Of a stretch of 64,000 bases of DNA, positions 1-64,000 are shown in pieces. The stretch is from contig NZ_JACOFW010000006.1 in the NCBI RefSeq assembly GCF_014284305.1, forward strand, positions 1 through 64,000, in the 5' to 3' direction. A model generated the notes under the pieces. That model was not told where the DNA came from, made no database searches, and was given only the letters and a program-made list of their open reading frames with translations. The position numbers and the translations under genes are program-made. The stretch's first letter is position 1. Each line of letters opens with the position of its first letter. Source of the stretch: Affinundibacterium seohonense (GTDB taxonomy: Bacteria; Pseudomonadota; Gammaproteobacteria; Burkholderiales; Burkholderiaceae_D).

Positions 1-48
1 ATTGAGTCTTCGTTTGAAAAATACGTGGCGAAGTTCTTTTATTTTTAA
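1..48 (+). CDS. Possible 3' end of an upstream gene (partial)
   Basis: Frame 1 is open from the window edge to a TAA at 46-48 and encodes IESSFEKYVAKFFYF. Two hairpins follow before the next gene. Fifteen codons are too few to recognise a family, and the open frame could be chance. Nothing else was recognised in the first 78 bases. Confidence 0.2.
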   Translation: MESSFEKYVAKFFYF

Positions 49-78
49 AGTGCCTACTAGAGACGCAATCATTACCCA

Positions 79-113
79 ATAAAAAACCCCGCTTTTAATA
101 AAAGACGGGGTTT
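79..113 (-). terminator. Rho-independent terminator (minus strand)
   Basis: AAACCCCG (84-91) pairs with CGGGGTTT (106-113). Read on the minus strand the stem is followed by a run of six T, so it fits a terminator for the oxidase-assembly operon whose last gene ends at 178. Confidence 0.7.
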
Positions 114-125
114 GTCAGCGATCTG

Positions 126-150
126 AAAGGCACTCAATCGAGTGCCTTTT
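126..150. terminator. Hairpin downstream of the SCO gene
   Basis: AAAGGCACTC (126-135) and GAGTGCCTTT (140-149) form a perfect 10-bp stem with a 4-base loop. It lies 28 bases past the SCO stop codon and is flanked by A/T on both sides, so it could act in either direction in tandem with the hairpin at 79-113. Confidence 0.6.
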
Positions 151-177
151 GTCTTTTCACCGATGCCAAACGCAAGA

Positions 178-789
178 TTACTTCAGCAATATCTTCAAAT
201 CATGCACGATGGTTTCAGGCTTTTGTCCATATTGAACATACAAACGGATTCGACCTTGCGGATCAAACACATAGCTCGCGGCAGTATGATCCATCGTATA
301 GCTGTCTGGTGTTTTTCCCGGACTTTTTTGATAGAACACTTTAAACTCTTTTGCGACTTTCGCCGTTGCCTCCGCATTACCATAGAGCCCTAAAAAGCGC
401 TTATCAAAATTCGGCACATAGGCAGCTAGCAAATCTTGCGTATCGCGCTCTGGATCTACTGTCACAAACAACACTTGCACACGCTCTGCTAAAGGACCAA
501 GTTGCGTCATGACTTTTGACATTTCAAACATGGTGGTTGGGCATACGTCAGGACATTGGGTATAACCGAAAAACACAACGACTGCCTTACCTTTAAAATC
601 AGCCAAGGTGCGTGGCTGACCATTTTGATCGATCAAGGCGAAATCCTTAGCATAAGAAAGACCTGTCAGATCCGTATTCAGAAATTTCTCTTCTGGCTTA
701 TTGCATGCGCTCAATATCAAACCAGTTGCTAGAGCCAAACAACAAGAAACAATTCGCGTCCAAGCTGAACTTGTGGATAGTGTTTTCAT
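178..789 (-). CDS. SCO1/SenC family copper chaperone for cytochrome c oxidase
   Basis: This is a membrane-anchored thioredoxin-fold protein that helps deliver copper to the CuA site of oxidase subunit II. The copper-binding CPDVCP motif, the downstream DPERDT segment and the conserved histidine in MDHTAASYVFDP are all present. The chosen ATG at 789 gives about 203 residues beginning MKTLSTSS, with a hydrophobic stretch ending LILSACNK, a lipobox-like signal. The open frame continues 33 codons further upstream, but that extension would run back into ctaB; the chosen start lies 1 base beyond the ctaB stop codon. It is the last gene of the oxidase operon. Confidence 0.93.
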   Translation of the reverse strand: MKTLSTSSAWTRIVSCCLALATGLILSACNKPEEKFLNTDLTGLSYAKDFALIDQNGQPRTLADFKGKAVVVFFGYTQCPDVCPTTMFEMSKVMTQLGPLAERVQVLFVTVDPERDTQDLLAAYVPNFDKRFLGLYGNAEATAKVAKEFKVFYQKSPGKTPDSYTMDHTAASYVFDPQGRIRLYVQYGQKPETIVHDLKILLK

Positions 790-790
790 A

Positions 791-1675
791 TCAGAATTTA
801 AGGTAGTGATCGACCAACAATGCAGCGAACAATAAGGAGAGATAGACAATCGAGAATGTGAAAGTCTTACGCGCCAGCACATCATCATAGTGTCGATAAA
901 TACGCCAGGCGTACCACAAAAATCCCAAGCCCAGAATCACGGCACTAACAAGATAAATCAAACCACTCATCTTGACCGCATACGGTAACAGAGTCGTCGC
1001 GAACAAGGCGATGGTGTATAACCAAATATGGAAACGCGTGAATTCAAGACCATGCGTAATCGGTAACATCGGCAATCCAGATTTCGCATAATCATCGCGA
1101 CGATACATTGCCAGCGCCCAAAAATGCGGTGGCGTCCAAACGAAAATGATCAACACTAACAACCAAGCTTGCATTGGCACTTCATTAGCGATAGCCGCCC
1201 AGCCCAAAGCCGGTGGCATCGCGCCAGATAATCCACCAATCACAATATTTTGCGGCGTAGCAGGCTTCAAAATGATCGTATAAATCACTGCATAACCAAC
1301 AAAGGTAACAAAGGTCAGCCACATCGTGAGCGGATTGACCAAGGCATATAAAATCCACATGCCCGCGCCGCCAATCAAAAATGAAAATACCAAAATCTGC
1401 TTGGTACTCATTTCGCCTTGTGCACTAGGGCGGCGGGCAGTGCGCGCCATACGCGCATCAATTTCGCGCTCCACCAAGCAGTTAACTGCAAAGGCAGCAC
1501 CTGCCAGCAACCAAATCCCAATCGTTGCTGCTAAAACGATGCGCCAGTCTGGCAAGCTGGGCGTTGCCAAAAACATGCCGATAACGGCACAGAAAACCGC
1601 TAGCTGCGTTACACGCGGCTTGGTCAGCGCCACATATTGAGAAAAGCGATTGAACAAAGTACTTTGAGTTGTCAT
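791..1675 (-). CDS. ctaB: Heme O synthase (protoheme IX farnesyltransferase)
   Basis: This integral membrane prenyltransferase adds a farnesyl group to heme b to make heme O, the precursor of the heme A used by the aa3 oxidase in this operon. The 294-residue length is typical. The Asp-rich prenyl-binding segment [19 protein letters not shown] is near residue 65, and multiple hydrophobic helices follow, including the conserved [10 protein letters not shown] region. It sits between ctaA (10-base gap) and the SCO gene, as expected for joint expression of heme-modifying and copper-loading factors. Confidence 0.96.
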
Positions 1676-1684
1676 TGGGGGCGA

Positions 1685-2749
1685 TTAAGATTCATTAGCA
1701 ACACTGGAGCGAACCCGATAGTTTAACATGCTCAGCAATAGCACAAGCACTGCGGCTCCAGCATTATGCAAAACAGCAATAGCTAAAGGCCAAGAGAAAA
1801 AAATCGTCGCAACACCCGTTATCAATTGCATCAGCAAAACCGCCAACACTCCGTTCGATAATGTTTTGGTATCAGCATGTTTTCTACCTAAATAAGCTAC
1901 ATAGCCTAACAAAGCGAACACGACCCAAGCGAAAGTACGATGCACCCAATGAATGGTCATCAATGCCGAAAATGGTAAAAAATCTCCGCTACCAGTACGG
2001 CCTAATTCCCGCCACAATACATAAGCATGTTCGAAATCGAGCTGCGGAACAATCTCACCATTACACAGCGGATAGTCGTGACAGGCGAGAGCAGCGTAAT
2101 TAGTGCTGACCCAACCACCAAGTGCAACTTGCATCAATAAGATCGCAAAGGCAAATGGTAATAACTTAAACAATTTCGATGAATATTGATTGCCTGAGCG
2201 CGTTGATTCTCGCTGCCACGCCCACACCAATAGCGACAAAATCAATAATGCCAAAATCAAATGAATGGTCACAATAATGGGCTGCAACTTCATCGTTACT
2301 GTCCACTTGCCAAATGCCCCCTGTATGCCGACTAACACAAACAAACTGGTCGCTAACCATGGAGAAAACGGCCGTGTCTTCCGCTTCCACCAAGCAATAC
2401 CCATTTGTAGCGTGATCAAAAAACCCACGCTCATCGCGAGATAGCGGTGAATCATTTCGATCCATGCTTTAGCAACTGTCACAGGACCAGTCGGCAAAAG
2501 GCTCTCGGCGGCTTTGATTTCACTGTGGGCTTGAAATGGATTAGCTTCACCGTAGCACCCCGGCCAGTCGGGACAACCCAAACCGGAATCGGTAAGGCGC
2601 GTAAATGCGCCAAAAATAATGAGATCGAAAGTTAAGAATAGTGTAACGGCGATCAGCTTCTTGTACTTGTTCTGCTCTTTTGATAAGAGAACGACAGTTA
2701 GCGGAATTACCGCAAACAAAATCCCGATGATAGCGAGTTGGATCAGCAT
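1685..2749 (-). CDS. ctaA: Heme A synthase (COX15/CtaA family)
   Basis: This membrane enzyme oxidises the C8 methyl of heme O to give heme A. The 354-residue protein has about eight hydrophobic helices. The family segment GAFTRLTDSGLGCPDWPGCYG follows the first helix, and histidines lie in EMIHRYLAM, TIHLILAL, TIHWVHRTFAW and VLHNAGAA at positions expected for heme ligation. A cysteine pair occurs in the loop ALACHDYPLCNGEIVP. It directly precedes ctaB, so both steps of heme A synthesis are adjacent. Confidence 0.95.
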   Translation of the reverse strand: MLIQLAIIGILFAVIPLTVVLLSKEQNKYKKLIAVTLFLTFDLIIFGAFTRLTDSGLGCPDWPGCYGEANPFQAHSEIKAAESLLPTGPVTVAKAWIEMIHRYLAMSVGFLITLQMGIAWWKRKTRPFSPWLATSLFVLVGIQGAFGKWTVTMKLQPIIVTIHLILALLILSLLVWAWQRESTRSGNQYSSKLFKLLPFAFAILLMQVALGGWVSTNYAALACHDYPLCNGEIVPQLDFEHAYVLWRELGRTGSGDFLPFSALMTIHWVHRTFAWVVFALLGYVAYLGRKHADTKTLSNGVLAVLLMQLITGVATIFFSWPLAIAVLHNAGAAVLVLLLSMLNYRVRSSVANES

Positions 2750-2756
2750 GTTTGTA

Positions 2757-3350
2757 TCAGCCTATCGCCGAAGCCTTAAGCAACTTAATCAAATCCTTTT
2801 TAATCTTGTTGGGATCGGCATCTTTTGGATAGCGCATCATCAAATTACCTAAAGGATCGACTACATAGATATGGTCTTGAAGTGTTGTGCCATTCTCGGT
2901 TGGTAACCATTTTTCCAACTTGCTTTTATCGCTGCGAAGTAAATGCGTACCAGCAATACCGGGCTTTAGTTGTTCTGCGATCGGTAAAGCATCGGTAATC
3001 AACCAAACTCGTTCAATTCGATCCATGCCCTTACCTTGCGCCAGGCGCAATTGACGCATCTCTAACAATTTACGCTGACAATTGTCGGCACAACTCGCAT
3101 CATCAATTTGTAGCATCAGCCACTTACCCTTGAGGCTACTGAGTTCCACAACTTTGCCGTCTTGATCTTGCAATTGCAAAGTGGGCATAGGATACTGACG
3201 CGGATCAATTAATGCGCCGTAATTATTCTTCGCGCCTGGCTTAATCACATAGTAGGTGAAATAAGAAGCAATCATGGGCGATGCACACACCGCTAAAACC
3301 GCGAGTAATTTCCAACGACCAGCTGCTCTTCTATTTTCTAATTTTTCCAC
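2757..3350 (-). CDS. Membrane-anchored thioredoxin-fold protein of the cox operon
   Basis: This is a roughly 197-residue protein with one N-terminal membrane helix (LLAVLAVCASPMIASYFTYYV) and an exported domain. The domain resembles SCO/thioredoxin proteins in layout: LQLQDQDGKVVELSSLKGKW, a CADNC pair where SCO has CxxxC, and the ending YVVDPLGNLMMRYP. The gene is habitually found between SURF1 and ctaA in Burkholderiales and probably helps oxidase assembly. The start is placed at GTG 3350 because AGGAA lies six bases upstream; a longer TTG start at 3371 is possible. It overlaps the end of SURF1 by about 20 bases, suggesting translational coupling. Confidence 0.8.
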   Translation of the reverse strand: MEKLENRRAAGRWKLLAVLAVCASPMIASYFTYYVIKPGAKNNYGALIDPRQYPMPTLQLQDQDGKVVELSSLKGKWLMLQIDDASCADNCQRKLLEMRQLRLAQGKGMDRIERVWLITDALPIAEQLKPGIAGTHLLRSDKSKLEKWLPTENGTTLQDHIYVVDPLGNLMMRYPKDADPNKIKKDLIKLLKASAIG

Positions 3351-4050
3351 GACGAATTCCTGTAACAACAAAAAAGATGGCAGCCATCAAAGCTAAGCCA
3401 TACCATTGAAATGCATAAGCACGATGTTTATCTGATCCATCCGAAGGTTTTGGCCAATCACGTATCAAACCATCGCCTGCACTAGATGTCTGCTCTAAAA
3501 CCTTATCCATTATCGCCAACCCAGTATGCTGACGTAACTCATCAAAGGAGACACTCTGAACGATACTTCCGGGTTTTAAACTCTCGGACTTCCCCAGTTG
3601 CATAGTGCGATCCAATTGTTCACGCACAACACCTTCAACTTCGACTACGCCCTGAGCGGTTAGTAAAGACGGTATTTTAGTCCGTTCCGCTGGATTACGC
3701 TGAAGCCACCCCCGCGCCACGAGCACATACTTCTCACTGTCTTGAAGTTTGAAAGGCATCAACACATAAAAACCTGCCACGCCCTTCAATGGACGATTAT
3801 CCAAATACAAAGGCCAGTTTTGCTCAAAAGTCCCAACTAACTTTACCTTTTGAAATGATTGGAGTTGGCTAAATTTTTGCGCACTACTAAGAACCACAGG
3901 GGCTTGCCGCGATTTTTCTTGCATCAACGCAGCAATTGTTTCTTTCTCCTCGGCACGTCGGGTCTGCCAATTTCCCAAGGAAATACCGACAGCACATAAT
4001 ATTGCAGTCGCTAGCAATGGCAATATACGAATCAAACTAGGCTTAAGCAT
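3331..4050 (-). CDS. SURF1 family cytochrome oxidase assembly protein
   Basis: SURF1 proteins support heme a insertion into oxidase subunit I. The 239 residues have the family layout: an N-terminal membrane helix (LLATAILCAVGISLGNWQ) followed by QTRRAEEKE, a periplasmic domain with LVGTFEQ and LYLDNRP, VLVARGWLQRN, and a C-terminal helix after HRAYAFQWYGLALMAAIFFVV. It starts close to the divergent small membrane gene at 4084 and overlaps the downstream thioredoxin-fold gene. Confidence 0.93.
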   Translation of the reverse strand: MLKPSLIRILPLLATAILCAVGISLGNWQTRRAEEKETIAALMQEKSRQAPVVLSSAQKFSQLQSFQKVKLVGTFEQNWPLYLDNRPLKGVAGFYVLMPFKLQDSEKYVLVARGWLQRNPAERTKIPSLLTAQGVVEVEGVVREQLDRTMQLGKSESLKPGSIVQSVSFDELRQHTGLAIMDKVLEQTSSAGDGLIRDWPKPSDGSDKHRAYAFQWYGLALMAAIFFVVTGIRRGKIRK

Positions 4051-4083
4051 TACAATAGCCCTTTTGCGGAAAAAGTGATTAAC

Positions 4084-4284
4084 ATGAAAATTCTGGTTGC
4101 CATCGCCTTCTTACTAATTCTTTTCAGCTTAGGCTCAGCTTTAGTTTATCTGATGAAAGACAAGGGTAAAAGTAATCGTACCGTCAAGGCACTCGCTTTT
4201 CGTGTGGGTTTCTCGATTAGCCTATTTATTCTAATTTTAGTTGCAAACCACTTTGGATTAATCCAACCCACCGGAATCCATTAA
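4084..4284 (+). CDS. Twin-transmembrane small protein (DUF2909 type)
   Basis: This 66-residue protein has two hydrophobic helices, ILVAIAFLLILFSLGSALVYL and VGFSISLFILILVANHFGLI, separated by a positively charged loop (KDKGKSNRTVKA). It matches the small twin-helix proteins commonly encoded divergently from SURF1 in oxidase operons. The ATG at 4084 is preferred over a GTG nine bases upstream because it follows a GGAAAAAG stretch. It is the only plus-strand gene inside the oxidase cluster. Its biochemical role is unknown, and oxidase assembly or stability is a guess from context. Confidence 0.8.
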   Translation: MKILVAIAFLLILFSLGSALVYLMKDKGKSNRTVKALAFRVGFSISLFILILVANHFGLIQPTGIH

Positions 4285-4307
4285 ACGCTGCTTACAATCA
4301 GCCCGAT

Positions 4308-4342
4308 GAAGAAAAAGCCGCACTAAGTGCGGCTTTTTCTTC
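4308..4342. terminator. Bidirectional terminator
   Basis: A perfect 16-bp inverted repeat, GAAGAAAAAGCCGCAC, with a 3-base loop lies between the convergent DUF2909-type gene and coxC. Each arm carries an A or T run, so it can terminate transcription from both sides. Confidence 0.9.
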
Positions 4343-4367
4343 GAGTGCATAAATTCAACTATGACGC

Positions 4368-5228
4368 TTATAACCAGTACACAACAACGTACAGACCCAA
4401 CCAGACAACGTCAACAAAATGCCAGTACCAAGCAGCGCCTTCAAATGCAAAATGGTTCTCTGCTGTGAAGTGCCCTTTCATATGGCGGTACAAAACGACT
4501 GACAACATAATCGCCCCCATGGTCACGTGAAAACCATGGAAACCAGTCAACATGTAAAAGGTTGCGCCGTAGATACCAGAAGTTAACTTCAAGTTCAAAT
4601 CACTATAAGCATGCATGTATTCATAGACTTGGAAACCCATGAAAATCGCGCCTAGAACAATTGTCGCAAACAACCAAAATGAGGTCTGTGGACGCTTACC
4701 TTCACGAATCGCGTGATGCGATAAGGTCAAGGTAACACCAGAGGTCAATAACAAAGCCGTATTAATCGTTGGAATCCAAAATGGTGTCATGGTTGTGAAC
4801 TTCTCGACCGTACCTGCTGGACCAACGCCACCCCAAACTGCGGAAAAATCTGGCCATAAAACTTTATGATCCAAATCCGCCAACCACGGCATGCTAATGC
4901 TGCGAGCATAGAACAACGCGCCGAAGAAGGCTCCGAAGAACATCACTTCAGAAAAAATAAACCAGCTCATACTCCAGCGGAAAGAAGTGTCAATTCGAGC
5001 ACTATATTTACCGCCTTCAGATTCAGCGATCGCATCGCCAAACCATTTATACAGAACCAATAAGGTCAGTATGATCCCTGCAAAATTCAAATAGGCACCC
5101 CAAGTGGCCCCATTTACCCAAGCTGAAGCACCAAGCATAGTCAACAATAGGGTCGTGCCACCTAATACAGGCCACTGTGAAGGACCTGGCACGAAGTAAT
5201 AAGGTGCGCTAGCGTTGTGAGAACTCAT
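4368..5228 (-). CDS. ctaE: Cytochrome c oxidase subunit III
   Basis: This is the third core subunit of the aa3 oxidase, an integral membrane protein of about 286 residues with seven predicted helices. Recognisable family segments are WPVLGGTTLL near the N-terminus, SEVMFFGAFFGALF, the TINTALLLTSG helix, and GFHGFHVTMGAIML followed by AAWYWHFVDVVWLGLYVVVY at the C-terminus. The start is placed at the ATG of MSSHNASAP because GGGAG lies about eight bases upstream; a start six codons earlier would swallow that site. It is separated from the DUF2970 gene by about 50 bases. Confidence 0.95.
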   Translation of the reverse strand: MSSHNASAPYYFVPGPSQWPVLGGTTLLLTMLGASAWVNGATWGAYLNFAGIILTLLVLYKWFGDAIAESEGGKYSARIDTSFRWSMSWFIFSEVMFFGAFFGALFYARSISMPWLADLDHKVLWPDFSAVWGGVGPAGTVEKFTTMTPFWIPTINTALLLTSGVTLTLSHHAIREGKRPQTSFWLFATIVLGAIFMGFQVYEYMHAYSDLNLKLTSGIYGATFYMLTGFHGFHVTMGAIMLSVVLYRHMKGHFTAENHFAFEGAAWYWHFVDVVWLGLYVVVYWL

Positions 5229-5277
5229 TTCCATCTCCCGATACAATTTTTTTAAACTCAGTTGATAACTAATTTCT

Positions 5278-5493
5278 TTATTTTGCTACGACTTGCTTCA
5301 CAATCAAAACTAAAATACTAATGAAGATCGCCGCGCCTATCAATCCTGCAATAATGACATGAACCGGATTTAATTGTGCCGCATCCTGCTCATATGCACT
5401 TTTCTTACGTATTCCCAAGAACGACCACAACACCGCTTTCATTGTTGCTAAAAACGATGCTTTACGTTTCGTTGCCTGTTTTAAGTCATCCAT
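5278..5493 (-). CDS. DUF2970 family small membrane protein
   Basis: This 71-residue protein has one strong C-terminal helix (VIIAGLIGAAIFISILVLIV) preceded by ATMKAVLWSFLGIRKKSAYEQD. The pattern of an F-G-I-R-K motif before a single helix is typical of DUF2970 proteins, which are encoded between ctaG and coxC in many betaproteobacteria. The function is unknown. Position suggests an accessory factor for oxidase biogenesis. GGGCAGGC directly precedes the ATG. Confidence 0.82.
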   Translation of the reverse strand: MDDLKQATKRKASFLATMKAVLWSFLGIRKKSAYEQDAAQLNPVHVIIAGLIGAAIFISILVLIVKQVVAK

Positions 5494-5536
5494 GCCTGCC
5501 CGCTTTCTATCTGCATCCGATCGATTTCACATCTGA

Positions 5537-6139
5537 TCATGATCCGGTTTTACCCGCCGTTGGCTTGAGTCCAACCTCAAAAAATGTATAAGACAAAGTA
5601 ATCGTCTTTACGTCTTTCGGTAATGCAGGATCAATAAAAAACGATACAGGCATTTGACGCGCTTCGTTTGCTTCTAACGTCTGTTGCTGAAAACAAAAGC
5701 ATTCCATCTTCTTGAAAAAAGCGGCGGCTTGTTGCGGTGCATAACTCGGAATCGCTTGGGCATCCATCTTATAAGACTGTTTATTCACAACCTCATAAAC
5801 AACCTGCGCCATTTCGCCTGGATGAACTTGCAAACTAGAAACCGTAGGACGAAAACGCCAAGGACCTTGCGTGTTTGCATCAAACTCAATCGTAATTAAA
5901 CGACTCTTATCCACTTGCGAATTCACGACAGCATCTGCGGAAATATCCTTGGGCGTCAAAATATTGATCCCAGTAATTTCACAAATTTGCTTATAAATTG
6001 GAATTAAAGCGTAGCCAAATCCAAACATCACGATCGCAATGACCACCAACTTCTTCAACATTAAGAAATTGAGTCTCTTTGTAATCACTTGCTCTTCAGC
6101 CGCTTCCTCAACTACTTTTTGCTTCAATTCCTCAGACAT
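5537..6139 (-). CDS. ctaG: Cytochrome c oxidase assembly protein CtaG/Cox11
   Basis: This protein inserts CuB into oxidase subunit I. It has one N-terminal helix (LVVIAIVMFGFGYALIPIY) and a periplasmic beta-rich domain. The copper-binding CFCF motif occurs in KMECFCFQQQ, followed by the conserved ARQMPVSFFIDPALP and TLSYTFFE segments. The length of 200 residues is normal. It lies directly upstream of the DUF2970 gene and downstream of the 34-residue assembly peptide. Confidence 0.95.
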   Translation of the reverse strand: MSEELKQKVVEEAAEEQVITKRLNFLMLKKLVVIAIVMFGFGYALIPIYKQICEITGINILTPKDISADAVVNSQVDKSRLITIEFDANTQGPWRFRPTVSSLQVHPGEMAQVVYEVVNKQSYKMDAQAIPSYAPQQAAAFFKKMECFCFQQQTLEANEARQMPVSFFIDPALPKDVKTITLSYTFFEVGLKPTAGKTGS

Positions 6140-6157
6140 GCAAATCCCGATTCATTC

Positions 6158-6262
6158 TCAACGCAAGAGTGTTTGCTTTGCGATCACACCAATAAAAAAT
6201 ATCAAAACGACAGACAATAAAACCAACGCGGTTTTGAGATTACTTTTATTTTGGTTTTTCAT
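6158..6262 (-). CDS. Cytochrome oxidase small assembly protein (34 aa)
   Basis: A very short gene fits between coxA and ctaG. Reading the minus strand from ATG at 6262 gives 34 residues: MKNQNKSNLKT, a single hydrophobic helix ALVLLSVVLIFFIGVIA, then KQTLLR and a stop. Basic residues before and after one helix are typical of the small assembly peptides annotated at this exact place in betaproteobacterial oxidase operons. The ribosome site is weak (GAAAAG). The identification rests on position and composition rather than on any catalytic motif. Confidence 0.75.
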   Translation of the reverse strand: MKNQNKSNLKTALVLLSVVLIFFIGVIAKQTLLR

Positions 6263-6306
6263 CTTTTCAAGCAACCCTTACCGAAGTAGGGGTTGCATTC
6301 CATTCT

Positions 6307-7911
6307 TTATTTAACGACAGGAGGTTCTTCAAATGTATGGAATGGTGCCGGACTTGGTACTGTCCATTCCAATCCTTCAGCACCTTCCCATGGTTTTGCA
6401 TCTGCCGGCTTACCACCTTTAATCGACGGAATCACGACGAATAAAATGAAGTACACCTGCATCAAACCGAAGCCAAAAGCGCCGAACGAAGCAATCATAT
6501 TGAAATCAGCAAACTGCGCTGGATAATCAGCATAACGACGTGGCATACCGGCAAGACCCAAGAAATGCATAGGGAAGAAAGTAATATTGAACGTTACCAA
6601 TGATGCCCAGAAGTGGAACTTACCGCGAGCTTCGTTGTACATAAAGCCTGTCCACTTTGGTCCCCAATAGTAGAAACCGGCGAACAAGGCAAACAAGGAA
6701 CCTGCCACCAACACATAGTGGAAGTGAGCAACAACATAGTAAGTATCTTGCAATTGGATATCAATTGGTGTTACCGCCAAAATCAGACCAGTGAAACCAC
6801 CCATCGTAAATACGAAGATGAAACCAACCGCAAACAACATTGGCGTTTCGAAAGTCATCGAACCTTTCCACATTGTCGCGATCCAGTTAAACACTTTTAC
6901 GCCAGTTGGAATCGAAATCAGCATTGTTGCGTACATGAAGAACAACTGTGCCGTCACTGGCATACCTGTTGTAAACATGTGATGCGCCCAAACGATGAAA
7001 GACAAAATCGCGATGGAAGCCGTTGCGTACACCATGGATGCATAACCAAACAAAGGCTTACGTGCAAATGCTGGAATGATCTGAGAAACAATACCGAAGG
7101 CTGGCAAAATCATGATGTACACCTCTGGGTGTCCGAAGAACCAGAAAATGTGTTGATACATGACTGGGTCACCACCACCAGCAGCATTAAAGAATGATGT
7201 ACCGAAATGACGATCAGTCAAAGTCATAGTAATCGCGCCTGCCAACACTGGCATAACAGCGATCAACAAGTAAGCGGTAATCAGCCAAGTCCAGCAGAAC
7301 ATTGGCATCTTCATCAAAGTCATGCCAGGAGCGCGCATGTTCAAAATCGTTGTAATGATGTTGATGGAACCCATGATGGATGAAGCACCCATGATATGCA
7401 CAGCGAAAATCGCCATATCCATGCCAGGTCCCATTTGCGTTGACAAAGGTGCATACAAAGTCCAACCAGCTGCAGTAGCGCCTCCTGGTACGAAGAAAGA
7501 ACCAGCCAACAGAAGTGCCGCAGGCGGCATCAACCAGAAGGAGAAGTTATTCATCCGGGCAAAAGCCATATCTGATGCGCCGATTTGCAAAGGAATCATC
7601 CAGTTAGCGAAACCAACGAAGGCCGGCATAATCGCACCAAACACCATGATCAAACCATGCATGGTCGTCAACTGGTTAAAAAACTCTGGTTGCATCAATT
7701 GCAAACCTGGTTGAAACAATTCACTTCGAATGCCCAAGGCCATGACGCCACCAAGCATCAACATTGAGAACGCGAACCATAGATATAAATTACCGATATC
7801 TTTGTGGTTCGTCGCGAACAAATAACGACGCCAGCCGTGTGGATGATCGTGGGCGTGGTCATCATGACCATGAGAGTGATCGTGTGCGTGATCAACTGCT
7901 GTATTACTCAT
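6307..7911 (-). CDS. ctaD: Cytochrome c oxidase subunit I
   Basis: This is the catalytic subunit of the aa3-type oxidase. It binds heme a, heme a3 and CuB and pumps protons. The 534 residues include a His-rich N-terminus ([17 protein letters not shown]) ahead of the first helix, [14 protein letters not shown] with a heme ligand, the HPEVY motif that carries the His-Tyr cross-link, HHMFTTGMP with CuB histidines, and [12 protein letters not shown] with heme ligands. The His-rich leader may help handle metal, which is inference. AGGAGATAGAG precedes the ATG. Confidence 0.98.
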
Positions 7912-7928
7912 CTCTATCTCCTGTTCAA

Positions 7929-9119
7929 TTACTTACGCGCAGCCAAAACTTCGGCTGGCTGGACGATATTTTCTGCTGCTTTATTCGACCAGCTATTACG
8001 GGTATAAGTAATTACCGCTGCAATTTCTGTATCTGACAAAGTCGCTTTCCATGCTGGCATACCGCGAATACCATTCAACAGAATCTCAACTTGGGCTGCT
8101 TTTGGACCGTTCACAACTGGAGAACCATCTAAGGCTGCAAATGCGCCTGGGACACCTTTACCATTTGCTTGATGGCAAGCGACACAGTTGGCAGCATAGA
8201 CACTTTCGCCACGTTGCTTCAATTCGTCCACTGTCCATACCTTGCTTGGATCATCGGCTTTTGCGGCCATCTCTTTTTTCTTACCGTCTACCCAAACTGT
8301 GTAATCGGCATCAGATACCACGCGAACAACGATAGGCATAAAGGCGTGCTCTTTACCGCACAATTCAACGCATTGACCGCGATAAGTACCGATTTTTTCT
8401 GCTTTAAACCAAGTATCACGAACGAAACCTGGGATCGCATCTTGTTTCACGCCAAACGCTGGAATAGTCCAACCGTGAATCACGTCATTTGCAGTTGTGA
8501 TAATACGAATTTTCTTATTAACTGGAACGACCACTTCGTTATCAACTTCTAACAAATAATTGACGCCGCGTGCCTCAGTTGGCGCTAAGCCCGGCGCACC
8601 AACTTGCGTGCGTGGCGTTGCCAAGGTAGACAAGAAGGAGATACCTTCGCCTTCGCCTTTGAGGTAATCGTATCCCCATTTCCATTGCATACCAGTTGCC
8701 TTGATCGTGATATCGGCATTGGACGTATCTTTCATTGCCACCACAGTCTTGGTTGCAGGCAATGCCATACCGATCACGATGAAGAAAGGCACGATCGTCC
8801 ACAAAATCTCAACGGTCGTACTTTCATGGAAAGTAGCTGGCTTATGACCCAAGGATTTACGATGCTTGAGAATGGAATAAAACATCACGCCGAATACTGC
8901 TACAAAAATTGCCAAGCAGATATACAGCATGAGGTTATGGATGGAATAGATCTGCTCCGCGATTTGTGTCACGGGTGTTTGCAGGTTTAACTGCTTGACG
9001 GCAGGACCACCTGGGCTATCTTTAACGGCCCAAGCTGGCATCCCAGCAGCCAAAAGCGAAGCACCTAGCACCAAAGAGGCACCAAGCGTTCTCGACTTTA
9101 ATCGCATAGCATGTTTCAT
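7929..9119 (-). CDS. ctaC: Cytochrome c oxidase subunit II with fused cytochrome c domain
   Basis: Subunit II carries the CuA centre that accepts electrons from cytochrome c. The 396-residue protein has a signal peptide ending AAGMPAWA, two membrane helices (near residues 60-80 and 105-125), a cupredoxin domain with the CuA motif [12 protein letters not shown] near residue 245, and a C-terminal cytochrome c domain (about residues 300-380) with the heme-binding CVACH and a distal Met in RGMPAW. This fusion is the caa3-like arrangement common in Burkholderiales. It is the first gene of the operon; GGGGAAATC precedes the ATG. Confidence 0.97.
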
Positions 9120-9195
9120 GATTTCCCCAAAAACCTATTAGAATTTTCAACAGAAGTTGTCATAAGATTATGCAGACAACTTCCACAACTGCGAG

Positions 9196-9225
9196 AGTAT
9201 AAAGCGTAAAGCTGAGCTATATCAA
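9196..9225 (-). promoter_or_regulatory. Sigma70-type promoter of the oxidase operon
   Basis: On the minus strand, TTGATA (9225-9220) and TATACT (9201-9196) are separated by 18 bases, and each matches five of six consensus positions. The element lies about 77 bases upstream of the ctaC start. No other strong box pair was seen in this gap. Confidence 0.65.
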
Positions 9226-9336
9226 GAAGAAATCATGGTACATCTGTGCAAAATCATATTGACAAGCAAGATCTTTGCTAGGAAAAACAACCACCGAAAC
9301 GAACTTACTAATATTAAAAATTATTAATAAGTGCAA

Positions 9337-10248
9337 CTATTTTTTAGGGAAATCGACCCGGATAATTGATTCCCCACTAGCAAGTTTTGTCGGAACAGGC
9401 TTGAATGCGTGTCCAAAAACAACTTCAATTGTCAGTGGAATTCTTCCATCGTCGGCACGATTTTTTTCCAATTGTGCAGACAATTTCGCCATCGCATGAC
9501 GTCCCAGTAATCCTGGGCGACGCGAAGTCATTGGGTTACCGCCGAGTGCTTTGAGGTCGGCGAACAATTGCTCAAGCTTGGCGTAGCGCAAAGTAATCCG
9601 CTCGACATCCATGACTGGTGTGGCGAATCCAGCCGCCACCAGCATATCACCAAAGTCGTGCATGTCTACGAAAGGTAGCACGTGTGGGAAATCATCAATC
9701 TCAGAAAACGCCTGCTTTAGCTCAATAAAAGTATCTGGACCAAAACTAGAAAACATCACAATGCCATTTTTCTCCATGACCCGAAACCACTCTCGCAACA
9801 CCAAATCAGGCGTAGGATGCCAATGCAAAGCTAGGTTTGACCATAAGACATCGAACCGATTGGAACGTATCGGTAAGTTGGCGAAATCCGCACAAACCAA
9901 ATCAATTTGACGCTTTTTTTTATTCCCAATCGACAGTATCCGATTGAAAAATGAATCACTCACCCCATTAGCAACGACTTCACTGCGAGGTGCCTGCAAC
10001 AAAGCGGCATAAGACCCATCAAGGCCGACTATGGAGCTTGCGTCGGGAAACCGTTCGGACAGCCTTAGCAAATCCACACCAACACCACAGCCAATATCGA
10101 GCACATGGTTGGCATCAATTTTAATTAAGTCGAGTTTCTCAGCCATTCTATTGGCAATCTCTCTCAACAGAAACTGCCCACCCTCAACACGGGTTGGCGA
10201 TGCAAACAAACGGCGGACTTGATTCAAGCTGATAGGTGCGCTTTGCAT
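9337..10248 (-). CDS. BioC-like SAM-dependent methyltransferase
   Basis: This 303-residue class I methyltransferase has motif I VLDIGCGVGVDLLRL near residue 50, the acidic loop IVGLDGSY, motif DLVCADFANLPIRSNRFDVLWSNLALHW, and a post-domain tail typical of BioC-type enzymes (VMEKNGIVMFSSFGPDTF, then RYAKLEQLFADLKALGGNP). BioC methylates malonyl-ACP to start biotin synthesis. No bio gene lies nearby, so the substrate is uncertain. It is transcribed divergently from comF, an arrangement common in Burkholderiales. Confidence 0.75.
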   Translation of the reverse strand: MQSAPISLNQVRRLFASPTRVEGGQFLLREIANRMAEKLDLIKIDANHVLDIGCGVGVDLLRLSERFPDASSIVGLDGSYAALLQAPRSEVVANGVSDSFFNRILSIGNKKKRQIDLVCADFANLPIRSNRFDVLWSNLALHWHPTPDLVLREWFRVMEKNGIVMFSSFGPDTFIELKQAFSEIDDFPHVLPFVDMHDFGDMLVAAGFATPVMDVERITLRYAKLEQLFADLKALGGNPMTSRRPGLLGRHAMAKLSAQLEKNRADDGRIPLTIEVVFGHAFKPVPTKLASGESIIRVDFPKK

Positions 10249-10352
10249 AGGTGTCGGCTTAGTAATTAAAAATAATGCGGTGTAAAAATTTGAATTAAGA
10301 TAGGCTAAATGATAACTTCCAACAATTTATGATCAACCTTAGTTAACAAGTC

Positions 10353-11063
10353 ATGCAAAGTCTGCCTCAGCTTCTCCTTCCAAACCACTGTGCGCTTTGC
10401 CAACAAACTTCTGAGCGAGGAATTTGCAAGGAGTGCGAGGTGGACTATTTTTCTAGGAGTATTCGACGTTGTGATCAATGCGGCATTCCGCTCTATTCCA
10501 AGATTGACTCAGCATGTGGCAATTGTATAAAAACGCCACCTTTTTTTGATGCGACTTTCGTCAGTTGCAATTATAGCGCCCCTATCGACAGCCTCGTTTT
10601 AGGTCTCAAATTTGGCCACCAGCTGCACATGGCAACCCTGATCGCCGGGTTCTTGGAAGAAACGATCCAGAATAACTTAAAACACATGCCGACAAACCCT
10701 GCCATTTTTTGCCCAGTACCACTTAGCCGGCAACGCCTGATCACTCGCGGCTTCAATCAATCCTTAGAAATCGCCAGACCAATCAACTTGCCAGATGGCG
10801 GCATTTTAATCCCAGATTTAATTTGGCGTTTAAAAAACACTTTGCAGCAAAGCAGCTTACATCCCGATGATAGGCAACGCAATGTACGGGGCGCGTTCTT
10901 CACCAATCCTGCACTTGCCCACCAGATTCAAGGTCAACATCTCGCTGTGATCGATGATGTCATCACCACAGGAACGACCCTCAATGCAATTGCAAAATTA
11001 TTGAAACAAGCTGGTGCAGTGCGCGTTACCAATTTTGTCTTTGCCAGAACGACTTGGCACTAA
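10353..11063 (+). CDS. ComF family phosphoribosyltransferase-like protein
   Basis: This 236-residue protein starts with a zinc-ribbon-like region containing CALCQ, CKEC, CDQCGIP and CGNC cysteine pairs (residues 10-60). A type I phosphoribosyltransferase domain follows, with ARPINL-type core strands and the PRPP-binding loop LAVIDDVITTGTTLNAI near residue 195. ComF proteins are linked to DNA uptake and related processes, but the reaction is not established. QSLPQLLLPNHCALC at the N-terminus is typical. No clear ribosome site precedes the ATG. Confidence 0.88.
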   Translation: MQSLPQLLLPNHCALCQQTSERGICKECEVDYFSRSIRRCDQCGIPLYSKIDSACGNCIKTPPFFDATFVSCNYSAPIDSLVLGLKFGHQLHMATLIAGFLEETIQNNLKHMPTNPAIFCPVPLSRQRLITRGFNQSLEIARPINLPDGGILIPDLIWRLKNTLQQSSLHPDDRQRNVRGAFFTNPALAHQIQGQHLAVIDDVITTGTTLNAIAKLLKQAGAVRVTNFVFARTTWH

Positions 11064-11138
11064 ACCGAACCTGACAATTCGCTTCACAGACCAAGTTTGC
11101 GCTATCATGCGCATACTAAATTTAGTGAAGGAATCACC

Positions 11139-11609
11139 TTGTTTAATGTTGTTTTAGTCGAGCCAGAAATCCCACCAAATACTGGAAATATTATTCGTCT
11201 CTGTGCCAATGCCGGTGTGCAACTCCACCTGATTGAGCCATTGGGTTTCCCTTTAGAAGATAGCAAACTTAAGCGGGCAGGACTGGATTACCACGAATAC
11301 GCGCAAATGAAAGTTCATAAAAACTGGGAAGCTTTTCTTGCGACAGAACAGCCCGCCGCTGACCGTCTTTTCGCCATGACAACACATGGATCGACAACAT
11401 TCGCCAAGCTGGCATTTCAAGCAGGTGATTACTTCGTCTTTGGATCCGAAACTCGTGGTTTAGCACCTGACTTGCGTGCATCTTTTCCCCTTAGTCAGCG
11501 TATCAGGCTGCCAATGCGTCCAGACAATCGTAGTTTAAATCTTTCCAATACCGTGGCAATTGTTGTATATGAGGCATGGCGCCAAAATGATTTTTTAGGT
11601 GGTCTCTGA
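11139..11609 (+). CDS. trmL: tRNA (cytidine(34)-2'-O)-methyltransferase
   Basis: This SPOUT-fold methyltransferase modifies the wobble base of certain leucine tRNAs. The start is placed at TTG 11139 because GAAGGAA sits six bases upstream and the protein then opens with the family sequence FNVVLVEPEIPPNTGN; an in-frame TTG at 11097 would add 14 atypical residues. Family motifs are NIIRLCANAG, FGSETRGLA and RIRLPMRPDNRSLNLSN near the C-terminus, where the SAM-binding knot forms. The length of about 156 residues is normal. Confidence 0.92.
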   Translation: MFNVVLVEPEIPPNTGNIIRLCANAGVQLHLIEPLGFPLEDSKLKRAGLDYHEYAQMKVHKNWEAFLATEQPAADRLFAMTTHGSTTFAKLAFQAGDYFVFGSETRGLAPDLRASFPLSQRIRLPMRPDNRSLNLSNTVAIVVYEAWRQNDFLGGL

Positions 11610-11711
11610 TAGCAGAAATGACGATTCGTCTCTAAGACCACGGAGGTGCTGCGACAAAATGAAAATGATGCAAACTCATCAACCATCACCATCTCTATTT
11701 TGACGTCTAAA

Positions 11712-12136
11712 TTAATCCTGACGTTTAGCTGAAGCGGCATTACACACAATCAAATATTCGCGTGCATCATGTAGTGTTTCCATCACGCTTGCGGTATTAA
11801 ATGGCTTTTAAATGTAGCCGCTCGCACCAAGACTTGATGCCTGCTCAACGATACCATCTTCCTCCGCACTGGAAGCCTTCGACAACATTGATGATGGACA
11901 GATGACTTGATTTTCGCAAAAGCGTCAAGTCCATTTAATGTCATCATCACGGCGTGCAATAACACGATATCCGGCCGCTGCTTTTCACACTTCGCGACAC
12001 CGGTTTCACCATCAGTAGCCTCACCGGCGCTTGCTTGCACATCTATTTCTCTCTCTTTGTTCTTTCGACATCGAAAAGCAAGCCCCATCCTTGATTCCAC
12101 GTGCACCTTGTTCAGATATTGCAACCAAGGTTTCAA
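11712..12136 (-). pseudogene. Decayed CheY-like response regulator
   Basis: The minus strand holds a receiver-domain remnant split by a frameshift and a stop. The upstream part reads GEATDGETGVAKC, then RPDIVLLHAVMMTLNGLDAF, like a receiver core in which the phospho-accepting Asp of LLD is replaced by His. The reading then shifts frame to MLSKASSAEEDGIVEQA, SLGASGYI, an in-frame TAA, and KPFNTASVMETLHDAREYL, which supplies the Thr/Ser-Lys end of a receiver. The N-terminal Asp pair is not visible. No working product is expected. The rest of the 11610-12404 gap shows no other gene. Confidence 0.75.
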
Positions 12137-12339
12137 CTTATTTCAAAGCGAATAAACAACGACATATGTCAAAAAACATCGCTATCACAACTAAAAATCG
12201 CGACTTTTTGAGATCCTTCAACATCGCCAGACACAAGAGTTCAGATTTCCTTCAATATATTCCTAAACTACAACATGTCTGTTGATTTATGCAGCAAGTC
12301 GATTTAGAAGCGTGCTAAGCTCTATCTACAAAGCAACAT

Positions 12340-12351
12340 GAATACGTATTC
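12340..12351. promoter_or_regulatory. 12-bp perfect palindrome ahead of the chemotaxis operon
   Basis: GAATACGTATTC is a perfect palindrome 54 bases upstream of the first MCP gene. It could be an operator, but no regulator is known and short palindromes also arise by chance. Confidence 0.25.
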
Positions 12352-12404
12352 TATGGTTAAGATGTTTACATTTATTTTCAGCATCAATCAGGAAGAATAG
12401 AAAA

Positions 12405-13604
12405 ATGCGTTCAGCCAGAACTTCATGTAAACCGATACTGGTAATTGGCAAGCTTGATCTCGAATTGCTAATGCCATTAGCATTAGTCATGTTCGCCCTA
12501 CTACCCATTTTTTCAAAACCTGGGCCTCTAGAATTAATTTCGTTTGTCGGTGTTAGTCTCAGCGCTTACGCTTGGAAAAAAATATCCCGTCAGGAGCCTA
12601 ATACACCGCCGCCACAAGCACAAACTGAAGTGGTGCAAGCCAGAGAAATTGTGGTGACTAGGTATACCCCAAGTGCGAATGAAACAGATTTTTTTCAGGG
12701 TGTTTTACCGGTCTGGCAAAACCATGTGATCTCAGTCAAAAACAAAACTGAAACTGCAGTCGCCCAATTAATCGACAGCTTCAGCTCGATAATCAGCCAA
12801 TTTGACGCGGCTGGATTCGCAGCACAAAACGCTGAAAGTGAATCGGCCAATCACACAGCCACCATGCATTTACTCAATCTATGCCGCGATGAATTACAAC
12901 CTGTAATCGAGCATCTAGAAGCGATGATTGACAACAAAAATGATTTACTAGAGGCCATCAGTGGCTTGGCGACTTCCACAGCTGACTTAAAAGACATGGC
13001 GCACAGCGTGGCGACGATTGCAGCACAGACCAATTTACTCGCCATCAATGCATCCATCGAAGCCGCCCGCGCTGGTGTGCATGGTCGAGGTTTCGCGGTG
13101 GTTGCAGGTGAAGTACGCCGCTTGTCACTTATGTCATCCGAAACAGGACAAACAATTACCACACGCGTCAACGACATTACCAGCGTGGTGAAAGAAACTC
13201 TCAAAGCCGCAAAAAAAGCCAACGACCACGATCGAGACATTTTGCTGCGCTCAGGAAATGTAGTCAAAACCGTACTGGGTCATGTGCAAGACCTCGGAAA
13301 TGCGGCAGAAATAATGCGCAGCCAAGGTGAAGTGATACGCAATGACGTGGAAAGCTTACTGATCACATTGCAATACCAAGATCGTGTCAGTCAAATGCTC
13401 AATGTATTGGATCGGGATATCAACAAGCTATTGGTAATCATTAATGAGAACCGCGGCATCCCAACAACTGCCGAATGGTTAAACGATTTAGAAAAGTATT
13501 ACACCATGGATGATCAACATTTCAACCATGATCAGACGCGAACCAATGCAAATCCGGCAGCCAATGCAGCCGATGGTAATAATTCCGAAATCACATTCTT
13601 TTAA
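12405..13604 (+). CDS. Short methyl-accepting chemotaxis-type protein
   Basis: This 399-residue protein has an N-terminal hydrophobic segment (about residues 18-55: [16 protein letters not shown] and [16 protein letters not shown]), suggesting two closely spaced membrane helices with almost no periplasmic part. A helical signalling domain follows, with the hairpin tip [19 protein letters not shown] and [15 protein letters not shown] near residues 205-245. No ligand-binding domain is seen. It is the first gene of the operon leading to cheY, cheA and cheB. The input may be intracellular or come through a partner, which is inference. Confidence 0.88.
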
Positions 13605-13650
13605 ATACGTCAGTACCAGTTCCAAAAACACTCAATAGCCGAGGTTAAAC

Positions 13651-14019
13651 ATGTCAAAAACAGTAATGGTGGTTGATGATTCAGCGTCCGTCAGGCAAGT
13701 CGTCGGCTTAGCACTTCGTGGTGCGGGCTACATCGTGATCGAAGGAGTCGATGGCCAGGATGCGCTAGGCAAATTGAATGGGCAAAAAGTCCATTTAATT
13801 ATTTCTGACGTCAATATGCCTGTAATGGACGGCATCACCTTTGTACAAGAAGTCAAAAAACTTCCTATGTACAAATTTACCCCGATCATCATGTTGACGA
13901 CTGAATCACAAGAAGGCAAAAAACTGCAAGGACAAGCAGCTGGTGCCAAGGCGTGGGTGGTCAAACCATTTCAGCCAGCACAAATGTTGGCCGCAGTTTC
14001 CAAACTCATCTTACCGTAG
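13651..14019 (+). CDS. cheY: CheY-type single-domain response regulator
   Basis: This 122-residue receiver domain has the acidic pair VMVVDDSASVRQ at the N-terminus, the phospho-accepting Asp in LIISDVNMPVMDG near residue 52, the conserved Thr in IIMLTTES and Lys in WVVKPFQP. There is no output domain. It lies between the MCP gene and the STAS gene, and GAGGTTAAAC precedes the ATG. The likely role is to be phosphorylated by the CheA encoded downstream and carry the signal to a motor or another target. Confidence 0.93.
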   Translation: MSKTVMVVDDSASVRQVVGLALRGAGYIVIEGVDGQDALGKLNGQKVHLIISDVNMPVMDGITFVQEVKKLPMYKFTPIIMLTTESQEGKKLQGQAAGAKAWVVKPFQPAQMLAAVSKLILP

Positions 14020-14028
14020 AGGTATATC

Positions 14029-14310
14029 GTGCATTCACAATCTATTACAGGTGAACTGACAATCTACACGGCGGCATCCGAAAAACAGCATTTACAAGAA
14101 TTTTTAGAGACCGGTGATGATTTGGAAGTGAATCTATCACAGGTCGCTGAAATGGATAGCGCGGGCTTACAAGTACTCATTTTGATGAAACAGGAAGCAC
14201 TCCGACGCAATAAAAAACTGCGTTACACCATGCATAGCAAAGCAGTATTAGAAGTCTTAGAAATGTGCAATATGACAGCAACGTTTGGTGACCAAGTTAT
14301 TTTGACTTGA
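14029..14310 (+). CDS. STAS domain protein
   Basis: This 93-residue protein has the fold signature of anti-sigma-factor antagonists: GELTIYTAASEKQ, then LEVNLSQVAEMDSAGLQVL with the conserved Ser of the DSAG motif that is normally phosphorylated, and a helix ALRRNKKLRYT. The start is GTG with GAGGTATATC upstream. Its place between cheY and cheA suggests a regulatory partner in the same pathway. No cognate anti-sigma kinase is seen in the window. Confidence 0.88.
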   Translation: MHSQSITGELTIYTAASEKQHLQEFLETGDDLEVNLSQVAEMDSAGLQVLILMKQEALRRNKKLRYTMHSKAVLEVLEMCNMTATFGDQVILT

Positions 14311-14331
14311 GTAAATCGCGGGAGATTTCGT

Positions 14332-16536
14332 ATGAGTTTTGAAGATGAAATGAGGGCTGCGCTAGATACCTTTGTAGTCGAAAGCCGCGAATTACTACAA
14401 GACATGGAAGACGGTTTATTAGGTCTGGAACATGACGATAATCCGCATGACGCAATCGGTGCAATCTTTCGTGCAGCCCATACCATCAAAGGTTCTGCGG
14501 GCTTGTTTGGTTTAGACCATATTGTTCATTTCACCCACCTGGTGGAGAGCATACTGGACATGTTACGCAATGAAGAAATTGCGGTTTCCTCAGACTTAAT
14601 TGCGGTTCTGCTGCCCTGCCGCGATCACATTAGCAACCTCATTGACGGTGTCGCTTCTGGCCATATTGAAGGAACCGCTGAACAACTTTCTGCGAGTACT
14701 GCCTTACATGAACAGCTGAGCAAATTCGCTCATGCTAGCTCGTCAGATCAACGCTCAGACATTGCTCAACAACACGAACAACATGCGCAATCCTCTGGCG
14801 GCGGTTTAGTCGACTCGGGAAACTGGTATTTATCGCTTCGCTTCGGATCTGATTGTCTGCGTAACGGCATGGATCCATTGTCATTTATTCGCTACCTGAG
14901 CACTTTGGGCGATGTCATTAATCTTATAACCATTACCGACAACATTCCCCAGTTGGATCAGATGGATGCAGAAAGTTGTTACCTTGGATTTGAAGTCGTC
15001 CTCAAAAGTAGTGCGAGCAAAGAAGCCATTGAAAACGTTTTTGAATTTGTGCGCGAAGATAGTGTTATTCGTATCGTACCGCCGCGTAGCAAAATTGATG
15101 AGTACATCGACATTATCAACAACTTACCAAATGACGATGAATTACTCGGAGAAATTTTAATTAAAAGTGGCGTGCTAACGAAGCATGAGTTGGAAGAGTG
15201 TTTGAATTTACAAAAGCAGCGTCAAGGCATCACGCGCGGAGAAACCAATGAGTCGCCGATCGGAGAAATTCTGGTCAAGCAAGAGATGCTGCAAGAACCC
15301 ATCTTAAATGCCGCACTTCACAAACAACAGCAAGTTAAAGATAACAAAGCAAGAGAAAAACAAAACATTCGTGTTGATGCCGAAAGACTCGATAGATTGA
15401 TTGATCTGGTTGGTGAGTTAGTCATCGCAGGAGCCGGCGCTAATTTACGGGCAACAAAATCAAATGATGTCGCACTACTCGAATCAACCAGTGAAGTCAT
15501 GCGATTGGTAGAAGAAGTTCGCGATAGCGCATTGCAATTAAGAATGGTTCCCATCGGTACGACATTTAGTCGCTTCCAGCGCGTGGTTCGCGATGTCAGC
15601 ATCGAACTTGGTAAAGATATTCTGCTTGAGATTTCGGGTGGGGAGACCGAGGTTGACAAATCTGTCGTCGATAAAATTGGCGATCCATTGATGCATCTTG
15701 TTCGTAACTCTATGGATCACGGCATTGAAAGTGCCTCGATCAGAATCGCGCGCGGCAAACCAGCCCAGGGAACTTTACGGCTCAATGCTTATCACGAATC
15801 TGGCAGTATTGTGATTGAAGTCAGCGATGATGGCGGAGGGTTAAATCGCGACAAAATTTTGGCGAAAGCCATTGAAAAAGGCTTGGTTTCAGAAGGAACA
15901 GCATTAAGCGATAAAGAAATTTATGCCTTAATTTTCGAACCTGGTTTTTCAACCGCAGATCAGATCTCAAATCTTTCAGGTCGTGGTGTTGGCATGGATG
16001 TTGTCAAACGCAATGTCACGTCGCTACGAGGCAGTATCGACATCGATAGTGAAATCGGTGTAGGTGCAACCATGCGCATCCGCATGCCGCTTACTTTAGC
16101 AATTATTGATGGTTTCTTAGTGGGTGTAGGTAAATCTTCCTTTGTCATCCCACTTGACCAAGTAGTGGAGTGTGTCGAACTACCTAAAGAGTGCGCGGAT
16201 CGTGATTTTATGGACCTGCGCGGTGAAGTGTTACCGTTTATTCGTCTACGAAAAATGTTTGAAATTGAGGGCGAGGAACCACGCCGTCAAAATGTCGTGG
16301 TTATCAGCAATGGCACGAATAAAACTGGCTTAGTAGTTGATCGACTGATGGGCGAATTTCAAACCGTCATTAAGCCTCTAGGGAAGTTATTCGGCCATCT
16401 GCAAGGTATCGGTGGTTCCACCATTTTAGGCAGTGGCGAAGTCGCCTTAATTTTAAGTGTGACGAGTATGACGCAACACTATTCAAGAATGGAGCAGAAA
16501 CGACTACTTGCAGTGCCGCAGAATTCCAGTAGGTAA
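14332..16536 (+). CDS. cheA: Chemotaxis histidine kinase CheA with unusual central region
   Basis: This 734-residue kinase begins with an HPt domain (residues 1-110, phospho-acceptor His in AAHTIKGSAGLFG). A nonstandard middle replaces the usual P2: residues 165-255 form an unassigned alpha/beta region, and residues 270-335 contain two repeats, LGEILIKSGVLTKHELEE and IGEILVKQEMLQEPILNAAL, resembling the N-terminal motif of type II secretion ATPases. The dimerisation region (RVDAERLDRLIDLVGELVI), the HATPase (LVRNSMDHGIE, DDGGGLN, GRGVGMDVV) and a C-terminal CheW-like domain follow. GGGAG precedes the ATG. Confidence 0.95.
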   Translation: MSFEDEMRAALDTFVVESRELLQDMEDGLLGLEHDDNPHDAIGAIFRAAHTIKGSAGLFGLDHIVHFTHLVESILDMLRNEEIAVSSDLIAVLLPCRDHISNLIDGVASGHIEGTAEQLSASTALHEQLSKFAHASSSDQRSDIAQQHEQHAQSSGGGLVDSGNWYLSLRFGSDCLRNGMDPLSFIRYLSTLGDVINLITITDNIPQLDQMDAESCYLGFEVVLKSSASKEAIENVFEFVREDSVIRIVPPRSKIDEYIDIINNLPNDDELLGEILIKSGVLTKHELEECLNLQKQRQGITRGETNESPIGEILVKQEMLQEPILNAALHKQQQVKDNKAREKQNIRVDAERLDRLIDLVGELVIAGAGANLRATKSNDVALLESTSEVMRLVEEVRDSALQLRMVPIGTTFSRFQRVVRDVSIELGKDILLEISGGETEVDKSVVDKIGDPLMHLVRNSMDHGIESASIRIARGKPAQGTLRLNAYHESGSIVIEVSDDGGGLNRDKILAKAIEKGLVSEGTALSDKEIYALIFEPGFSTADQISNLSGRGVGMDVVKRNVTSLRGSIDIDSEIGVGATMRIRMPLTLAIIDGFLVGVGKSSFVIPLDQVVECVELPKECADRDFMDLRGEVLPFIRLRKMFEIEGEEPRRQNVVVISNGTNKTGLVVDRLMGEFQTVIKPLGKLFGHLQGIGGSTILGSGEVALILSVTSMTQHYSRMEQKRLLAVPQNSSR

Positions 16537-16727
16537 AAAAATCATGCAATCAAAATCAATTGATGCGATGCGATTTCCATGCATGAATGGATTTAAATTA
16601 ATTTGATTTGATTTATCACTAGCAATATTGATTTTTCAAGCTGCAATCGATAGAGACAAAATCAATATGAATAACCGAATTTCGTTACTTTCATTAGAAG
16701 CGCTCACACTATTTTAGGGGATATGAA

Positions 16728-18830
16728 ATGAGTCAAGTCAATACATCTTGGATTTCAAAACTGGTCAGTGGTGCGCAACTTGAGGCGCAGGCCACTGAGC
16801 TGGCAGCACTACGAAAACAGATCGCTGAATTATCACAAGAATTAAAAGTCCGGTCTGACATCATGGATCTCACTAGCATCGTCTCATTTGCAGATCTGAA
16901 AGGTGATATCGTCACGGTCAATGATAAATTCACCGAAGTATCAAAATATAGCCGCGATGAACTGATAGGCAGACCACACAACACTACCCGTCATCCTGAT
17001 ATGTCCAAAGAGACGTTTAAGCAGGTTTGGTCGACCATAGGACGCGGCGGTACATTTCGCGGGGTGATCAAAAATCGTGCGAAAGACGGCACGCCTTACT
17101 ACGTCGATGCAGTCATCGCACCATTCTTAGGTGAAAACGGAAAGCCGACAAAATACTTAGGCGTGCGCTATGACATCACGGTACAGGAACTCGAACGTCA
17201 AAATGCCAAGGGCGTATTAGATGCAATTGATGAATCTTATGGCTATATCGAGTTTGACCTCGGTGGCAACGTTCTACAAGCAAACAAAAATTTCCTGGCA
17301 TTGGTCGAATATCACCTCGATGAAATAAAGGGAAAGCACCATCGTACCTTCGTCGATCCATCGCAATCCAATTTGCCCGAGTACGCCCAATTTTGGGCGG
17401 ATCTCAATGCTGGCAAAGCACAAAGTAACGTATTTAAACGGATTACCAAATCACGTAAAGAAATCTGGATACAAGCGGTTTATGCTCCCGTCAAAGATGA
17501 GATGGGACGGATCTTCAAAATCGTGAAAATTGCCACCGATGTCACTGCGCAAATAAATGCCGCAAATATGCTCAAAGAAGCCGTCGAGCAGGCGCAAAAA
17601 GTTACTTCGGCAGCAAAAGATGGCGACCTCAGTCAACGTATTCCACTAGATGGTAAAACAGGGCCGATTCTTGCGCTTTGTTCTGGCGTCAACTCTTTGA
17701 TGGAAACTACCTCGATTATCTTCAATGATGTCAGTCGGGTACTGGAGTCATTTGCCGAAGGTGATCTGTCACAACGCATAGAACGTGAATACACTGGAAT
17801 GTTTGACGACGTTAAAAAGAATGCCAACTCAGCTAGTGAAAAATTAACACAAACGATCGAGGACATTGCACGCATATTCGGCGGCTTAGCAACCGGCGAT
17901 CTAGGACAACGGATTACACGCGACGCGCCGGGAATGTTTAACCAAGTCAAAGAAGATGCAAATACTGCTTGCGAAAAACTGGCGACCATCGTAGGCGAAG
18001 TGCGCAACGCGACAGATGCATTATCGAATGCGTCAGAACAGGTCAGTGCCACTTCACAAGCACTATCACAAGCGGCTAGTGAGCAAGCGGCCAGCGTAGA
18101 GGAAACTAGCGCCAGCATCGAACAAATGGCTGCGGGAATTAATCAAAACGCAGAAAATGCCAAAGTCACTGATGGCATTGCAGGTAAGGCATCCAAAGAA
18201 GCCATTGAGGGTGGTGGTGCAGTCAAACAAACGGTGTCTGCGATGAAAGAGATCGCATCGAAAATCGGCATCATTGATGACATCGCTTATCAAACCAATA
18301 TGCTCGCGCTCAATGCTGCGATTGAAGCAGCGCGCGCTGGCGAGCATGGCAAAGGATTTGCCGTCGTGGCAGCGGAAGTTCGTAAATTGGCTGAGCGTAG
18401 CCAAGTTGCGGCTAAAGAGATTGGTGATCTGGCCAGCGGTAGCGTTAAGACGGCTGAACGTGCGGGTGATCTGATAGATGAAATTGTTCCCGGCATTGGC
18501 CGCACCTCTGACCTGGTGCAAGAAATTGCCGCAGCATCACAAGAACAATCCGCTGGTGTTGGACAAATCAATACCGCGATGAATCAAATGAATCAAATCA
18601 CGCAACAAAATGCATCGTCAAGTGAAGAGCTGGCAGCAACCGCTGAAGAGATGACAAGTCAAGCTGAGCAATTAATTGAATTGGTCAGTTTCTTTCACCT
18701 CGGACAAAGTACAAAGTCTTCTAGTTCAACACAAACTAATGAACGCAGTGTTGTTCGCGGCACCCCCAAACGAGCCAAACCAAATTTTGGCAGCAGTAGT
18801 GTCGACGAAGCAAAATTTGAAAGGTTTTAG
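16728..18830 (+). CDS. Cytoplasmic PAS-PAS methyl-accepting chemotaxis protein
   Basis: This 700-residue receptor lacks membrane helices. It has an N-terminal coiled coil, then two PAS domains (about residues 45-155 and 165-275) of the Aer type; the first contains [19 protein letters not shown] and TTRHPDM. HAMP-like repeats GDLSQRI and GDLGQRI follow (residues 295-430), then the signalling domain with [19 protein letters not shown] and [18 protein letters not shown] near residue 525. The PAS domains suggest sensing of redox state, oxygen or a small ligand inside the cell. No C-terminal receptor-tethering pentapeptide was seen. Confidence 0.93.
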
Positions 18831-18839
18831 GAGAGCGGT

Positions 18840-19412
18840 ATGAATGCAATCAGCACAGCGAACAACGGCGCTCTGACTAGCAGTAAAGACAAGCCATCAT
18901 CCGAATCAGCGCAGTTCCTCACCTTTGTACTTGGAGGAGAAGTCTTTGCACTCGGCATATTAAATATTAAAGAAATTATTCAGTATGGAGATTTAACGGA
19001 AGTACCGATGATGCCGAACTTTATCCGAGGGGTCATTAATCTGCGTGGTCGTGTCGTACCTGTAGTCGATTTAACCGCACGATTTAATCGTGGCACCACC
19101 AGTATTTCTCGTCGCACCAGCATCGTGATTATTGAAATGGAACAAAGTGATCAAGCAGATGCACAGAGTATTGGTATCGTCGTTGACGCCGTCAATGAGG
19201 TGATTGAAATTGCCAGCGCGGATATTGAACCACCACCCTCTTTCGGTGCCAAAATCCGACCGGACTTTATCAGTGGGATGGCGAAAAAAGATGGTCGATT
19301 CATTATTGTGCTGAACTTAGACCGGGTACTTTCTGTGGATGAAATGCTCGCACTCGGACAATCGATTACACCTGCGCTGACGAACTCCACTGAGTCGGAG
19401 CATGAACACTAA
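18840..19412 (+). CDS. cheW: Chemotaxis coupling protein CheW
   Basis: CheW links receptors to CheA. The 190-residue protein contains FLTFVLGGEVFALGILNIKE, MMPNFIRGVINLRGRVVPVVDL and GIVVDAVNEVIEI, all characteristic of the SH3-like CheW fold, with extra tails of about 25 residues at each end. GGAGAGCGGT precedes the ATG ten bases after the MCP stop, and the gene overlaps cheR by 11 bases, so the three are probably translated together. Confidence 0.95.
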   Translation: MNAISTANNGALTSSKDKPSSESAQFLTFVLGGEVFALGILNIKEIIQYGDLTEVPMMPNFIRGVINLRGRVVPVVDLTARFNRGTTSISRRTSIVIIEMEQSDQADAQSIGIVVDAVNEVIEIASADIEPPPSFGAKIRPDFISGMAKKDGRFIIVLNLDRVLSVDEMLALGQSITPALTNSTESEHEH

Positions 19413-20235
19413 ATCCAGTAAATTTACCACCCAGGTCGCGATTAAAAAAAACGAGTTTGAATGGATTTCTCGCTTTTTATATGAACGAACTGGGATTGCT
19501 TTAAACGAGGGAAAACAGGCGTTGGTGATGGGACGTTTGGATAAGCGCCTGCGTAAACGCAATTTGACGACATATAGTGAATATTTTGCCTTACTGGGTC
19601 GACCAGGGTTCGAGGATGAAACGACGGTCGCCATTGATTTACTAACGACGAACGAAACCTATTTTTTTCGCGAACCCAAGCATTTCGATTTTCTAAAAAA
19701 TATCGCTTTTCCGCAGTATCAACGACAACGTCAAATCCGTATCTGGAGTGCTGCGAGCTCCAGCGGGGAAGAAGCCTACACTATTGCAATAACGCTGGCA
19801 GAGTCCTTCCATAGTAACGACTGGGAAGTCATAGGCACAGATATTTCGACACGCATGGTCGAGAAGGCGCGGCGTGGCCTTTATCCTATGCTCGCCGCAG
19901 ACAAAATCCCACGCCAACTGCTAAAGAAATACTGCTTGAAAGGGCGTGAGGAATTCGAAGATTTTTTTTTGCTCGAATCGGCAATTCGACAACGCGTCCA
20001 CTTTAGTATCGCCAATTTGATTGAACCATTACCCGACCTCGGAATGTTTGAAATTATTTTTCTACGCAATGTCATGATCTATTTTGATCGCGACACCAAA
20101 AAACGTCTGGTGGAAAAGATCAGTGAAAGATTACGTCCGGGAGGTTATTTCATCGTTAGTCATTCAGAATCACTCAATGGCTTAGATTCGCCTCTGAAAT
20201 TAGTCGCCCCTTCAATCTATCAGAAGACCGCTTAG
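19402..20235 (+). CDS. cheR: Chemotaxis protein methyltransferase CheR
   Basis: CheR methylates glutamates on receptors using SAM. The 277 residues contain the N-terminal helical domain (ISRFLYERTGIALNEGK), the catalytic-domain motif WSAASSSGEEAYTIAITLAE near residue 115, GTDISTRMVEKARRGLYP, and EIIFLRNVMIYFD near residue 220 typical of the family. The start overlaps the last 11 bases of cheW. The partner methylesterase CheB is encoded two genes downstream. Confidence 0.95.
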   Translation: MNTKSSKFTTQVAIKKNEFEWISRFLYERTGIALNEGKQALVMGRLDKRLRKRNLTTYSEYFALLGRPGFEDETTVAIDLLTTNETYFFREPKHFDFLKNIAFPQYQRQRQIRIWSAASSSGEEAYTIAITLAESFHSNDWEVIGTDISTRMVEKARRGLYPMLAADKIPRQLLKKYCLKGREEFEDFFLLESAIRQRVHFSIANLIEPLPDLGMFEIIFLRNVMIYFDRDTKKRLVEKISERLRPGGYFIVSHSESLNGLDSPLKLVAPSIYQKTA

Positions 20236-20278
20236 GGACAACTTCCCTGTGCATATCGCTGACATCTAACGAAACTGT

Positions 20279-20770
20279 ATGAATGAACCTAGCTTCTATA
20301 TTGATATTTTTTTACAACCGGGAGAGTTTTACTTCGGCGATCATGAAACACGCATCCGTACTCTTTTAGGATCCTGCGTCTCGATTACTATGTGGCATCC
20401 GATCAAACGAATTGGTGGTATGTGTCACTATATGCTACCAAAGAATAAACGCACACCACATAGCGTCGGAGTTGATGGAAAATATGCCGAAGACGTGATG
20501 CGCCTGTTTCTGCAGGAGATCAAAAATTCTCGCACTTCGGTTCATGATTACGAGGTAAAAATTTTTGGCGGAGGCAATCAATTCCCAGGTCAAGACCAAC
20601 GCGTATTTTCGGTATCCGAACAGAATGTAAAAATAGGTCGGCAACTACTTGAAGAGTACGGTTTTAAAATTAAGTCCGAGCACTTGGGTGGCGTTGGACA
20701 TCGAAATATTATGTTTGACCTATGGTCCGGAGATGTGTGGGTTAAACATGTAGATAAAATGAAAGAATAA
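20279..20770 (+). CDS. cheD: Receptor glutamine deamidase CheD
   Basis: CheD converts glutamine to glutamate on receptors and can bind other Che proteins. The 163-residue protein has the catalytic Cys in [13 protein letters not shown], the His in [10 protein letters not shown], and the conserved KIFGGGNQF and [20 protein letters not shown] segments. It overlaps cheB by one base (ATGA-type junction at 20770), indicating translational coupling. Confidence 0.95.
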
Positions 20771-21864
20771 TGAAATCAAAAATCAAAGTCATGTTAGTAG
20801 ACGACTCTGCTGTGGTACGACAAGTCTTAACCGCTCTGCTAACAAAAGATAGCGGCATTGAAGTCATCGCGTCTGCGCCCGATCCCATCTTTGCAATGGA
20901 CAAGATGAATTCAAACTGGCCAGACGTCATTGTGCTTGACGTAGAAATGCCGCGCATGGATGGTATTACTTTTCTCAGACAGATCATGTCGATTCGGCCC
21001 ACCCCTGTCATTATTTGCTCAACCCTCACCGAGAAAGGTGCCGCAACATCAATGCAAGCTTTAGCAGCCGGAGCGGTCGCTATCGTTACGAAACCCAAAG
21101 CGGGGCTGAAAAATTTTCTTGAAATTGACGCTGGCGATATCGTTCAAGCTGTCAAGGCTGCGGCTGGTGCCAACCTGAGGCCTTTCCGTAATCTCAGTGC
21201 GATAAATGCGGCAGCAACACCACCTAACAAAATAAAAATTGATGAAGTCATGCCTGCTCTGAACGCGAGCTTAACCAGTGCAATGGCGGTGACCACAGAC
21301 AAACTAGTCGCCATCGGCACTTCAACGGGTGGCACGCAAGCACTTGAAGTGGTGCTAAAAAAACTTTCACGAACTGCTCCAGGCATCGTTATCGTCCAAC
21401 ATATGCCAGAAAAATTTACCGAAGCATTTGCCGATCGCCTAAATAAAATCTGTGAAATGGAAGTGCTGGAAGCAAAGAATGGCGACCGGCTTATTCCAGG
21501 CCGCGCGTTAGTAGCACCGGGTGGTCGACACATGCAAGTCAAGCGCAGTGGTGCTCAGTATCATGTGGAAATTATCGATGCCCCACCAGTGAATCGCCAT
21601 CGCCCTTCGGTTGATGTTCTGTTTCGTTCAGTTGCAAAATGTGCAGGCCGGAATGCACTTGGCATCATCATGACAGGTATGGGTGACGATGGCGCATTAG
21701 GCATGAAGGACATGCATGATGCCGGTGCAGAAACGATCGCTCAAGATGAAAAATCCTGTGTAGTCTATGGCATGCCAAAAGAAGCGGTCAAACTCGGCGC
21801 GGTCGATAAAATCGTGCCACTCGATACGATCCATCAATTAATTGAAGCTTATGGTAAAAAATAA
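20770..21864 (+). CDS. cheB: Chemotaxis methylesterase/response regulator CheB
   Basis: CheB removes methyl groups from receptors when phosphorylated. The 364 residues comprise a receiver domain ([11 protein letters not shown], phospho-acceptor in [13 protein letters not shown]), a linker of about 50 residues, and a methylesterase domain with catalytic Ser in [13 protein letters not shown], His in [12 protein letters not shown] and Asp in [13 protein letters not shown]. It closes the chemotaxis operon. The following 282 bases to rfaE2 contain no gene that could be supported and no strong terminator. Confidence 0.96.
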
Positions 21865-22146
21865 ATGACACCATCATTGGTGCGTTTATAAAACCCATCA
21901 AACTTGAAAAACTACGGAAAGTCATTTCCGAGCATACTAGCCACGACAACGTGTGCGAGAGTCGACGTACAACACGAATTGCCTTTACTTGATCCATCTG
22001 TACGCCATGCTCAATCCATTCGTGAGGTGGAATTGAGGAGTGGAGTGATGTAATCAACATTGCCTGAAATCGGTTCAAACAGTGTTTAACTGAAAAAAGA
22101 TTGAATTCGCTTAGGTTTTGCCAGTTTTCCACAGCATCTTTGAGAG

Positions 22147-22635
22147 CTAGTCAGACACCTCGGATTGGCGCAGTTTCTGTAAAGTTTTAGTAGTGGAACG
22201 ATCATGTTCAAAGTTAATCGCATGAACTGTACCACCGTAAGCAAGCACCGCTTGACCTTCGGGGATCTTGTGCATATCGTAATCACCGCCCTTCACATAA
22301 ATATCGGGTCGCGCCAGATTCACCGTTTCAAGTGCCGTATCCTCCGAAAAAGAAACGACCAAATCCACTGATGCTAACGCCGCTAGTACCGCCATGCGGT
22401 CGGCACAAGTATTAATCGGACGCTCTTCGCCTTTCCCCAAGCGCTTGACAGAAGCATCAGTATTGACCGCCACAATCAAGGATGCGCCTAATGCCTTAGC
22501 CTGAGCCAAATAGGTAACGTGCCCCCGATGTAATAAATCAAAAACACCATTTGTCAACACAACCGGATGGGCTAACTGTTGCGCCCTTAGGATTAATTGA
22601 TCTGGTTCACAAATTTTGCTTTCGAAGTTTGGCAT
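22147..22635 (-). CDS. rfaE2: D-glycero-beta-D-manno-heptose 1-phosphate adenylyltransferase
   Basis: This nucleotidyltransferase activates heptose 1-phosphate for lipopolysaccharide core synthesis. The 162 residues match the C-terminal half of E. coli HldE: VVLTNGVFDLLHRGHVTYL with the HxGH nucleotide-binding motif, LIVAVNTDASVKRLGKG, RPINTCADRMAVLAAL, and YVKGGDYDMHKIPE. In betaproteobacteria the adenylyltransferase is usually a separate gene, as here. The kinase partner is not in the window. Confidence 0.94.
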   Translation of the reverse strand: MPNFESKICEPDQLILRAQQLAHPVVLTNGVFDLLHRGHVTYLAQAKALGASLIVAVNTDASVKRLGKGEERPINTCADRMAVLAALASVDLVVSFSEDTALETVNLARPDIYVKGGDYDMHKIPEGQAVLAYGGTVHAINFEHDRSTTKTLQKLRQSEVSD

Positions 22636-22783
22636 GAGCTATCAACAATTAGGTTAAGCGTTCGCGTGTTACGCTGATTTTAGGAATGCAGGTACTTTAG
22701 CGTGTGGCAGCAGAATCGGCAACTAACAGCGAGCGCATTTAAATTGCGTTACCATTACTCGCTTACCTTTATTTCCGAATCAA

Positions 22784-22800
22784 GTCTCACGTCGTGAGAC
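22784..22800. promoter_or_regulatory. 17-bp palindrome in the rfaE2/glutathione peroxidase gap
   Basis: GTCTCACG and CGTGAGAC form perfect 8-bp arms around a single T, ending 34 bases before the glutathione peroxidase ATG. The position and symmetry suggest a repressor or activator site, or a small hairpin near the transcription start. The regulator is unknown. Confidence 0.45.
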
Positions 22801-22834
22801 CTCTGCACAAGTAATTCACTTTCAAGGAGTCATC

Positions 22835-23395
22835 ATGTCTTTTGCATCCATCACGATTATTGCCACCTGCTTGTTGCTATCGTTAGCAGGAAATGCCAAC
22901 GCACAGTCCGAAACCTGTCCAGAGATTTTGCAGCATAGTTTTAATCGCCTACAGGATGAAGCGCCGCAAAATCTCTGCCAGTACAAAGGTAAAGTCGCCT
23001 TGGTCGTCAATACAGCCAGTTACTGCGGATTTACTAAACAATATGAGGGTTTGGAAGCGCTGTATGCCAAATATCAGCAACGCGGTTTAGTGGTGTTAGG
23101 CTTTCCATCAAACGATTTCGGCAAACAAGAGCCAGGCTCCAGTAAAGAGATCGCCGATTTTTGCTTCAACACTTATGGCGTCAAGTTTCCGATGTTTGCC
23201 AAATCCTCTGTGCGTGGCGATGATGTCAATCCGTTCTATGCACAATTGATCAAAGCGAGTGGCACCACACCAAAGTGGAATTTCTATAAATATCTGGTAG
23301 ATCGCAATGGCAAGGTCATTGCTTCCTATACCAGCGTAACCACACCTGAAAATAAGGGTTTAGTGGCGGCGATTGAAAAAGCGTTAGCGGAATAA
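22835..23395 (+). CDS. Exported glutathione peroxidase family protein
   Basis: This 186-residue thiol peroxidase reduces hydroperoxides. A signal peptide (IIATCLLLSLAGNANA) precedes the domain, so the enzyme probably works in the periplasm. The catalytic Cys is in NTASYCGFTKQYEGLEALY; the supporting Gln is in SNDFGKQEPGS and the Trp in TPKWNFYKYLVDRNG. It is the cysteine, not the selenocysteine, form. The N-terminal addition ETCPEILQHSFNRLQDE after the signal is typical of proteobacterial exported members. CAAGGAGTCATC precedes the ATG. Periplasmic glutathione is not certain, so a thioredoxin-like reductant is possible. Confidence 0.92.
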   Translation: MSFASITIIATCLLLSLAGNANAQSETCPEILQHSFNRLQDEAPQNLCQYKGKVALVVNTASYCGFTKQYEGLEALYAKYQQRGLVVLGFPSNDFGKQEPGSSKEIADFCFNTYGVKFPMFAKSSVRGDDVNPFYAQLIKASGTTPKWNFYKYLVDRNGKVIASYTSVTTPENKGLVAAIEKALAE

Positions 23396-23413
23396 TCCGA
23401 GTTTTTATAAGCA

Positions 23414-23452
23414 ATCCTCAGGTCAGACTAGATTTGCGTCAGACCTGAGGAT
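23414..23452. terminator. Hairpin between convergent genes
   Basis: ATCCTCAGGTCAGAC (23414-23428) pairs with GTCAGACCTGAGGAT (23438-23452) with one mismatch. It lies just after the glutathione peroxidase stop and before the end of the convergent phaM-like gene. T-tracts are weak, so efficiency is uncertain. Confidence 0.6.
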
Positions 23453-23478
23453 GATTTTCCATTTGATCCGATATCCGC

Positions 23479-24285
23479 TTAAACGCGCGAACGGGATTTA
23501 CTTGTTGTCGTGGTTTTTGCTACCACTTTCGTCGCGCTCTTAGGCTTCGTTACTGCCACCTTCGTTTTTGGTGTGCTCGCCGCGGCTGCTTTAGTAACAC
23601 GTTGACGACTTGCCGGCGCTGCTTTTACCGCAGTTTTTTTAGTCGGCTTTGCTGCACTTTTAGGTGCCACAGGCGCTGAAGCATCTGGTGTCTGTTGCGC
23701 TTCGTCTTTCATCGCATGATGAAGTGCCTGCTTAAATTGATCTTGCAATACAGTCCACCACGCAGCAGGATTGTGCATCGATGATTTATCAGCTGCTAGA
23801 GGCTCAGCAGTAGCGGTCGTTTCTCTCTTAGCTTCAGCCTTTATATCCTCTGGCGGGCTTTCTGCATCATCGTCTTCAGTCTCCTCTTCATTTTCCTCTA
23901 CGCTTGGCTCCTTGATTGCGCTTGTCTTTGCGCCGGAACCTGCCTTATGGGACGCGTGCATGGGCCAATTTGCAGTGGACTCGTCTACACTGGATCCAGG
24001 TTCAGATTTGGTGGTGGCCTGTGCAAAACTTTCCCCCATCGTCTTTAAAGCAGAGATAGTCGCTCTTTGCACTTCTAAGGCTTGAATCGTGCCTTTCAGC
24101 ATATTCATATTGACATTAAGCCAGGACTCGACCGTCTTTAAGTCCTTAATCTGTTTATCTAGCTCATCGACTGACAAGGTCGGCGTGACCATCCCAGGCA
24201 ATTGCATATCTCCCCACAGTTTTTTCACGAAAGCTAAGGGGTCATTTATATTGTTAGCAGCAGAAGATTGAAAGGGATTTTGCAT
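23479..24285 (-). CDS. phaM: PhaM-like polyhydroxyalkanoate granule regulatory protein
   Basis: This 268-residue protein resembles PhaM of Ralstonia, which tethers storage granules to the nucleoid and activates PHA synthase. The N-terminal 95 residues carry the family pattern DPLAFVKKLWGDMQLPGM and LKTVESWLNVNMNMLKGTIQALEVQRATI. The middle is acidic (EENEEETEDDDAESPPED). The C-terminal 70 residues are Lys/Ala/Pro-rich histone-like sequence (KSAAKPTKKTAVKAAPA) able to bind DNA. AAGGAG precedes the ATG. No phaC gene lies in the window. Confidence 0.82.
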   Translation of the reverse strand: MQNPFQSSAANNINDPLAFVKKLWGDMQLPGMVTPTLSVDELDKQIKDLKTVESWLNVNMNMLKGTIQALEVQRATISALKTMGESFAQATTKSEPGSSVDESTANWPMHASHKAGSGAKTSAIKEPSVEENEEETEDDDAESPPEDIKAEAKRETTATAEPLAADKSSMHNPAAWWTVLQDQFKQALHHAMKDEAQQTPDASAPVAPKSAAKPTKKTAVKAAPASRQRVTKAAAASTPKTKVAVTKPKSATKVVAKTTTTSKSRSRV

Positions 24286-24418
24286 GTGTGCGTCTCCTTA
24301 GGCGAGTATCTTTAAAAGATGCAAATGTTAAGTGAAGATTTTTATATTGTGCTTGAATCAATTCAACAGAGATTGCAGGATCATCGCAAGATTAAGCCAG
24401 AACGATTACACTATCGTT

Positions 24419-25534
24419 ATGAGCCAGCATTTTTTTTCATCCCAACTACGACAGCAACTTAGCAAGCTAAGTACTTGGTTGTTTCTACTTACAACCATCT
24501 TACTGCATATCGTCTTGCTAGAGTCAGCCGGCTTAAAAGAGTGGACGCCGAAACCAACACTAGAGGATTTGCCTAACATAACTGTCAGTTTGCGCCCCAG
24601 CACGGAAGCGCTGCCGCCGACAGAAGATAAGGCTAAGCTAAGTCCAAAACAATCGACTCCGATCGCCAAGGCTCCCCGTCCACAGGCCACTAAAGCGGCA
24701 CAGATTGAGACTAAAACCGAAGACCTAGCCATCCCTGCAAGTGAGTCAGCCGTTAAGGAAACAAGCGAAGTTGTAGAACCAAAGCCTACCGAAATCCAAG
24801 CGCCGATTGACGAAAAAAGCGCTGAGGCTCTGCCGGAATTTAGTCTACGGGTTCCTGAATCGGCAGAAATGCAGATGGAAATCACCCATACCAAAGTCAA
24901 CGGCAATCCCACCACTGGCGTTGGTAGTCTGTCTTGGGAGCGAGCAAATGGCAAATATCGATTGTCGATCGAAGCTGGCATCAATCTGTTAATTACCAAC
25001 TTGAATTTACTGACGATCACGAGCGAAGGACACATCGATTTGTTTGGCTTAACCCCAGTCATCAGCAACGATATTCGACGCACCCGCCCAGCAACGGCAA
25101 TTCATTTTAATCATACTGAAAAAACCATCAGCTTTTCTGCGTCCAATAAGATAGTTGCGATGGAAAATGGGGCACAAGATGCTGTCAGCGTTTTGCTTCA
25201 ACTCGCCGCCATTGGGAACGCGAAAGAACCGCAATTGACCGCAGGTAAAGAATTAACAATCCAAGTCGCCGAAGGACGTGATGCCACACCTTTTTTATTT
25301 CGTGTGATTGGAGAAGAGGAGATCGATAGTAAATTGGCGGCAGAAACAGGCAAACTAATGACCGTCCATGTAAGTCGTCCACCGAAACCTGGTTTTTATA
25401 ATTCACAATTAGACATTTGGTTCGCACCTTCTCTAGGTTGGTATCCGGTGCAAATCCGTAATACCGAGAGCAATGGCAGCGTGACCAACCAAGTCGTGGT
25501 TGCCCTTAAACAAAAAATCAACCGCGAGAACTAA
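24419..25534 (+). CDS. DUF3108 protein with N-terminal membrane anchor
   Basis: This protein of about 371 residues starts with a single helix (LSTWLFLLTTILLHIVLLESA, residues 18-38), then a Pro/Lys/Glu-rich spacer of about 110 residues like those of TonB-type proteins, and a C-terminal DUF3108 domain (about residues 150-365) beginning near FSLRVPESAEMQMEITHTK and containing LDIWFAPSLGWYPVQIR. The start at ATG 24419 is chosen because the helix follows directly; a GTG at 24332 would add 29 residues. It is followed by a second DUF3108 gene. The function is unknown. The domain is predicted to lie in the periplasm. Confidence 0.78.
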   Translation: MSQHFFSSQLRQQLSKLSTWLFLLTTILLHIVLLESAGLKEWTPKPTLEDLPNITVSLRPSTEALPPTEDKAKLSPKQSTPIAKAPRPQATKAAQIETKTEDLAIPASESAVKETSEVVEPKPTEIQAPIDEKSAEALPEFSLRVPESAEMQMEITHTKVNGNPTTGVGSLSWERANGKYRLSIEAGINLLITNLNLLTITSEGHIDLFGLTPVISNDIRRTRPATAIHFNHTEKTISFSASNKIVAMENGAQDAVSVLLQLAAIGNAKEPQLTAGKELTIQVAEGRDATPFLFRVIGEEEIDSKLAAETGKLMTVHVSRPPKPGFYNSQLDIWFAPSLGWYPVQIRNTESNGSVTNQVVVALKQKINREN

Positions 25535-25541
25535 ACCCCAC

Positions 25542-26294
25542 ATGCTCAAGCAATTAATTACCCTTGTTCTGCTCACTTATGGCCTGTGCTGGCAATCGGT
25601 GAGCTGGGCTGAAAAATTAAAATTCGCACCATCTGCGAGCTTGCGCTATAGCCTAAAGTCGAGTCAAAAAGGGATCCCCGTCAGCGGTGAAGCCGTGGTC
25701 AATTGGCAAGTGACAGAGCAAGATCAACAAGCACGGAAATACCGATTATCCTCAGAAACTAAGGTTGCCATATTCGGCAAAATTTTGGTCAGCAGCAGTC
25801 AAGGTAGCATCTTGGAATATGGTCTGGCACCAGATCGCTTTATTGAAAAACGTTTCCGCCGCCCTGAAGCGACCACGTATTTTGACAGGGAACAAAAAAA
25901 TATCCATTTTTCAGAATCGGATCTTAGTTATCCAATTCAAGGTGGCGAGCAAGATCGCTTAAGTGCGACTTGGCAATTAGTCGGTTTAGTACGTCAACAA
26001 GCTGAGCGCAACAAACCCGGACAAGAATGGAAAATGTTTGTAGCTGGCCTAAAAGACGCCGACCCTTGGACTTTTACGCTCATCGAGTACAGCAAAATCA
26101 CTAGCGCACTTGGCGAGCTGAATGTCATGCATATCGTCAAAGCACCGCCACCAGATGCGCAAGGACAAAAGCTTGAATTGTGGCTGGCGACCGACCTGGA
26201 TTACTATCCAGTTCGCGTGCGCTTTCAAGATAGTAATGGCGATCAAGTCGATCAAAAAATTATCACGATTAACAAGCTAATTCCAGCGCAATAA
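25542..26294 (+). CDS. Exported DUF3108 domain protein
   Basis: This 250-residue protein has a signal peptide ([19 protein letters not shown]) followed by a beta-rich DUF3108 domain: [19 protein letters not shown], then [16 protein letters not shown] and [20 protein letters not shown]. It is paralogous to the preceding gene's C-terminal domain and begins seven bases after that gene's stop, so the two are likely co-transcribed and may act together at the cell envelope. The longer frame starting at 25500 was not chosen because it lacks a signal and overlaps the upstream gene. Confidence 0.82.
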
Positions 26295-26323
26295 AAACAT
26301 TTCCTTTTGAGTTGAGACCAATC

Positions 26324-27046
26324 ATGACAGTCGTATCTGAAGTCCAGGACGCCACTAAACGCGCCTTAGTTTTATTCAGCGGTGGACAAGATTCCACCAC
26401 TTGCCTCGCTTGGGCTTTGAGTCGTTACCAACATGTGGAGACGATAGGTTTTGATTATGGGCAAAGGCACGCCATCGAGCTCAGCATGCGGCCACAAGTC
26501 TTACAAAAAATACGTACGATTTCGAGTGACTGGGATCATCGTTTGGGTGAAGACCATGTCATCGATCTATCACTGATTTCACAACTGTCTCATACCGCCA
26601 TGACAGAGAATATTGCCATACAAATGCAAGCAAATGGCCTTCCCAATACCTTCGTTCCAGGACGAAATTTAATGTTCATGTTGGTAGCTGCAACATTGGC
26701 GTATCGTCGTCAACTGGGGATTCTTGTTGGTGGCATGTGCGAAACGGATTTTTCCGGTTACCCTGATTGCCGTGATGACAGTCTGAAAGCATTGCAAGTG
26801 GCGATTAACTTGGGCATGGACAGTCGCTTAAATATAGAGACACCATTGATGTGGATAGACAAAGCGCAATCGTGGCGCCTGGCTGACAGCTTGGGTGGAA
26901 GCGCCTTGATCGAATTAATCCGGCGCGATACCCATACCTGCTATTTAGGGGAACGTGGGCAAATGCATGCATGGGGTCATGGTTGCGGAAGCTGCCCTGC
27001 CTGTGAGTTACGTGCTAAAGGCTACCAAGAGTTTACTGCGGGCTAA
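26324..27046 (+). CDS. queC: 7-cyano-7-deazaguanine synthase
   Basis: QueC makes preQ0, the queuosine precursor, from 7-carboxy-7-deazaguanine using ATP and ammonia. The 240-residue protein has the PP-loop [44 protein letters not shown], and the C-terminal zinc site with cysteines in CYLGERGQ and [19 protein letters not shown] 26324 is used; a TTG 12 bases upstream would add four residues. It begins 29 bases after the DUF3108 stop and may be read through from it. No other queuosine gene is in the window. Confidence 0.95.
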
Positions 27047-27058
27047 GCACCCGATAGC

Positions 27059-27102
27059 TTATTTCAAACTTATTTCAAACTTATTTCCAGCTTATTTCCA
27101 GC
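27059..27102. repeat. Four tandem 11-bp repeats
   Basis: Two copies of TTATTTCAAAC (27059-27080) are followed by two copies of TTATTTCCAGC (27081-27102). The last copy contains the stop codon and final codons of the convergent EAL-domain gene, so repeat slippage could change the C-terminus of that protein. Confidence 0.9.
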
Positions 27103-29317
27103 TTCTTAACCATGGTTCGATTGCACTCTCTAACATGGGCCGTGCAATCAAAAACCCCTGTCCTTCATCGCAGCCCATTTTTTGCAGAACATCCCAATGC
27201 AATTCAGTTTCTATACCTTCTGCAATAATTTTTACATTCAATTTCTTTCCAAGCTGTGTAATCAGTTCGGCGATGCGAGGGCCAGCGGAAGTATCGATTT
27301 GTGTTACAAACGCCCGATCAATCTTTAAACGATCAACCGGTAATTTATCTAGGTAGCTCAAAGATGAAAAGCCTGTGCCAAAATCATCGATGGCAATTTG
27401 TATGCCTAAGGTTTTTAGACCGGCGAGCGCTTCTTCAAACATACCAGCACCGTTCATGGTCACGGATTCGGTGATTTCTAATTCTAGGTAATGTGGTGCC
27501 AAGCCACTGTCATGCAATGCTCGCTCGACTAGCTTGATGAATTCTGGCTGACGGAACTGAATCACAGATACGTTCACAGCAATCCGATCGAGCTCGAAGC
27601 CTTTCTCAAGTAATTGCATCATGGTGAAACAAGCGGTACGCAAGACCCAGGCGCCTAAACTAATGATCAGCCCAGAATGCTCTGCCAGCGGAATAAAATC
27701 TGTTGGTGGGATCATTTGTCCATCATCGGTACGCCAACGCAGGAGCGCTTCAAAGCCGATGATACGTCGATTACTCAAATCAATTTGCGGCTGGTACATC
27801 AAATACAAACGCTCAGCGTCAAAGGCCTTATGTAAATGCTGCATCAGTACCGCGCGTTCGCGAATCTCGATTCCCATTTCACGGGTAAATAAGGTGTGTG
27901 AACCGCGCTGATATCCCTTAGTACGTTTGAGCGCAATACTGGCGTCTTTTAATACATCAGCACCCGATTGTGCGTAGGAGTCCAAAGCAACCATGCCCAT
28001 CGACATTGAGACGCTGTGCGACGTATCGTCAATGATGAAAGGATCAACAAACATTTTTTGTAAATCCTCTGGTTTTAGCGCAGCACTATGACCAAGCAAA
28101 CCAAACACATCGCCGCCGATGCGTGCCAACGAGATTCTGTTACCCAAAGCTTGTTGCAATCGGCTTGCTACCGCTCGAAGTAAGAGATCACCGTAACGAT
28201 GTCCGAGTACATCATTAATTTCCGCAAAATCATCGATATCAATTAGCACGACCATTTGATCTGGGCTACGTTTATCGATCACCGTGTTGAGCTGTTCAAT
28301 AAATTTAAGCCGATTTGGCAGCATGAGCAATTGGTCACGGAAAGCAAAACTCTTGAGTTGACTGATCAGCCCTAGGTTATCCAGACAAACGCCTAAATTA
28401 AAGCAAAATACTTCTAATAATTGCTGGTCAACCGACGACAAAGCAAAAGGTAATTCTATGAAGGCCGCAATGGCTCGTTTTCCTCTACCAGAGAAATACA
28501 AAGTCATGTTGTGCTCTTCAAATAAGGAAGTCCGTTCAGACAGCGCGCGACGCAGCGCATCGCGAATTATCGGATTATCGATTTCATCAATCGGCCGATT
28601 CATCAAACTGCGGTAGTGACCAGCCGAAGCGATCACGCTGTATCGAAAGTTATTGTCAAATTGCAATGCCTCATCACATTGCGCGCACAATAAACCTTCG
28701 GAGGGAACACCGCATAAGGCAGCGATTTGCGTAATGACGCCGGAAGCAAATCCTTCAATGCCATCTTGCATAGACAATGCGGCACTCGAGGTAATAATTT
28801 GATGTAATCCGCGACGACTGGCTTCAATCGTGCGTAATTGATCGTAGGAACGAATCGCGGCAGTAAGCGCCGTCAGCAATTTTTTACGGGTGAGTTCGTT
28901 TTTGGTTTTATAGTCATTGATGTCGTAATCACGAATAGCATCTTCTTCAGGAGCATAACCAGGTTGTCCCGTTCGCAAAATAATGCGGGTGTCGCGCCAC
29001 TTAAGCTCATCGCGGATAAAGAAAACTAAATCAAGTCCGGCGTGTTCGGTCTCCATTACCACGTCTAATAAGACCACGGCAATATCCGATTCAACCGCAA
29101 ATCGTTCGTGAGTTTCTGCTTTTGAGTAGGTGTGAATAAATTCTAGACGACGATTCAAAATTTTGACGTCGAGCAATGAGAATTCGGTGGCACGATGCAC
29201 ATCTTCGTCATCATCGACAATCGCGATTTTCCAGGTGCGCTGCGAGATATTTGCCAAGACATCCGTCTCAAGATCTTCCTCGATCAGTATCTCGTCGTCA
29301 TCCAGATTTTCTGACAT
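27092..29317 (-). CDS. Response regulator with DUF3369, degenerate GGDEF and EAL domains
   Basis: This 741-residue cytoplasmic regulator begins with a receiver domain (residues 25-155; AIVDDDEDVHRATEF, phospho-acceptor in VLLDVVMETEHAGLD), a DUF3369 domain (about 165-320), a GGDEF-like domain (about 335-490) whose signature reads GGDVF instead of GGDEF, and an EAL domain (about 495-735). The EAL part keeps the catalytic residues: FEALLRW, LEITES, IAIDDFGTGFSSLSYL, KIDRAFV and IIAEGIET. It probably breaks down cyclic di-GMP, while the cyclase half is likely inactive. The cognate kinase is not adjacent. Confidence 0.93.
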   Translation of the reverse strand: MSENLDDDEILIEEDLETDVLANISQRTWKIAIVDDDEDVHRATEFSLLDVKILNRRLEFIHTYSKAETHERFAVESDIAVVLLDVVMETEHAGLDLVFFIRDELKWRDTRIILRTGQPGYAPEEDAIRDYDINDYKTKNELTRKKLLTALTAAIRSYDQLRTIEASRRGLHQIITSSAALSMQDGIEGFASGVITQIAALCGVPSEGLLCAQCDEALQFDNNFRYSVIASAGHYRSLMNRPIDEIDNPIIRDALRRALSERTSLFEEHNMTLYFSGRGKRAIAAFIELPFALSSVDQQLLEVFCFNLGVCLDNLGLISQLKSFAFRDQLLMLPNRLKFIEQLNTVIDKRSPDQMVVLIDIDDFAEINDVLGHRYGDLLLRAVASRLQQALGNRISLARIGGDVFGLLGHSAALKPEDLQKMFVDPFIIDDTSHSVSMSMGMVALDSYAQSGADVLKDASIALKRTKGYQRGSHTLFTREMGIEIRERAVLMQHLHKAFDAERLYLMYQPQIDLSNRRIIGFEALLRWRTDDGQMIPPTDFIPLAEHSGLIISLGAWVLRTACFTMMQLLEKGFELDRIAVNVSVIQFRQPEFIKLVERALHDSGLAPHYLELEITESVTMNGAGMFEEALAGLKTLGIQIAIDDFGTGFSSLSYLDKLPVDRLKIDRAFVTQIDTSAGPRIAELITQLGKKLNVKIIAEGIETELHWDVLQKMGCDEGQGFLIARPMLESAIEPWLRSWK

Positions 29318-29462
29318 GCTGCCCCCAAAATGTATGGAAACTCACACAAACCAATGTCTTTTCAGTATATCGCAACTACCTTGCCACGCAACAACAAATT
29401 GGGAGTACCTTGCCAATCGCTTTAAGGAAAACAACGTCCACACATTACGTGCTTCATAACAA

Positions 29463-30740
29463 TTAACTAAAACGTCGTTTTGCATCCCAAGCCAAGCCTG
29501 CACCAATGCTACCAAAGGCATCGCCTTGTACCATTTTAGCGTTCGGCAGTAGATCCGCTAGGTCTTGTCGCAAGCCGCGAATGCCACTAGCACCGCCGGT
29601 AAAAAAAACCGTATCGATTTGTGCATTATCCACGCCAGCATTGGCTATCGCATTCGCAATAGTTTGATTTAGCTGTACAAATAAGGGCGCAATTGCTGCA
29701 TCTAATTGCGCCCTGTTCAAGCACAATGCGCGCTGCGTTTCATCGATGTGTTTGCCACGCAAACGTTCGAGTTTTAGCTGTACCGTGTCGGCGTCGCTCA
29801 AGCGGATCTTGGCATCTTCAGCCTTTAGTGCAAGCCAATGGCCATCTCTTTGATCTATCAAATGCAAAAAGCACTCGCAACGATAACGTAGCAAGGGATC
29901 AGAAATATCACGACAAATGTCTTGAATTTCTCTGACGATTTTTTGTGAATACACCAGATTAATCGTATGCCAGGTCGCCAGATTAAAATAATTTGCCGAC
30001 GGCATTTCCATGCCATTGCTTAGGCGTCCGCCCATACCCAGCATTGGCATCAGATGTTGCAAGCTAAGATATTTATCAAAATCGGTACCGCCAATATGCA
30101 CCCCGGTGTTACTCAAAATATCCGACTGCCGGTCGATGTTCTGACGTCGATGCGGCGACAGACGTACCACAGAAAAATCTGCGGTACCGCCACCAATATC
30201 GACCACCAGCACCAATTCTTCCTGCGTTATTCGAGACTCGTAATCGAGCGCAGCGGCAATCGGTTCAAATTGAAAAGCAATATCTTTAAATCCTGCAGCT
30301 TGGGCAATCTCGCGCAAAGTCTGCTCGGCTTTTTGATCCGCCGCCGGATTGTCATCGATAAAAAAAACAGGACGCCCAAAAACCGCTTGTTCGAATGAGG
30401 TCTGTGCCGCTGACTCTGCACGTTTTTTTAGTTCGGTAATGTATTGCGTTAATAATTGTTTATACGCGAGCCGCCGTCCCTGCACTTCGGTTTGCCCATC
30501 AATCAACGAGGTTCCTAGCAAACTTTTCATCGAGCGCATTAAGCGCCCTTCATAGCCATCTAAATACGCCGTCAAAGCCGCACGCCCGTAGACAACCTCA
30601 TCCAAATCCGCGTTAAAGAAAATGACGGAAGGCAAAGTTGCTTTTCCATCCTCCAACATTAGTAGACTTACTTCATTTCCATCATGGAAGCCCACTGTCG
30701 AATTCGAGGTACCAAAATCCAAACCACACACACTAGTCAT
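29463..30740 (-). CDS. yegD: Hsp70 family protein of the YegD type
   Basis: This is a roughly 425-residue actin-fold ATPase related to DnaK but lacking the substrate-binding half. Motifs include VCGLDFGTSNSTVGF (phosphate 1), LVVDIGGGTADFSVVRL (phosphate 2) and VFFTGGASGIRGLRQDL (adenosine). The start is set at the ATG encoding MTSVCGLDF, with AGGA upstream; the frame extends seven codons further. The role of YegD proteins is not established. The intergenic region to macB-type genes carries a terminator. Confidence 0.88.
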   Translation of the reverse strand: MTSVCGLDFGTSNSTVGFHDGNEVSLLMLEDGKATLPSVIFFNADLDEVVYGRAALTAYLDGYEGRLMRSMKSLLGTSLIDGQTEVQGRRLAYKQLLTQYITELKKRAESAAQTSFEQAVFGRPVFFIDDNPAADQKAEQTLREIAQAAGFKDIAFQFEPIAAALDYESRITQEELVLVVDIGGGTADFSVVRLSPHRRQNIDRQSDILSNTGVHIGGTDFDKYLSLQHLMPMLGMGGRLSNGMEMPSANYFNLATWHTINLVYSQKIVREIQDICRDISDPLLRYRCECFLHLIDQRDGHWLALKAEDAKIRLSDADTVQLKLERLRGKHIDETQRALCLNRAQLDAAIAPLFVQLNQTIANAIANAGVDNAQIDTVFFTGGASGIRGLRQDLADLLPNAKMVQGDAFGSIGAGLAWDAKRRFS

Positions 30741-30818
30741 GCAACATCCTATTCCTGCCAATACAGCGATTTTTACAAAGCTGAGATCTTAAACTAGTTG
30801 CTTGTAGCTGTAAGCAAT

Positions 30819-30857
30819 AAAAAAGCCTTCTCTTGCACTACAAACAAGAGAAGGCTA
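30819..30857 (-). terminator. Rho-independent terminator of the exporter operon
   Basis: AGCCTTCTCTTG (30824-30835) pairs perfectly with CAAGAGAAGGCT (30845-30856). On the minus strand the stem is followed by a run of T, placing it correctly after the permease gene that ends at 30895. Confidence 0.9.
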
Positions 30858-30894
30858 GGATCTAGATAGCACTAACGGAGCTTAGACCAGTGAT

Positions 30895-32118
30895 TTACTC
30901 ATAACGCAAGCAATCCACAGGCAACAACCGCGATGCACGACGGGCTGGATAAAGTCCGAAGAAGATACCGATAAAACTAGCAAAACCAAAAGCAATGATC
31001 ATCGATTTGGTACTAATCAACACTTCCAAAGGGCTCTGAGCCGTAATTAGGGCTGCACCACCGGTCGCTAACAGCACACCGAAGGCACCACCAACCAGAC
31101 AGATCACCACGGCTTCCGTCAAGAATTGCCACAGGATGTCATGGGGTTTAGCACCAATTGCCATACGTATCCCAATTTCACGGGTACGTTCTGTTACCGA
31201 CACCAACATAATATTCATAATACCGATTCCTCCCACAATCAGAGAAATTGCACCGATAGCACCTAACATCGCCGCCAGACCTGCGCTAATTTTGGCACCT
31301 GCTTCCGCGAACGCAGCCAAGTTATCGATACGAAAATCATCGACTTGATCAGTTCTAATTCGATGGCGGTCACGCAATAACTCAGCAATATCAAGCTCGG
31401 CATCTTTCAGACTCTTACTATCTTTTGCCTGCACCAAGACCGATTGCACATTGCGAGGAAATGGACTACGAATTAGACTCGCTCGTGCTGCGGTAATTGG
31501 AATCAATACCAATTCCCCCAAGTCGCCACCATCGAACATCCGCCCCTCTCCTTCCAAAATGCCGATCACTTGAAACGGAATGCCGTTAATACGGATGAAC
31601 TGTCCAAGCGCATTCGTTTTATAAAAAAATTGTTCTGCAATTTTTTTACCAATCACCGCCATGCGTGCCGCTGCACGAATGTCAGAATCACTGAAATAAT
31701 TTCCTTGATCAATTTTCCAATTCCGTAATGCAAACATCTCCGAGGTGATCCCTTGGACAGAATTACTTGAATTTTCGTTTCCTACCGAAATTTGAAAAAA
31801 ACCAGTCAATGAAGGCGCAGCACCGTTCAAACTCGGTAAGTCATTCATCGCCTTGGCATCTTCTAAGGTCAGCGATGGCGCTGTTCCCGCGGCAGCACGT
31901 ACACCTTGTGCTCGCTTTGCGCCAGGTGAGACGATCAATAAATTATTGCCCAGCGTATCTAATTCTTTGTCGATAAAATTACGTGCACTCTGCCCAACCG
32001 CCATCATCAACACCACAGAAGTAATACCAATCACAATCCCAAGCATCGTCAGCGCGGTACGCAAGCGATTGGCATTCATGGCGCGAAAGGCCTCGATAAA
32101 AATCTGTATCAAATTCAT
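30895..32118 (-). CDS. MacB-type ABC transporter permease
   Basis: This 407-residue inner-membrane subunit has the MacB/FtsX layout: an N-terminal helix (LTMLGIVIGITSVVLMMAVG), a large periplasmic MacB_PCD domain (residues 45-250), and three C-terminal helices including SLIVGGIGIMNIMLVSVTERTREIGIR. In E. coli MacB the ATPase is fused to the N-terminus; here it is a separate gene that overlaps by four bases at most. With the adaptor gene upstream it forms a tripartite export system for macrolides, peptides or siderophores. The outer-membrane channel is not in the window. Confidence 0.93.
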   Translation of the reverse strand: MNLIQIFIEAFRAMNANRLRTALTMLGIVIGITSVVLMMAVGQSARNFIDKELDTLGNNLLIVSPGAKRAQGVRAAAGTAPSLTLEDAKAMNDLPSLNGAAPSLTGFFQISVGNENSSNSVQGITSEMFALRNWKIDQGNYFSDSDIRAAARMAVIGKKIAEQFFYKTNALGQFIRINGIPFQVIGILEGEGRMFDGGDLGELVLIPITAARASLIRSPFPRNVQSVLVQAKDSKSLKDAELDIAELLRDRHRIRTDQVDDFRIDNLAAFAEAGAKISAGLAAMLGAIGAISLIVGGIGIMNIMLVSVTERTREIGIRMAIGAKPHDILWQFLTEAVVICLVGGAFGVLLATGGAALITAQSPLEVLISTKSMIIAFGFASFIGIFFGLYPARRASRLLPVDCLRYE

Positions 32119-32879
32119 GTCGCAGTCTCCTGTAATGAGGACGGCTGATCGTGACTCATCGCTAGCTGTTGTAATCCTGCTGCCGCAGGACCATCATATA
32201 GCACACGACCATCCTTTAACCTGACCAAGCGCTTGCTATACGCCGCAATGTCTGGCTCGTGGGTCACTAGCAGAATGGTAATGCCTCGTTCTTGATTCAA
32301 ATGCTGCAGGGAACGCATGATGTCGATACTGGTTTGCGTATCTAAATTCCCAGTTGGTTCATCCGCCAATAGCAAAGGTGGATCACCAACTAAAGCACGG
32401 GCTATCGCCACCCTTTGCTGCTGCCCCCCAGACAATTGATTTGGCATGCGTTTAGCAAAATCCTGCAAACCCACGCGCTCTAATTCGACTAAGGCTTTTT
32501 GATACGCTTTCGCCCGCGACACACCGCCATAGATCAAAGGCAGTGCCACATTTTCTGCAATCGACATACGCTTGATTAAGTTGAAACTTTGAAACACAAA
32601 TCCTATTGTGCTATTCCGAATACTCGCTAGCTCGGCTCGCGATAAGCTCAAAGTATCGACACCATTCAGTAAATAGGTCCCAGTCGTCGCCTGATCGAGG
32701 CATCCGAGTATATTCATCAACGTGGATTTACCAGAGCCAGACTGTCCCATCACCGCTAAAAAATCGCCATGCGGCACTTGTACATCAATGCCAAACAAGA
32801 CCTTCGTTTCGACATCACCAGAAAAATAACTTTTGGTAATGTGCTGAATATCAATCAGCAATTTTTTCGTTTCTGTCAT
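32115..32879 (-). CDS. MacB/LolD-type ABC transporter ATPase
   Basis: This is a roughly 254-residue ATPase with Walker [18 protein letters not shown], signature [17 protein letters not shown], Walker [13 protein letters not shown] and the switch His in [12 protein letters not shown]. The start is set at the second ATG (MTETKK) because GGGGA would be too close to the first ATG two codons upstream. It energises the permease encoded next, and the adaptor gene starts the operon. The short spacing implies co-translation. Confidence 0.94.
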
Positions 32880-32895
32880 CGCCATTCCCCGCTTC

Positions 32896-34125
32896 TCAAT
32901 TGTCAGCTGCCAGTTTTTCTAGCGAACGGATAATGACCTTATCTGCAAGTTTCAGATCACCAGAAAGCACTTCGGTATATCGAAAATTGGAAATGCCAAT
33001 TTTGATATCCACAGGCTGAGCTTCATTTTTTGAATCCAGCTTGTAGACCTTAAATGAACGTGTGATCTCATTCTTGCTTCGAAAACCAATATCATCTTCC
33101 GGCTCCGGCTTACTCGCGACCACAGCGGCCGATTCACTTGCCGATGCTTGTTTCGAAGCTTTCTTTTCTTTTTTCTCTTTTTCAGCAATATCTTTATCGC
33201 TAAGCTTAAACCGCAGTGCCGCAGTTGGAATCCGCAATACATTCTGCCGACTACCAACCACCAAACGCACCTGAGCAGTCATGCCAGGTTTTAATAACTC
33301 ATCTTTATTATCGACATCCAACACCACGTTGTAAGTCACCACGTTTTGCAGCACCGTGGCAGCCAGACGAAATTGACGCAAGCTGGCATCAAATTCACGA
33401 TCAGGATAGGCATCGACCACAAAACGCGCTGGCAAACCAGTTTTGAGTGCACCAACGTCGGCCTCTGAGACGCTGGTATCAATCTGCATCTTGGTTAAAT
33501 CACGGGCGATCTGAAATAAATTTGGGGTTTGAAATGATGCCGCGACAGTTTGTCCAAGATCAATCGTTCGCTTAATAATGACACCATCAATGGGCGAACG
33601 AATGATACTGTTTTCCAAGTCGGCACGAACGCGGTCTAATTGCGCTGACGCCAATTTGTGATTCGCGTCAGCTACATCCACCTCGCGTTTCGATTGCTCC
33701 AAGGTGACACCAGAAACATAATTTTGTGCCACTAATTTAAGGTTACGTTCATAGTTGGCAATCGCTAATTTTTTAGACGCTTCGGCCGATGCCACGCTTG
33801 CCATGCTTTGTTTGATCTGCGCGTTAAAAATGGTTGGGTCTAATTTCAACAACACCTGCCCTTTTTTGACACGGTCATTGAAATCAGCATTGAGCTCGAT
33901 CACCGTGCCAGAAACCTGCGAGCCAACATTAATCAAGGCCACTGGATTTAACGTCCCGCTGGCAGTCACTGTTTGGGTAATATTGCCCTGCTCGACCAGT
34001 GCGGTTCGATATTTTGGTTCTTCTAACTTGTCCTTGCGGGGCGAGGAAAAATAGGTAAAGCCAACGCCAGAAATGATTAACAAACTAATCGCTAAAACGA
34101 CTCGCTTACGGGTAAAGATTTTCAT
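32896..34125 (-). CDS. MacA-type periplasmic adaptor (HlyD family)
   Basis: This 409-residue membrane-fusion protein has an N-terminal helix (VVLAISLLIISGVGFTYF), a split lipoyl domain (ASGTLNPVALINVGSQVSG and SPIDGVIIKRTIDLGQTV), a helical hairpin between them, and beta-barrel domains (AQVRLVVGSRQNVLRIP). An unusual Lys/Glu/Ala-rich linker (about residues 310-350, KEKKEKKASKQASASES) interrupts the last barrel domain. It would bridge the inner-membrane transporter and an outer-membrane channel. Confidence 0.92.
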   Translation of the reverse strand: MKIFTRKRVVLAISLLIISGVGFTYFSSPRKDKLEEPKYRTALVEQGNITQTVTASGTLNPVALINVGSQVSGTVIELNADFNDRVKKGQVLLKLDPTIFNAQIKQSMASVASAEASKKLAIANYERNLKLVAQNYVSGVTLEQSKREVDVADANHKLASAQLDRVRADLENSIIRSPIDGVIIKRTIDLGQTVAASFQTPNLFQIARDLTKMQIDTSVSEADVGALKTGLPARFVVDAYPDREFDASLRQFRLAATVLQNVVTYNVVLDVDNKDELLKPGMTAQVRLVVGSRQNVLRIPTAALRFKLSDKDIAEKEKKEKKASKQASASESAAVVASKPEPEDDIGFRSKNEITRSFKVYKLDSKNEAQPVDIKIGISNFRYTEVLSGDLKLADKVIIRSLEKLAADN

Positions 34126-34412
34126 GGAGATGTCATCCTTGTGAGTAATAATGAAAAATTGACAGATTGCGGCACAGTTAGCATGAGACCATAAAATGGC
34201 AGAGATGATTAGCTGATTTGGATGAACGCCACGATTTCGTCAATGAAGTACCGTTTTAAGAGGATGGTTGTGGCGCATAGTTCACTTCAAATCCAAGGGA
34301 AACCGCGGCAAGAAACCAAGCCGACAAATATGCGTTTTCAAAATTTCGGCTATGCTATACACAATTTTTGATCCTTCGATCATAAAAGCCTTCGATTCAC
34401 CACCAGCAAAGG

Positions 34413-36032
34413 ATGCTCAACTTGGATAGTCATCACAGCGATTTGCTCAAGCAACGTCTACAACGCATTAATACCCCCGAACATCTGCCGCTATTACAAC
34501 AGGGCTTGCGTGGTATTGAGCGAGAGACCTTGCGAGTTGATCGACAAGGGCATTTGATGTTGACACCGCATCCGCCAGCCCTTGGTGCCGCGTTGACCAA
34601 TCCTCTAATTACCACGGATTATTCAGAGTCCTTGCTGGAATTCATTACACCGGCTGAGCAAGATATTTCCATTGCCTTGGACAAGCTGGATGCCATTCAT
34701 CGGTTTGCTTATAGCAAGTTCTCTGATGAGATGCTATGGAATAACTCCATGCCTTGCGAATTGCCTGAGGAAAAAGATATTCCCATTGCTTGGTATGGAA
34801 CATCCCACATTGGCATGATCAAGCATGTGTATCGACGCGGCCTAGCGCTTCGTTATGGTAAGAGCATGCAGTGTATCGCTGGTATTCATTACAACTATTC
34901 TTTATCAGAAGATTTGTGGAAGCTGATTGCAGACACCGAGGGTGACACTCGTAGTCATCAGGATTTTCAGTCGGAAAGTTATATTGGCTTAATTCGTAAT
35001 TTCCATCGGTATAGCTGGTTACTAATGTATTTGTTTGGCGCTTCTCCAGCATTGTCGAAAAGCTTTTTGCACGGACGCCAGCACAATTTGGAAAGTCTGT
35101 CAGAGGACACCTTATATCTGCCGTATGCCACTAGCCTGCGCATGAGTGATCTGGGCTATCAAAACAATGTGCAAGATGGTTTAGTGCCGCCCTATAACAA
35201 TCTGTTGGAATACATGCGTAGCCTGTCTTTGGCGGTCAGAAAACCCTATCCACCGTATGCCGAATTAGGGATCAAAAAGGACGGGGAATGGATGCAGATC
35301 AACAGCAATGTGCTGCAAATTGAAAATGAGTTTTACGCCACCATACGTCCCAAACGCGTGATTAAAACGGCAGAACGTCCGGTCGAAGCCTTGTGCGCTC
35401 GCGGCGTTCAGTACATCGAAGTGCGCTGCATGGATGTTGACCCGTTTGAAGCCTTGGGCATCAATTTATCCACATCGCGTTTTCTAGATGCCTTCTTGCT
35501 ATTTTGTGCCTTAGACGAGAGCCCGCTCACGAACGATATTGAAGGGCAAGAAAACCTGGATAATTTCGCCTTAACCGTAAAGTACGGCCGTCAACCTGGC
35601 TTGATGTTGCAACAACAAGGGAAAGCGATTTCGCTGCAAACTTGGGGCAACAATTTATTGGAAAAGATACGACCACTGGCCGCCTTGCTTGACCAACAAA
35701 GTCAGACCACCGAGCATCAAACGAGTCTATCAAATCAACTGGAAAAATTGCGCGATCCCGACTTAACACCGTCGGCACGCGTGCTTGAGGCAATCAAGCA
35801 CAACAATCATTCTTTCCCCCAGTTTGCGCTGGCCCAGAGTCAGTACTTTGCCGAACATTTTAAGAGCAATCCACCAAGCTCTGAAATGCAAGCCTATTTT
35901 GAACAGTTGGCGCGCAACTCGATCACTGAGCAAACAGCGATGGAGCTAAATCAGACCGGGAGCTTCGATGACTTTATTGAGGATTATCGCTCGCGCACCT
36001 CAAGCCAGATTTGTTGCGATGGCTTGAGCTAG
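34413..36032 (+). CDS. gshA: Glutamate-cysteine ligase (enterobacterial type)
   Basis: This enzyme makes gamma-glutamylcysteine, the first step of glutathione synthesis. The 539 residues are in the usual range for the E. coli type and include GLRGIERETLRVD, TTDYSESLLEFITPA with metal and substrate residues, GIHYNYSLSED, and VQYIEVRCMDVDPF. The 287 bases upstream hold no gene; no clear promoter was recognised there. Its stop is two bases from the end of the convergent DUF4124 gene, with no terminator between them. The glutathione made could serve the peroxidase at 22835, which is only a contextual remark. Confidence 0.95.
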   Translation: MLNLDSHHSDLLKQRLQRINTPEHLPLLQQGLRGIERETLRVDRQGHLMLTPHPPALGAALTNPLITTDYSESLLEFITPAEQDISIALDKLDAIHRFAYSKFSDEMLWNNSMPCELPEEKDIPIAWYGTSHIGMIKHVYRRGLALRYGKSMQCIAGIHYNYSLSEDLWKLIADTEGDTRSHQDFQSESYIGLIRNFHRYSWLLMYLFGASPALSKSFLHGRQHNLESLSEDTLYLPYATSLRMSDLGYQNNVQDGLVPPYNNLLEYMRSLSLAVRKPYPPYAELGIKKDGEWMQINSNVLQIENEFYATIRPKRVIKTAERPVEALCARGVQYIEVRCMDVDPFEALGINLSTSRFLDAFLLFCALDESPLTNDIEGQENLDNFALTVKYGRQPGLMLQQQGKAISLQTWGNNLLEKIRPLAALLDQQSQTTEHQTSLSNQLEKLRDPDLTPSARVLEAIKHNNHSFPQFALAQSQYFAEHFKSNPPSSEMQAYFEQLARNSITEQTAMELNQTGSFDDFIEDYRSRTSSQICCDGLS

Positions 36033-36034
36033 GT

Positions 36035-36658
36035 TCAATTAGAACGGCGACTTTTACTAAGAACTGCACGATAACGCTTCAGCGTTTCCTCATACTCCTG
36101 ATTAGTACGCGTAATCTCTTGCTCATAAAAAGCAATCGCTTTACGCGTGCTGTTCACATTGGCAGAGAGATCGTCGGCACGACGTCGAATCGAATCATAT
36201 TCTTGTGTGGTTTTTTTTGATTTTTTCAACTCGTCTTGCAAGCCTAAAATCAACTGACTTAAGGCCTCTAACTGCTCCTTCGCAAAGCGCTGTTTTTCAC
36301 TCAATACATCGACTGCACGTTTGCGCGCGACCTCGACATCGGCTTCACTACGATAATGCGCCAACATATAGCGCTCTTCTTTTTTACGCTCTTCTTCCTC
36401 AAGCTCTTCATTTTTCTTACGTGCCAGTTCCTCCGCTACTTTTTGTTTTTCTTCAGCAGATTGTGGTGGCAAAATATGATGCTTAAATCGACCATTATTT
36501 GAATAAACTTTCATACCTCGCGTGACACATTCGGGGATTGGTCTATCCGAAGTCAACACTTTCCCCTGCGCATTGGTGCAGCGAAAAATATCCGCCCCTG
36601 CGTCGTCCATCGTGACGACACACAACAAGCCCAGAATTGAAAAAATCGGTTTTTCCAT
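36035..36658 (-). CDS. DUF4124 domain protein with coiled coil
   Basis: This 207-residue protein has an N-terminal hydrophobic signal-like stretch (IFSILGLLCVVTM), a short DUF4124 domain (GADIFRCTNAQGKVLTSDRP, with a second Cys in PECVTRG) and a long charged coiled coil over residues 65-200 rich in Glu, Lys and Arg (KKNEELEEEERKKEERYM). DUF4124 proteins are usually exported. The function is unknown. A possible disulfide joins the two cysteines. Confidence 0.78.
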   Translation of the reverse strand: MEKPIFSILGLLCVVTMDDAGADIFRCTNAQGKVLTSDRPIPECVTRGMKVYSNNGRFKHHILPPQSAEEKQKVAEELARKKNEELEEEERKKEERYMLAHYRSEADVEVARKRAVDVLSEKQRFAKEQLEALSQLILGLQDELKKSKKTTQEYDSIRRRADDLSANVNSTRKAIAFYEQEITRTNQEYEETLKRYRAVLSKSRRSN

Positions 36659-36759
36659 CTGCTAATCGAAAAGGCGAGAAAATTGCAAACAAGAACATAG
36701 TCTTTGAATTTACACGATTTCCTCAACTGCGGTACGACTAGTTGCAAATGCAAGCTGAA

Positions 36760-36785
36760 GCCGTTGCATTTTCACATGCAACGGC
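36760..36785. repeat. Inverted repeat (hairpin) in an intergenic region
   Basis: GCCGTTGCAT and ATGCAACGGC are perfect 10-bp arms around a 6-base loop, in the gap between the DUF4124 gene start and the S41 protease gene end. No T-run follows on the minus strand, so it is either a weak terminator for the protease gene or another structure. Confidence 0.55.
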
Positions 36786-36870
36786 AAACTAATTGCATGA
36801 ATTACAAACCCTCTATGGTCGAATTCATGTGGCGCGCAAGCTCTTGGCCAGATTGCCACGCAATGCTGGC

Positions 36871-39027
36871 CTACCGCACTAAGCGAATGCTCCGCCAAGG
36901 ATAAGGGTCAGGCTCAGACGCTTGCGAAGGGGGCATCTGCGGGCTGACCATACCAGTAACGGCCGGGCATTTTCCAGTTCGCACATAATTCAGGGCCGCC
37001 GCTAATCTACGCTCTTGAGGATCGCCTAACAGATGATCAAGATCATCCGCGACGCTACATTGCGGCGCAAATCCATCAACATAATCGCCCTTGCCTAAGG
37101 CATTGACACCAGAAAATTCAATCGCAAAGTAGGCAGTTCCGCAATTGTTTTTTTGTCGAAATCCATATGGCTTGCCACAAGTTTTGTCACCGATCAAAAT
37201 GACTTCCATAAATGGCGATAGACCATTGATAATCGATTCACTGGCGGAGCAAGTACGACTGCCGGTTAATACAAAAACGCGTGGTACGTTCAGCCATGGC
37301 AAAGGACGACTATTGGTATCATAAGAATAAAACCATGAGCTTGAATACTCAGTTTTCTCCGGATACTTATCATTGTGTATGAGCGTTTCGAAAATCGAGC
37401 CAGCAGTGCGATAGCCACCGATCATGGCAGCTAGCTCGTCAGCAATATACAAATAGCCACCACCGTTATAGCGCAGATCGAGCACGATTTCATGGACACC
37501 AGACTCACGGAAACCGCGGATAGAATCGATCAGCGGCTGTTCGGCAGTTCGAATATGGTCATTGAATACCATGTAAGCTATTTTTTTACCGTTGTCGTTT
37601 AAGATTTTGGATTCTAGTACTGGTGATTTGACGACCAGTGCTGAGGTCATCTCGACACTACGCAAACTACCATCAAGCGCGGCGATGCCAAACGTATGGG
37701 TCTCTATTTTGCTAGGGTACAGTGCTGCATATTGAATGTCATTGGCACTTTGCTCAAGAGAAGTATTATCCACACTGGCGACCGTCATGCCGCGTTTCAA
37801 ACCGGCCAAATCGGCGGGTGAACCAGGCTCAACAAATAGGACTCGCAATCGTGAGCCTTGCCTCAGTAAAGAATAGCCATAGCTAAAGCTGGATCCCGAT
37901 TGAAAGAAGTCATCAATCACCGACTGCGGCGATGTAAAACTAAATTTATCCTTGCCTTTGACCAATAAACTGTCGAAATAAGTGGGCAATGTCATTTCCG
38001 CATTTTGCGGCACTTCTAGGACGTCGCGGTACCAAAGATACACATCATCGACATGTCCGCGCGCCCAACTCTTTTCGGCTGCTGGAGTACAGATGCCAGC
38101 AAAACCAGCGGCGCTGGCAGCTGCTGCCAGGTTTGTACTGAGGTCTTTGACTGGAATCAGTTTAAGAGCCTCTGCGGTGCTAGTCGGCGTCACTGCGGCA
38201 GCAATCGCCATCGTTTTCAAAATAGAATCTTCTGAACTGATATAGCCAAGCCCATGATTCACGGCAAATGTCATCCCAACTTGTAATTTACCATCCAATA
38301 ACGCTGGGACAAATTTCCAGTTTGGATCATTGACAAAGGTGCGCGCCGAATTGAGCATACTGCGTATCATGCTGCCTTTGCTGATCCCTCGTGATAATTC
38401 ATTGGCCCAGTAATTAACCTCTTCATCGGTAGGTGCTTTACTTGCACTGCGACCCAAGACATTACGATAAATAATTTTGACAAAATCTTGATTACTCATG
38501 TCGGCGGTATAGCTGGTTTGCGCCGAAAAATAAATCGCTGCTTGATAAAAGCTATTGGCAATTTGATCCAAGGTTTTGCCATCTCTGAGTTCTCCTAACC
38601 AATACGCCAATCCATCGGCATCAGGAACACGGTTAAAAAAGGCGATATATAGCTCAATGACAGAACGTAAATCCGCAGCGCTCACTTGATTTAGCACTTC
38701 GGATATTTTTAAATTAACGGTGACATCGGCAAAACGTAATTGTTTCTTATCCCGAACAACGGTGATATCGCGATTTGTCACCATGTCGGTAACGAGATAG
38801 CCAACACTCAGTTTCGCGATCGTATAGCTGGCACGCGTACCAGGAAAACTTTGAACATCACTGTCCAGCAACATGGGTGCGGGAGACATTGGTGCGGAAC
38901 GATAACTGGCCGAATCGGACTGGCTTTGACCACCGCAACCATACAGACCACATCCCAATACGAGACTCATGAGCGCCAAACTAGTTCGATAGCCCGCATG
39001 CAACATACCCGATTTCATGAAAGTCAT
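36871..39027 (-). CDS. Lipoprotein S41 peptidase with DUF4214 and PDZ domains
   Basis: This is a roughly 718-residue exported protein with a lipobox (LVLGCGLYGCGG), so it is probably anchored in the envelope. Residues ~115-230 form a DUF4214 region (IELYIAFFNRVPDADGLAYW, then IYRNVLGRSA), a module common in type I secreted surface proteins. A PDZ domain (~380-445, EPGSPADLAGLKRGMTV) precedes the S41 tail-specific protease core: LDLRYNGGGYLYIADELAA and the nucleophile Ser in TGSRTCSASESIINGLS near residue 590. GGAGAAAGCG precedes the chosen ATG. It borders the surface-protein locus and may process its products, which is inference. Confidence 0.88.
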   Translation of the reverse strand: MTFMKSGMLHAGYRTSLALMSLVLGCGLYGCGGQSQSDSASYRSAPMSPAPMLLDSDVQSFPGTRASYTIAKLSVGYLVTDMVTNRDITVVRDKKQLRFADVTVNLKISEVLNQVSAADLRSVIELYIAFFNRVPDADGLAYWLGELRDGKTLDQIANSFYQAAIYFSAQTSYTADMSNQDFVKIIYRNVLGRSASKAPTDEEVNYWANELSRGISKGSMIRSMLNSARTFVNDPNWKFVPALLDGKLQVGMTFAVNHGLGYISSEDSILKTMAIAAAVTPTSTAEALKLIPVKDLSTNLAAAASAAGFAGICTPAAEKSWARGHVDDVYLWYRDVLEVPQNAEMTLPTYFDSLLVKGKDKFSFTSPQSVIDDFFQSGSSFSYGYSLLRQGSRLRVLFVEPGSPADLAGLKRGMTVASVDNTSLEQSANDIQYAALYPSKIETHTFGIAALDGSLRSVEMTSALVVKSPVLESKILNDNGKKIAYMVFNDHIRTAEQPLIDSIRGFRESGVHEIVLDLRYNGGGYLYIADELAAMIGGYRTAGSIFETLIHNDKYPEKTEYSSSWFYSYDTNSRPLPWLNVPRVFVLTGSRTCSASESIINGLSPFMEVILIGDKTCGKPYGFRQKNNCGTAYFAIEFSGVNALGKGDYVDGFAPQCSVADDLDHLLGDPQERRLAAALNYVRTGKCPAVTGMVSPQMPPSQASEPDPYPWRSIRLVR

Positions 39028-39111
39028 CGCTTTCTCCGCATACAAAAAAACCGATTATAAGCCCAGTGCAGGGAAGCCCGCCTTAACGCTGTGTGAAGGT
39101 TGAGGAGTCAT

Positions 39112-39145
39112 AAAAAAAGCCAATGCTAAATTAGCATTGGCTTTA
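39112..39145 (-). terminator. Rho-independent terminator of the tail-collar gene
   Basis: AAGCCAATGCTAA and TTAGCATTGGCTT form a perfect stem with a minimal loop. Read on the minus strand it is followed by seven T. It lies about 70 bases past the stop of the gene ending at 39213. Confidence 0.88.
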
Positions 39146-39212
39146 CCACGAACAACAAGTCAGATTGTGCTACAAAGGTCTAGGCTTTGTAATCCACTCA
39201 GTCGATTTCGTC

Positions 39213-39893
39213 TTAATTACGAGAAGGGAAAATACCTTCCACAGCAATGATGTAATTTAAACCGAGGTAAGGCTGCATGATAGACACATTCGCACTGGTC
39301 ACCACCGGTGCTACCACGGGTTGACCACCACCGGTGTTAGCAGCAACACTAACGTTAGCCGTTCCACCCAACTGTGTCGATACGCCACCTAAATTATTCG
39401 GTGACACTGGACTAGTGCCTGCTGGCAAAAAGAGATTTGCACCGGTGCCGCCCGCTGGTGTATTGGTTAAGCCACCGTTATTTGGTGCCGCCGTCGGCAA
39501 ACCTACCAGTGCTGTTCCAACCGTTACTGTCGTATTTGCTGTTAAGCCTGCTGGCGTCATGGTTGCCGGATGCGTATGGGCTGGTAAATTTGCCGCCGAC
39601 AAATTGATATTCACTGTGCCATTGGCGATTACTGTCACACCATTGGTACCAGCTTTTTCGCCTTGCGCTACTGAAGTCAATCCTGGCCCTGCTGCTTGAG
39701 AGCCAACGATAGTACGACCGCGCAAATCTGGAATGCCAAATGTATTTTGGCCATCACCACCATACATCGTACCGACTAAAGCAAACAAGGCTGAATTTTG
39801 AGAAATCGACATCGTTTGTCCATTACAAAATACCCAACCGCGTGGCGGAAAATTAAACGCCACCGGTAAAACTGTTCCAATAAATGCATCCAT
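39213..39893 (-). CDS. Tail-collar domain protein (microcystin-dependent protein type)
   Basis: This 226-residue protein opens with the collar domain: FIGTVLPVAFNFPPRGWVFC, then NGQTMSISQNSALFALVGT, YGGDGQNTFGIPDLRGRT. A central Thr/Gly/Ala-rich stretch of about 110 residues is longer than in the three tandem copies at 61943-63541. The C-terminus YLGLNYIIAVEGIFPSRN matches their ending. The family is related to phage short tail fibre parts but is found outside prophages. AAGGAGATAAA precedes the ATG. The 330 bases upstream to 40223 hold no supportable gene, only short inverted repeats. Confidence 0.87.
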   Translation of the reverse strand: MDAFIGTVLPVAFNFPPRGWVFCNGQTMSISQNSALFALVGTMYGGDGQNTFGIPDLRGRTIVGSQAAGPGLTSVAQGEKAGTNGVTVIANGTVNINLSAANLPAHTHPATMTPAGLTANTTVTVGTALVGLPTAAPNNGGLTNTPAGGTGANLFLPAGTSPVSPNNLGGVSTQLGGTANVSVAANTGGGQPVVAPVVTSANVSIMQPYLGLNYIIAVEGIFPSRN

Positions 39894-40223
39894 TTTATCT
39901 CCTTAATTGAAAGTAATTACCCAAAAACCACCTGCGTTGACCAAGCCATTATAAGCAAAAATTCATTTTAAAAAAAATTGATTTTATATCTTCTCTTTAA
40001 AAGAGCTTTATGCAAAAAGCAAAAGCCTCTATTGCAACAGATGTCACCAGTTTCCATGGTGATAGGAGTAAAGCAAGTGATGTGCCAGAAACTATCAAAA
40101 ACGACATCGATAGCAAGATTCATCGATCCATGCTCGGGAGATATTAGGTGGGATGAAGCAAACCAATTGAGTTGATCAGACTAATTGAGCGAACCAAATA
40201 AGCAGACAAAATAAGTAGACCAA

Positions 40224-40940
40224 TTATTCAAGCCGTTTTTGCTGTTGAAAACTTCGCTCTAAATTGTCTGCCATGAGCAAACCCGTCTCAGTACCACCCA
40301 AACGGAGAGCAGAAATAATTTGCTGCACATTCTCATTGTTAATGCTGCGATCGGCATAAATTGAAGGCTCTGGCTGTATCCATCCTGCCTTCAAAAAAAC
40401 ATTTTCTAGCCAAGCGTTAGTCACACAGTCCAACATTAAATGAATGCGGTTCTGCGTGCTGGGATTCCGAACACCATGCAGGCAGCTAGCATTCAGATAC
40501 CACGTATTCCCAACCGAAAAATGCACCAATTCTCCGTCAATGCTAAACAAGACTTGCGGATTCGATTGAATCGGAACGTGTAGACGCGTAATGCCATCTT
40601 CGAGCGAGGTGCCAGCGTCTCTGTGCTCTTTGATTTCACCACCTGGCGCCAGAGCCATTAACCGAACTGAGGTCACTTCGCACTCAAATTGACGTATCAC
40701 TTCTTGGAAATAATGGCACTGCTGAAGAATCGGCGTATCTTCAAATGGCAGCCCATCCAGCGGCAAAATATGATCACTTCTGCCGCCGACCGAACGCAAT
40801 GGGATACAAGACCAATCATTTTCATAAGCCTGCGTATTAAAATGACTGATCCAATCTGATTGATTCGCAATCATCAGATCCTGCTGCAGGCGCTCAATAT
40901 CAAAAGAAAATGGTAATTGCAAATAACGAGTCTTTGGCAT
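40224..40940 (-). CDS. Aspartyl/asparaginyl beta-hydroxylase-like dioxygenase
   Basis: This 238-residue protein matches the double-stranded beta-helix Fe(II)/2-oxoglutarate oxygenase family. The metal ligands are expected in HRDAG near residue 115 and in CLHGVRNPS near residue 160, followed by the Arg of NRIHLMLDC that would hold 2-oxoglutarate. Family members hydroxylate Asp or Asn side chains of proteins or small peptides. It lies between a collar protein and a GNAT in the surface-protein locus, so a protein substrate encoded nearby is possible, but this is inference. Confidence 0.85.
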   Translation of the reverse strand: MPKTRYLQLPFSFDIERLQQDLMIANQSDWISHFNTQAYENDWSCIPLRSVGGRSDHILPLDGLPFEDTPILQQCHYFQEVIRQFECEVTSVRLMALAPGGEIKEHRDAGTSLEDGITRLHVPIQSNPQVLFSIDGELVHFSVGNTWYLNASCLHGVRNPSTQNRIHLMLDCVTNAWLENVFLKAGWIQPEPSIYADRSINNENVQQIISALRLGGTETGLLMADNLERSFQQQKRLE

Positions 40941-41007
40941 CTTGGATAGATAGTTAAGTGATGGAATGACGATCAGTCTTTAAGCAAGCCAACAACCTTG
41001 ACGCCAT

Positions 41008-41496
41008 TTATGCCAAAGGTGCTAGCCAGCACATTTGCAAGAATAAACTATCCTCGCTGATTTGTTTGAATCCGCATTTTTTATACAGATCAACGGCACG
41101 GTGATTAGAACACATGACCGATAAACTGATCGATAAATGATGGTGATCAGCAAAATTTTGCATTGCACGTAAAATTTGCTGAGCGATACCCTGCGACCTT
41201 GCCGTCACTGAAATCGCTAGATCCACCAAACGTAAATCGTTTTGCCCCATGTCAGTCACGATACGCCCAATCGATTGCCCATTTCGAGTGATCAACCATG
41301 ATTGCGATTGAGGATAACGCTGCTGCAGACCCTGTAGATGGATCGTCAATTGCATCTGCATCAGCTGCTGAAAAATTTCTGGTTGCGTCGCTAAAGCATA
41401 TAAATCTTCACGGCTTTCACAGTACAACTGCTCCAAAAACATTCTATCCTGTGGAGACTCTGGGCGTATGCCCAATGGCGCTAGCAAATCCAACAC
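41008..41496 (-). CDS. GNAT family acetyltransferase
   Basis: This 162-residue N-acetyltransferase-fold protein has the acetyl-CoA binding region VDLAISVTARSQGIAQQIL near residue 95 and the C-terminal NHRAVDLYKKCGFKQ typical of the family. It shares layout and motifs (IGRI, LRLVDL) with the GNAT at 61385, including placement next to DUF6916 and collar genes. The substrate is unknown. GGAGTGAA precedes the ATG. Confidence 0.87.
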   Translation of the reverse strand: MLDLLAPLGIRPESPQDRMFLEQLYCESREDLYALATQPEIFQQLMQMQLTIHLQGLQQRYPQSQSWLITRNGQSIGRIVTDMGQNDLRLVDLAISVTARSQGIAQQILRAMQNFADHHHLSISLSVMCSNHRAVDLYKKCGFKQISEDSLFLQMCWLAPLA

Positions 41497-41688
41497 ATTT
41501 CACTCCAACGATCGACACAAAAGAGCTTACTAACGCAAGTTTCATTCCATCAGCATTTGGCATGCGATTTGCTGACTATAGTTAGGCCAAAATCAGGCCA
41601 AACCAGTTTTAAACATGCGGGCGCTTCAAAATTTTGCTAGCATGCATAATTTTTCATCTACACCAATTGGAAATACTGAGGATTACGA

Positions 41689-42006
41689 ATGTCATTTACT
41701 TTTGAAAAAGCGCAGTCATTAATCGGCAGCAGTTTTATCGTGCACACTTCGGTCGGCACTGTCGAACTACGTCTTATTGAAACCGAGGAAATGCCTCGAC
41801 ACAACACTCCTTCACAGTTCCGCACGCCTTTTGTGCTCATTTTTTCTGCTCCTGCAACACCAATTCTGTCACAAGATAATTACTACATCGACCATCCTGA
41901 ACTAGATCGCCAGTTTTGGACCTTAGCCGCAGTCATACCGCCGTCACAAGCTCCCATTACTGTTGATAATGTGCCGCTACTTTATTATCAAGCGCTATTT
42001 AATTAA
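41689..42006 (+). CDS. DUF6916 family protein
   Basis: This 105-residue protein has no signal peptide. It shows the pattern of this small family: FTFEKAQSLIGSSFIVHT, VELRLIETEEMPR, FVLIFSAPATPILSQDNYYI, DHPELDRQFWTLAAVIPP, and the C-terminal YYQALFN that recurs as YQAIFN and YEVVFG in the copies at 60566 and 60900. These proteins are often encoded with collar-domain proteins. The function is unknown. It starts the plus-strand half of the locus. Confidence 0.8.
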   Translation: MSFTFEKAQSLIGSSFIVHTSVGTVELRLIETEEMPRHNTPSQFRTPFVLIFSAPATPILSQDNYYIDHPELDRQFWTLAAVIPPSQAPITVDNVPLLYYQALFN

Positions 42007-42058
42007 ACAAAGACCATAAATGTATTTCAACGGCATGTAAATTCTTAACATGTGAAAT

Positions 42059-42068
42059 GTAAATTTAC
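42059..42068. promoter_or_regulatory. GTAAATTTAC palindrome
   Basis: This perfect 10-bp palindrome lies upstream of the first sulfotransferase. Variants of the same GTAAAT...ATTTAC dyad occur at 50459 and 60421 in the other two intergenic regions of the locus, suggesting a shared regulatory site. Confidence 0.35.
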
Positions 42069-42080
42069 ACGTAAAGTATG

Positions 42081-42110
42081 TGATCAAGTCGCAAACACCT
42101 AACTTGATCA
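42081..42110. promoter_or_regulatory. 9-bp inverted repeat upstream of the first module
   Basis: TGATCAAGT (42081-42089) and ACTTGATCA (42102-42110) are perfect arms with a 12-base spacer. The centre-to-centre distance of 21 bases suits a dimeric regulator on one DNA face. No T-run follows, so a terminator is unlikely. The rest of the 42007-42275 gap shows no gene. Confidence 0.4.
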
Positions 42111-42275
42111 GTCATCGATCCACTATGAGTGCATCATGACAGGGGATCAGGCGTAAAAATTGCTTATATTCTTCCGTTTAAGCACTAAGAATACATTCAG
42201 AGGATTTGTGAAGATCTTTATAGCATTGCCTGATGTAAGCAGCATTACTGTTTTTATCTAACACCACAATTATTA

Positions 42276-43124
42276 ATGTCAACTAACTACCATTTTATTT
42301 CCGGCCTACCTCGTTCTGGCTCGACGCTATTGGCAGCGATTTTATGTCAGAACCCGAATTTTTATGCTGGTATCAGTAGTCCCGTTGGCGGTTTTATGAA
42401 CTCTATCCTTGCCCAAGTGAGCGCAGGTAGTGAGTTTGCGTCGCAAGTCGACAATGTGCAGAGAAAAGACTTACTCACCGGCTTATTCAACGCTTACTAC
42501 AAAAAAGAACAAAATAAACGTGTCGTATTTGATACCAATCGTATGTGGTGCGCCAAATTACCAACCATACTTGATCTGTTTCCGCAGTCAAAAGTGATCG
42601 CCTGTGTTCGTAATGTCGCTTGGGTAATGGACAGCATAGAGCGCCAATTTCGCAGCAATCCCTACGAAAACACCAAGCTATTTGGCAACAATATGTCACG
42701 CAGCACGGTCTACCAACGTCTCGAAGGATTGGCGCAACATGATCAATTAGTCGGTTTCGCCTGGGCCGGATTACGTGAGGCATTTTATGGTGAGCACGCT
42801 AAATCCCTACTCGTCATTGACTACGAATTACTCGCTCAAGCACCGCAAAAAGTGATTCCACTCATTTATGATTTTCTAGGCGAACCGCAGTTCACACATG
42901 ACTTTGATCAACTCTCCTTCGACGCCCCTGATTTTGATCTACAACTCGGACTGCCGGGTCTGCACAAAGTACGGCCCAAAGTGGAATTGACAGAACGCCA
43001 GACGATCATTCCACCCGATCTATTTGAGAAGTACGCAAAAATGAGCTTTTGGAATACCCCAAGCCCAAGTTCCGCCAATGTAATTGCCCCAAAAACCAAT
43101 GTGAAGGAAACCAAGCATGACTAA
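42276..43124 (+). CDS. Sulfotransferase family protein, copy 1
   Basis: This 282-residue enzyme has the PAPS-binding loop FISGLPRSGSTLLAAIL (residues 8-24), the 3'-phosphate segment VIACVRNVAWVMDSIERQ with Arg and Ser (near residue 110), and a C-terminal SLLVIDYELLAQAPQKVIPLIYDFLG typical of sulfotransferases. Such enzymes transfer sulfate from PAPS to hydroxyls on proteins, sugars or small molecules. The last 8 bases overlap the start of the giant gene, so the two proteins are translationally coupled, and the giant protein or its glycan is a candidate substrate. There is no clear ribosome site. Confidence 0.87.
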   Translation: MSTNYHFISGLPRSGSTLLAAILCQNPNFYAGISSPVGGFMNSILAQVSAGSEFASQVDNVQRKDLLTGLFNAYYKKEQNKRVVFDTNRMWCAKLPTILDLFPQSKVIACVRNVAWVMDSIERQFRSNPYENTKLFGNNMSRSTVYQRLEGLAQHDQLVGFAWAGLREAFYGEHAKSLLVIDYELLAQAPQKVIPLIYDFLGEPQFTHDFDQLSFDAPDFDLQLGLPGLHKVRPKVELTERQTIIPPDLFEKYAKMSFWNTPSPSSANVIAPKTNVKETKHD

Positions 43125-46100
43125 GTTTACAATCAACGACAAAACTGGCTTGTATATCCGCCCAGCCTATCAAGAATTGTCCGATGCATTTGAACCATTC
43201 GGTTCCGATTCGATTGGCCAACCGGCGCATAACAGCCCGCCAACCGAAAGTGCTAAACGAGAAATCGTTTTTATCGAAGATAATGTTCGCAATATCTCAG
43301 CTTTGCGTGAAGCCATCGGGGCTGGCAAAGAGATTCACATCCTCGATTCCACGCGAGATGGATTGCAGCAAATTGCGCAAATTCTTGCAGGCCAAACTGG
43401 TATTGATGCTTTACATTTGATCTCACATGGCAAAGCCGCCTCCATCAATTTAGGCGCCTTGATTCTGGACCAAAGCACGATCGATGCACACGCAAGCGAA
43501 CTCGCTTCAATCGGTGCAAGCCTGAACCAAAACGCCGATATCTTGTTATACGGCTGCGAGGTTGGCGCTAATCAAGGCACAGCCTTACTGAATCGCCTTG
43601 CCAGTCTGACCGGCGCTGATATCGCAGCCTCGAATGATTTGACTGGCAGTATCAAGTTTGCTGCGGATTGGGATCTGGAAATTAGCACCGGCAATATTGA
43701 AGCGAGCAATATCAGTAATCCACAGTTAGCTGCAACTTATCTTGATGTGCTCAATATTAATTCCGCGTTAATCACCTTCGACAACGGAACAGGTGTCTTT
43801 ACGGATGTCGGTGGTTATGCCAACGCCGGACAAAATGTCGCGTATCAAATACTAGATGCTGATCCTAATTATGTTTTGCGGATTGATGGCCTCAATCAAG
43901 GTATTAATCGAGACCCCGGAAACTATGTGACCATAGACTTTAACGCCACAAATACGGAAACGCGGGTAGATTTTACTTTTGCAGCAGGCCAAATTTTTGA
44001 TGCTGACAGCTTAGAGATCTGGAATCAAACAAGCTCACCAACGCAGAATCTGACATTTATTGGATTGGATGCGAGCGATAATCAAATCGTCACGCAAAAT
44101 TTCACGATTCTCTCTGGAGCTTTCGTCGCAACGCCAATCACTTTAACAGGTTTCGACGGAATTAAGACTTTGCGAATAGTGGAAACTGGTGGCGGGAACA
44201 TATATTATATGAATCTCGATCAAATTGCCTTATCGAATATTCGACCACCAGATACCACTCCGCCAACCGTCACCATCAGCGTATCGGATACGGCAGTCAA
44301 GGTGGGCGATACTCCAACAGTAACCTTCACGTTTTCCGAAGCGGTCACTGGCTTCAGCAATGCAGATGTGACGAGTATTCCAAATGGTAATTTAAGTGCC
44401 GTCAGCAGCAGCGACGGCGGTATCACTTACACGGCGACATTTACCCCCAATGCTGGCGTCGAAGATGCTAGCAATCTGTTCACGGTTAATATGACTGGCG
44501 TCGCCGATGCCGCTGCAAATGTGGGTGTCGGTAGCACCAATTCGAATAACTTTTCGATAGACACACAACGCCCGGGTGTCACCGTCACACTGGCAGATTC
44601 CAATTTGACCGCTGGCGAGACAACTACGGCAACGTTCACGTTCACTGAAATCGTTTCGGGCTTTACTCTGGCCGACATTACCGCGAGCGGAAGTGGATCT
44701 TTAGGCGCACTCTCCACTTCGGACAATATCACTTATACGGCAACTTTCACACCAACTGCCAGTACCAATGACGCTACCAATGTGATTACCGTCGATAAAA
44801 CCGGTGTGACGGATGCAGCGGCCAACGCCGGTAGTGGCAGTAGCAGTTCAGCCAATTACACGGTTAATACAGTACGCCCAACCGTCACGGTCAACGTCAG
44901 CGATACCGCACTTCAGATTGGCGACACCTCGCTCGTCACGTTCACTTTTTCAGAGGCGGTCACCGGTTTTACGAATGCGGATTTGAGTATTGCGAATGGT
45001 AGCTTGACTGCCGTCAGTTCTGGCGATGGCATCACGTGGACAGCGACTTTCACACCGACCTTATCAATCACCGATACCACTAATATCATCACGGTCACCA
45101 ATTCCGGCTATACCAGTATTGCCAGCGGCAATACTGGTAGCGGCACCACCAACTCCAACAATTACGCCATTGATACGGAACGTCCAGTCTTGAGTATTAG
45201 TCTGGCCGACAGTAATTTAATCTTCGGTGAATCATCACTGGTGACCTTCAACTTCACAGAAGCCGTCACAAGCTTCGATAACACCGATATCACTGGGATT
45301 CCGAATGGCAGTTTAAGCGCCGTATCAAGTAGCAATGGCGGTATCACCTGGACTGCGACCTATACGCCGAATGCTAGTCTGCAAGACGCTTCCAATGTGA
45401 TCACTGTCGATATGACGACGCTCACCGATCTCGCTGGCAATGCTGGGTTAGGAACCACAGATACGGGTAATTTCGCTATTGATACTTTGCGTCCCGATGT
45501 CGCCATTACCCTCAGTGATACGACCCTGTCTGCTGGCGAAACGACCACTGTCACTTTTACCTTTACCGAAGCGGTATCCGGCTTTACTAATGCCGATATT
45601 ACCGTCGAGGGTGGAACCTTAGGTACGCTCTCGACTGTCGACAACGTCGTCTATACCGCGACCTTTACGCCTACCGCCTCGCTGTTGGATAGCACCAATG
45701 TCATCACCGTCGACAAGACTGGCGTCACCGATACGGCTGGTAATGTCGGCAGTGGTAGTAGTAGCTCTGCCAATTACATCGTCTCGACCGTGGGTCCTAC
45801 GGTGAGCGCGACGTTTAGTGATACCGCGCTAGTAATTGGCGATACCGCTGTCGTTACTTTCACTTTCTCTGAAGCCGTTACTGGTTTTAGCAACGCCGAT
45901 CTAAATGTCGTCAATGGCAATTTGTCTGCCGTTGGCACTAGCGATGGCGGCATCACCTGGACAGCCAACTTTACCCCCGATGTGAGTGTAGCCGACGCGA
46001 CCAACGTCATTACCATTACCAATAGCGGTTATACCAGTGTTGCTAGCGGCAATGCCGGTAGTGGCACCACCGATTCGGCTAACTATGCGATTGATACCGT

Positions 46101-49100
46101 ACGTCCGACTGCAACGATCGTGGTAGCGGATAATTCTTTGCTAGCCGGTGAGACGTCTTTAGTCACAATCACGTTCAATGAAGCGGTGACTAATTTCAGC
46201 AATGCCGATCTGACCATTGCTAACGGTACTTTGAGTGTGGTATCTAGCGGCGATGGTGGCATTACTTGGACGGCGACGCTGACACCGACTACCTCAGTCT
46301 CTGATACGACCAATCTCATTACGCTCGACAACACGACACTGAACGATCTGGCTGGCAATGCTGGAACCGGCACCACCGATTCGAATAATTATGCGGTGCA
46401 AACAGTACGTCCAACGGTCTCAGTGACCGTTGGCGATACCGCGCTGCAAATCGGTGATACCCCCACAGTGACCTTTACTTTCTCCGAAGCCGTCACTGGC
46501 TTTACCAATGCCGATTTAACGATTGCCAATGGAACGTTGTCGCCCGTTGGCAGTAGCGATGGCGGTATCACTTGGACTGCGACATTGACGCCAACATTGA
46601 GTATCGAAGATACCAGCAATCTCATTACCGTGACCAATACCGGGTACGCCAATGCGGTTGGCAATACCGGTACAGGTAGTACTAATTCCAATAATTACGC
46701 GGTCGATACCCTGCGTCCTACCGCTACCATTGTGGTCGCGGATAACGCCTTAAAAGCGGGCGAAACTTCATTGGTCACCATCACGTTTAGTGAGGCGGTC
46801 ACCGGTTTTGATAATAGCGATTTGACCGTTGCGAATGGTAGTTTGACAGCGGTGGGTAGCAGCGATGGTGGCATCACCTGGACAGCAACACTGACTCCAA
46901 CAGTGAGTATCGAAGACACGACCAATCTCATCAATCTCAATAACATTGGTGTCACCGATGCTGCGGGCAATACAGGAAGCGGCACGACTGATTCGAATAA
47001 CTACGCTATCGATACTTTGAGTCCAACTGTGTCCATCGGCGTCAGTGACACCGCTTTAAAAACCGGGGACACCGCGACCGTGACGTTCACCTTCTCGGAA
47101 GCCGTGACGAATTTCACAAATGCGGATGTTAGCTTCCCTAACGGCGCTTTAGGCCCTGTGTCATCTGGCGACGGCGGTACGACTTGGACAGCGACTTTCA
47201 CGCCTAGTGCGGATATCGAAGACAGCAGCAATGTGATCAGTGTCGCTTTAGCTGGTTTGACCGATTTAGCCGGAAATGCTGGTACCGGTACCAGCACGAG
47301 TTCTAACTATGCGATTGATACGCTTCGCCCGAGTATCATTGACATCGCCCTCACCGACGCAAGTTTAACAGTAGGTGAGACCGCCATCCTCAGTCTCAAT
47401 TTCACTGAAGCAGTATCAGGATTGACCATTGGTGATATCACCGTCGACAACGCGGTTCCTTCTGCCCTCTCAACACCGGATGGCGGCACCACATGGAATT
47501 TCACAGTCACACCCAATGCCTCTGCCACCAACTTAGCAAGCTTTGTCCATGTCAACTATGCCAACGTGACCGATACCGCAGGCAATGTCGGCGTCGGTAT
47601 CGGTAACTTCGGTAGCTTCGTCATCGATACCGCACGCCCTGCCTTAGTTGGCTCTGTCACGGTCTCAGATAATGCCTTAAAAATCGGTGATACCTCGACC
47701 GTTAGTTTCGCTTTTACCGAAGCCGTCACCAATCTGACCAGTGCCGATCTGTCGACGCCGAATGGCTCGATCTCGAATCTGAACAGCGCCGATGGCGGTA
47801 TCACTTGGACTGCGACTTTGACACCGTCAATCAGTGTGTCTGACTCCACCAATGTGGTGACTTTAGATCTGACGACCATCACCGATTTGCGTGGCAATGC
47901 AGGCCTGGGAACATCCTCTAGTTCGAACTATGCGGTCGATACGGTACGTCCTGCCCTCGCCTCAGCCATCACCTTCTCCGATAGTGCGCTTGCCATCGGT
48001 GAAACCGCCACCATCGGGTTCACGTTCACCGAGGCCGTTACTGGCTTCACGACTGCCGATATCCTCAGCCCCAATGGCGTCTTATCGAACTTGATTACTG
48101 GCGACGGCGGCATCACCTGGACCGCCACTTTTACGCCAAGTCCAAGCACCTACAGTGCCACCAATATCTTGACACTCGATTACACTGGCATAGTCGATTT
48201 GGCGGGCAATGCTGGTTCAGGCACAGCGACATCCTCAAACTATGTCGTTGATACCGTACGTCCAACACTCGCTAGTGCGATGGCGATCTCCGATGCTGCG
48301 TTGAAAATCGGCGATACCGCAACCGTGACTTTCACCTTTACCGAGGCAGTGACGAATTTCACCACCGCGGATGTGACTGTCGAGAATGGGGTTTTGTCGA
48401 ATTTGAGTACGGCAAATAGCGGCATTACGTGGACCGCGACACTGACGCCAAATGCTAGCGTAACTGACACTAGTAATATCCTGACACTCGATTACACCGG
48501 CATCACCGATCTGGCGGGGAATGCGGGCACTGGTAGCGTCACTTCTGGCAATTACACGATTGATACGGTACGTCCTACTGTTAGCAGCAACATGAGTTTC
48601 GCTGATAGTGCCTTAGTCATTGGGGATACCTCGTTGATGACGATCGTCTTCTCTGAAGCCGTCACGGGTTTATCGACTGCCGATTTCACTGTCGCTAACG
48701 GCGCACTCTCCGCCTTATCCTCAAGCGACGGCGGCATCACTTGGACTGCCACACTGACACCGAACGCTAGTGTCAGCGATACGACCAATACCATAAGCCT
48801 CGACAACACCAGCTATACCGATCTCAATGGCAATGCTGGTACTGGCACCACCGTCAGTCCTAACTATACGATTGATACCTTACGGCCAACCGCGACCATC
48901 ACACTGTCTGACAATGATCTCAGTTTAATCGATACCGCTCTGGTGACTTTTACGTTCAGTGAGCCTGTCATTGGTTTTACTAACGCCGATCTAACTTTAC
49001 CTGTTACTACGCCGATGGGTGCGCTCTCCCCTGTCAGCTCTAGTGACGGTGGGCTCACTTGGACAGCGACCTATACGCCACCGTTTGGGGTGTTTGACGC

Positions 49101-50298
49101 AACCAATCTGATCACCTTAGATACCTCAGGGGTAGTTGATGCGGTTGGCAATGCTGGTGCGGGGAATGTCAATTCGCCGAATTTTGTCATCAGCACGGTC
49201 AATATTGCACCGAGTTTGGGTGGGGCAACGGGTGGATTAAGCACGACAGACATGGCACGCATCCTTCCATTCACAGGCATCACTGTCACAGACCCTGATT
49301 TCGGCGCGATGGAGACCGCCATCATCAGTATCGACAATGTACTAAAAGGTAGCTTCACGCCGAACTCGTTAGCATTAAGTGGCTTCTACACGAATGATGG
49401 CGGAGTGACATATCTACACGATGCCGTATCACCATCAGACATGCAGGCCGCTATTCGTGCCTTGGTGTTCGAACCAAATCCAGCGCGTTTGTCGGTAGGC
49501 ACTAGCGACGTCACCACATTTACCATCGTCGTGCGCGATCAACATTTGGCCTCGGCATCCAATAGCAGTACCACCCTCACGATCAGCAATGTGAATTCGG
49601 CACCGACCGACATCTTATTGTCTGACGCCATTGTTTCGCAGTCGGAAGGCGCTAATGCGATTGTCGGCACATTGTCAGCCGTCGATAGAAACATCGGCGA
49701 CACGCATACGTTTAGCTTAGCGGCAGCGAATGCCTTCAACGACAACACCAAGTTCGCGCTGGTTGGAAATAGTTTGAAAGTGATCAATCCTGCCTCGATG
49801 ACAGAAAAGGATTACTTTGTCGCGGTGCAAGTGACAGACGCGAATGGTCTTAGCTTTACCAAGAAACTGACTGTGAGTTTGGACGATGATATTGCGCCAT
49901 ACATCACGTCGATCGAGACCTTACGTTCACCACGACCAACAATCACCACGGGTAGCTACATTGTGAAGTTCAACGAGAGCGTCACTGGGGTGAGCATTGA
50001 TGATTTCTTCCTCTCGTCTAGCAATGGCACCACGGCGCATTTGAGTTCCGTCACCGCACTGACTGGCAATGCGTATCGCGTTTATTTCGATCAAATCGTT
50101 GGCACTGGCGTGTTGAATCTGAACTTGAAAACCTCTGGCACTGGCATTAGTGATTTGTTTGGAAATAGTTTGCCAAGCGCTGTTCCACTGGCGCCGATTG
50201 AATCATCGGCATCAATGACAGATACGCAAGCTACTGAGGTGATCCCACAGGTCTCGGTCGTCGGCGTACAGCAAGCGCAAGATTTTATCGTGATGTGA
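43117..50298 (+). CDS. Giant DUF4347/Ig-like repeat surface protein, copy 1 (2393 aa)
   Basis: The protein has no signal peptide. Residues ~48-210 are a DUF4347 domain with caspase-like strands ending in His104 (LHLISHGK) and Cys147 (ILLYGCEVG). Residues ~215-380 form an unassigned beta-rich domain. Sixteen Ig-like repeats of about 103 residues (383-2027) follow, each with a pattern such as SDTALKIGDTATVTFTFSE and a DGGITWTATLTP centre. Then come a linker domain, a cadherin-like domain (~2165-2260) and a conserved C-terminal domain ending QDFIVM. Type I secretion and an adhesin-like role are inferred. GAAGGAAA precedes the ATG, inside the sulfotransferase stop. Confidence 0.88.
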   Translation: MTKFTINDKTGLYIRPAYQELSDAFEPFGSDSIGQPAHNSPPTESAKREIVFIEDNVRNISALREAIGAGKEIHILDSTRDGLQQIAQILAGQTGIDALHLISHGKAASINLGALILDQSTIDAHASELASIGASLNQNADILLYGCEVGANQGTALLNRLASLTGADIAASNDLTGSIKFAADWDLEISTGNIEASNISNPQLAATYLDVLNINSALITFDNGTGVFTDVGGYANAGQNVAYQILDADPNYVLRIDGLNQGINRDPGNYVTIDFNATNTETRVDFTFAAGQIFDADSLEIWNQTSSPTQNLTFIGLDASDNQIVTQNFTILSGAFVATPITLTGFDGIKTLRIVETGGGNIYYMNLDQIALSNIRPPDTTPPTVTISVSDTAVKVGDTPTVTFTFSEAVTGFSNADVTSIPNGNLSAVSSSDGGITYTATFTPNAGVEDASNLFTVNMTGVADAAANVGVGSTNSNNFSIDTQRPGVTVTLADSNLTAGETTTATFTFTEIVSGFTLADITASGSGSLGALSTSDNITYTATFTPTASTNDATNVITVDKTGVTDAAANAGSGSSSSANYTVNTVRPTVTVNVSDTALQIGDTSLVTFTFSEAVTGFTNADLSIANGSLTAVSSGDGITWTATFTPTLSITDTTNIITVTNSGYTSIASGNTGSGTTNSNNYAIDTERPVLSISLADSNLIFGESSLVTFNFTEAVTSFDNTDITGIPNGSLSAVSSSNGGITWTATYTPNASLQDASNVITVDMTTLTDLAGNAGLGTTDTGNFAIDTLRPDVAITLSDTTLSAGETTTVTFTFTEAVSGFTNADITVEGGTLGTLSTVDNVVYTATFTPTASLLDSTNVITVDKTGVTDTAGNVGSGSSSSANYIVSTVGPTVSATFSDTALVIGDTAVVTFTFSEAVTGFSNADLNVVNGNLSAVGTSDGGITWTANFTPDVSVADATNVITITNSGYTSVASGNAGSGTTDSANYAIDTVRPTATIVVADNSLLAGETSLVTITFNEAVTNFSNADLTIANGTLSVVSSGDGGITWTATLTPTTSVSDTTNLITLDNTTLNDLAGNAGTGTTDSNNYAVQTVRPTVSVTVGDTALQIGDTPTVTFTFSEAVTGFTNADLTIANGTLSPVGSSDGGITWTATLTPTLSIEDTSNLITVTNTGYANAVGNTGTGSTNSNNYAVDTLRPTATIVVADNALKAGETSLVTITFSEAVTGFDNSDLTVANGSLTAVGSSDGGITWTATLTPTVSIEDTTNLINLNNIGVTDAAGNTGSGTTDSNNYAIDTLSPTVSIGVSDTALKTGDTATVTFTFSEAVTNFTNADVSFPNGALGPVSSGDGGTTWTATFTPSADIEDSSNVISVALAGLTDLAGNAGTGTSTSSNYAIDTLRPSIIDIALTDASLTVGETAILSLNFTEAVSGLTIGDITVDNAVPSALSTPDGGTTWNFTVTPNASATNLASFVHVNYANVTDTAGNVGVGIGNFGSFVIDTARPALVGSVTVSDNALKIGDTSTVSFAFTEAVTNLTSADLSTPNGSISNLNSADGGITWTATLTPSISVSDSTNVVTLDLTTITDLRGNAGLGTSSSSNYAVDTVRPALASAITFSDSALAIGETATIGFTFTEAVTGFTTADILSPNGVLSNLITGDGGITWTATFTPSPSTYSATNILTLDYTGIVDLAGNAGSGTATSSNYVVDTVRPTLASAMAISDAALKIGDTATVTFTFTEAVTNFTTADVTVENGVLSNLSTANSGITWTATLTPNASVTDTSNILTLDYTGITDLAGNAGTGSVTSGNYTIDTVRPTVSSNMSFADSALVIGDTSLMTIVFSEAVTGLSTADFTVANGALSALSSSDGGITWTATLTPNASVSDTTNTISLDNTSYTDLNGNAGTGTTVSPNYTIDTLRPTATITLSDNDLSLIDTALVTFTFSEPVIGFTNADLTLPVTTPMGALSPVSSSDGGLTWTATYTPPFGVFDATNLITLDTSGVVDAVGNAGAGNVNSPNFVISTVNIAPSLGGATGGLSTTDMARILPFTGITVTDPDFGAMETAIISIDNVLKGSFTPNSLALSGFYTNDGGVTYLHDAVSPSDMQAAIRALVFEPNPARLSVGTSDVTTFTIVVRDQHLASASNSSTTLTISNVNSAPTDILLSDAIVSQSEGANAIVGTLSAVDRNIGDTHTFSLAAANAFNDNTKFALVGNSLKVINPASMTEKDYFVAVQVTDANGLSFTKKLTVSLDDDIAPYITSIETLRSPRPTITTGSYIVKFNESVTGVSIDDFFLSSSNGTTAHLSSVTALTGNAYRVYFDQIVGTGVLNLNLKTSGTGISDLFGNSLPSAVPLAPIESSASMTDTQATEVIPQVSVVGVQQAQDFIVM
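44264..49197 (+). repeat. Array of about 16 Ig-like coding repeats (~309 bp each)
   Basis: The DNA encodes 16 successive units of ~103 residues, with boundaries at each ...DT-x-RPT segment. The last units resemble the two Ig-like repeats near the end of the second giant gene. The period also produces spurious open frames on the minus strand at regular spacing. Confidence 0.88.
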
Positions 50299-50319
50299 TG
50301 TTGCATTATCTGAAGTAGG

Positions 50320-50351
50320 CGAGCGGTCAGTCATTGACCGCTCGTTTTTTT
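50320..50351 (+). terminator. Rho-independent terminator of giant gene 1
   Basis: CGAGCGGTCA (50320-50329) pairs with TGACCGCTCG (50335-50344) and is followed by seven T. It lies 22 bases past the stop. A sequence-identical stem follows the second giant gene. Confidence 0.93.
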
Positions 50352-50458
50352 AGTGCCGAGCGACACAAAAAGTTAAAAAATTACGTCTCTTTAAAGTGAG
50401 CATAACTAACAGCGATCAACCTAGGTATAGCGCAAGCTATTGCTATAGGGAATGCAAA

Positions 50459-50476
50459 GTAAATATAACTATTTAC
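50459..50476. promoter_or_regulatory. GTAAAT-ATTTAC dyad, copy in first module gap
   Basis: GTAAATATAACTATTTAC has 7-bp arms around TAAC. The same 18 bases occur at 60421-60438. A perfect TTACATGTAA palindrome follows at 50502-50511. Confidence 0.5.
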
Positions 50477-50544
50477 CTTTCAATCATTTTTTTAGAATGC
50501 GTTACATGTAAGGTGAAATGCCCTTTAAAAACATAGGCTTAAAC

Positions 50545-50573
50545 TTGACTGGGCTAGACTTTCACAATAAGCT
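50545..50573 (+). promoter_or_regulatory. Sigma70-like promoter upstream of the second module
   Basis: TTGACT (50545-50550) and TAAGCT (50568-50573) have 17-base spacing. The same box pair, with TAAGAT, occurs at 60507-60535 ahead of the intact DUF6916 gene. The -10 box here is weak, but the distance and the conservation support a promoter. Confidence 0.45.
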
Positions 50574-50603
50574 TGAAACCAATTTGTATCTTTGATAATT
50601 GCG

Positions 50604-50690
50604 TTGACATAACCAACACATGCAGTTTTTTTCGGACAAGTTAGGTAGCGGCTTTCAAGTATAAGTTAGCCATGAATTACATGAAATAAC
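50604..50690 (+). pseudogene. Decayed DUF6916 gene remnant
   Basis: This stretch aligns base for base with the first ~29 codons of the DUF6916 gene at 60566, including TTAGGTAGCGG and CATGAATTACATGAAA, but it is broken. The ATG is TTG, the third codon is TAA, one T is inserted in the run after CATGCAG, and a CAA codon is TAA. Similarity ends near 50690. The rest of the 50299-50744 gap holds the terminator and the conserved regulatory stretch. Confidence 0.85.
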
Positions 50691-50744
50691 TGAGCTAACC
50701 AGCAACTCAACAACTTAATGCTTTTTTAAAATATAAAAATAAAT

Positions 50745-51593
50745 ATGTCACTTGCCAAATATCATTTTATCTCAGGGTTACCTCGTTCAGGCTCCACTTT
50801 ATTGGCCGCTTTGCTTTTACAAAATCCACGATTTCATGCAGGGATGACTAGTCCGGTTGGCGCGCTATATACCAGCATGCTACATCAGTTTGGCGCGGGG
50901 ACTGAGTTCGGTCCGGTGATCACCAAACCCGAGCGCAAGCGTCTCGTTCGGGGTCTATTTGACTCCTATTACGCTGAGCACGGGGACAAAGAAGTCGTGT
51001 TTGATACCAACCGTATGTGGACTGCTCACCTGCCTATGCTGATGGATCAATTTCCCGGTTCAAAAGTCATTGCGTGCGTAAGAAACGTCGCATGGATTAT
51101 GGATAGCATAGAACGAAAATACGCGGCAGATCCTTATGAAATTACACGTTTGTTTAATGATGACAACGAACGCGCGACCGTGTATAGCCGCGTTGAAACG
51201 CTGGCACAGCGCAATCGCATGGTGGGCTATCCTTGGGCCGCATTAAAAAGTGCATTTTATAGCGAGCATGCGGCCTCCATGCTACTAATTGACTATGACC
51301 TCCTCGCTCAGGCACCACAAAAGGTCTTACCGCTGATTTACGACTTCATTGGCGCGGAACCATTTGAACATGACTTCCAGAACATCCAGTATGACGCCCC
51401 CGAATTTGATGCGCCTTTGGGAATGCGAGGCTTACACAAAGTCAGGTCTGAAGTCAGCTTCGAAGCGCGAGACACCATACTGCCACCCGATTTGTTTCAA
51501 CAATACAGCCAGCTTTCTTTTTGGAAAGATACTACGGCTAGCCGTGCCAACGTAATTACCGCCAAATTTATCCCAACTGCGACAGGAAATTGA
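50745..51593 (+). CDS. Sulfotransferase family protein, copy 2
   Basis: This 282-residue paralogue of the enzyme at 42276 has the same length and motif order: the PAPS loop FISGLPRSGSTLLAALL, VIACVRNVAWIMDSIERK and MLLIDYDLLAQAPQKVLPLIYDFIG. Much of the sequence is conserved between the copies, while DNA-level changes are frequent, so the duplication is not very recent. The second giant gene starts two bases after its stop. There is no clear ribosome site. The acceptor substrate is unknown. Confidence 0.87.
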   Translation: MSLAKYHFISGLPRSGSTLLAALLLQNPRFHAGMTSPVGALYTSMLHQFGAGTEFGPVITKPERKRLVRGLFDSYYAEHGDKEVVFDTNRMWTAHLPMLMDQFPGSKVIACVRNVAWIMDSIERKYAADPYEITRLFNDDNERATVYSRVETLAQRNRMVGYPWAALKSAFYSEHAASMLLIDYDLLAQAPQKVLPLIYDFIGAEPFEHDFQNIQYDAPEFDAPLGMRGLHKVRSEVSFEARDTILPPDLFQQYSQLSFWKDTTASRANVITAKFIPTATGN

Positions 51594-51595
51594 TA

Positions 51596-54500
51596 ATGAA
51601 CACTACGACCACGCAACAGAACCACAGAGCCCTTGATACCAGCATCGATAGCGACGCGAGTTCAGCACCATTATCATCTTCTGCCGTCTCAGTATCAGCT
51701 ACACAGACGGCACCAAAGCCAACGACAACGGTTGCCCATGAGATTGTGTTCGTCGACACCACGTTGCCAAATTGGCAGAGTCTAATCAAGGATATTAAAC
51801 CTGGCACCGAAATCATCACGCTCGACCCCTTAAAAAATGGTGTGCAACAAATAGCGGATGCTTTGCAAGGCAAAGCCGGTATTACTGCTGTGCATATCAT
51901 GTCACATGGCGGCGAAGGCTATCTGGTCATGGGCAATACGATGGTGTCGTCACATAACTTGGTGGACTACCAAAGCAGCTTTGCAAAAATACGCGCAGCC
52001 TTATCATCGGATGCTGATATTTTATTGTATGGCTGTGATGTCGCCAAAGGTGAAGTGGGCGCGCATTTCGTTAGCCAACTGGCACAAATCACCGGCGCGG
52101 ATATTGCCGCATCCACCAATGACACTGGCGTTAGTGGCGATTGGGTACTGGAATATCAAAGCGGTGCTGTTGAGACCAACGTAGTCGCAGCAAGCGAATA
52201 TGGTTTTGATTTGGCCACCATTAAAGTCACCAATTTAAATGACAGTGGCGCAGGCTCTTTGCGAGCAGCTATTACTAGTGCGACGGGTAACGCGGCAGCC
52301 GATACCATCGTATTTGACCCCGCTTTATTTGCTAGTGGTGCAGCGACATTAACCTTAACTAGTGGCGCATTAAATGTCCATGGTGATGGCGACTTAGATG
52401 CATTTACCATCATTGGTCCAGGAGAGAATTTGTTGACCATCAGTGGTAATAATGCATCACGGGTTTTTATGGCAGATAATCAAATCGTTCCAGCTGTTGG
52501 TACTGCTGGGCAACCAGGATATGTCCCTCCTGTCTATGCTGCAAATACATCGTCGTTATCACTTTCAGGCATGACATTGACCAATGCCACTTCAGCAGGT
52601 GCAAGAGATAGTGCTGGTGGTGGTGCGATCTTGTCTTATTACTCAGGCAACCTAACACTTGATCATGTTGTCGTAAAAAATAGCACGGCTGGTGGTGGTG
52701 GCGGTGGGCTTAAATTTGGGGGTGATAATGGGAATTTAGTCATTAACACTTCAACTTTTGATAGTAATTCTATTTCAGCAGGTGGTGCAAATGGTACTGG
52801 CGGTGGCATTGCTGCTTTTGCTCAATCCCATAGCATTACCATCTCCAATTCAACAATTAGCAACAATACCAATACAACAGGGTTTTATGGAGGTGGCGCT
52901 TTTCTTGGTGGTGTAGGAAGTACCGTCACTGTAACCAATACCACAATTGCGGGGAATTCAGCAGGTAGTGGAAATATTCAAGCGGGTGGCGGTGGTGGGA
53001 TTATTATCCAATCGCCGAGCGTTGTCATTACCAACTCAACAATTGTCAATAATGCCTGGAATGGTGGTAATGCGCCGAATAACGGTGGTGGCGGACTATC
53101 CTTGTTTAATGGAGGCGCAGCCATATTAAGAAATAATATTATTGCCAATAATACGAGTACGAATACCGTAATGACCGATACCGACGTTATCGTTACCCAT
53201 TCGGGATCGATGTCTGGAACCGGCAATTTAATTCCGACCGCTGTGGGCTTAAATTACACTGCGACCAATACCACAACAAGCACTCAAACTTCACTAGGCA
53301 GCGCGTTAGGCCCACTTGCTTTCAATGGTGGTCCAGTAAAAACGATTGCTGTTGCCGCTGGAAGTAATGCCATTGGCAACGGCACCATTACTGGTGCGCC
53401 AACCACAGACGCGCGCGGGGTTGGACGAGGTGGCACAGTAGACATCGGGGCATACGAATTTAGTGACGATAACACCTTCGATTTTACTGGCGTGGTATCG
53501 CCAAACAGAGGGGCGATTGATGTTCCATCAAATTACAATCTCAGCATTGAATTTGGTACAGCTGTGACCGCTGTTGCTGCAAAAAATATCGTTATCTACC
53601 GTCAATCTGACAACGCCGTTTTGGAAACGATCGCTGCGACCGATACTGGCAAAGTGACGTTCAGTAGCGGCACAGGTGGCACAAACAGTCAGGTAACAAT
53701 TAATCCGACTGCGACTCTTGTAAGCAATACAGGCTACTATGTCTTAATTGATAGCGGTGCGTTCCAAGATGGCAGCAGCAACACGTATGATGGTATTAGT
53801 TCAAATTCAACTTGGACATTTACCTCCGCCGCTGTTCCCACAAGCATCACCAGCGCTACTTATGATGCCAACACTGGCGTTTTAGTCGTTACGGGTACCG
53901 ATATCACCAATGGTGGCACGATCGATGTCACCAAATTAAGCCTGACTGGGCAAGGTGGCTCTTACACACTGACAGCAGCTACTAGCAATCCGACTGCGAG
54001 CAGTGCGACTTCCTTCACTGTCACCCTTGGCGCCGCGGACAAAATTGCTGTCAATGGCGTGCTAAACAACAATGGAACCACCTCCGTAACGGGCGGCGTC
54101 ACGTTCAACCTGGCAGCCGCAGCCAACTGGGATGTAACAGCCGCTGCCTCAGCTGATTTGACTGGCAACGGCGTGACTGTCTCCAACGTCGCCGCGCCGA
54201 CACTCGAGTCTGCCACCTATGACGCCAACACAGGCACACTCATTGTTACGGGCACCAATCTGGTCAAGGCCATTGGGTCAAACAACGACATCACTGCCAG
54301 CAAAATTTCTATACGCGGCGAGGGCAACGTCACCTATGTGTTAACTGATACGGCAGATGTGGACATCACGTCTGCGACTTCCTTTACGCTCATCCTGAGC
54401 GCTGCTGACAAGGCGGGCCTCAACCAATACATTAACAAAGACGGCACTCTCCCAACGTCTGCTTCTTCACTTTACCTTGTTAAAGGTGCTGACGATTGGA

Positions 54501-57500
54501 ACACCGTCATCACGGGAGGCGACACTAAAGATATTGTCAACAACTTCATTACCGTCAGTAACGTTGCGGTGCCAACGATTACTTCCGCCACTTACAATGC
54601 CAGCACGGGTAATTTAGTGGTCACTGGAACGGGTTTCACTCACCTGAATAATGGCGGAACGGACGACATCATCGCCAACAAATTCACCATCACTGGCGAA
54701 GGTGGCTCGACCTATACGTTGACCAACACAGCAAACGTAGAGATCACCTCCGGGACGGCGTTCACCTTGGTTCTAAGCGCAACCGACAAATCCGCCCTCA
54801 ATCAAATCGTCAATAAAAGCGGTTCCAGCTCCACCGGTGGTTCCACTTATAACTTGGCAGCTGCAGAAGATTGGGCGGCTGGTGCGGATGCGGCAGTTGT
54901 CGTTGCTGACACGATCGGTGATGGTATTACTGCTACAGTCACGCCTCCCGCCATCACCTCAGCGACTTATGATGCAGGCACGGGTACACTGGTTGTCACT
55001 GGCTCGGGATTTACTCATCGTGCAGGCGCGACCAACGATATTATCGCCAATACGTTTACGCTGACTGGTCAAGGTGGCAGCACCTATTCGTTGACTGATA
55101 CGGCAAATGTCGAAATCAATTCTGATAGCAGTTTCACATTAGTACTATCATCGACAGACAAAGCAGGATTGCGCACGCTACTCAACAACAATGGCTCCCA
55201 ATCCTCAGGCGGTACGACTTACAATTTAGCTGCTGCAGATAATTGGGCAAACGGTGCAGATTCAACGCTCAATATTGCCGATGCTAGCGGCAACACAATT
55301 ACGGTATCAAATGTGGTATCGCCAACGATTACTTCAGCCAGTTACGATGCCAGTACAGGGATTTTGTCAGTCACTGGCGCGAACATGGTCAATGGCGATT
55401 CAATTGATGTCTCTAAACTGTCTGTTACTGGCGAAGGTGGAGCTTATACCCTAACTAGTGCAGGAGTTAACGCAAGTAGCGCAACTGCTTTTTCTGTCAC
55501 ACTTAACGCGACAGACAAACTCGCAATCAATGGTATTCTCAACAATGACGGTACATCTTCCGTTAATGCAGCGACATTCAATTTAGCTGCAGCAGCAGGT
55601 TGGAATACGACGGTCAATACCACTGCTGATTTAACGGGCAACGGCATCACTGTCTCCAACGTCACCGCACCAACGATTACCTCAGCGACCTACGATGGCA
55701 CGAGCCGTGTCTTCGTCATCACAGGTGAAAATCTGGTGAAGACGATTGGTGCTAATAATGACATTACCATCTCTGCTCTAACCATTACTGGCGAAGGCGG
55801 TGCAACACGCACATTATCGACAACTGGCAATGTTGAAGTCACGTCTGCAACGAGCTTCACTTTTACGATAGCGGGTGCGGATATTGTTGCTGTGAACTCT
55901 TTACTCAATAAAAATGGTACGTCTTCAGCTAGTAGCAGTACCAACTACAACCTCGCTGTCGCAGACAACTGGAATAGCGTCGTCACTGGTGGCAATATTC
56001 AGGACTTGACTGGCAATGGCATTACTGTCGCTAACGCTGCACCAAGTATCCTCAGCTCAACCTATGATGCAGCAACGGGAATTCTATCTGTCTCCGCTGT
56101 GAATATCGTTAGCGGTGACACGATTGATGTGTCTAAACTTTCCATTACTGGTCAAGCAGGTTCATATACCTTAACCACTGCACCAGTGACTGCTAGCAGC
56201 TCCACTGCATTCTCCGTCACGCTCAACGCAGCTGACAAACTCGCAATCAACGGCATTCTCAATAACAATGGAACTTCCGCTGTTAGCACCACGACTTATA
56301 ATCTTTCCGCTGCAACCAACTGGAATCAAACCACCGCCTCCGGTGCCGACACAACTGGTAACGCAATCACAGTATCGAATGTCACCGCACCGACGATTAC
56401 CTCAGCGACTTACAATGGCACAAGTCATGTGTTTGTGGTGACTGGTACGAATCTAGTGAAGACTATCGGTGCAACCAATGACGTGACGATTTCTGCTTTA
56501 ACCATCACTGGCGAAGGCGGTGCAACACATACTTTATCTACCACTGGCAATGTCGAAGTCACCTCAGACAATAGCTTTACGTTCACCTTAGCGGGTGCCG
56601 ATATCGCCGCTGTAGATTCTTTGCTCAATAAAAATGGTACATCGTCGGCTAGCAGCAGTACTACCTATAACCTTGCTGTCGCCGATGACTGGAATAGCGT
56701 CGTCACTGGTGGCAATATTCAGGACTTGACTGGCAATGGCATTACTGTCACTAACGCTGCACCAAGCATCATTAGTTCGACTTACAATGCAGCAACTGGC
56801 GTATTAACTGTCTCCGCTGTCAATATCGTTGCTGCCGACAACATCGACGTCTCCAAACTATCGATCACTGGTGAGGGAGGATCTTATACATTAACAACGG
56901 CTGGTGTTACCGCAACTAGTGCGACTGAATTCTCGGTCACGCTCAATGCAGCCGATAAACTTGCCATTAACGGTATCCTCAATAACAATGGCACATCGGC
57001 AGTCAGTGCCGCGACGTTTAATCTTTCTGCTGCCGCCAACTGGGATTCAAGCAGAGCATCTGGCGCCGACACCACAGACAACGCCATCACGGTCTCTAAC
57101 GTTACCGCACCAAGCATTACCTCTGCAACCTACGATTTCACCACGCATGTATTGACCGTCACAGGCACAGGTTTGGTCGGTACTCTGGGGGCGACGAATG
57201 ACATCACCGTCGATGCCCTCACTATCACAGGTGAAGGTGGTGCTACTCGTGCTTTGATGACAACGGGTAATGTCGAAGTACTTTCCGATACCAGCTTTGC
57301 CATTACCTTAGCTGGTGCTGATCAAGCGGCAGTGGAAGCCTTGTTTACAAAAAATGGTTTGACCTCGACTAACGGCACTAGCTACAACCTCGCCGCTGCC
57401 GATGATTGGAATAGCGTCATCACTGGCGGCAATATCGCTGATGCGACCTCGCCGATTACAGTGGCGAATGTGCCTGTTCCGACCATCACCTCTTCAGTTT

Positions 57501-60262
57501 ATAACGCGAGTACCGGTGCGCTGGTCGTCACAGGAACAGGCTTTCGTGGTGCATTCGGTGCGAACAACGATATCGTCGCCAATAAGTTCAGCCTGCAAGG
57601 TGAAGGCGGTGCTAGCTATACGCTCACGAACACCAGCAACGTCGAGATCAATTCAACCACCTCCTTCACGCTGACATTGAGTGCTGCCGATCGTTTAGGT
57701 GCGAATCTGATCATGAATAAGAATGGCACCAGCTCCACCAGTGTCAATACTTACAATCTGGTCGCGAACGAAGACTGGAATACCGGGGCTGATGCCGCTG
57801 TCGTCATTGCTGATCTGACCGGCAATGGGGTCACTGTTTCGAACGTAGTGGCGCCAACGGTCTCATCTGCCACTTACAACGTCGCTACTGGGGTACTGGT
57901 CGTCACAGGCAATAACTTCCTGTCGCTGACAGGCGCCAACAATGACATTACCGCCAATAGGATTCGCTTCCTAGGGCAAGATGCTATCAACTACACCCTG
58001 ACTAATACCCCCAACATCGACATCACCTCCAACACCAGCTTCACCATGACCATGAGTGTCGCCGACAAGGCGCAACTGGCACTGAGGTTCAACAAGAATG
58101 GTACATCCTCCACCGATTTAACAACTTATAATATCGGTATGCTCGAAGACTGGAATACGGGTGCTGCCACCGCTGTCGTGATCGCTGATCTGTTTGGCAA
58201 TTTCATCACTGTCTCAGGTGTCAATCCAACGACATCCATCACTGCGTCAAGCTTCTCTGCTGACGCAGGCACGTCCTCAAGTGATTTCATTACGAATACA
58301 GCCGCGCAAACGATCTCCGGTACGCTCAGTGCCAATTTGCTCCTAGGCGAATCGGTAGAAGTATCGACCAATAATGGCGGTTCGTGGACAACAGCAAGCG
58401 CCACCGTTGGCCAAAGTACTTGGTCGCTGGCAGGAGCTACTTTATCGAATGGCACAAGCAATTTCAAAGTACGTGTCGTTGATTCCTATGCGAACTCAGG
58501 TCCTGAGTATAGCCAAAGTTATACCTTAGAAACCGTACGTCCTACCGTTGTCACCAATATGAGCTTTACGGATAACGTGTTAGCGATCGGTGACACGGCG
58601 ACCATGTCATTGAGTTTCTCTGAAGCGGTAAGTGACTTAACGATCGCTGATTTCACGGTTCCAAACGGCGTGCTTTCTAACCTCACCAGCAGCGATGGTG
58701 GTATCACTTGGACCGCAACCTTGACGCCCAATGCCGGTGTCAATGATGCGACCAATACCATCACTCTCGATAACACGGCCTATATCGACGTTGCTGGCAA
58801 TACCGGGACTGGCACCACCATCAGTGCCAATTATGCAATCGATACCTTGAGACCGACCGCGACGATCACGATGTCAGATATCGATCTTGGTGTACCCGAT
58901 ACTGCCTTGGTGACCTTTACCTTTAGCGAGCCTGTCACTGGCTTCACAAACGATGATCTAACTCTGCCTGTGACCGCGCCAATGGGCACATTATCTCCGG
59001 TTAGCTCAAGTGACGGTGGATTGACTTGGACAGCGACCTATACGCCGCCATTCGGTTTATTGGATACCAGCAATTTGATTACCTTAAACACCGCTGGCGT
59101 CATCGATGGCTTGGGCAATCCCGGCTTAGGTTTGATCAATTCCCCTAATTTTACGATCAATACCGTAAATATCGCGCCAAGCTTGGGCGGGATCACACCG
59201 GGATTGAGCACCACCGACTCCATGCGCATCGTGCCGTTTGCCAGCGTTACCGTCACCGATCCTGATATTGGCGCACTGGAAACGGCGACTATTGGCATAG
59301 ACAATCCTGTCAAAGGTAGTTTTACCTCCAATTCATTGGCCTTAAGCGGCTTTTATACCAATGATGGCGGTATCACTTATGTGCATGACGCTGCTTCACC
59401 AACTGTGATGCAGGCAGCGATTCGCGCACTGGTTTTTGAACCGAATCCCTCTCGTTTATCAATCGGCACAAGTGATGTCACCACCTTCACCATTGTGGTC
59501 CGCGATCAGTATTTGGACTCGGTATCCAATAGCAGTACCACCCTCACGATCAGCAATGTGAATTCAGCACCGACCGACATCTTATTGTCTGACGCGATTG
59601 TTTCGCAGTCGGAAGGCGCTAATGCGATTGTCGGTACACTGTCAGCCGTCGATAAAAACATCGGCGACACGCATACGTTTAGCTTAGCGGCATCGAATGC
59701 CTTCAACGACAACACCAAGTTCACACTGGTTGGAAATAGTTTGAAAGTGATCAATCCTGCCTCGATGACAGAAAAGGATTACTTTGTCGCGGTGCAAGTG
59801 ACAGACGCGAATGGTCTTAGCTTTACCAAGAAACTGACTGTGAGTTTGGACGATGATATTGCGCCATACATCACGTCGATCGAGACCTTACGTTCACCAC
59901 GACCAACGATCACAACGGGTAGCTATATTGTGAAGTTCAACGAGAGCGTCACTGGGGTGAGCATCGATGACTTCTTCCTCACGTCTAGCGCTGGCACCAC
60001 GGCGCATTTGAGTTCCGTCACCGCACTGACTGGCAATGCGTATCGCGTTTATTTCGATCAAATCGTTGGCACTGGGGTGTTGAATCTGAACTTGAAAACC
60101 TCTGGCACTGGCATTAGTGATTTGTTTGGAAATAGTTTGCCAAGCGCTGTTCCATTGGCGCCGATTTCAGCGATATCTCTGGCAGACACACAAACTGCTG
60201 AGCTGATCCCACATGTCTCGGTCGTTGGCGTACAGCAAGGCCAAGATTTTATCGTGATGTGA
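51596..60262 (+). CDS. Giant DUF4347/beta-helix/repeat surface protein, copy 2 (2888 aa)
   Basis: ATG 51596 is used (AGGA upstream); the DUF4347 dyad then falls at His104 (HIMSHGG) and Cys147 (LLYGCDVA), exactly as in copy 1. Residues ~205-625 form a right-handed beta-helix-like region rich in NSTISNNT-type turns ending GAYEF, and an Ig-like domain lies at ~635-745. Twelve repeats of about 122 residues (~748-2207, each starting like PTITSATYDASTGILSVTG) follow, then an Ig-like domain, two Ig repeats of the copy 1 type, and a C-terminal region almost identical to copy 1, ending QDFIVM. No signal peptide is seen. A secreted adhesin or cell-cell factor is inferred. Confidence 0.88.
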   Translation: MNTTTTQQNHRALDTSIDSDASSAPLSSSAVSVSATQTAPKPTTTVAHEIVFVDTTLPNWQSLIKDIKPGTEIITLDPLKNGVQQIADALQGKAGITAVHIMSHGGEGYLVMGNTMVSSHNLVDYQSSFAKIRAALSSDADILLYGCDVAKGEVGAHFVSQLAQITGADIAASTNDTGVSGDWVLEYQSGAVETNVVAASEYGFDLATIKVTNLNDSGAGSLRAAITSATGNAAADTIVFDPALFASGAATLTLTSGALNVHGDGDLDAFTIIGPGENLLTISGNNASRVFMADNQIVPAVGTAGQPGYVPPVYAANTSSLSLSGMTLTNATSAGARDSAGGGAILSYYSGNLTLDHVVVKNSTAGGGGGGLKFGGDNGNLVINTSTFDSNSISAGGANGTGGGIAAFAQSHSITISNSTISNNTNTTGFYGGGAFLGGVGSTVTVTNTTIAGNSAGSGNIQAGGGGGIIIQSPSVVITNSTIVNNAWNGGNAPNNGGGGLSLFNGGAAILRNNIIANNTSTNTVMTDTDVIVTHSGSMSGTGNLIPTAVGLNYTATNTTTSTQTSLGSALGPLAFNGGPVKTIAVAAGSNAIGNGTITGAPTTDARGVGRGGTVDIGAYEFSDDNTFDFTGVVSPNRGAIDVPSNYNLSIEFGTAVTAVAAKNIVIYRQSDNAVLETIAATDTGKVTFSSGTGGTNSQVTINPTATLVSNTGYYVLIDSGAFQDGSSNTYDGISSNSTWTFTSAAVPTSITSATYDANTGVLVVTGTDITNGGTIDVTKLSLTGQGGSYTLTAATSNPTASSATSFTVTLGAADKIAVNGVLNNNGTTSVTGGVTFNLAAAANWDVTAAASADLTGNGVTVSNVAAPTLESATYDANTGTLIVTGTNLVKAIGSNNDITASKISIRGEGNVTYVLTDTADVDITSATSFTLILSAADKAGLNQYINKDGTLPTSASSLYLVKGADDWNTVITGGDTKDIVNNFITVSNVAVPTITSATYNASTGNLVVTGTGFTHLNNGGTDDIIANKFTITGEGGSTYTLTNTANVEITSGTAFTLVLSATDKSALNQIVNKSGSSSTGGSTYNLAAAEDWAAGADAAVVVADTIGDGITATVTPPAITSATYDAGTGTLVVTGSGFTHRAGATNDIIANTFTLTGQGGSTYSLTDTANVEINSDSSFTLVLSSTDKAGLRTLLNNNGSQSSGGTTYNLAAADNWANGADSTLNIADASGNTITVSNVVSPTITSASYDASTGILSVTGANMVNGDSIDVSKLSVTGEGGAYTLTSAGVNASSATAFSVTLNATDKLAINGILNNDGTSSVNAATFNLAAAAGWNTTVNTTADLTGNGITVSNVTAPTITSATYDGTSRVFVITGENLVKTIGANNDITISALTITGEGGATRTLSTTGNVEVTSATSFTFTIAGADIVAVNSLLNKNGTSSASSSTNYNLAVADNWNSVVTGGNIQDLTGNGITVANAAPSILSSTYDAATGILSVSAVNIVSGDTIDVSKLSITGQAGSYTLTTAPVTASSSTAFSVTLNAADKLAINGILNNNGTSAVSTTTYNLSAATNWNQTTASGADTTGNAITVSNVTAPTITSATYNGTSHVFVVTGTNLVKTIGATNDVTISALTITGEGGATHTLSTTGNVEVTSDNSFTFTLAGADIAAVDSLLNKNGTSSASSSTTYNLAVADDWNSVVTGGNIQDLTGNGITVTNAAPSIISSTYNAATGVLTVSAVNIVAADNIDVSKLSITGEGGSYTLTTAGVTATSATEFSVTLNAADKLAINGILNNNGTSAVSAATFNLSAAANWDSSRASGADTTDNAITVSNVTAPSITSATYDFTTHVLTVTGTGLVGTLGATNDITVDALTITGEGGATRALMTTGNVEVLSDTSFAITLAGADQAAVEALFTKNGLTSTNGTSYNLAAADDWNSVITGGNIADATSPITVANVPVPTITSSVYNASTGALVVTGTGFRGAFGANNDIVANKFSLQGEGGASYTLTNTSNVEINSTTSFTLTLSAADRLGANLIMNKNGTSSTSVNTYNLVANEDWNTGADAAVVIADLTGNGVTVSNVVAPTVSSATYNVATGVLVVTGNNFLSLTGANNDITANRIRFLGQDAINYTLTNTPNIDITSNTSFTMTMSVADKAQLALRFNKNGTSSTDLTTYNIGMLEDWNTGAATAVVIADLFGNFITVSGVNPTTSITASSFSADAGTSSSDFITNTAAQTISGTLSANLLLGESVEVSTNNGGSWTTASATVGQSTWSLAGATLSNGTSNFKVRVVDSYANSGPEYSQSYTLETVRPTVVTNMSFTDNVLAIGDTATMSLSFSEAVSDLTIADFTVPNGVLSNLTSSDGGITWTATLTPNAGVNDATNTITLDNTAYIDVAGNTGTGTTISANYAIDTLRPTATITMSDIDLGVPDTALVTFTFSEPVTGFTNDDLTLPVTAPMGTLSPVSSSDGGLTWTATYTPPFGLLDTSNLITLNTAGVIDGLGNPGLGLINSPNFTINTVNIAPSLGGITPGLSTTDSMRIVPFASVTVTDPDIGALETATIGIDNPVKGSFTSNSLALSGFYTNDGGITYVHDAASPTVMQAAIRALVFEPNPSRLSIGTSDVTTFTIVVRDQYLDSVSNSSTTLTISNVNSAPTDILLSDAIVSQSEGANAIVGTLSAVDKNIGDTHTFSLAASNAFNDNTKFTLVGNSLKVINPASMTEKDYFVAVQVTDANGLSFTKKLTVSLDDDIAPYITSIETLRSPRPTITTGSYIVKFNESVTGVSIDDFFLTSSAGTTAHLSSVTALTGNAYRVYFDQIVGTGVLNLNLKTSGTGISDLFGNSLPSAVPLAPISAISLADTQTAELIPHVSVVGVQQGQDFIVM
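53838..58214 (+). repeat. Array of 12 coding repeats (~365 bp each)
   Basis: Twelve units of ~122 residues alternate between short forms with DIDVSKLSITG and long forms with NDITISALTITGEGG. Two consecutive two-unit blocks are nearly identical at 720-base spacing: 55971-56046 and 56691-56766 match at all but one base, which indicates a recent internal duplication. Confidence 0.88.
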
Positions 60263-60283
60263 TGTTGCATTATCTGAAATAGG

Positions 60284-60314
60284 CGAGCGGTCAGTCATTG
60301 ACCGCTCGTTTTTT
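60284..60314 (+). terminator. Rho-independent terminator of giant gene 2
   Basis: CGAGCGGTCA (60284-60293) pairs with TGACCGCTCG (60299-60308), followed by six T. It has the same stem and position relative to the stop codon as the terminator at 50320. Confidence 0.93.
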
Positions 60315-60420
60315 AAATTTGCCGAGCCACATGAAAAGATAAAAAACCTCTCTTTAAAAGAAGCACAATTAACATCAACAAACCTAGATATCGTTAAATT
60401 ATTGCCATAGAGAATGTAAA

Positions 60421-60438
60421 GTAAATATAACTATTTAC
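60421..60438. promoter_or_regulatory. GTAAAT-ATTTAC dyad, copy in second module gap
   Basis: This is identical to the dyad at 50459. It is followed by TTTACATGTAAA (60463-60474), a 12-bp palindrome. Both lie upstream of the promoter at 60507. Confidence 0.5.
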
Positions 60439-60506
60439 CTTTCAATCATTTTTCTAAAAGGCTTTACATGTAAAGTGAAATTTCCTTTAAAAACATATAG
60501 TTACAC

Positions 60507-60535
60507 TTGACTGCAATCAACTTTCACAATAAGAT
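60507..60535 (+). promoter_or_regulatory. Sigma70-like promoter of the DUF6916-collar gene group
   Basis: TTGACT (60507-60512) and TAAGAT (60530-60535) are spaced by 17 bases and sit about 30 bases before the DUF6916 ATG. The boxes are conserved with the gap before the second sulfotransferase. Confidence 0.5.
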
Positions 60536-60565
60536 TAGCGCCAATTTGTTTCTTTGATAATTACG

Positions 60566-60874
60566 ATGACATTACCAACACATCAAGCCTTTTCTGACAA
60601 CTTAGGTAGCGGTTTTCAAGTACAAGTTAGCCATGAATTACATGAAACTTTAGTGCTGAGATCCATCTCCGATTTAGGTGTGAGTCCAGCAAGTACGCCG
60701 ACGCATCCGAAGGAACAGTTTTCGCTCATTTTCGAGGCCGAAAATGCGAACTATTATCCGCAGCAAATCTATGGTTTTGATCATCCGGTAATCGGGCAAT
60801 TTGACTTATTTATCGTCCCAATTGGCCCCGACAACGTCAGTAAGAATATGTGCTATCAAGCCATATTCAATTAA
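60566..60874 (+). CDS. DUF6916 family protein, intact copy
   Basis: This protein of about 102 residues begins MTLPTHQAFSDNLGSGFQV. It has FSLIFEAENANYYPQQIY, a GFDHPVIGQFDLFIVPIGP segment and the C-terminal CYQAIFN, matching the pattern of the copy at 41689. The ATG is chosen over an in-frame TTG 12 bases upstream because the duplicated remnant at 50604 begins at the same place. It starts the group DUF6916, Tat-DUF6916, GNAT and three collar genes, all closely spaced. Confidence 0.82.
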   Translation: MTLPTHQAFSDNLGSGFQVQVSHELHETLVLRSISDLGVSPASTPTHPKEQFSLIFEAENANYYPQQIYGFDHPVIGQFDLFIVPIGPDNVSKNMCYQAIFN

Positions 60875-60899
60875 TTTTTGAACAGAATGGAGTCTTAAG

Positions 60900-61367
60900 A
60901 TGCCAAACAAGCAGAATCTGGCGCGTCGTAGTTTTCTTTTGTATGGCGGTGCACTAGCGCTCACCTCAGTGACCGCGTCTACGTCCTTAGCGACAGCCCT
61001 ACTTGAGCACGAGGTGTTGCCAAGTTGCGTCACTGATTTCAGTCACACTGACCATCTATGCTTACGTGAATTTAGCTTGCAAGATTTCACTCATTTGCTG
61101 GGACAACAATTTTCAGTCGGTGCAGGGAAGCAACAAGTGCGTATGCAATTGTTCAAAGCCACATCGTATGTAGTCCGTGATGATGCACGTCCAAGCCATG
61201 TTCGCAGTGAGCCCTTTAGTTTGGTGTTTGTAGCACCGCAAGACTTAAATTTACATGCTGACATCTATGATCTACGACATCCTCAAATTGGCGGCATGAA
61301 AGTCATGATGACAAAGATAGGACAAGCTGAGGCGGGTAAGTCGCGCTATGAAGTGGTTTTCGGTTAA
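60900..61367 (+). CDS. Exported DUF6916 family protein with Tat-type signal
   Basis: This 155-residue protein begins with a twin-arginine-like leader, ARRSFLLYGGALALTSVTA, and then carries a DUF6916 domain: FTHLLGQQFSVGAG, PFSLVFVAPQDLNLHADIY, DLRHPQIGGMKVMMTKIG and the ending RYEVVFG. Export through the Tat route implies folding in the cytoplasm. The other two intact copies have no leader, so the family in this locus has cytoplasmic and exported members. GGAGTCTTAAG precedes the ATG. Confidence 0.82.
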   Translation: MPNKQNLARRSFLLYGGALALTSVTASTSLATALLEHEVLPSCVTDFSHTDHLCLREFSLQDFTHLLGQQFSVGAGKQQVRMQLFKATSYVVRDDARPSHVRSEPFSLVFVAPQDLNLHADIYDLRHPQIGGMKVMMTKIGQAEAGKSRYEVVFG

Positions 61368-61384
61368 ATCTTTTGAGATCAACG

Positions 61385-61933
61385 ATGACGAACACTCTCA
61401 ATTCGATTTCGCTGCGTCCGATTGCTGAAACGGACATGCCTGTGTTACGCGAAATTTACTATGCATCACGCGCAGAGGAAATGACTTTTTTTCCTTTCAA
61501 TGATGAGCAGAAGTTGCAGTTTTTGGCTTCACAATTTGATGCCCAACATAGTCATTATCAAGCCTACTATGGACAAGCGCAGTACGATTGTGTGTTGCTA
61601 GATTCTACTGTGATTGGCCGTCTATATGTCGACCGTGGTGCTGAGGATATGCGTATTATTGATATCAATATTTTGCCTGCCTACTGCAATCGTGGCATAG
61701 GCACTTTTTTGCTACAACAATTAATCGCAGAAGCAGACGCTAAACAACTTAGCCTGAGTGCCCATGTAGAACATAACAATCCGGCACGCCGTTTATATGC
61801 CCGTCTAGGCTTCGATGAAGTCGAGAATCGTGAAGTGTACATTTTCATCGTCAGGCAAAGTGCAAATACGAAGCCTGCTCAGGCATCGAACCAAACCAAG
61901 TTAGCTGACAAGGTCAGCTCGACCGCATTTTAA
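61385..61933 (+). CDS. GNAT family acetyltransferase, second copy
   Basis: This protein of about 182 residues has the acetyl-CoA loop INILPAYCNRGIGTFLLQQL near residue 100 and NPARRLYARLGFDEVE near the C-terminus. It shares the IGRLYVDRG and MRIIDIN pattern with the GNAT at 41008 and, like it, lies next to DUF6916 and collar genes. The ATG at 61385 follows GAGATCAACG; a TTG 12 bases upstream is possible. The substrate is unknown. Confidence 0.87.
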   Translation: MTNTLNSISLRPIAETDMPVLREIYYASRAEEMTFFPFNDEQKLQFLASQFDAQHSHYQAYYGQAQYDCVLLDSTVIGRLYVDRGAEDMRIIDINILPAYCNRGIGTFLLQQLIAEADAKQLSLSAHVEHNNPARRLYARLGFDEVENREVYIFIVRQSANTKPAQASNQTKLADKVSSTAF

Positions 61934-61942
61934 GGAGATACT

Positions 61943-62470
61943 ATGTCAGAAGCATTTATCGGAGAGACCCGAATTTTTGGTTTCGATTTCCCACCGAAAT
62001 ACTGGGCACATTGCAATGGACAAATCATGTCGATTCAGCAGAACACCGCGCTATTTTCTTTATTGGGAACTTACTATGGTGGCAATGGAACGACAACTTT
62101 TGCCTTACCAAATTTACAGGGACGCACACCAATTCATTTCGGGAGCAACTCTGGCAGCACTTACCAACTAGCTCAGGCGGGTGGTACAGCAACACACACG
62201 TTAAACACCAACGAAATCCCAAGCCATCAACATCTGGTCAATGCCTCTAACAAACGCGCAAACCTGATTAGTCCAGCAAATGCTAGCGTGGGTCAATCAG
62301 CAACCCCGATGTTCTCGGATGGCACACCCGGCAGCGTATATGAAGCGGTGACTAGTGGCGCGCCCATTACCAGTAATGCCGGCAATTCGCTAGCGCATCA
62401 AAACATGCAGCCTTATTTAGCTTTAAATATTTGCATTGCCCTGCAGGGCATTTTTCCTTCACGTAACTAA
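61943..62470 (+). CDS. Tail-collar domain protein, tandem copy 1
   Basis: This 175-residue protein opens with EAFIGETRIFGFDFPPKYWA and continues with the collar-domain pattern HCNGQIMSIQQNTALFSLLG, YYGGNGTTTFALPNLQGRTP. A variable middle region and the C-terminus ALNICIALQGIFPSRN follow. AAGGAGATACT precedes the ATG, nine bases after the GNAT stop. Collar proteins probably form trimers. Their role outside phage tails is unknown. Confidence 0.87.
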   Translation: MSEAFIGETRIFGFDFPPKYWAHCNGQIMSIQQNTALFSLLGTYYGGNGTTTFALPNLQGRTPIHFGSNSGSTYQLAQAGGTATHTLNTNEIPSHQHLVNASNKRANLISPANASVGQSATPMFSDGTPGSVYEAVTSGAPITSNAGNSLAHQNMQPYLALNICIALQGIFPSRN

Positions 62471-62482
62471 TAGGTATAGAAA

Positions 62483-63004
62483 ATGGCTGACCCATTTATT
62501 GGTGAGATCCGAATGTTTGCTGGCAATTTTGCGCCGCGCAGTTGGATGTTTTGCAATGGCCAACTACTTTCCATTGCAGAATATACTACTTTATTCGCGT
62601 TGATAGGCACGACCTACGGGGGTGATGGACAGACAACGTACGCCCTGCCAGATCTGCGCGGAAGAATACCCCTGCATAGGGATTCCAATTATCCGCTTGG
62701 TTCGGAGGGTGGTCAGGAGATGGTGACCTTAAATTCGACTCAGCTACCCGCGCATAGCCATGCTTTTGGTACTTTAGCGGCAACGGCTTCGGCCCCGAAC
62801 GGCAATGCCACGCATACCACGCCGATCGGCAACCGCTTTGCTGGCGGTGCGATCAAGGCTTACGCAACAGGCGGACCAACAGTTGCTATGAACAATGCGG
62901 TGATGACGGCTGCGGGCGGAAGTCAAGCGCACGACAATCTCATGCCCTACTTGGCAATCAACTTCATTATTTGCTTAGAGGGAATTTTCCCGAGTCGAAA
63001 TTAA
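62483..63004 (+). CDS. Tail-collar domain protein, tandem copy 2
   Basis: This 173-residue paralogue begins ADPFIGEIRMFAGNFAPRSW and has MFCNGQLLSIAEYTTLFALI, YGGDGQTTYALPDLRGRIP and the C-terminal INFIICLEGIFPSRN. The central region after VTLNSTQLPAHSHAFGT differs most from its neighbours, as expected if that part contacts different partners. It follows copy 1 by 12 bases. Confidence 0.87.
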   Translation: MADPFIGEIRMFAGNFAPRSWMFCNGQLLSIAEYTTLFALIGTTYGGDGQTTYALPDLRGRIPLHRDSNYPLGSEGGQEMVTLNSTQLPAHSHAFGTLAATASAPNGNATHTTPIGNRFAGGAIKAYATGGPTVAMNNAVMTAAGGSQAHDNLMPYLAINFIICLEGIFPSRN

Positions 63005-63013
63005 GGCCCAATC

Positions 63014-63541
63014 ATGTCAGAACCTTTTATTGCAGAAATCCGTGCATTTGCCTTTAACTTTGCCCCACGTGGTTGGGCATATTGCCACGGACAAATAACC
63101 TCAATAGCACAAAACACTGCGCTTTTTTCCCTTCTTGGCACCACCTATGGAGGCAACGGCCAAACGACCTTTGCTTTACCAAATTTACAAGGCCGGGCAG
63201 TGATGCACGCGGGTCAGGGACCGGGTCTGTCTGACTACGCTCTGGGACAAACAGGCGGAACAGAAACCGTGACCTTAACCGCAAACCAAATGCCAAATCA
63301 CACTCACTCTATGGCCGCCATCAACGGCCCTGGTACGGCAAGCAATCCAGCGAATAACACTACGCTAGCAGTTGGCGCAAAAGGCGCTCCTTTGTATGCG
63401 CCAATGAGTGGAGCAACCGGTACCATGCACGCAAGTACAGCACTGCCGACCGGCGGTAACCAACCGCATAACAATATACAACCGTATTTAACGTTGAACT
63501 TTGCCATTGCGATGCTAGGTATTTTCCCTTCACGTAATTAA
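63014..63541 (+). CDS. Tail-collar domain protein, tandem copy 3
   Basis: This 175-residue paralogue has EPFIAEIRAFAFNFAPRGWA, YCHGQITSIAQNTALFSLLG, YGGNGQTTFALPNLQGRAV and the C-terminal LNFAIAMLGIFPSRN. It is most like copy 1. AAGGCCCAATC precedes the ATG. A change from CNG to CHG in the family Cys-Asn-Gly motif is noted. It ends the run of three collar genes. Confidence 0.87.
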   Translation: MSEPFIAEIRAFAFNFAPRGWAYCHGQITSIAQNTALFSLLGTTYGGNGQTTFALPNLQGRAVMHAGQGPGLSDYALGQTGGTETVTLTANQMPNHTHSMAAINGPGTASNPANNTTLAVGAKGAPLYAPMSGATGTMHASTALPTGGNQPHNNIQPYLTLNFAIAMLGIFPSRN

Positions 63542-63619
63542 CGGCAACTGTGACCTTATCCGTTTGATGCGATCCCTAGATCGCTTCAGTTTCGATATTT
63601 TTAAGAATGGTGCGTAAGT

Positions 63620-64000
63620 ATGGCTCGTTTTAATTTTAAAGTTTCAGTGCTGCACTTAGCACCTTTGGCGCTTTTGGCACTCAGTGCATGTGGCGGCAGT
63701 AGCTCATCTGGCTCAAGTACAACAGCTGTGCAATCGACGCCAGGTTTTGTCTGCAGTGGCACAGTCAAAGACCTATTTAGTGCGATGCAAGGTACCTATG
63801 ACGGCGTCCTTGATCCCGCCTTTTTGCCAGGTGCGGGTGCGCCTTTGACGGCGGGCGTGGTGTATCCAGTGAATATCTCGGGTCAAGATTGTTCTATCCG
63901 GTTTACCGGCAGCAAAGATATTCAATATGTGTTTGCATTTGGCGACACAAACAATACAACGCCGAGTAATTTTGTGGGGTTTAGCCTGACGAAAATTATC
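63620..64000 (+). CDS. Lipoprotein, N-terminal part (runs off the window)
   Basis: The frame is open from ATG 63620 to the window end (127 codons). The start MARFNFKVSVLHLAPLALLA leads to a lipobox LSACGG followed by a Ser/Thr-rich stretch, so the product is a lipoprotein. The rest (FVCSGTVKDLFSAMQGTYDG, then PVNISGQDCSIRFTG) has no motif that could be assigned to a family. It starts about 80 bases after the last collar gene and may belong to the same surface-protein locus. The C-terminus is missing. Confidence 0.8.
   Translation, partial: MARFNFKVSVLHLAPLALLALSACGGSSSSGSSTTAVQSTPGFVCSGTVKDLFSAMQGTYDGVLDPAFLPGAGAPLTAGVVYPVNISGQDCSIRFTGSKDIQYVFAFGDTNNTTPSNFVGFSLTKII

Follow-up and report, generated by a model that had tools for sequence, protein, structure and literature searches.

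Sulfotransferases encoded next to giant DUF4347 proteins are candidate units for the sulfation of proteobacterial surface proteins

The window analysed here, a stretch of 64,000 nucleotides from Affinundibacterium seohonense, harbours two modules in which a sulfotransferase (ST) gene is immediately followed by a gene coding for a giant DUF4347 protein. The features of the modules and their surroundings are as follows.

39213..39893, minus strand: phage-tail-collar-domain protein, 226 aa (PF07484, E 2.2e-27)
40224..40940, minus strand: aspartyl/asparaginyl beta-hydroxylase-like (AspH) protein, 238 aa (PF05118, E 6.5e-16)
41008..41496, minus strand: GNAT-family protein, 162 aa (Pfam)
41689..42006, plus strand: DUF6916 protein, 105 aa, next gene upstream of ST 1 (PF21880, E 2.9e-16)
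42276..43124, plus strand: ST 1, 282 aa, TPST-like Sulfotransfer_3 (PF13469, E 9.8e-17)
43117..50298, plus strand: giant 1, 2393 aa, with DUF4347 at residues 50-212 and 16 Big_12 Ig-like stretches (Pfam)
43738..43740, plus strand: tyrosine codon at the end of DUF4347, residue 208 of giant 1, candidate acceptor (post-hoc contrast)
50745..51593, plus strand: second ST copy, 282 aa, 59% identity to ST 1 (Pfam Sulfotransfer_3, E 1.1e-11)
51590..60262, plus strand: giant 2, 2890 aa from TTG, with DUF4347 at residues 52-201 and a long repeat stalk (Pfam)
60554..60874, plus strand: DUF6916 protein, 106 aa (Pfam)
60900..61367, plus strand: DUF6916 protein, 155 aa (Pfam)
61373..61933, plus strand: GNAT-family protein, 186 aa (Pfam)
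61943..62470, plus strand: collar-domain protein, 175 aa (Pfam)
62483..63004, plus strand: collar-domain protein, 173 aa (Pfam)
63014..63541, plus strand: collar-like protein, 175 aa, with a GIFPSRN end as in its neighbours (likeness to neighbours)
63620..64000, plus strand: ORF of 196 aa in full that crosses the window end, between the collar genes and giant 3 (lipoprotein-like N-terminus by eye)

The close coupling of both modules put forward in the preliminary description was confirmed, with an 8-bp overlap between ST 1 and giant 1 and, if giant 2 starts at an alternative in-frame ATG at 51596, a 2-bp gap after the second ST. Both STs belong to Sulfotransfer_3 (62.4 bits for ST 1 and 45.8 bits for the second ST, with a Pfam cut-off of 27), and DUF4347 is found near the N-terminus of both giants (Pfam E 1.2e-48 and 8.6e-50 for giants 1 and 2, respectively). 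Pfam detects 2 Big_12 stretches in giant 2, versus 16 in giant 1. The last 450 residues of giant 2 are 87% identical to giant 1, whose C-terminal module terminates in GVQQAQDFIVM. Pfam also agrees with the DUF6916, GNAT and first two tail-collar genes initially described around the modules; the third collar ORF (63014..63541) was assigned by likeness to its neighbours and itself served as one seed of our collar profile. The AspH and collar genes at 40224-40940 and 39213-39893, which lie outside the limits first drawn, belong to the same gene set.

The array extends past the window, with three more DUF4347 giants (giants 3 to 5) and a giant 6 on the same contig and the same strand. Giant 6 is devoid of DUF4347 but harbours 12 Big_12 stretches and a C-terminal module as in giant 1, and this module is common to all six giants of the genome. 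A genome search for STs of this type yielded only three, and none of them adjoins giants 3 to 6. Thus, no one of DUF4347, Big_12 and the C-terminal module by itself demands an adjacent ST. The C-terminal module was rejected as the cause of ST pairing, as it is present in all six giants, four of which have no adjacent ST, and so was DUF4347, as this ST is missing from 100 of 105 DUF4347 matches. The third ST of the genome, on contig C76, is adjoined by an APS kinase gene; within the window, profile searches detected no APS kinase. The C76 ST locus also includes one glycosyltransferase and one methyltransferase gene.

Beyond this genome, one ST query gave 151 confirmed relatives, and we analysed the loci of the best 80, all at least 59% identical and 34 of them titled Pseudomonas. 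A same-strand DUF4347 ORF directly follows the ST gene in 77 of these 80 loci. In the remaining three, the ST precedes a TPS-domain giant, the locus ends after 134 bp, or the ST is an orphan with no adjacent giant (L013). The linked pairs span 15 genera named in the record titles and one MAG titled Klebsiella pneumoniae. Of the 77 linked ORFs, 59 could be followed for at least 1,000 aa, and giants for up to 3,333 aa; 16 are shorter since the locus ends there, and only two have a stop before 1,000 aa (L006, 324 aa; L057, 731 aa). With ORFs called from the first possible start codon, the gap between ST and DUF4347 is at most 100 bp in 72 of the 77 pairs, and 20 pairs overlap by exactly 4 bp. Given this recurrence, the ST-then-DUF4347 order is more than chance. 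The ST and DUF4347 distances also track each other (rho 0.75 for 79 pairs; permuted maximum 0.17), and for each of the three pairs of Acidovorax benzenivorans, the nearest ST and the nearest DUF4347 relatives fall in the same other loci.

Starting from DUF4347, this ST accompanies 5 of the 105 matches collected in two genome draws, the 105 containing a few weak matches and a few pairs in one frame. For all nine STs of these draws, the locus also encodes a giant or a long exported-type protein; these STs come from only five genomes, the query being one protein at 1e-30 or a profile at 1e-15, and at most six candidates per genome were scored in the class search. As the draws were small, with differing queries and cut-offs and few candidates scored, more distant STs may have escaped. 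Related STs also adjoin TPS-domain, M10-peptidase and RTX giants. Thus, that ST and giant form a unit is strongly supported by the 77 of 80 loci (best 80 of 151 relatives) and the congruent distances, whereas the initial wording, an ST with a DUF4347 giant, is too narrow in view of the TPS, M10 and RTX giants and too broad in view of the 5 matches in 105. Conservation of the ST neighbour at other loci, first suggested as a check, holds when starting from the ST but not when starting from DUF4347. In the open-licence literature, outside which lie most subscription papers and all preprints, we found nothing combining DUF4347 with a sulfotransferase. The low proportion of DUF4347 matches with an ST and the orphan ST would be compatible with a mere co-transfer of surface genes, the ST being functionally unrelated to the giant. 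Nevertheless, we consider such a scenario highly improbable given the number of direct same-strand pairs with short gaps among the best 80 loci, the congruent distances, including those of pairs within one genome, and the pairing of one ST family with giants that fall into two apparent classes of export.

By both profile and predicted fold, the solved structures closest to the ST are tyrosylprotein sulfotransferases (TPSTs). The best PDB matches of profile A1, headed by ST 1, are human TPST1 and TPST2 (E 2e-6), and TPSTs occupy Foldseek ranks 1-13 throughout with the AF2 model of ST 1 (pLDDT 89; E 8e-10, TM about 0.5-0.6). The P-loop (5'-PSB) stretch GLPRSGSTLL is conserved; its R13, like S120, is present without exception in 51 of 51 STs. 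In the TPSTs, a glutamate of the GEETR stretch has a catalytic role. Unlike the human enzymes, with which they share profile, predicted fold and P-loop, the STs do not conserve the glutamates of this stretch: the profile alignment sets GMTSPV (AGMTSPVG in the STs) opposite GEETRV. The giants also differ from expected TPST substrates, as they show no enrichment in acidic tyrosines (see below).

NodH, NoeE and the LPS sulfotransferases sulfate surface glycans or lipids, and the ST has a weak NCBIfam match to the nodulation sulfotransferase NoeE (25 bits versus a cut-off of 500). Together with the glycosyltransferase and methyltransferase at the C76 locus and the giants' lack of acidic tyrosine enrichment, this match would fit an ST whose target is a glycan or lipid of the surface, with the giant bound to this target or displayed on it as a partner and not a substrate. 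We find this unlikely, though worth keeping in mind, since protein-tyrosine sulfotransferases are nearest by profile and fold and the ST is co-inherited with DUF4347. In addition, the constant neighbour in the best 80 of 151 relatives is the DUF4347 ORF, and the commonest neighbour clusters examined in those loci contain no glycan gene family.

The maker of the sulfate donor PAPS is APS kinase. An APS kinase ORF is present anywhere in 31 of the best 80 of 151 loci, and in 15 it is directly upstream of the ST on the same strand; PF01583 was confirmed in all five ORFs tested, four of them from the 31 loci. Together with the TPST-like profile and predicted fold, this linkage supports sulfation as the predicted chemistry. 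A PAPS-synthesis gene, as found in RaxST-type systems, is thus present in related loci, with none in the window.

AspH, second sulfotransferase, GNAT, collar and DUF6916 genes are also recurrent in related ST loci. The labels for APS kinase, second sulfotransferase, GNAT, ABC and TolC come from our own iterated profiles, Pfam-checked in part; of nine second-sulfotransferase ORFs, four are above the Pfam cut-off, three below it (including the fusion L028) and two without match. Among the best 80 of 151 relatives, 15 loci have both AspH and the second sulfotransferase, and in 13 of them the two are fused (two loci), overlap or adjoin each other. This proximity is consistent with a sulfotransferase capping either a glycan carried by the giant or one of its hydroxylated residues, the acceptor hydroxyl being supplied by AspH or a glycosyltransferase. 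However, the fusion partner of AspH is the second sulfotransferase and not the giant-coupled ST, and AspH is present in only 17 of these 80 loci, many contigs ending early, which makes such capping a rather improbable function.

We compared the 7 kb upstream of 67 ST+ loci with those of 20 ST-less DUF4347 loci, the latter hand-picked from 52 order-level matches in the window's order, with 6.4-8.1 kb of upstream sequence. GNAT genes were found in 43/67 ST+ versus 0/20 ST-less loci, collar genes in 44/67 versus 2/20 and APS kinase genes in 19/67 versus 0/20. As half of the ST+ set are Pseudomonas and the ST-less loci are from the window's order, the comparison was repeated without Pseudomonas. 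The differences were 17/34 versus 0/20 for APS kinase (p 5e-5) and 12/34 versus 0/20 for GNAT (p 0.002), and that for collar was marginal (12/34 versus 2/20, p 0.056). Among Pseudomonas ST+ loci, APS kinase is upstream in 2/33. Neither AspH nor DUF6916 was significantly enriched in any of these upstream comparisons.

We also searched the giants for acceptors. TPSTs prefer tyrosines in an acidic context. In 63 giants, two of them not ST-linked, 7 acidic tyrosine sites were seen versus 14.8 expected by shuffling, and the tyrosine content after DUF4347 is not higher with an ST (mean 1.83% in 74 linked versus 2.30% in 11 unlinked giants). The N-termini preceding DUF4347 form two classes, short and LEPR-xLFDGA, with no tyrosine motif in common. 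At the position that ends DUF4347 (Y172 of the fragment), 36/38 ST-linked versus 11/25 unlinked domains have Tyr and the others mostly Trp or Phe, a contrast that comes from an after-the-fact scan of five residue types over all columns and ignores kinship, the unlinked domains being more distant relatives. One giant of this genome without an adjacent ST also has this tyrosine, which we regard as a post-hoc candidate acceptor. Y109, the other conserved tyrosine of DUF4347, was discarded, as it is equally kept with and without ST (0.97 versus 0.96).

The predicted fold of DUF4347 is caspase-like and includes conserved His and Cys residues; the TM scores are modest (0.54 to Tce1 and about 0.4 to caspases). 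The Pfam assignment and this predicted fold with its His and Cys make DUF4347 a putative clan CD-like cysteine peptidase. The best match of the model by both sequence and fold is Tce1 (PDB 9qpe). According to PMC13323088 and PMC8262886, Tce1 (PA0256) is a putative cysteine protease of the Pseudomonas aeruginosa H3-T6SS. It has a DUF4347 domain with conserved His and Cys like the giants but, as described there, is a 310-aa T6SS cargo, whereas in the giants DUF4347 is the N-terminus of a large repeat protein.

Regarding export, our profiles recognised no type I secretion genes beside the window modules, and the ABC/HlyD set at 30895-34125 is MacAB-like and was therefore left unassigned to the giants. 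ABC, HlyD and TolC genes were detected with our own profiles at C76 of this genome and in G037, and ABC genes in 5 of the best 80 of 151 ST loci. In the same set, M50/GAF/RND-type adaptor genes are present in 38/46 LEPR-type versus 0/31 other linked loci, the LEPR class being defined by our own expression with variants allowed and absences being weak since locus flanks are at most 10 kb. In the 7 kb upstream, RND-type HlyD genes are commoner in ST-less (11/20) than in ST+ loci (16/67, p 0.013; non-Pseudomonas ST+ 1/34), which speaks against tying the M50/GAF/RND-type set to the ST. M50 and GAF-HlyD genes showed no significant difference in that comparison.

To our knowledge, RaxX is the only known natural substrate of bacterial protein sulfation. 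A giant two-partner adhesin, HMW1A, is encoded beside its cytosolic modifying enzyme, HMW1C; that modification is glycosylation, in contrast with the predicted sulfation in the ST modules, and two ST relatives are beside TPS-domain giants. According to PMC6637879 and PMC4216712, the RaxX-RaxST-RaxAB system of Xanthomonas combines an ST gene adjoining those of the secreted substrate and of type I secretion, a PAPS source, RaxP/RaxQ (ATP sulfurylase and APS kinase), and a substrate derived from a 60-residue precursor. Homologues of raxST at about 40% identity occur in diverse contexts, with other, as yet unassigned substrates presumed (PMC6637879). The ST modules resemble Rax by an ST beside a candidate substrate gene and by APS kinase genes in related loci, and RaxST has also been modelled on human TPST2; they differ by DUF4347 giants of up to 3,333 aa in place of a 60-residue precursor. 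By analogy with RaxST-RaxX, the best reading is an ST dedicated to its co-encoded giant, its putative substrate.

We thus lean, by a small measure, towards each module being a sulfation unit for its co-encoded exported giant, with a dedicated, PAPS-fed ST acting before export. In the cytosol, the ST would draw on PAPS from the APS kinase encoded in many related loci and place sulfate on the giant itself or on a group that the giant carries. Giants with a DFIVM-like tail, as here, would be exported by a type I system, and for LEPR-type giants, as in Pseudomonas and relatives, the route would be the accompanying M50/GAF-HlyD/RND-type HlyD gene set. The N-terminal DUF4347, caspase-like with a His/Cys pair, may process the giant, and the tyrosine at its end, kept mainly in ST-linked giants, might be the acceptor. 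AspH, the second sulfotransferase and GNAT may be further modifying enzymes. Sulfation might serve charge, adhesion or binding specificity on the surface. More tentatively, the cassette of APS kinase, TPST-like ST, AspH-sulfotransferase pair and GNAT could be a widespread, as yet undescribed proteobacterial pathway for the sulfation and further modification of exported giants with an N-terminal caspase-like domain, possibly at the DUF4347-end tyrosine, with two different exporters.

Here, in 15 named genera (best 80 of 151 relatives), genes for TPST-fold enzymes are individually paired with genes for a single class of candidate substrates, so that the targets of bacterial TPST-like enzymes become directly testable by MS of one protein. 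The linkage gives context to DUF4347, a term rare in the open-licence literature, and suggests sulfation as a possible means of tuning giant surface proteins. The ST-giant unit, present in many proteobacteria and with giants that are probably exported, points to an undescribed decoration of bacterial surfaces. If true, this would be a dedicated protein sulfation of bacterial giant surface proteins.

The cassette comprises two head-to-tail modules, in each of which the gene for a 282-aa sulfotransferase (ST) immediately precedes that for a giant DUF4347 protein, and the series of giants goes on past the edge of the window:

42276-43124, plus strand: ST 1
43117-50298, plus strand: giant 1
50745-51593, plus strand: second ST
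51590-60262, plus strand: giant 2, from a TTG start, with an in-frame ATG at 51596
contig C120 of the same genome, about 64286-93845 (fetched loci L084:4286-18789 and L085:2488-13845): continuation of the array, with three further giants that have DUF4347 and a sixth giant that is rich in Big_12 and lacks DUF4347; the C-terminal module is common to all

The ST and giant ORFs overlap by 8 bp in module 1; in module 2, they overlap by 4 bp counted from the TTG, or are separated by 2 bp counted from the ATG. DUF6916, GNAT and collar genes surround both modules, and an AspH gene and an additional collar gene lie directly beyond the limits set in the preliminary description. The four additional giants are found at contig positions of about 64.3, 71.1, 82.5 and 88.5 kb. 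All six giants share a C-terminal module of 450 aa that is 60-87% identical between them, and in five of the six it ends with a tail close to GVQ...FIVM or FWM, a type of ending that resembles type I secretion signals. The genome has a third ST on contig C76, adjoining an APS kinase gene; its locus also includes an RTX/DUF4214 giant some 4.6 kb upstream, as well as ABC, HlyD and TolC genes recognized by our own profiles. A protein with DUF4214 and an S41 peptidase adjoins the cassette in the window (36871-39045, minus strand), which also harbours a chemotaxis cluster (14332-21864) coding for a CheA-like kinase, an MCP, CheR and CheB.

To assess the conservation of the pair, we collected loci with relatives of ST 1, one genome per species, and analysed the best 80 of 151 confirmed. 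A DUF4347 ORF directly follows the ST gene on the same strand in 77 of these best 80 loci. The gap between them is at most 100 bp in 72 of the 77 cases, with an overlap of exactly 4 bp in 20. Fifty-nine of the linked DUF4347 ORFs were readable over 1,000 aa or more; the locus ends within a further 16, and two are closed and shorter. As for the other three loci, the ST gene of L044 precedes genes for a transporter of the ShlB type and a giant with a TPS domain, L066 stops 134 bp after the ST gene and the ST of L013 is an orphan. Pseudomonas appears in the titles of 34 of the 80 loci; the named genera number 16 across the 80 loci and 15 across the 77 linked ones, leaving uncounted a MAG titled Klebsiella pneumoniae. 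The coupling of ST and giant claimed in the preliminary description is thus correct, and stronger than the sequence alone could show. Read from the ST side, the pairing stands, and the ST-giant unit is real.

Counted from the DUF4347 side, as the preliminary description had proposed, the pairing is not general. In two overlapping genome draws (200 at the order level and 369 at the class level), where coordinates and the loci L087, L121 and L122 served to establish adjacency, an ST of this type was directly upstream of five of the 105 distinct DUF4347 matches. The same draws contained nine STs in five genomes, of which five directly precede DUF4347, one is the C76 copy, one directly precedes a TPS giant and two form a tandem pair:

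L123:1763-8050, minus strand: divergent ST, then directly a TPS-domain giant (1791 aa)
L088:4164-13934, minus strand: two tandem STs, preceded by an M10-peptidase ORF (950 aa or more) and followed by ABC, HlyD and TolC genes

Since the drawn STs sit with giants and only 5 of 105 DUF4347 matches have an ST, the ST goes with giants, and DUF4347 occurs mostly without it. For comparison, we fetched 20 of the 52 order-level DUF4347 loci without an ST of this type, and a profile search of the 6.4-8.1 kb upstream of DUF4347 in these 20 loci gave no ST. In L122, one DUF4347 protein is split across two overlapping ORFs (9478-14552).

The distances between STs and those between DUF4347 domains correlate (rho 0.75 for 79 pairs; permuted maximum 0.17), part of which is explained by shared species history. 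For each of the three fetched pairs of Acidovorax benzenivorans (L004, L059 and L112), the closest ST and the closest DUF4347 relatives come from one and the same other locus or set of loci. The ST and DUF4347 of module 1 have similar neighbours; those of module 2 show no clear agreement, with the nearest STs and the nearest DUF4347 domains in different loci.

Among solved structures, the ST profile first matched the human tyrosylprotein sulfotransferases (TPSTs) TPST1/2 (E 2e-6). The ST model (pLDDT 89) retrieved only TPSTs at Foldseek ranks 1-13, with TM-scores of about 0.5-0.6. The P-loop R13 and S120 occur unchanged in all 51 ST rows, and they probably correspond to Arg-11 and Ser-118, given as essential in RaxST (PMC6637879). 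The GEETR stretch of TPSTs is not kept in the profile alignment. APS kinase, which makes the sulfate donor PAPS, is encoded at any position in 31 of the 80 ST loci and directly upstream of the ST gene on the same strand in 15; all five APS kinase ORFs tested, four of them among the 31, match PF01583. Because of these APS kinase genes, sulfation is likely to be the chemistry of the unit.

Collar (48/80), GNAT (45/80), AspH (17/80), second sulfotransferase (16/80) and DUF6916 (8/80) genes also occur in the ST loci, many of whose contigs end early. Comparing upstream regions of loci with and without ST revealed enrichment of GNAT (43/67 vs 0/20), collar (44/67 vs 2/20) and APS kinase (19/67 vs 0/20) genes, whereas the differences for AspH (9/67 vs 0/20) and DUF6916 (7/67 vs 0/20) are not significant, and RND-type HlyD is commoner without ST (11/20 vs 16/67). 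For GNAT and collar, Pseudomonas shows the strongest enrichment (31/33 and 32/33); outside this genus GNAT is still significant and collar marginal (12/34 each). APS kinase enrichment lies outside Pseudomonas (17/34; Pseudomonas 2/33), and in Pseudomonas loci with enough sequence the gene is often behind the giant. In 13 of the 15 loci that have both AspH and the second sulfotransferase, the two are fused, overlap or adjoin; 11 loci of the 80 have them overlapping or adjoining, besides two fusions:

L014:7533-9101: AspH-like hydroxylase fused to a second, distinct sulfotransferase; both parts pass the Pfam cut-off
L028:8199-9884: the same type of fusion; only its AspH part passes the Pfam cut-off

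Acidic tyrosine sites are fewer in the giants than in shuffled giants. At the end of DUF4347 (codon 43738-43740 in giant 1), 36 of 38 ST-linked vs 11 of 25 unlinked domains have a tyrosine, a post hoc difference confounded by relatedness (uncorrected p 9e-6); unlinked giants often have Trp or Phe there. Within this genome, the tyrosine occurs in both ST-linked giants and in one of the three unlinked DUF4347 giants, the other two having Ala and Trp. Judging from sequence and found post hoc, this residue is one lead, a candidate acceptor. On the modification role put forward in the preliminary description, the favoured though unproven interpretation is that the giant itself becomes sulfated; the ST-giant unit is backed by 77/80 loci.

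The DUF4347 model (pLDDT 92) has as its top fold match Tce1 (PDB 9qpe, TM 0.54), followed at a TM of about 0.4 largely by caspases, with some flavodoxins and others. H68 is conserved in at least 90% of the domains and C111 in 63 of 63, and profile alignment pairs the HG and YGC stretches with 9qpe. For Tce1, a His/Cys protease dyad is proposed in PMC13323088. DUF4347 may help the giant to process itself.

In the open literature searched, outside which lie most subscription papers and all preprints, DUF4347 was not found together with a sulfotransferase, nor was anything related found for three or more family names of the locus together. DUF4347 by itself occurs in four papers there, and LEPR-XLL in two. 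Papers that pair sulfotransferases with protein sulfation, RaxST, adhesins or type I secretion were either about RaxST or seemed unrelated. This absence is weak evidence of novelty.

The 77 linked loci comprise 46 giants with an LEPR-xLFDGA N-terminus (LEPR-type) and 31 others. M50, GAF-HlyD or RND-type HlyD genes are near 38 of the 46 LEPR-type giants vs none of the 31 others; among the remaining loci, ABC genes are near one LEPR-type giant and four others. The LEPR-xLFDGA N-termini with the HlyD/GAF-HlyD/M50-HlyD gene set are found in L018-L083, from Pseudomonas and relatives, and the M50 part resembles a daptide metalloprotease, below cut-off. This set is a candidate exporter of the LEPR giants; judged by neighbourhood, the gene sets near the giants may export them. 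The association of the ST family with both kinds of giant fits cytosolic modification before export, rather than an enzyme bound to one exporter.
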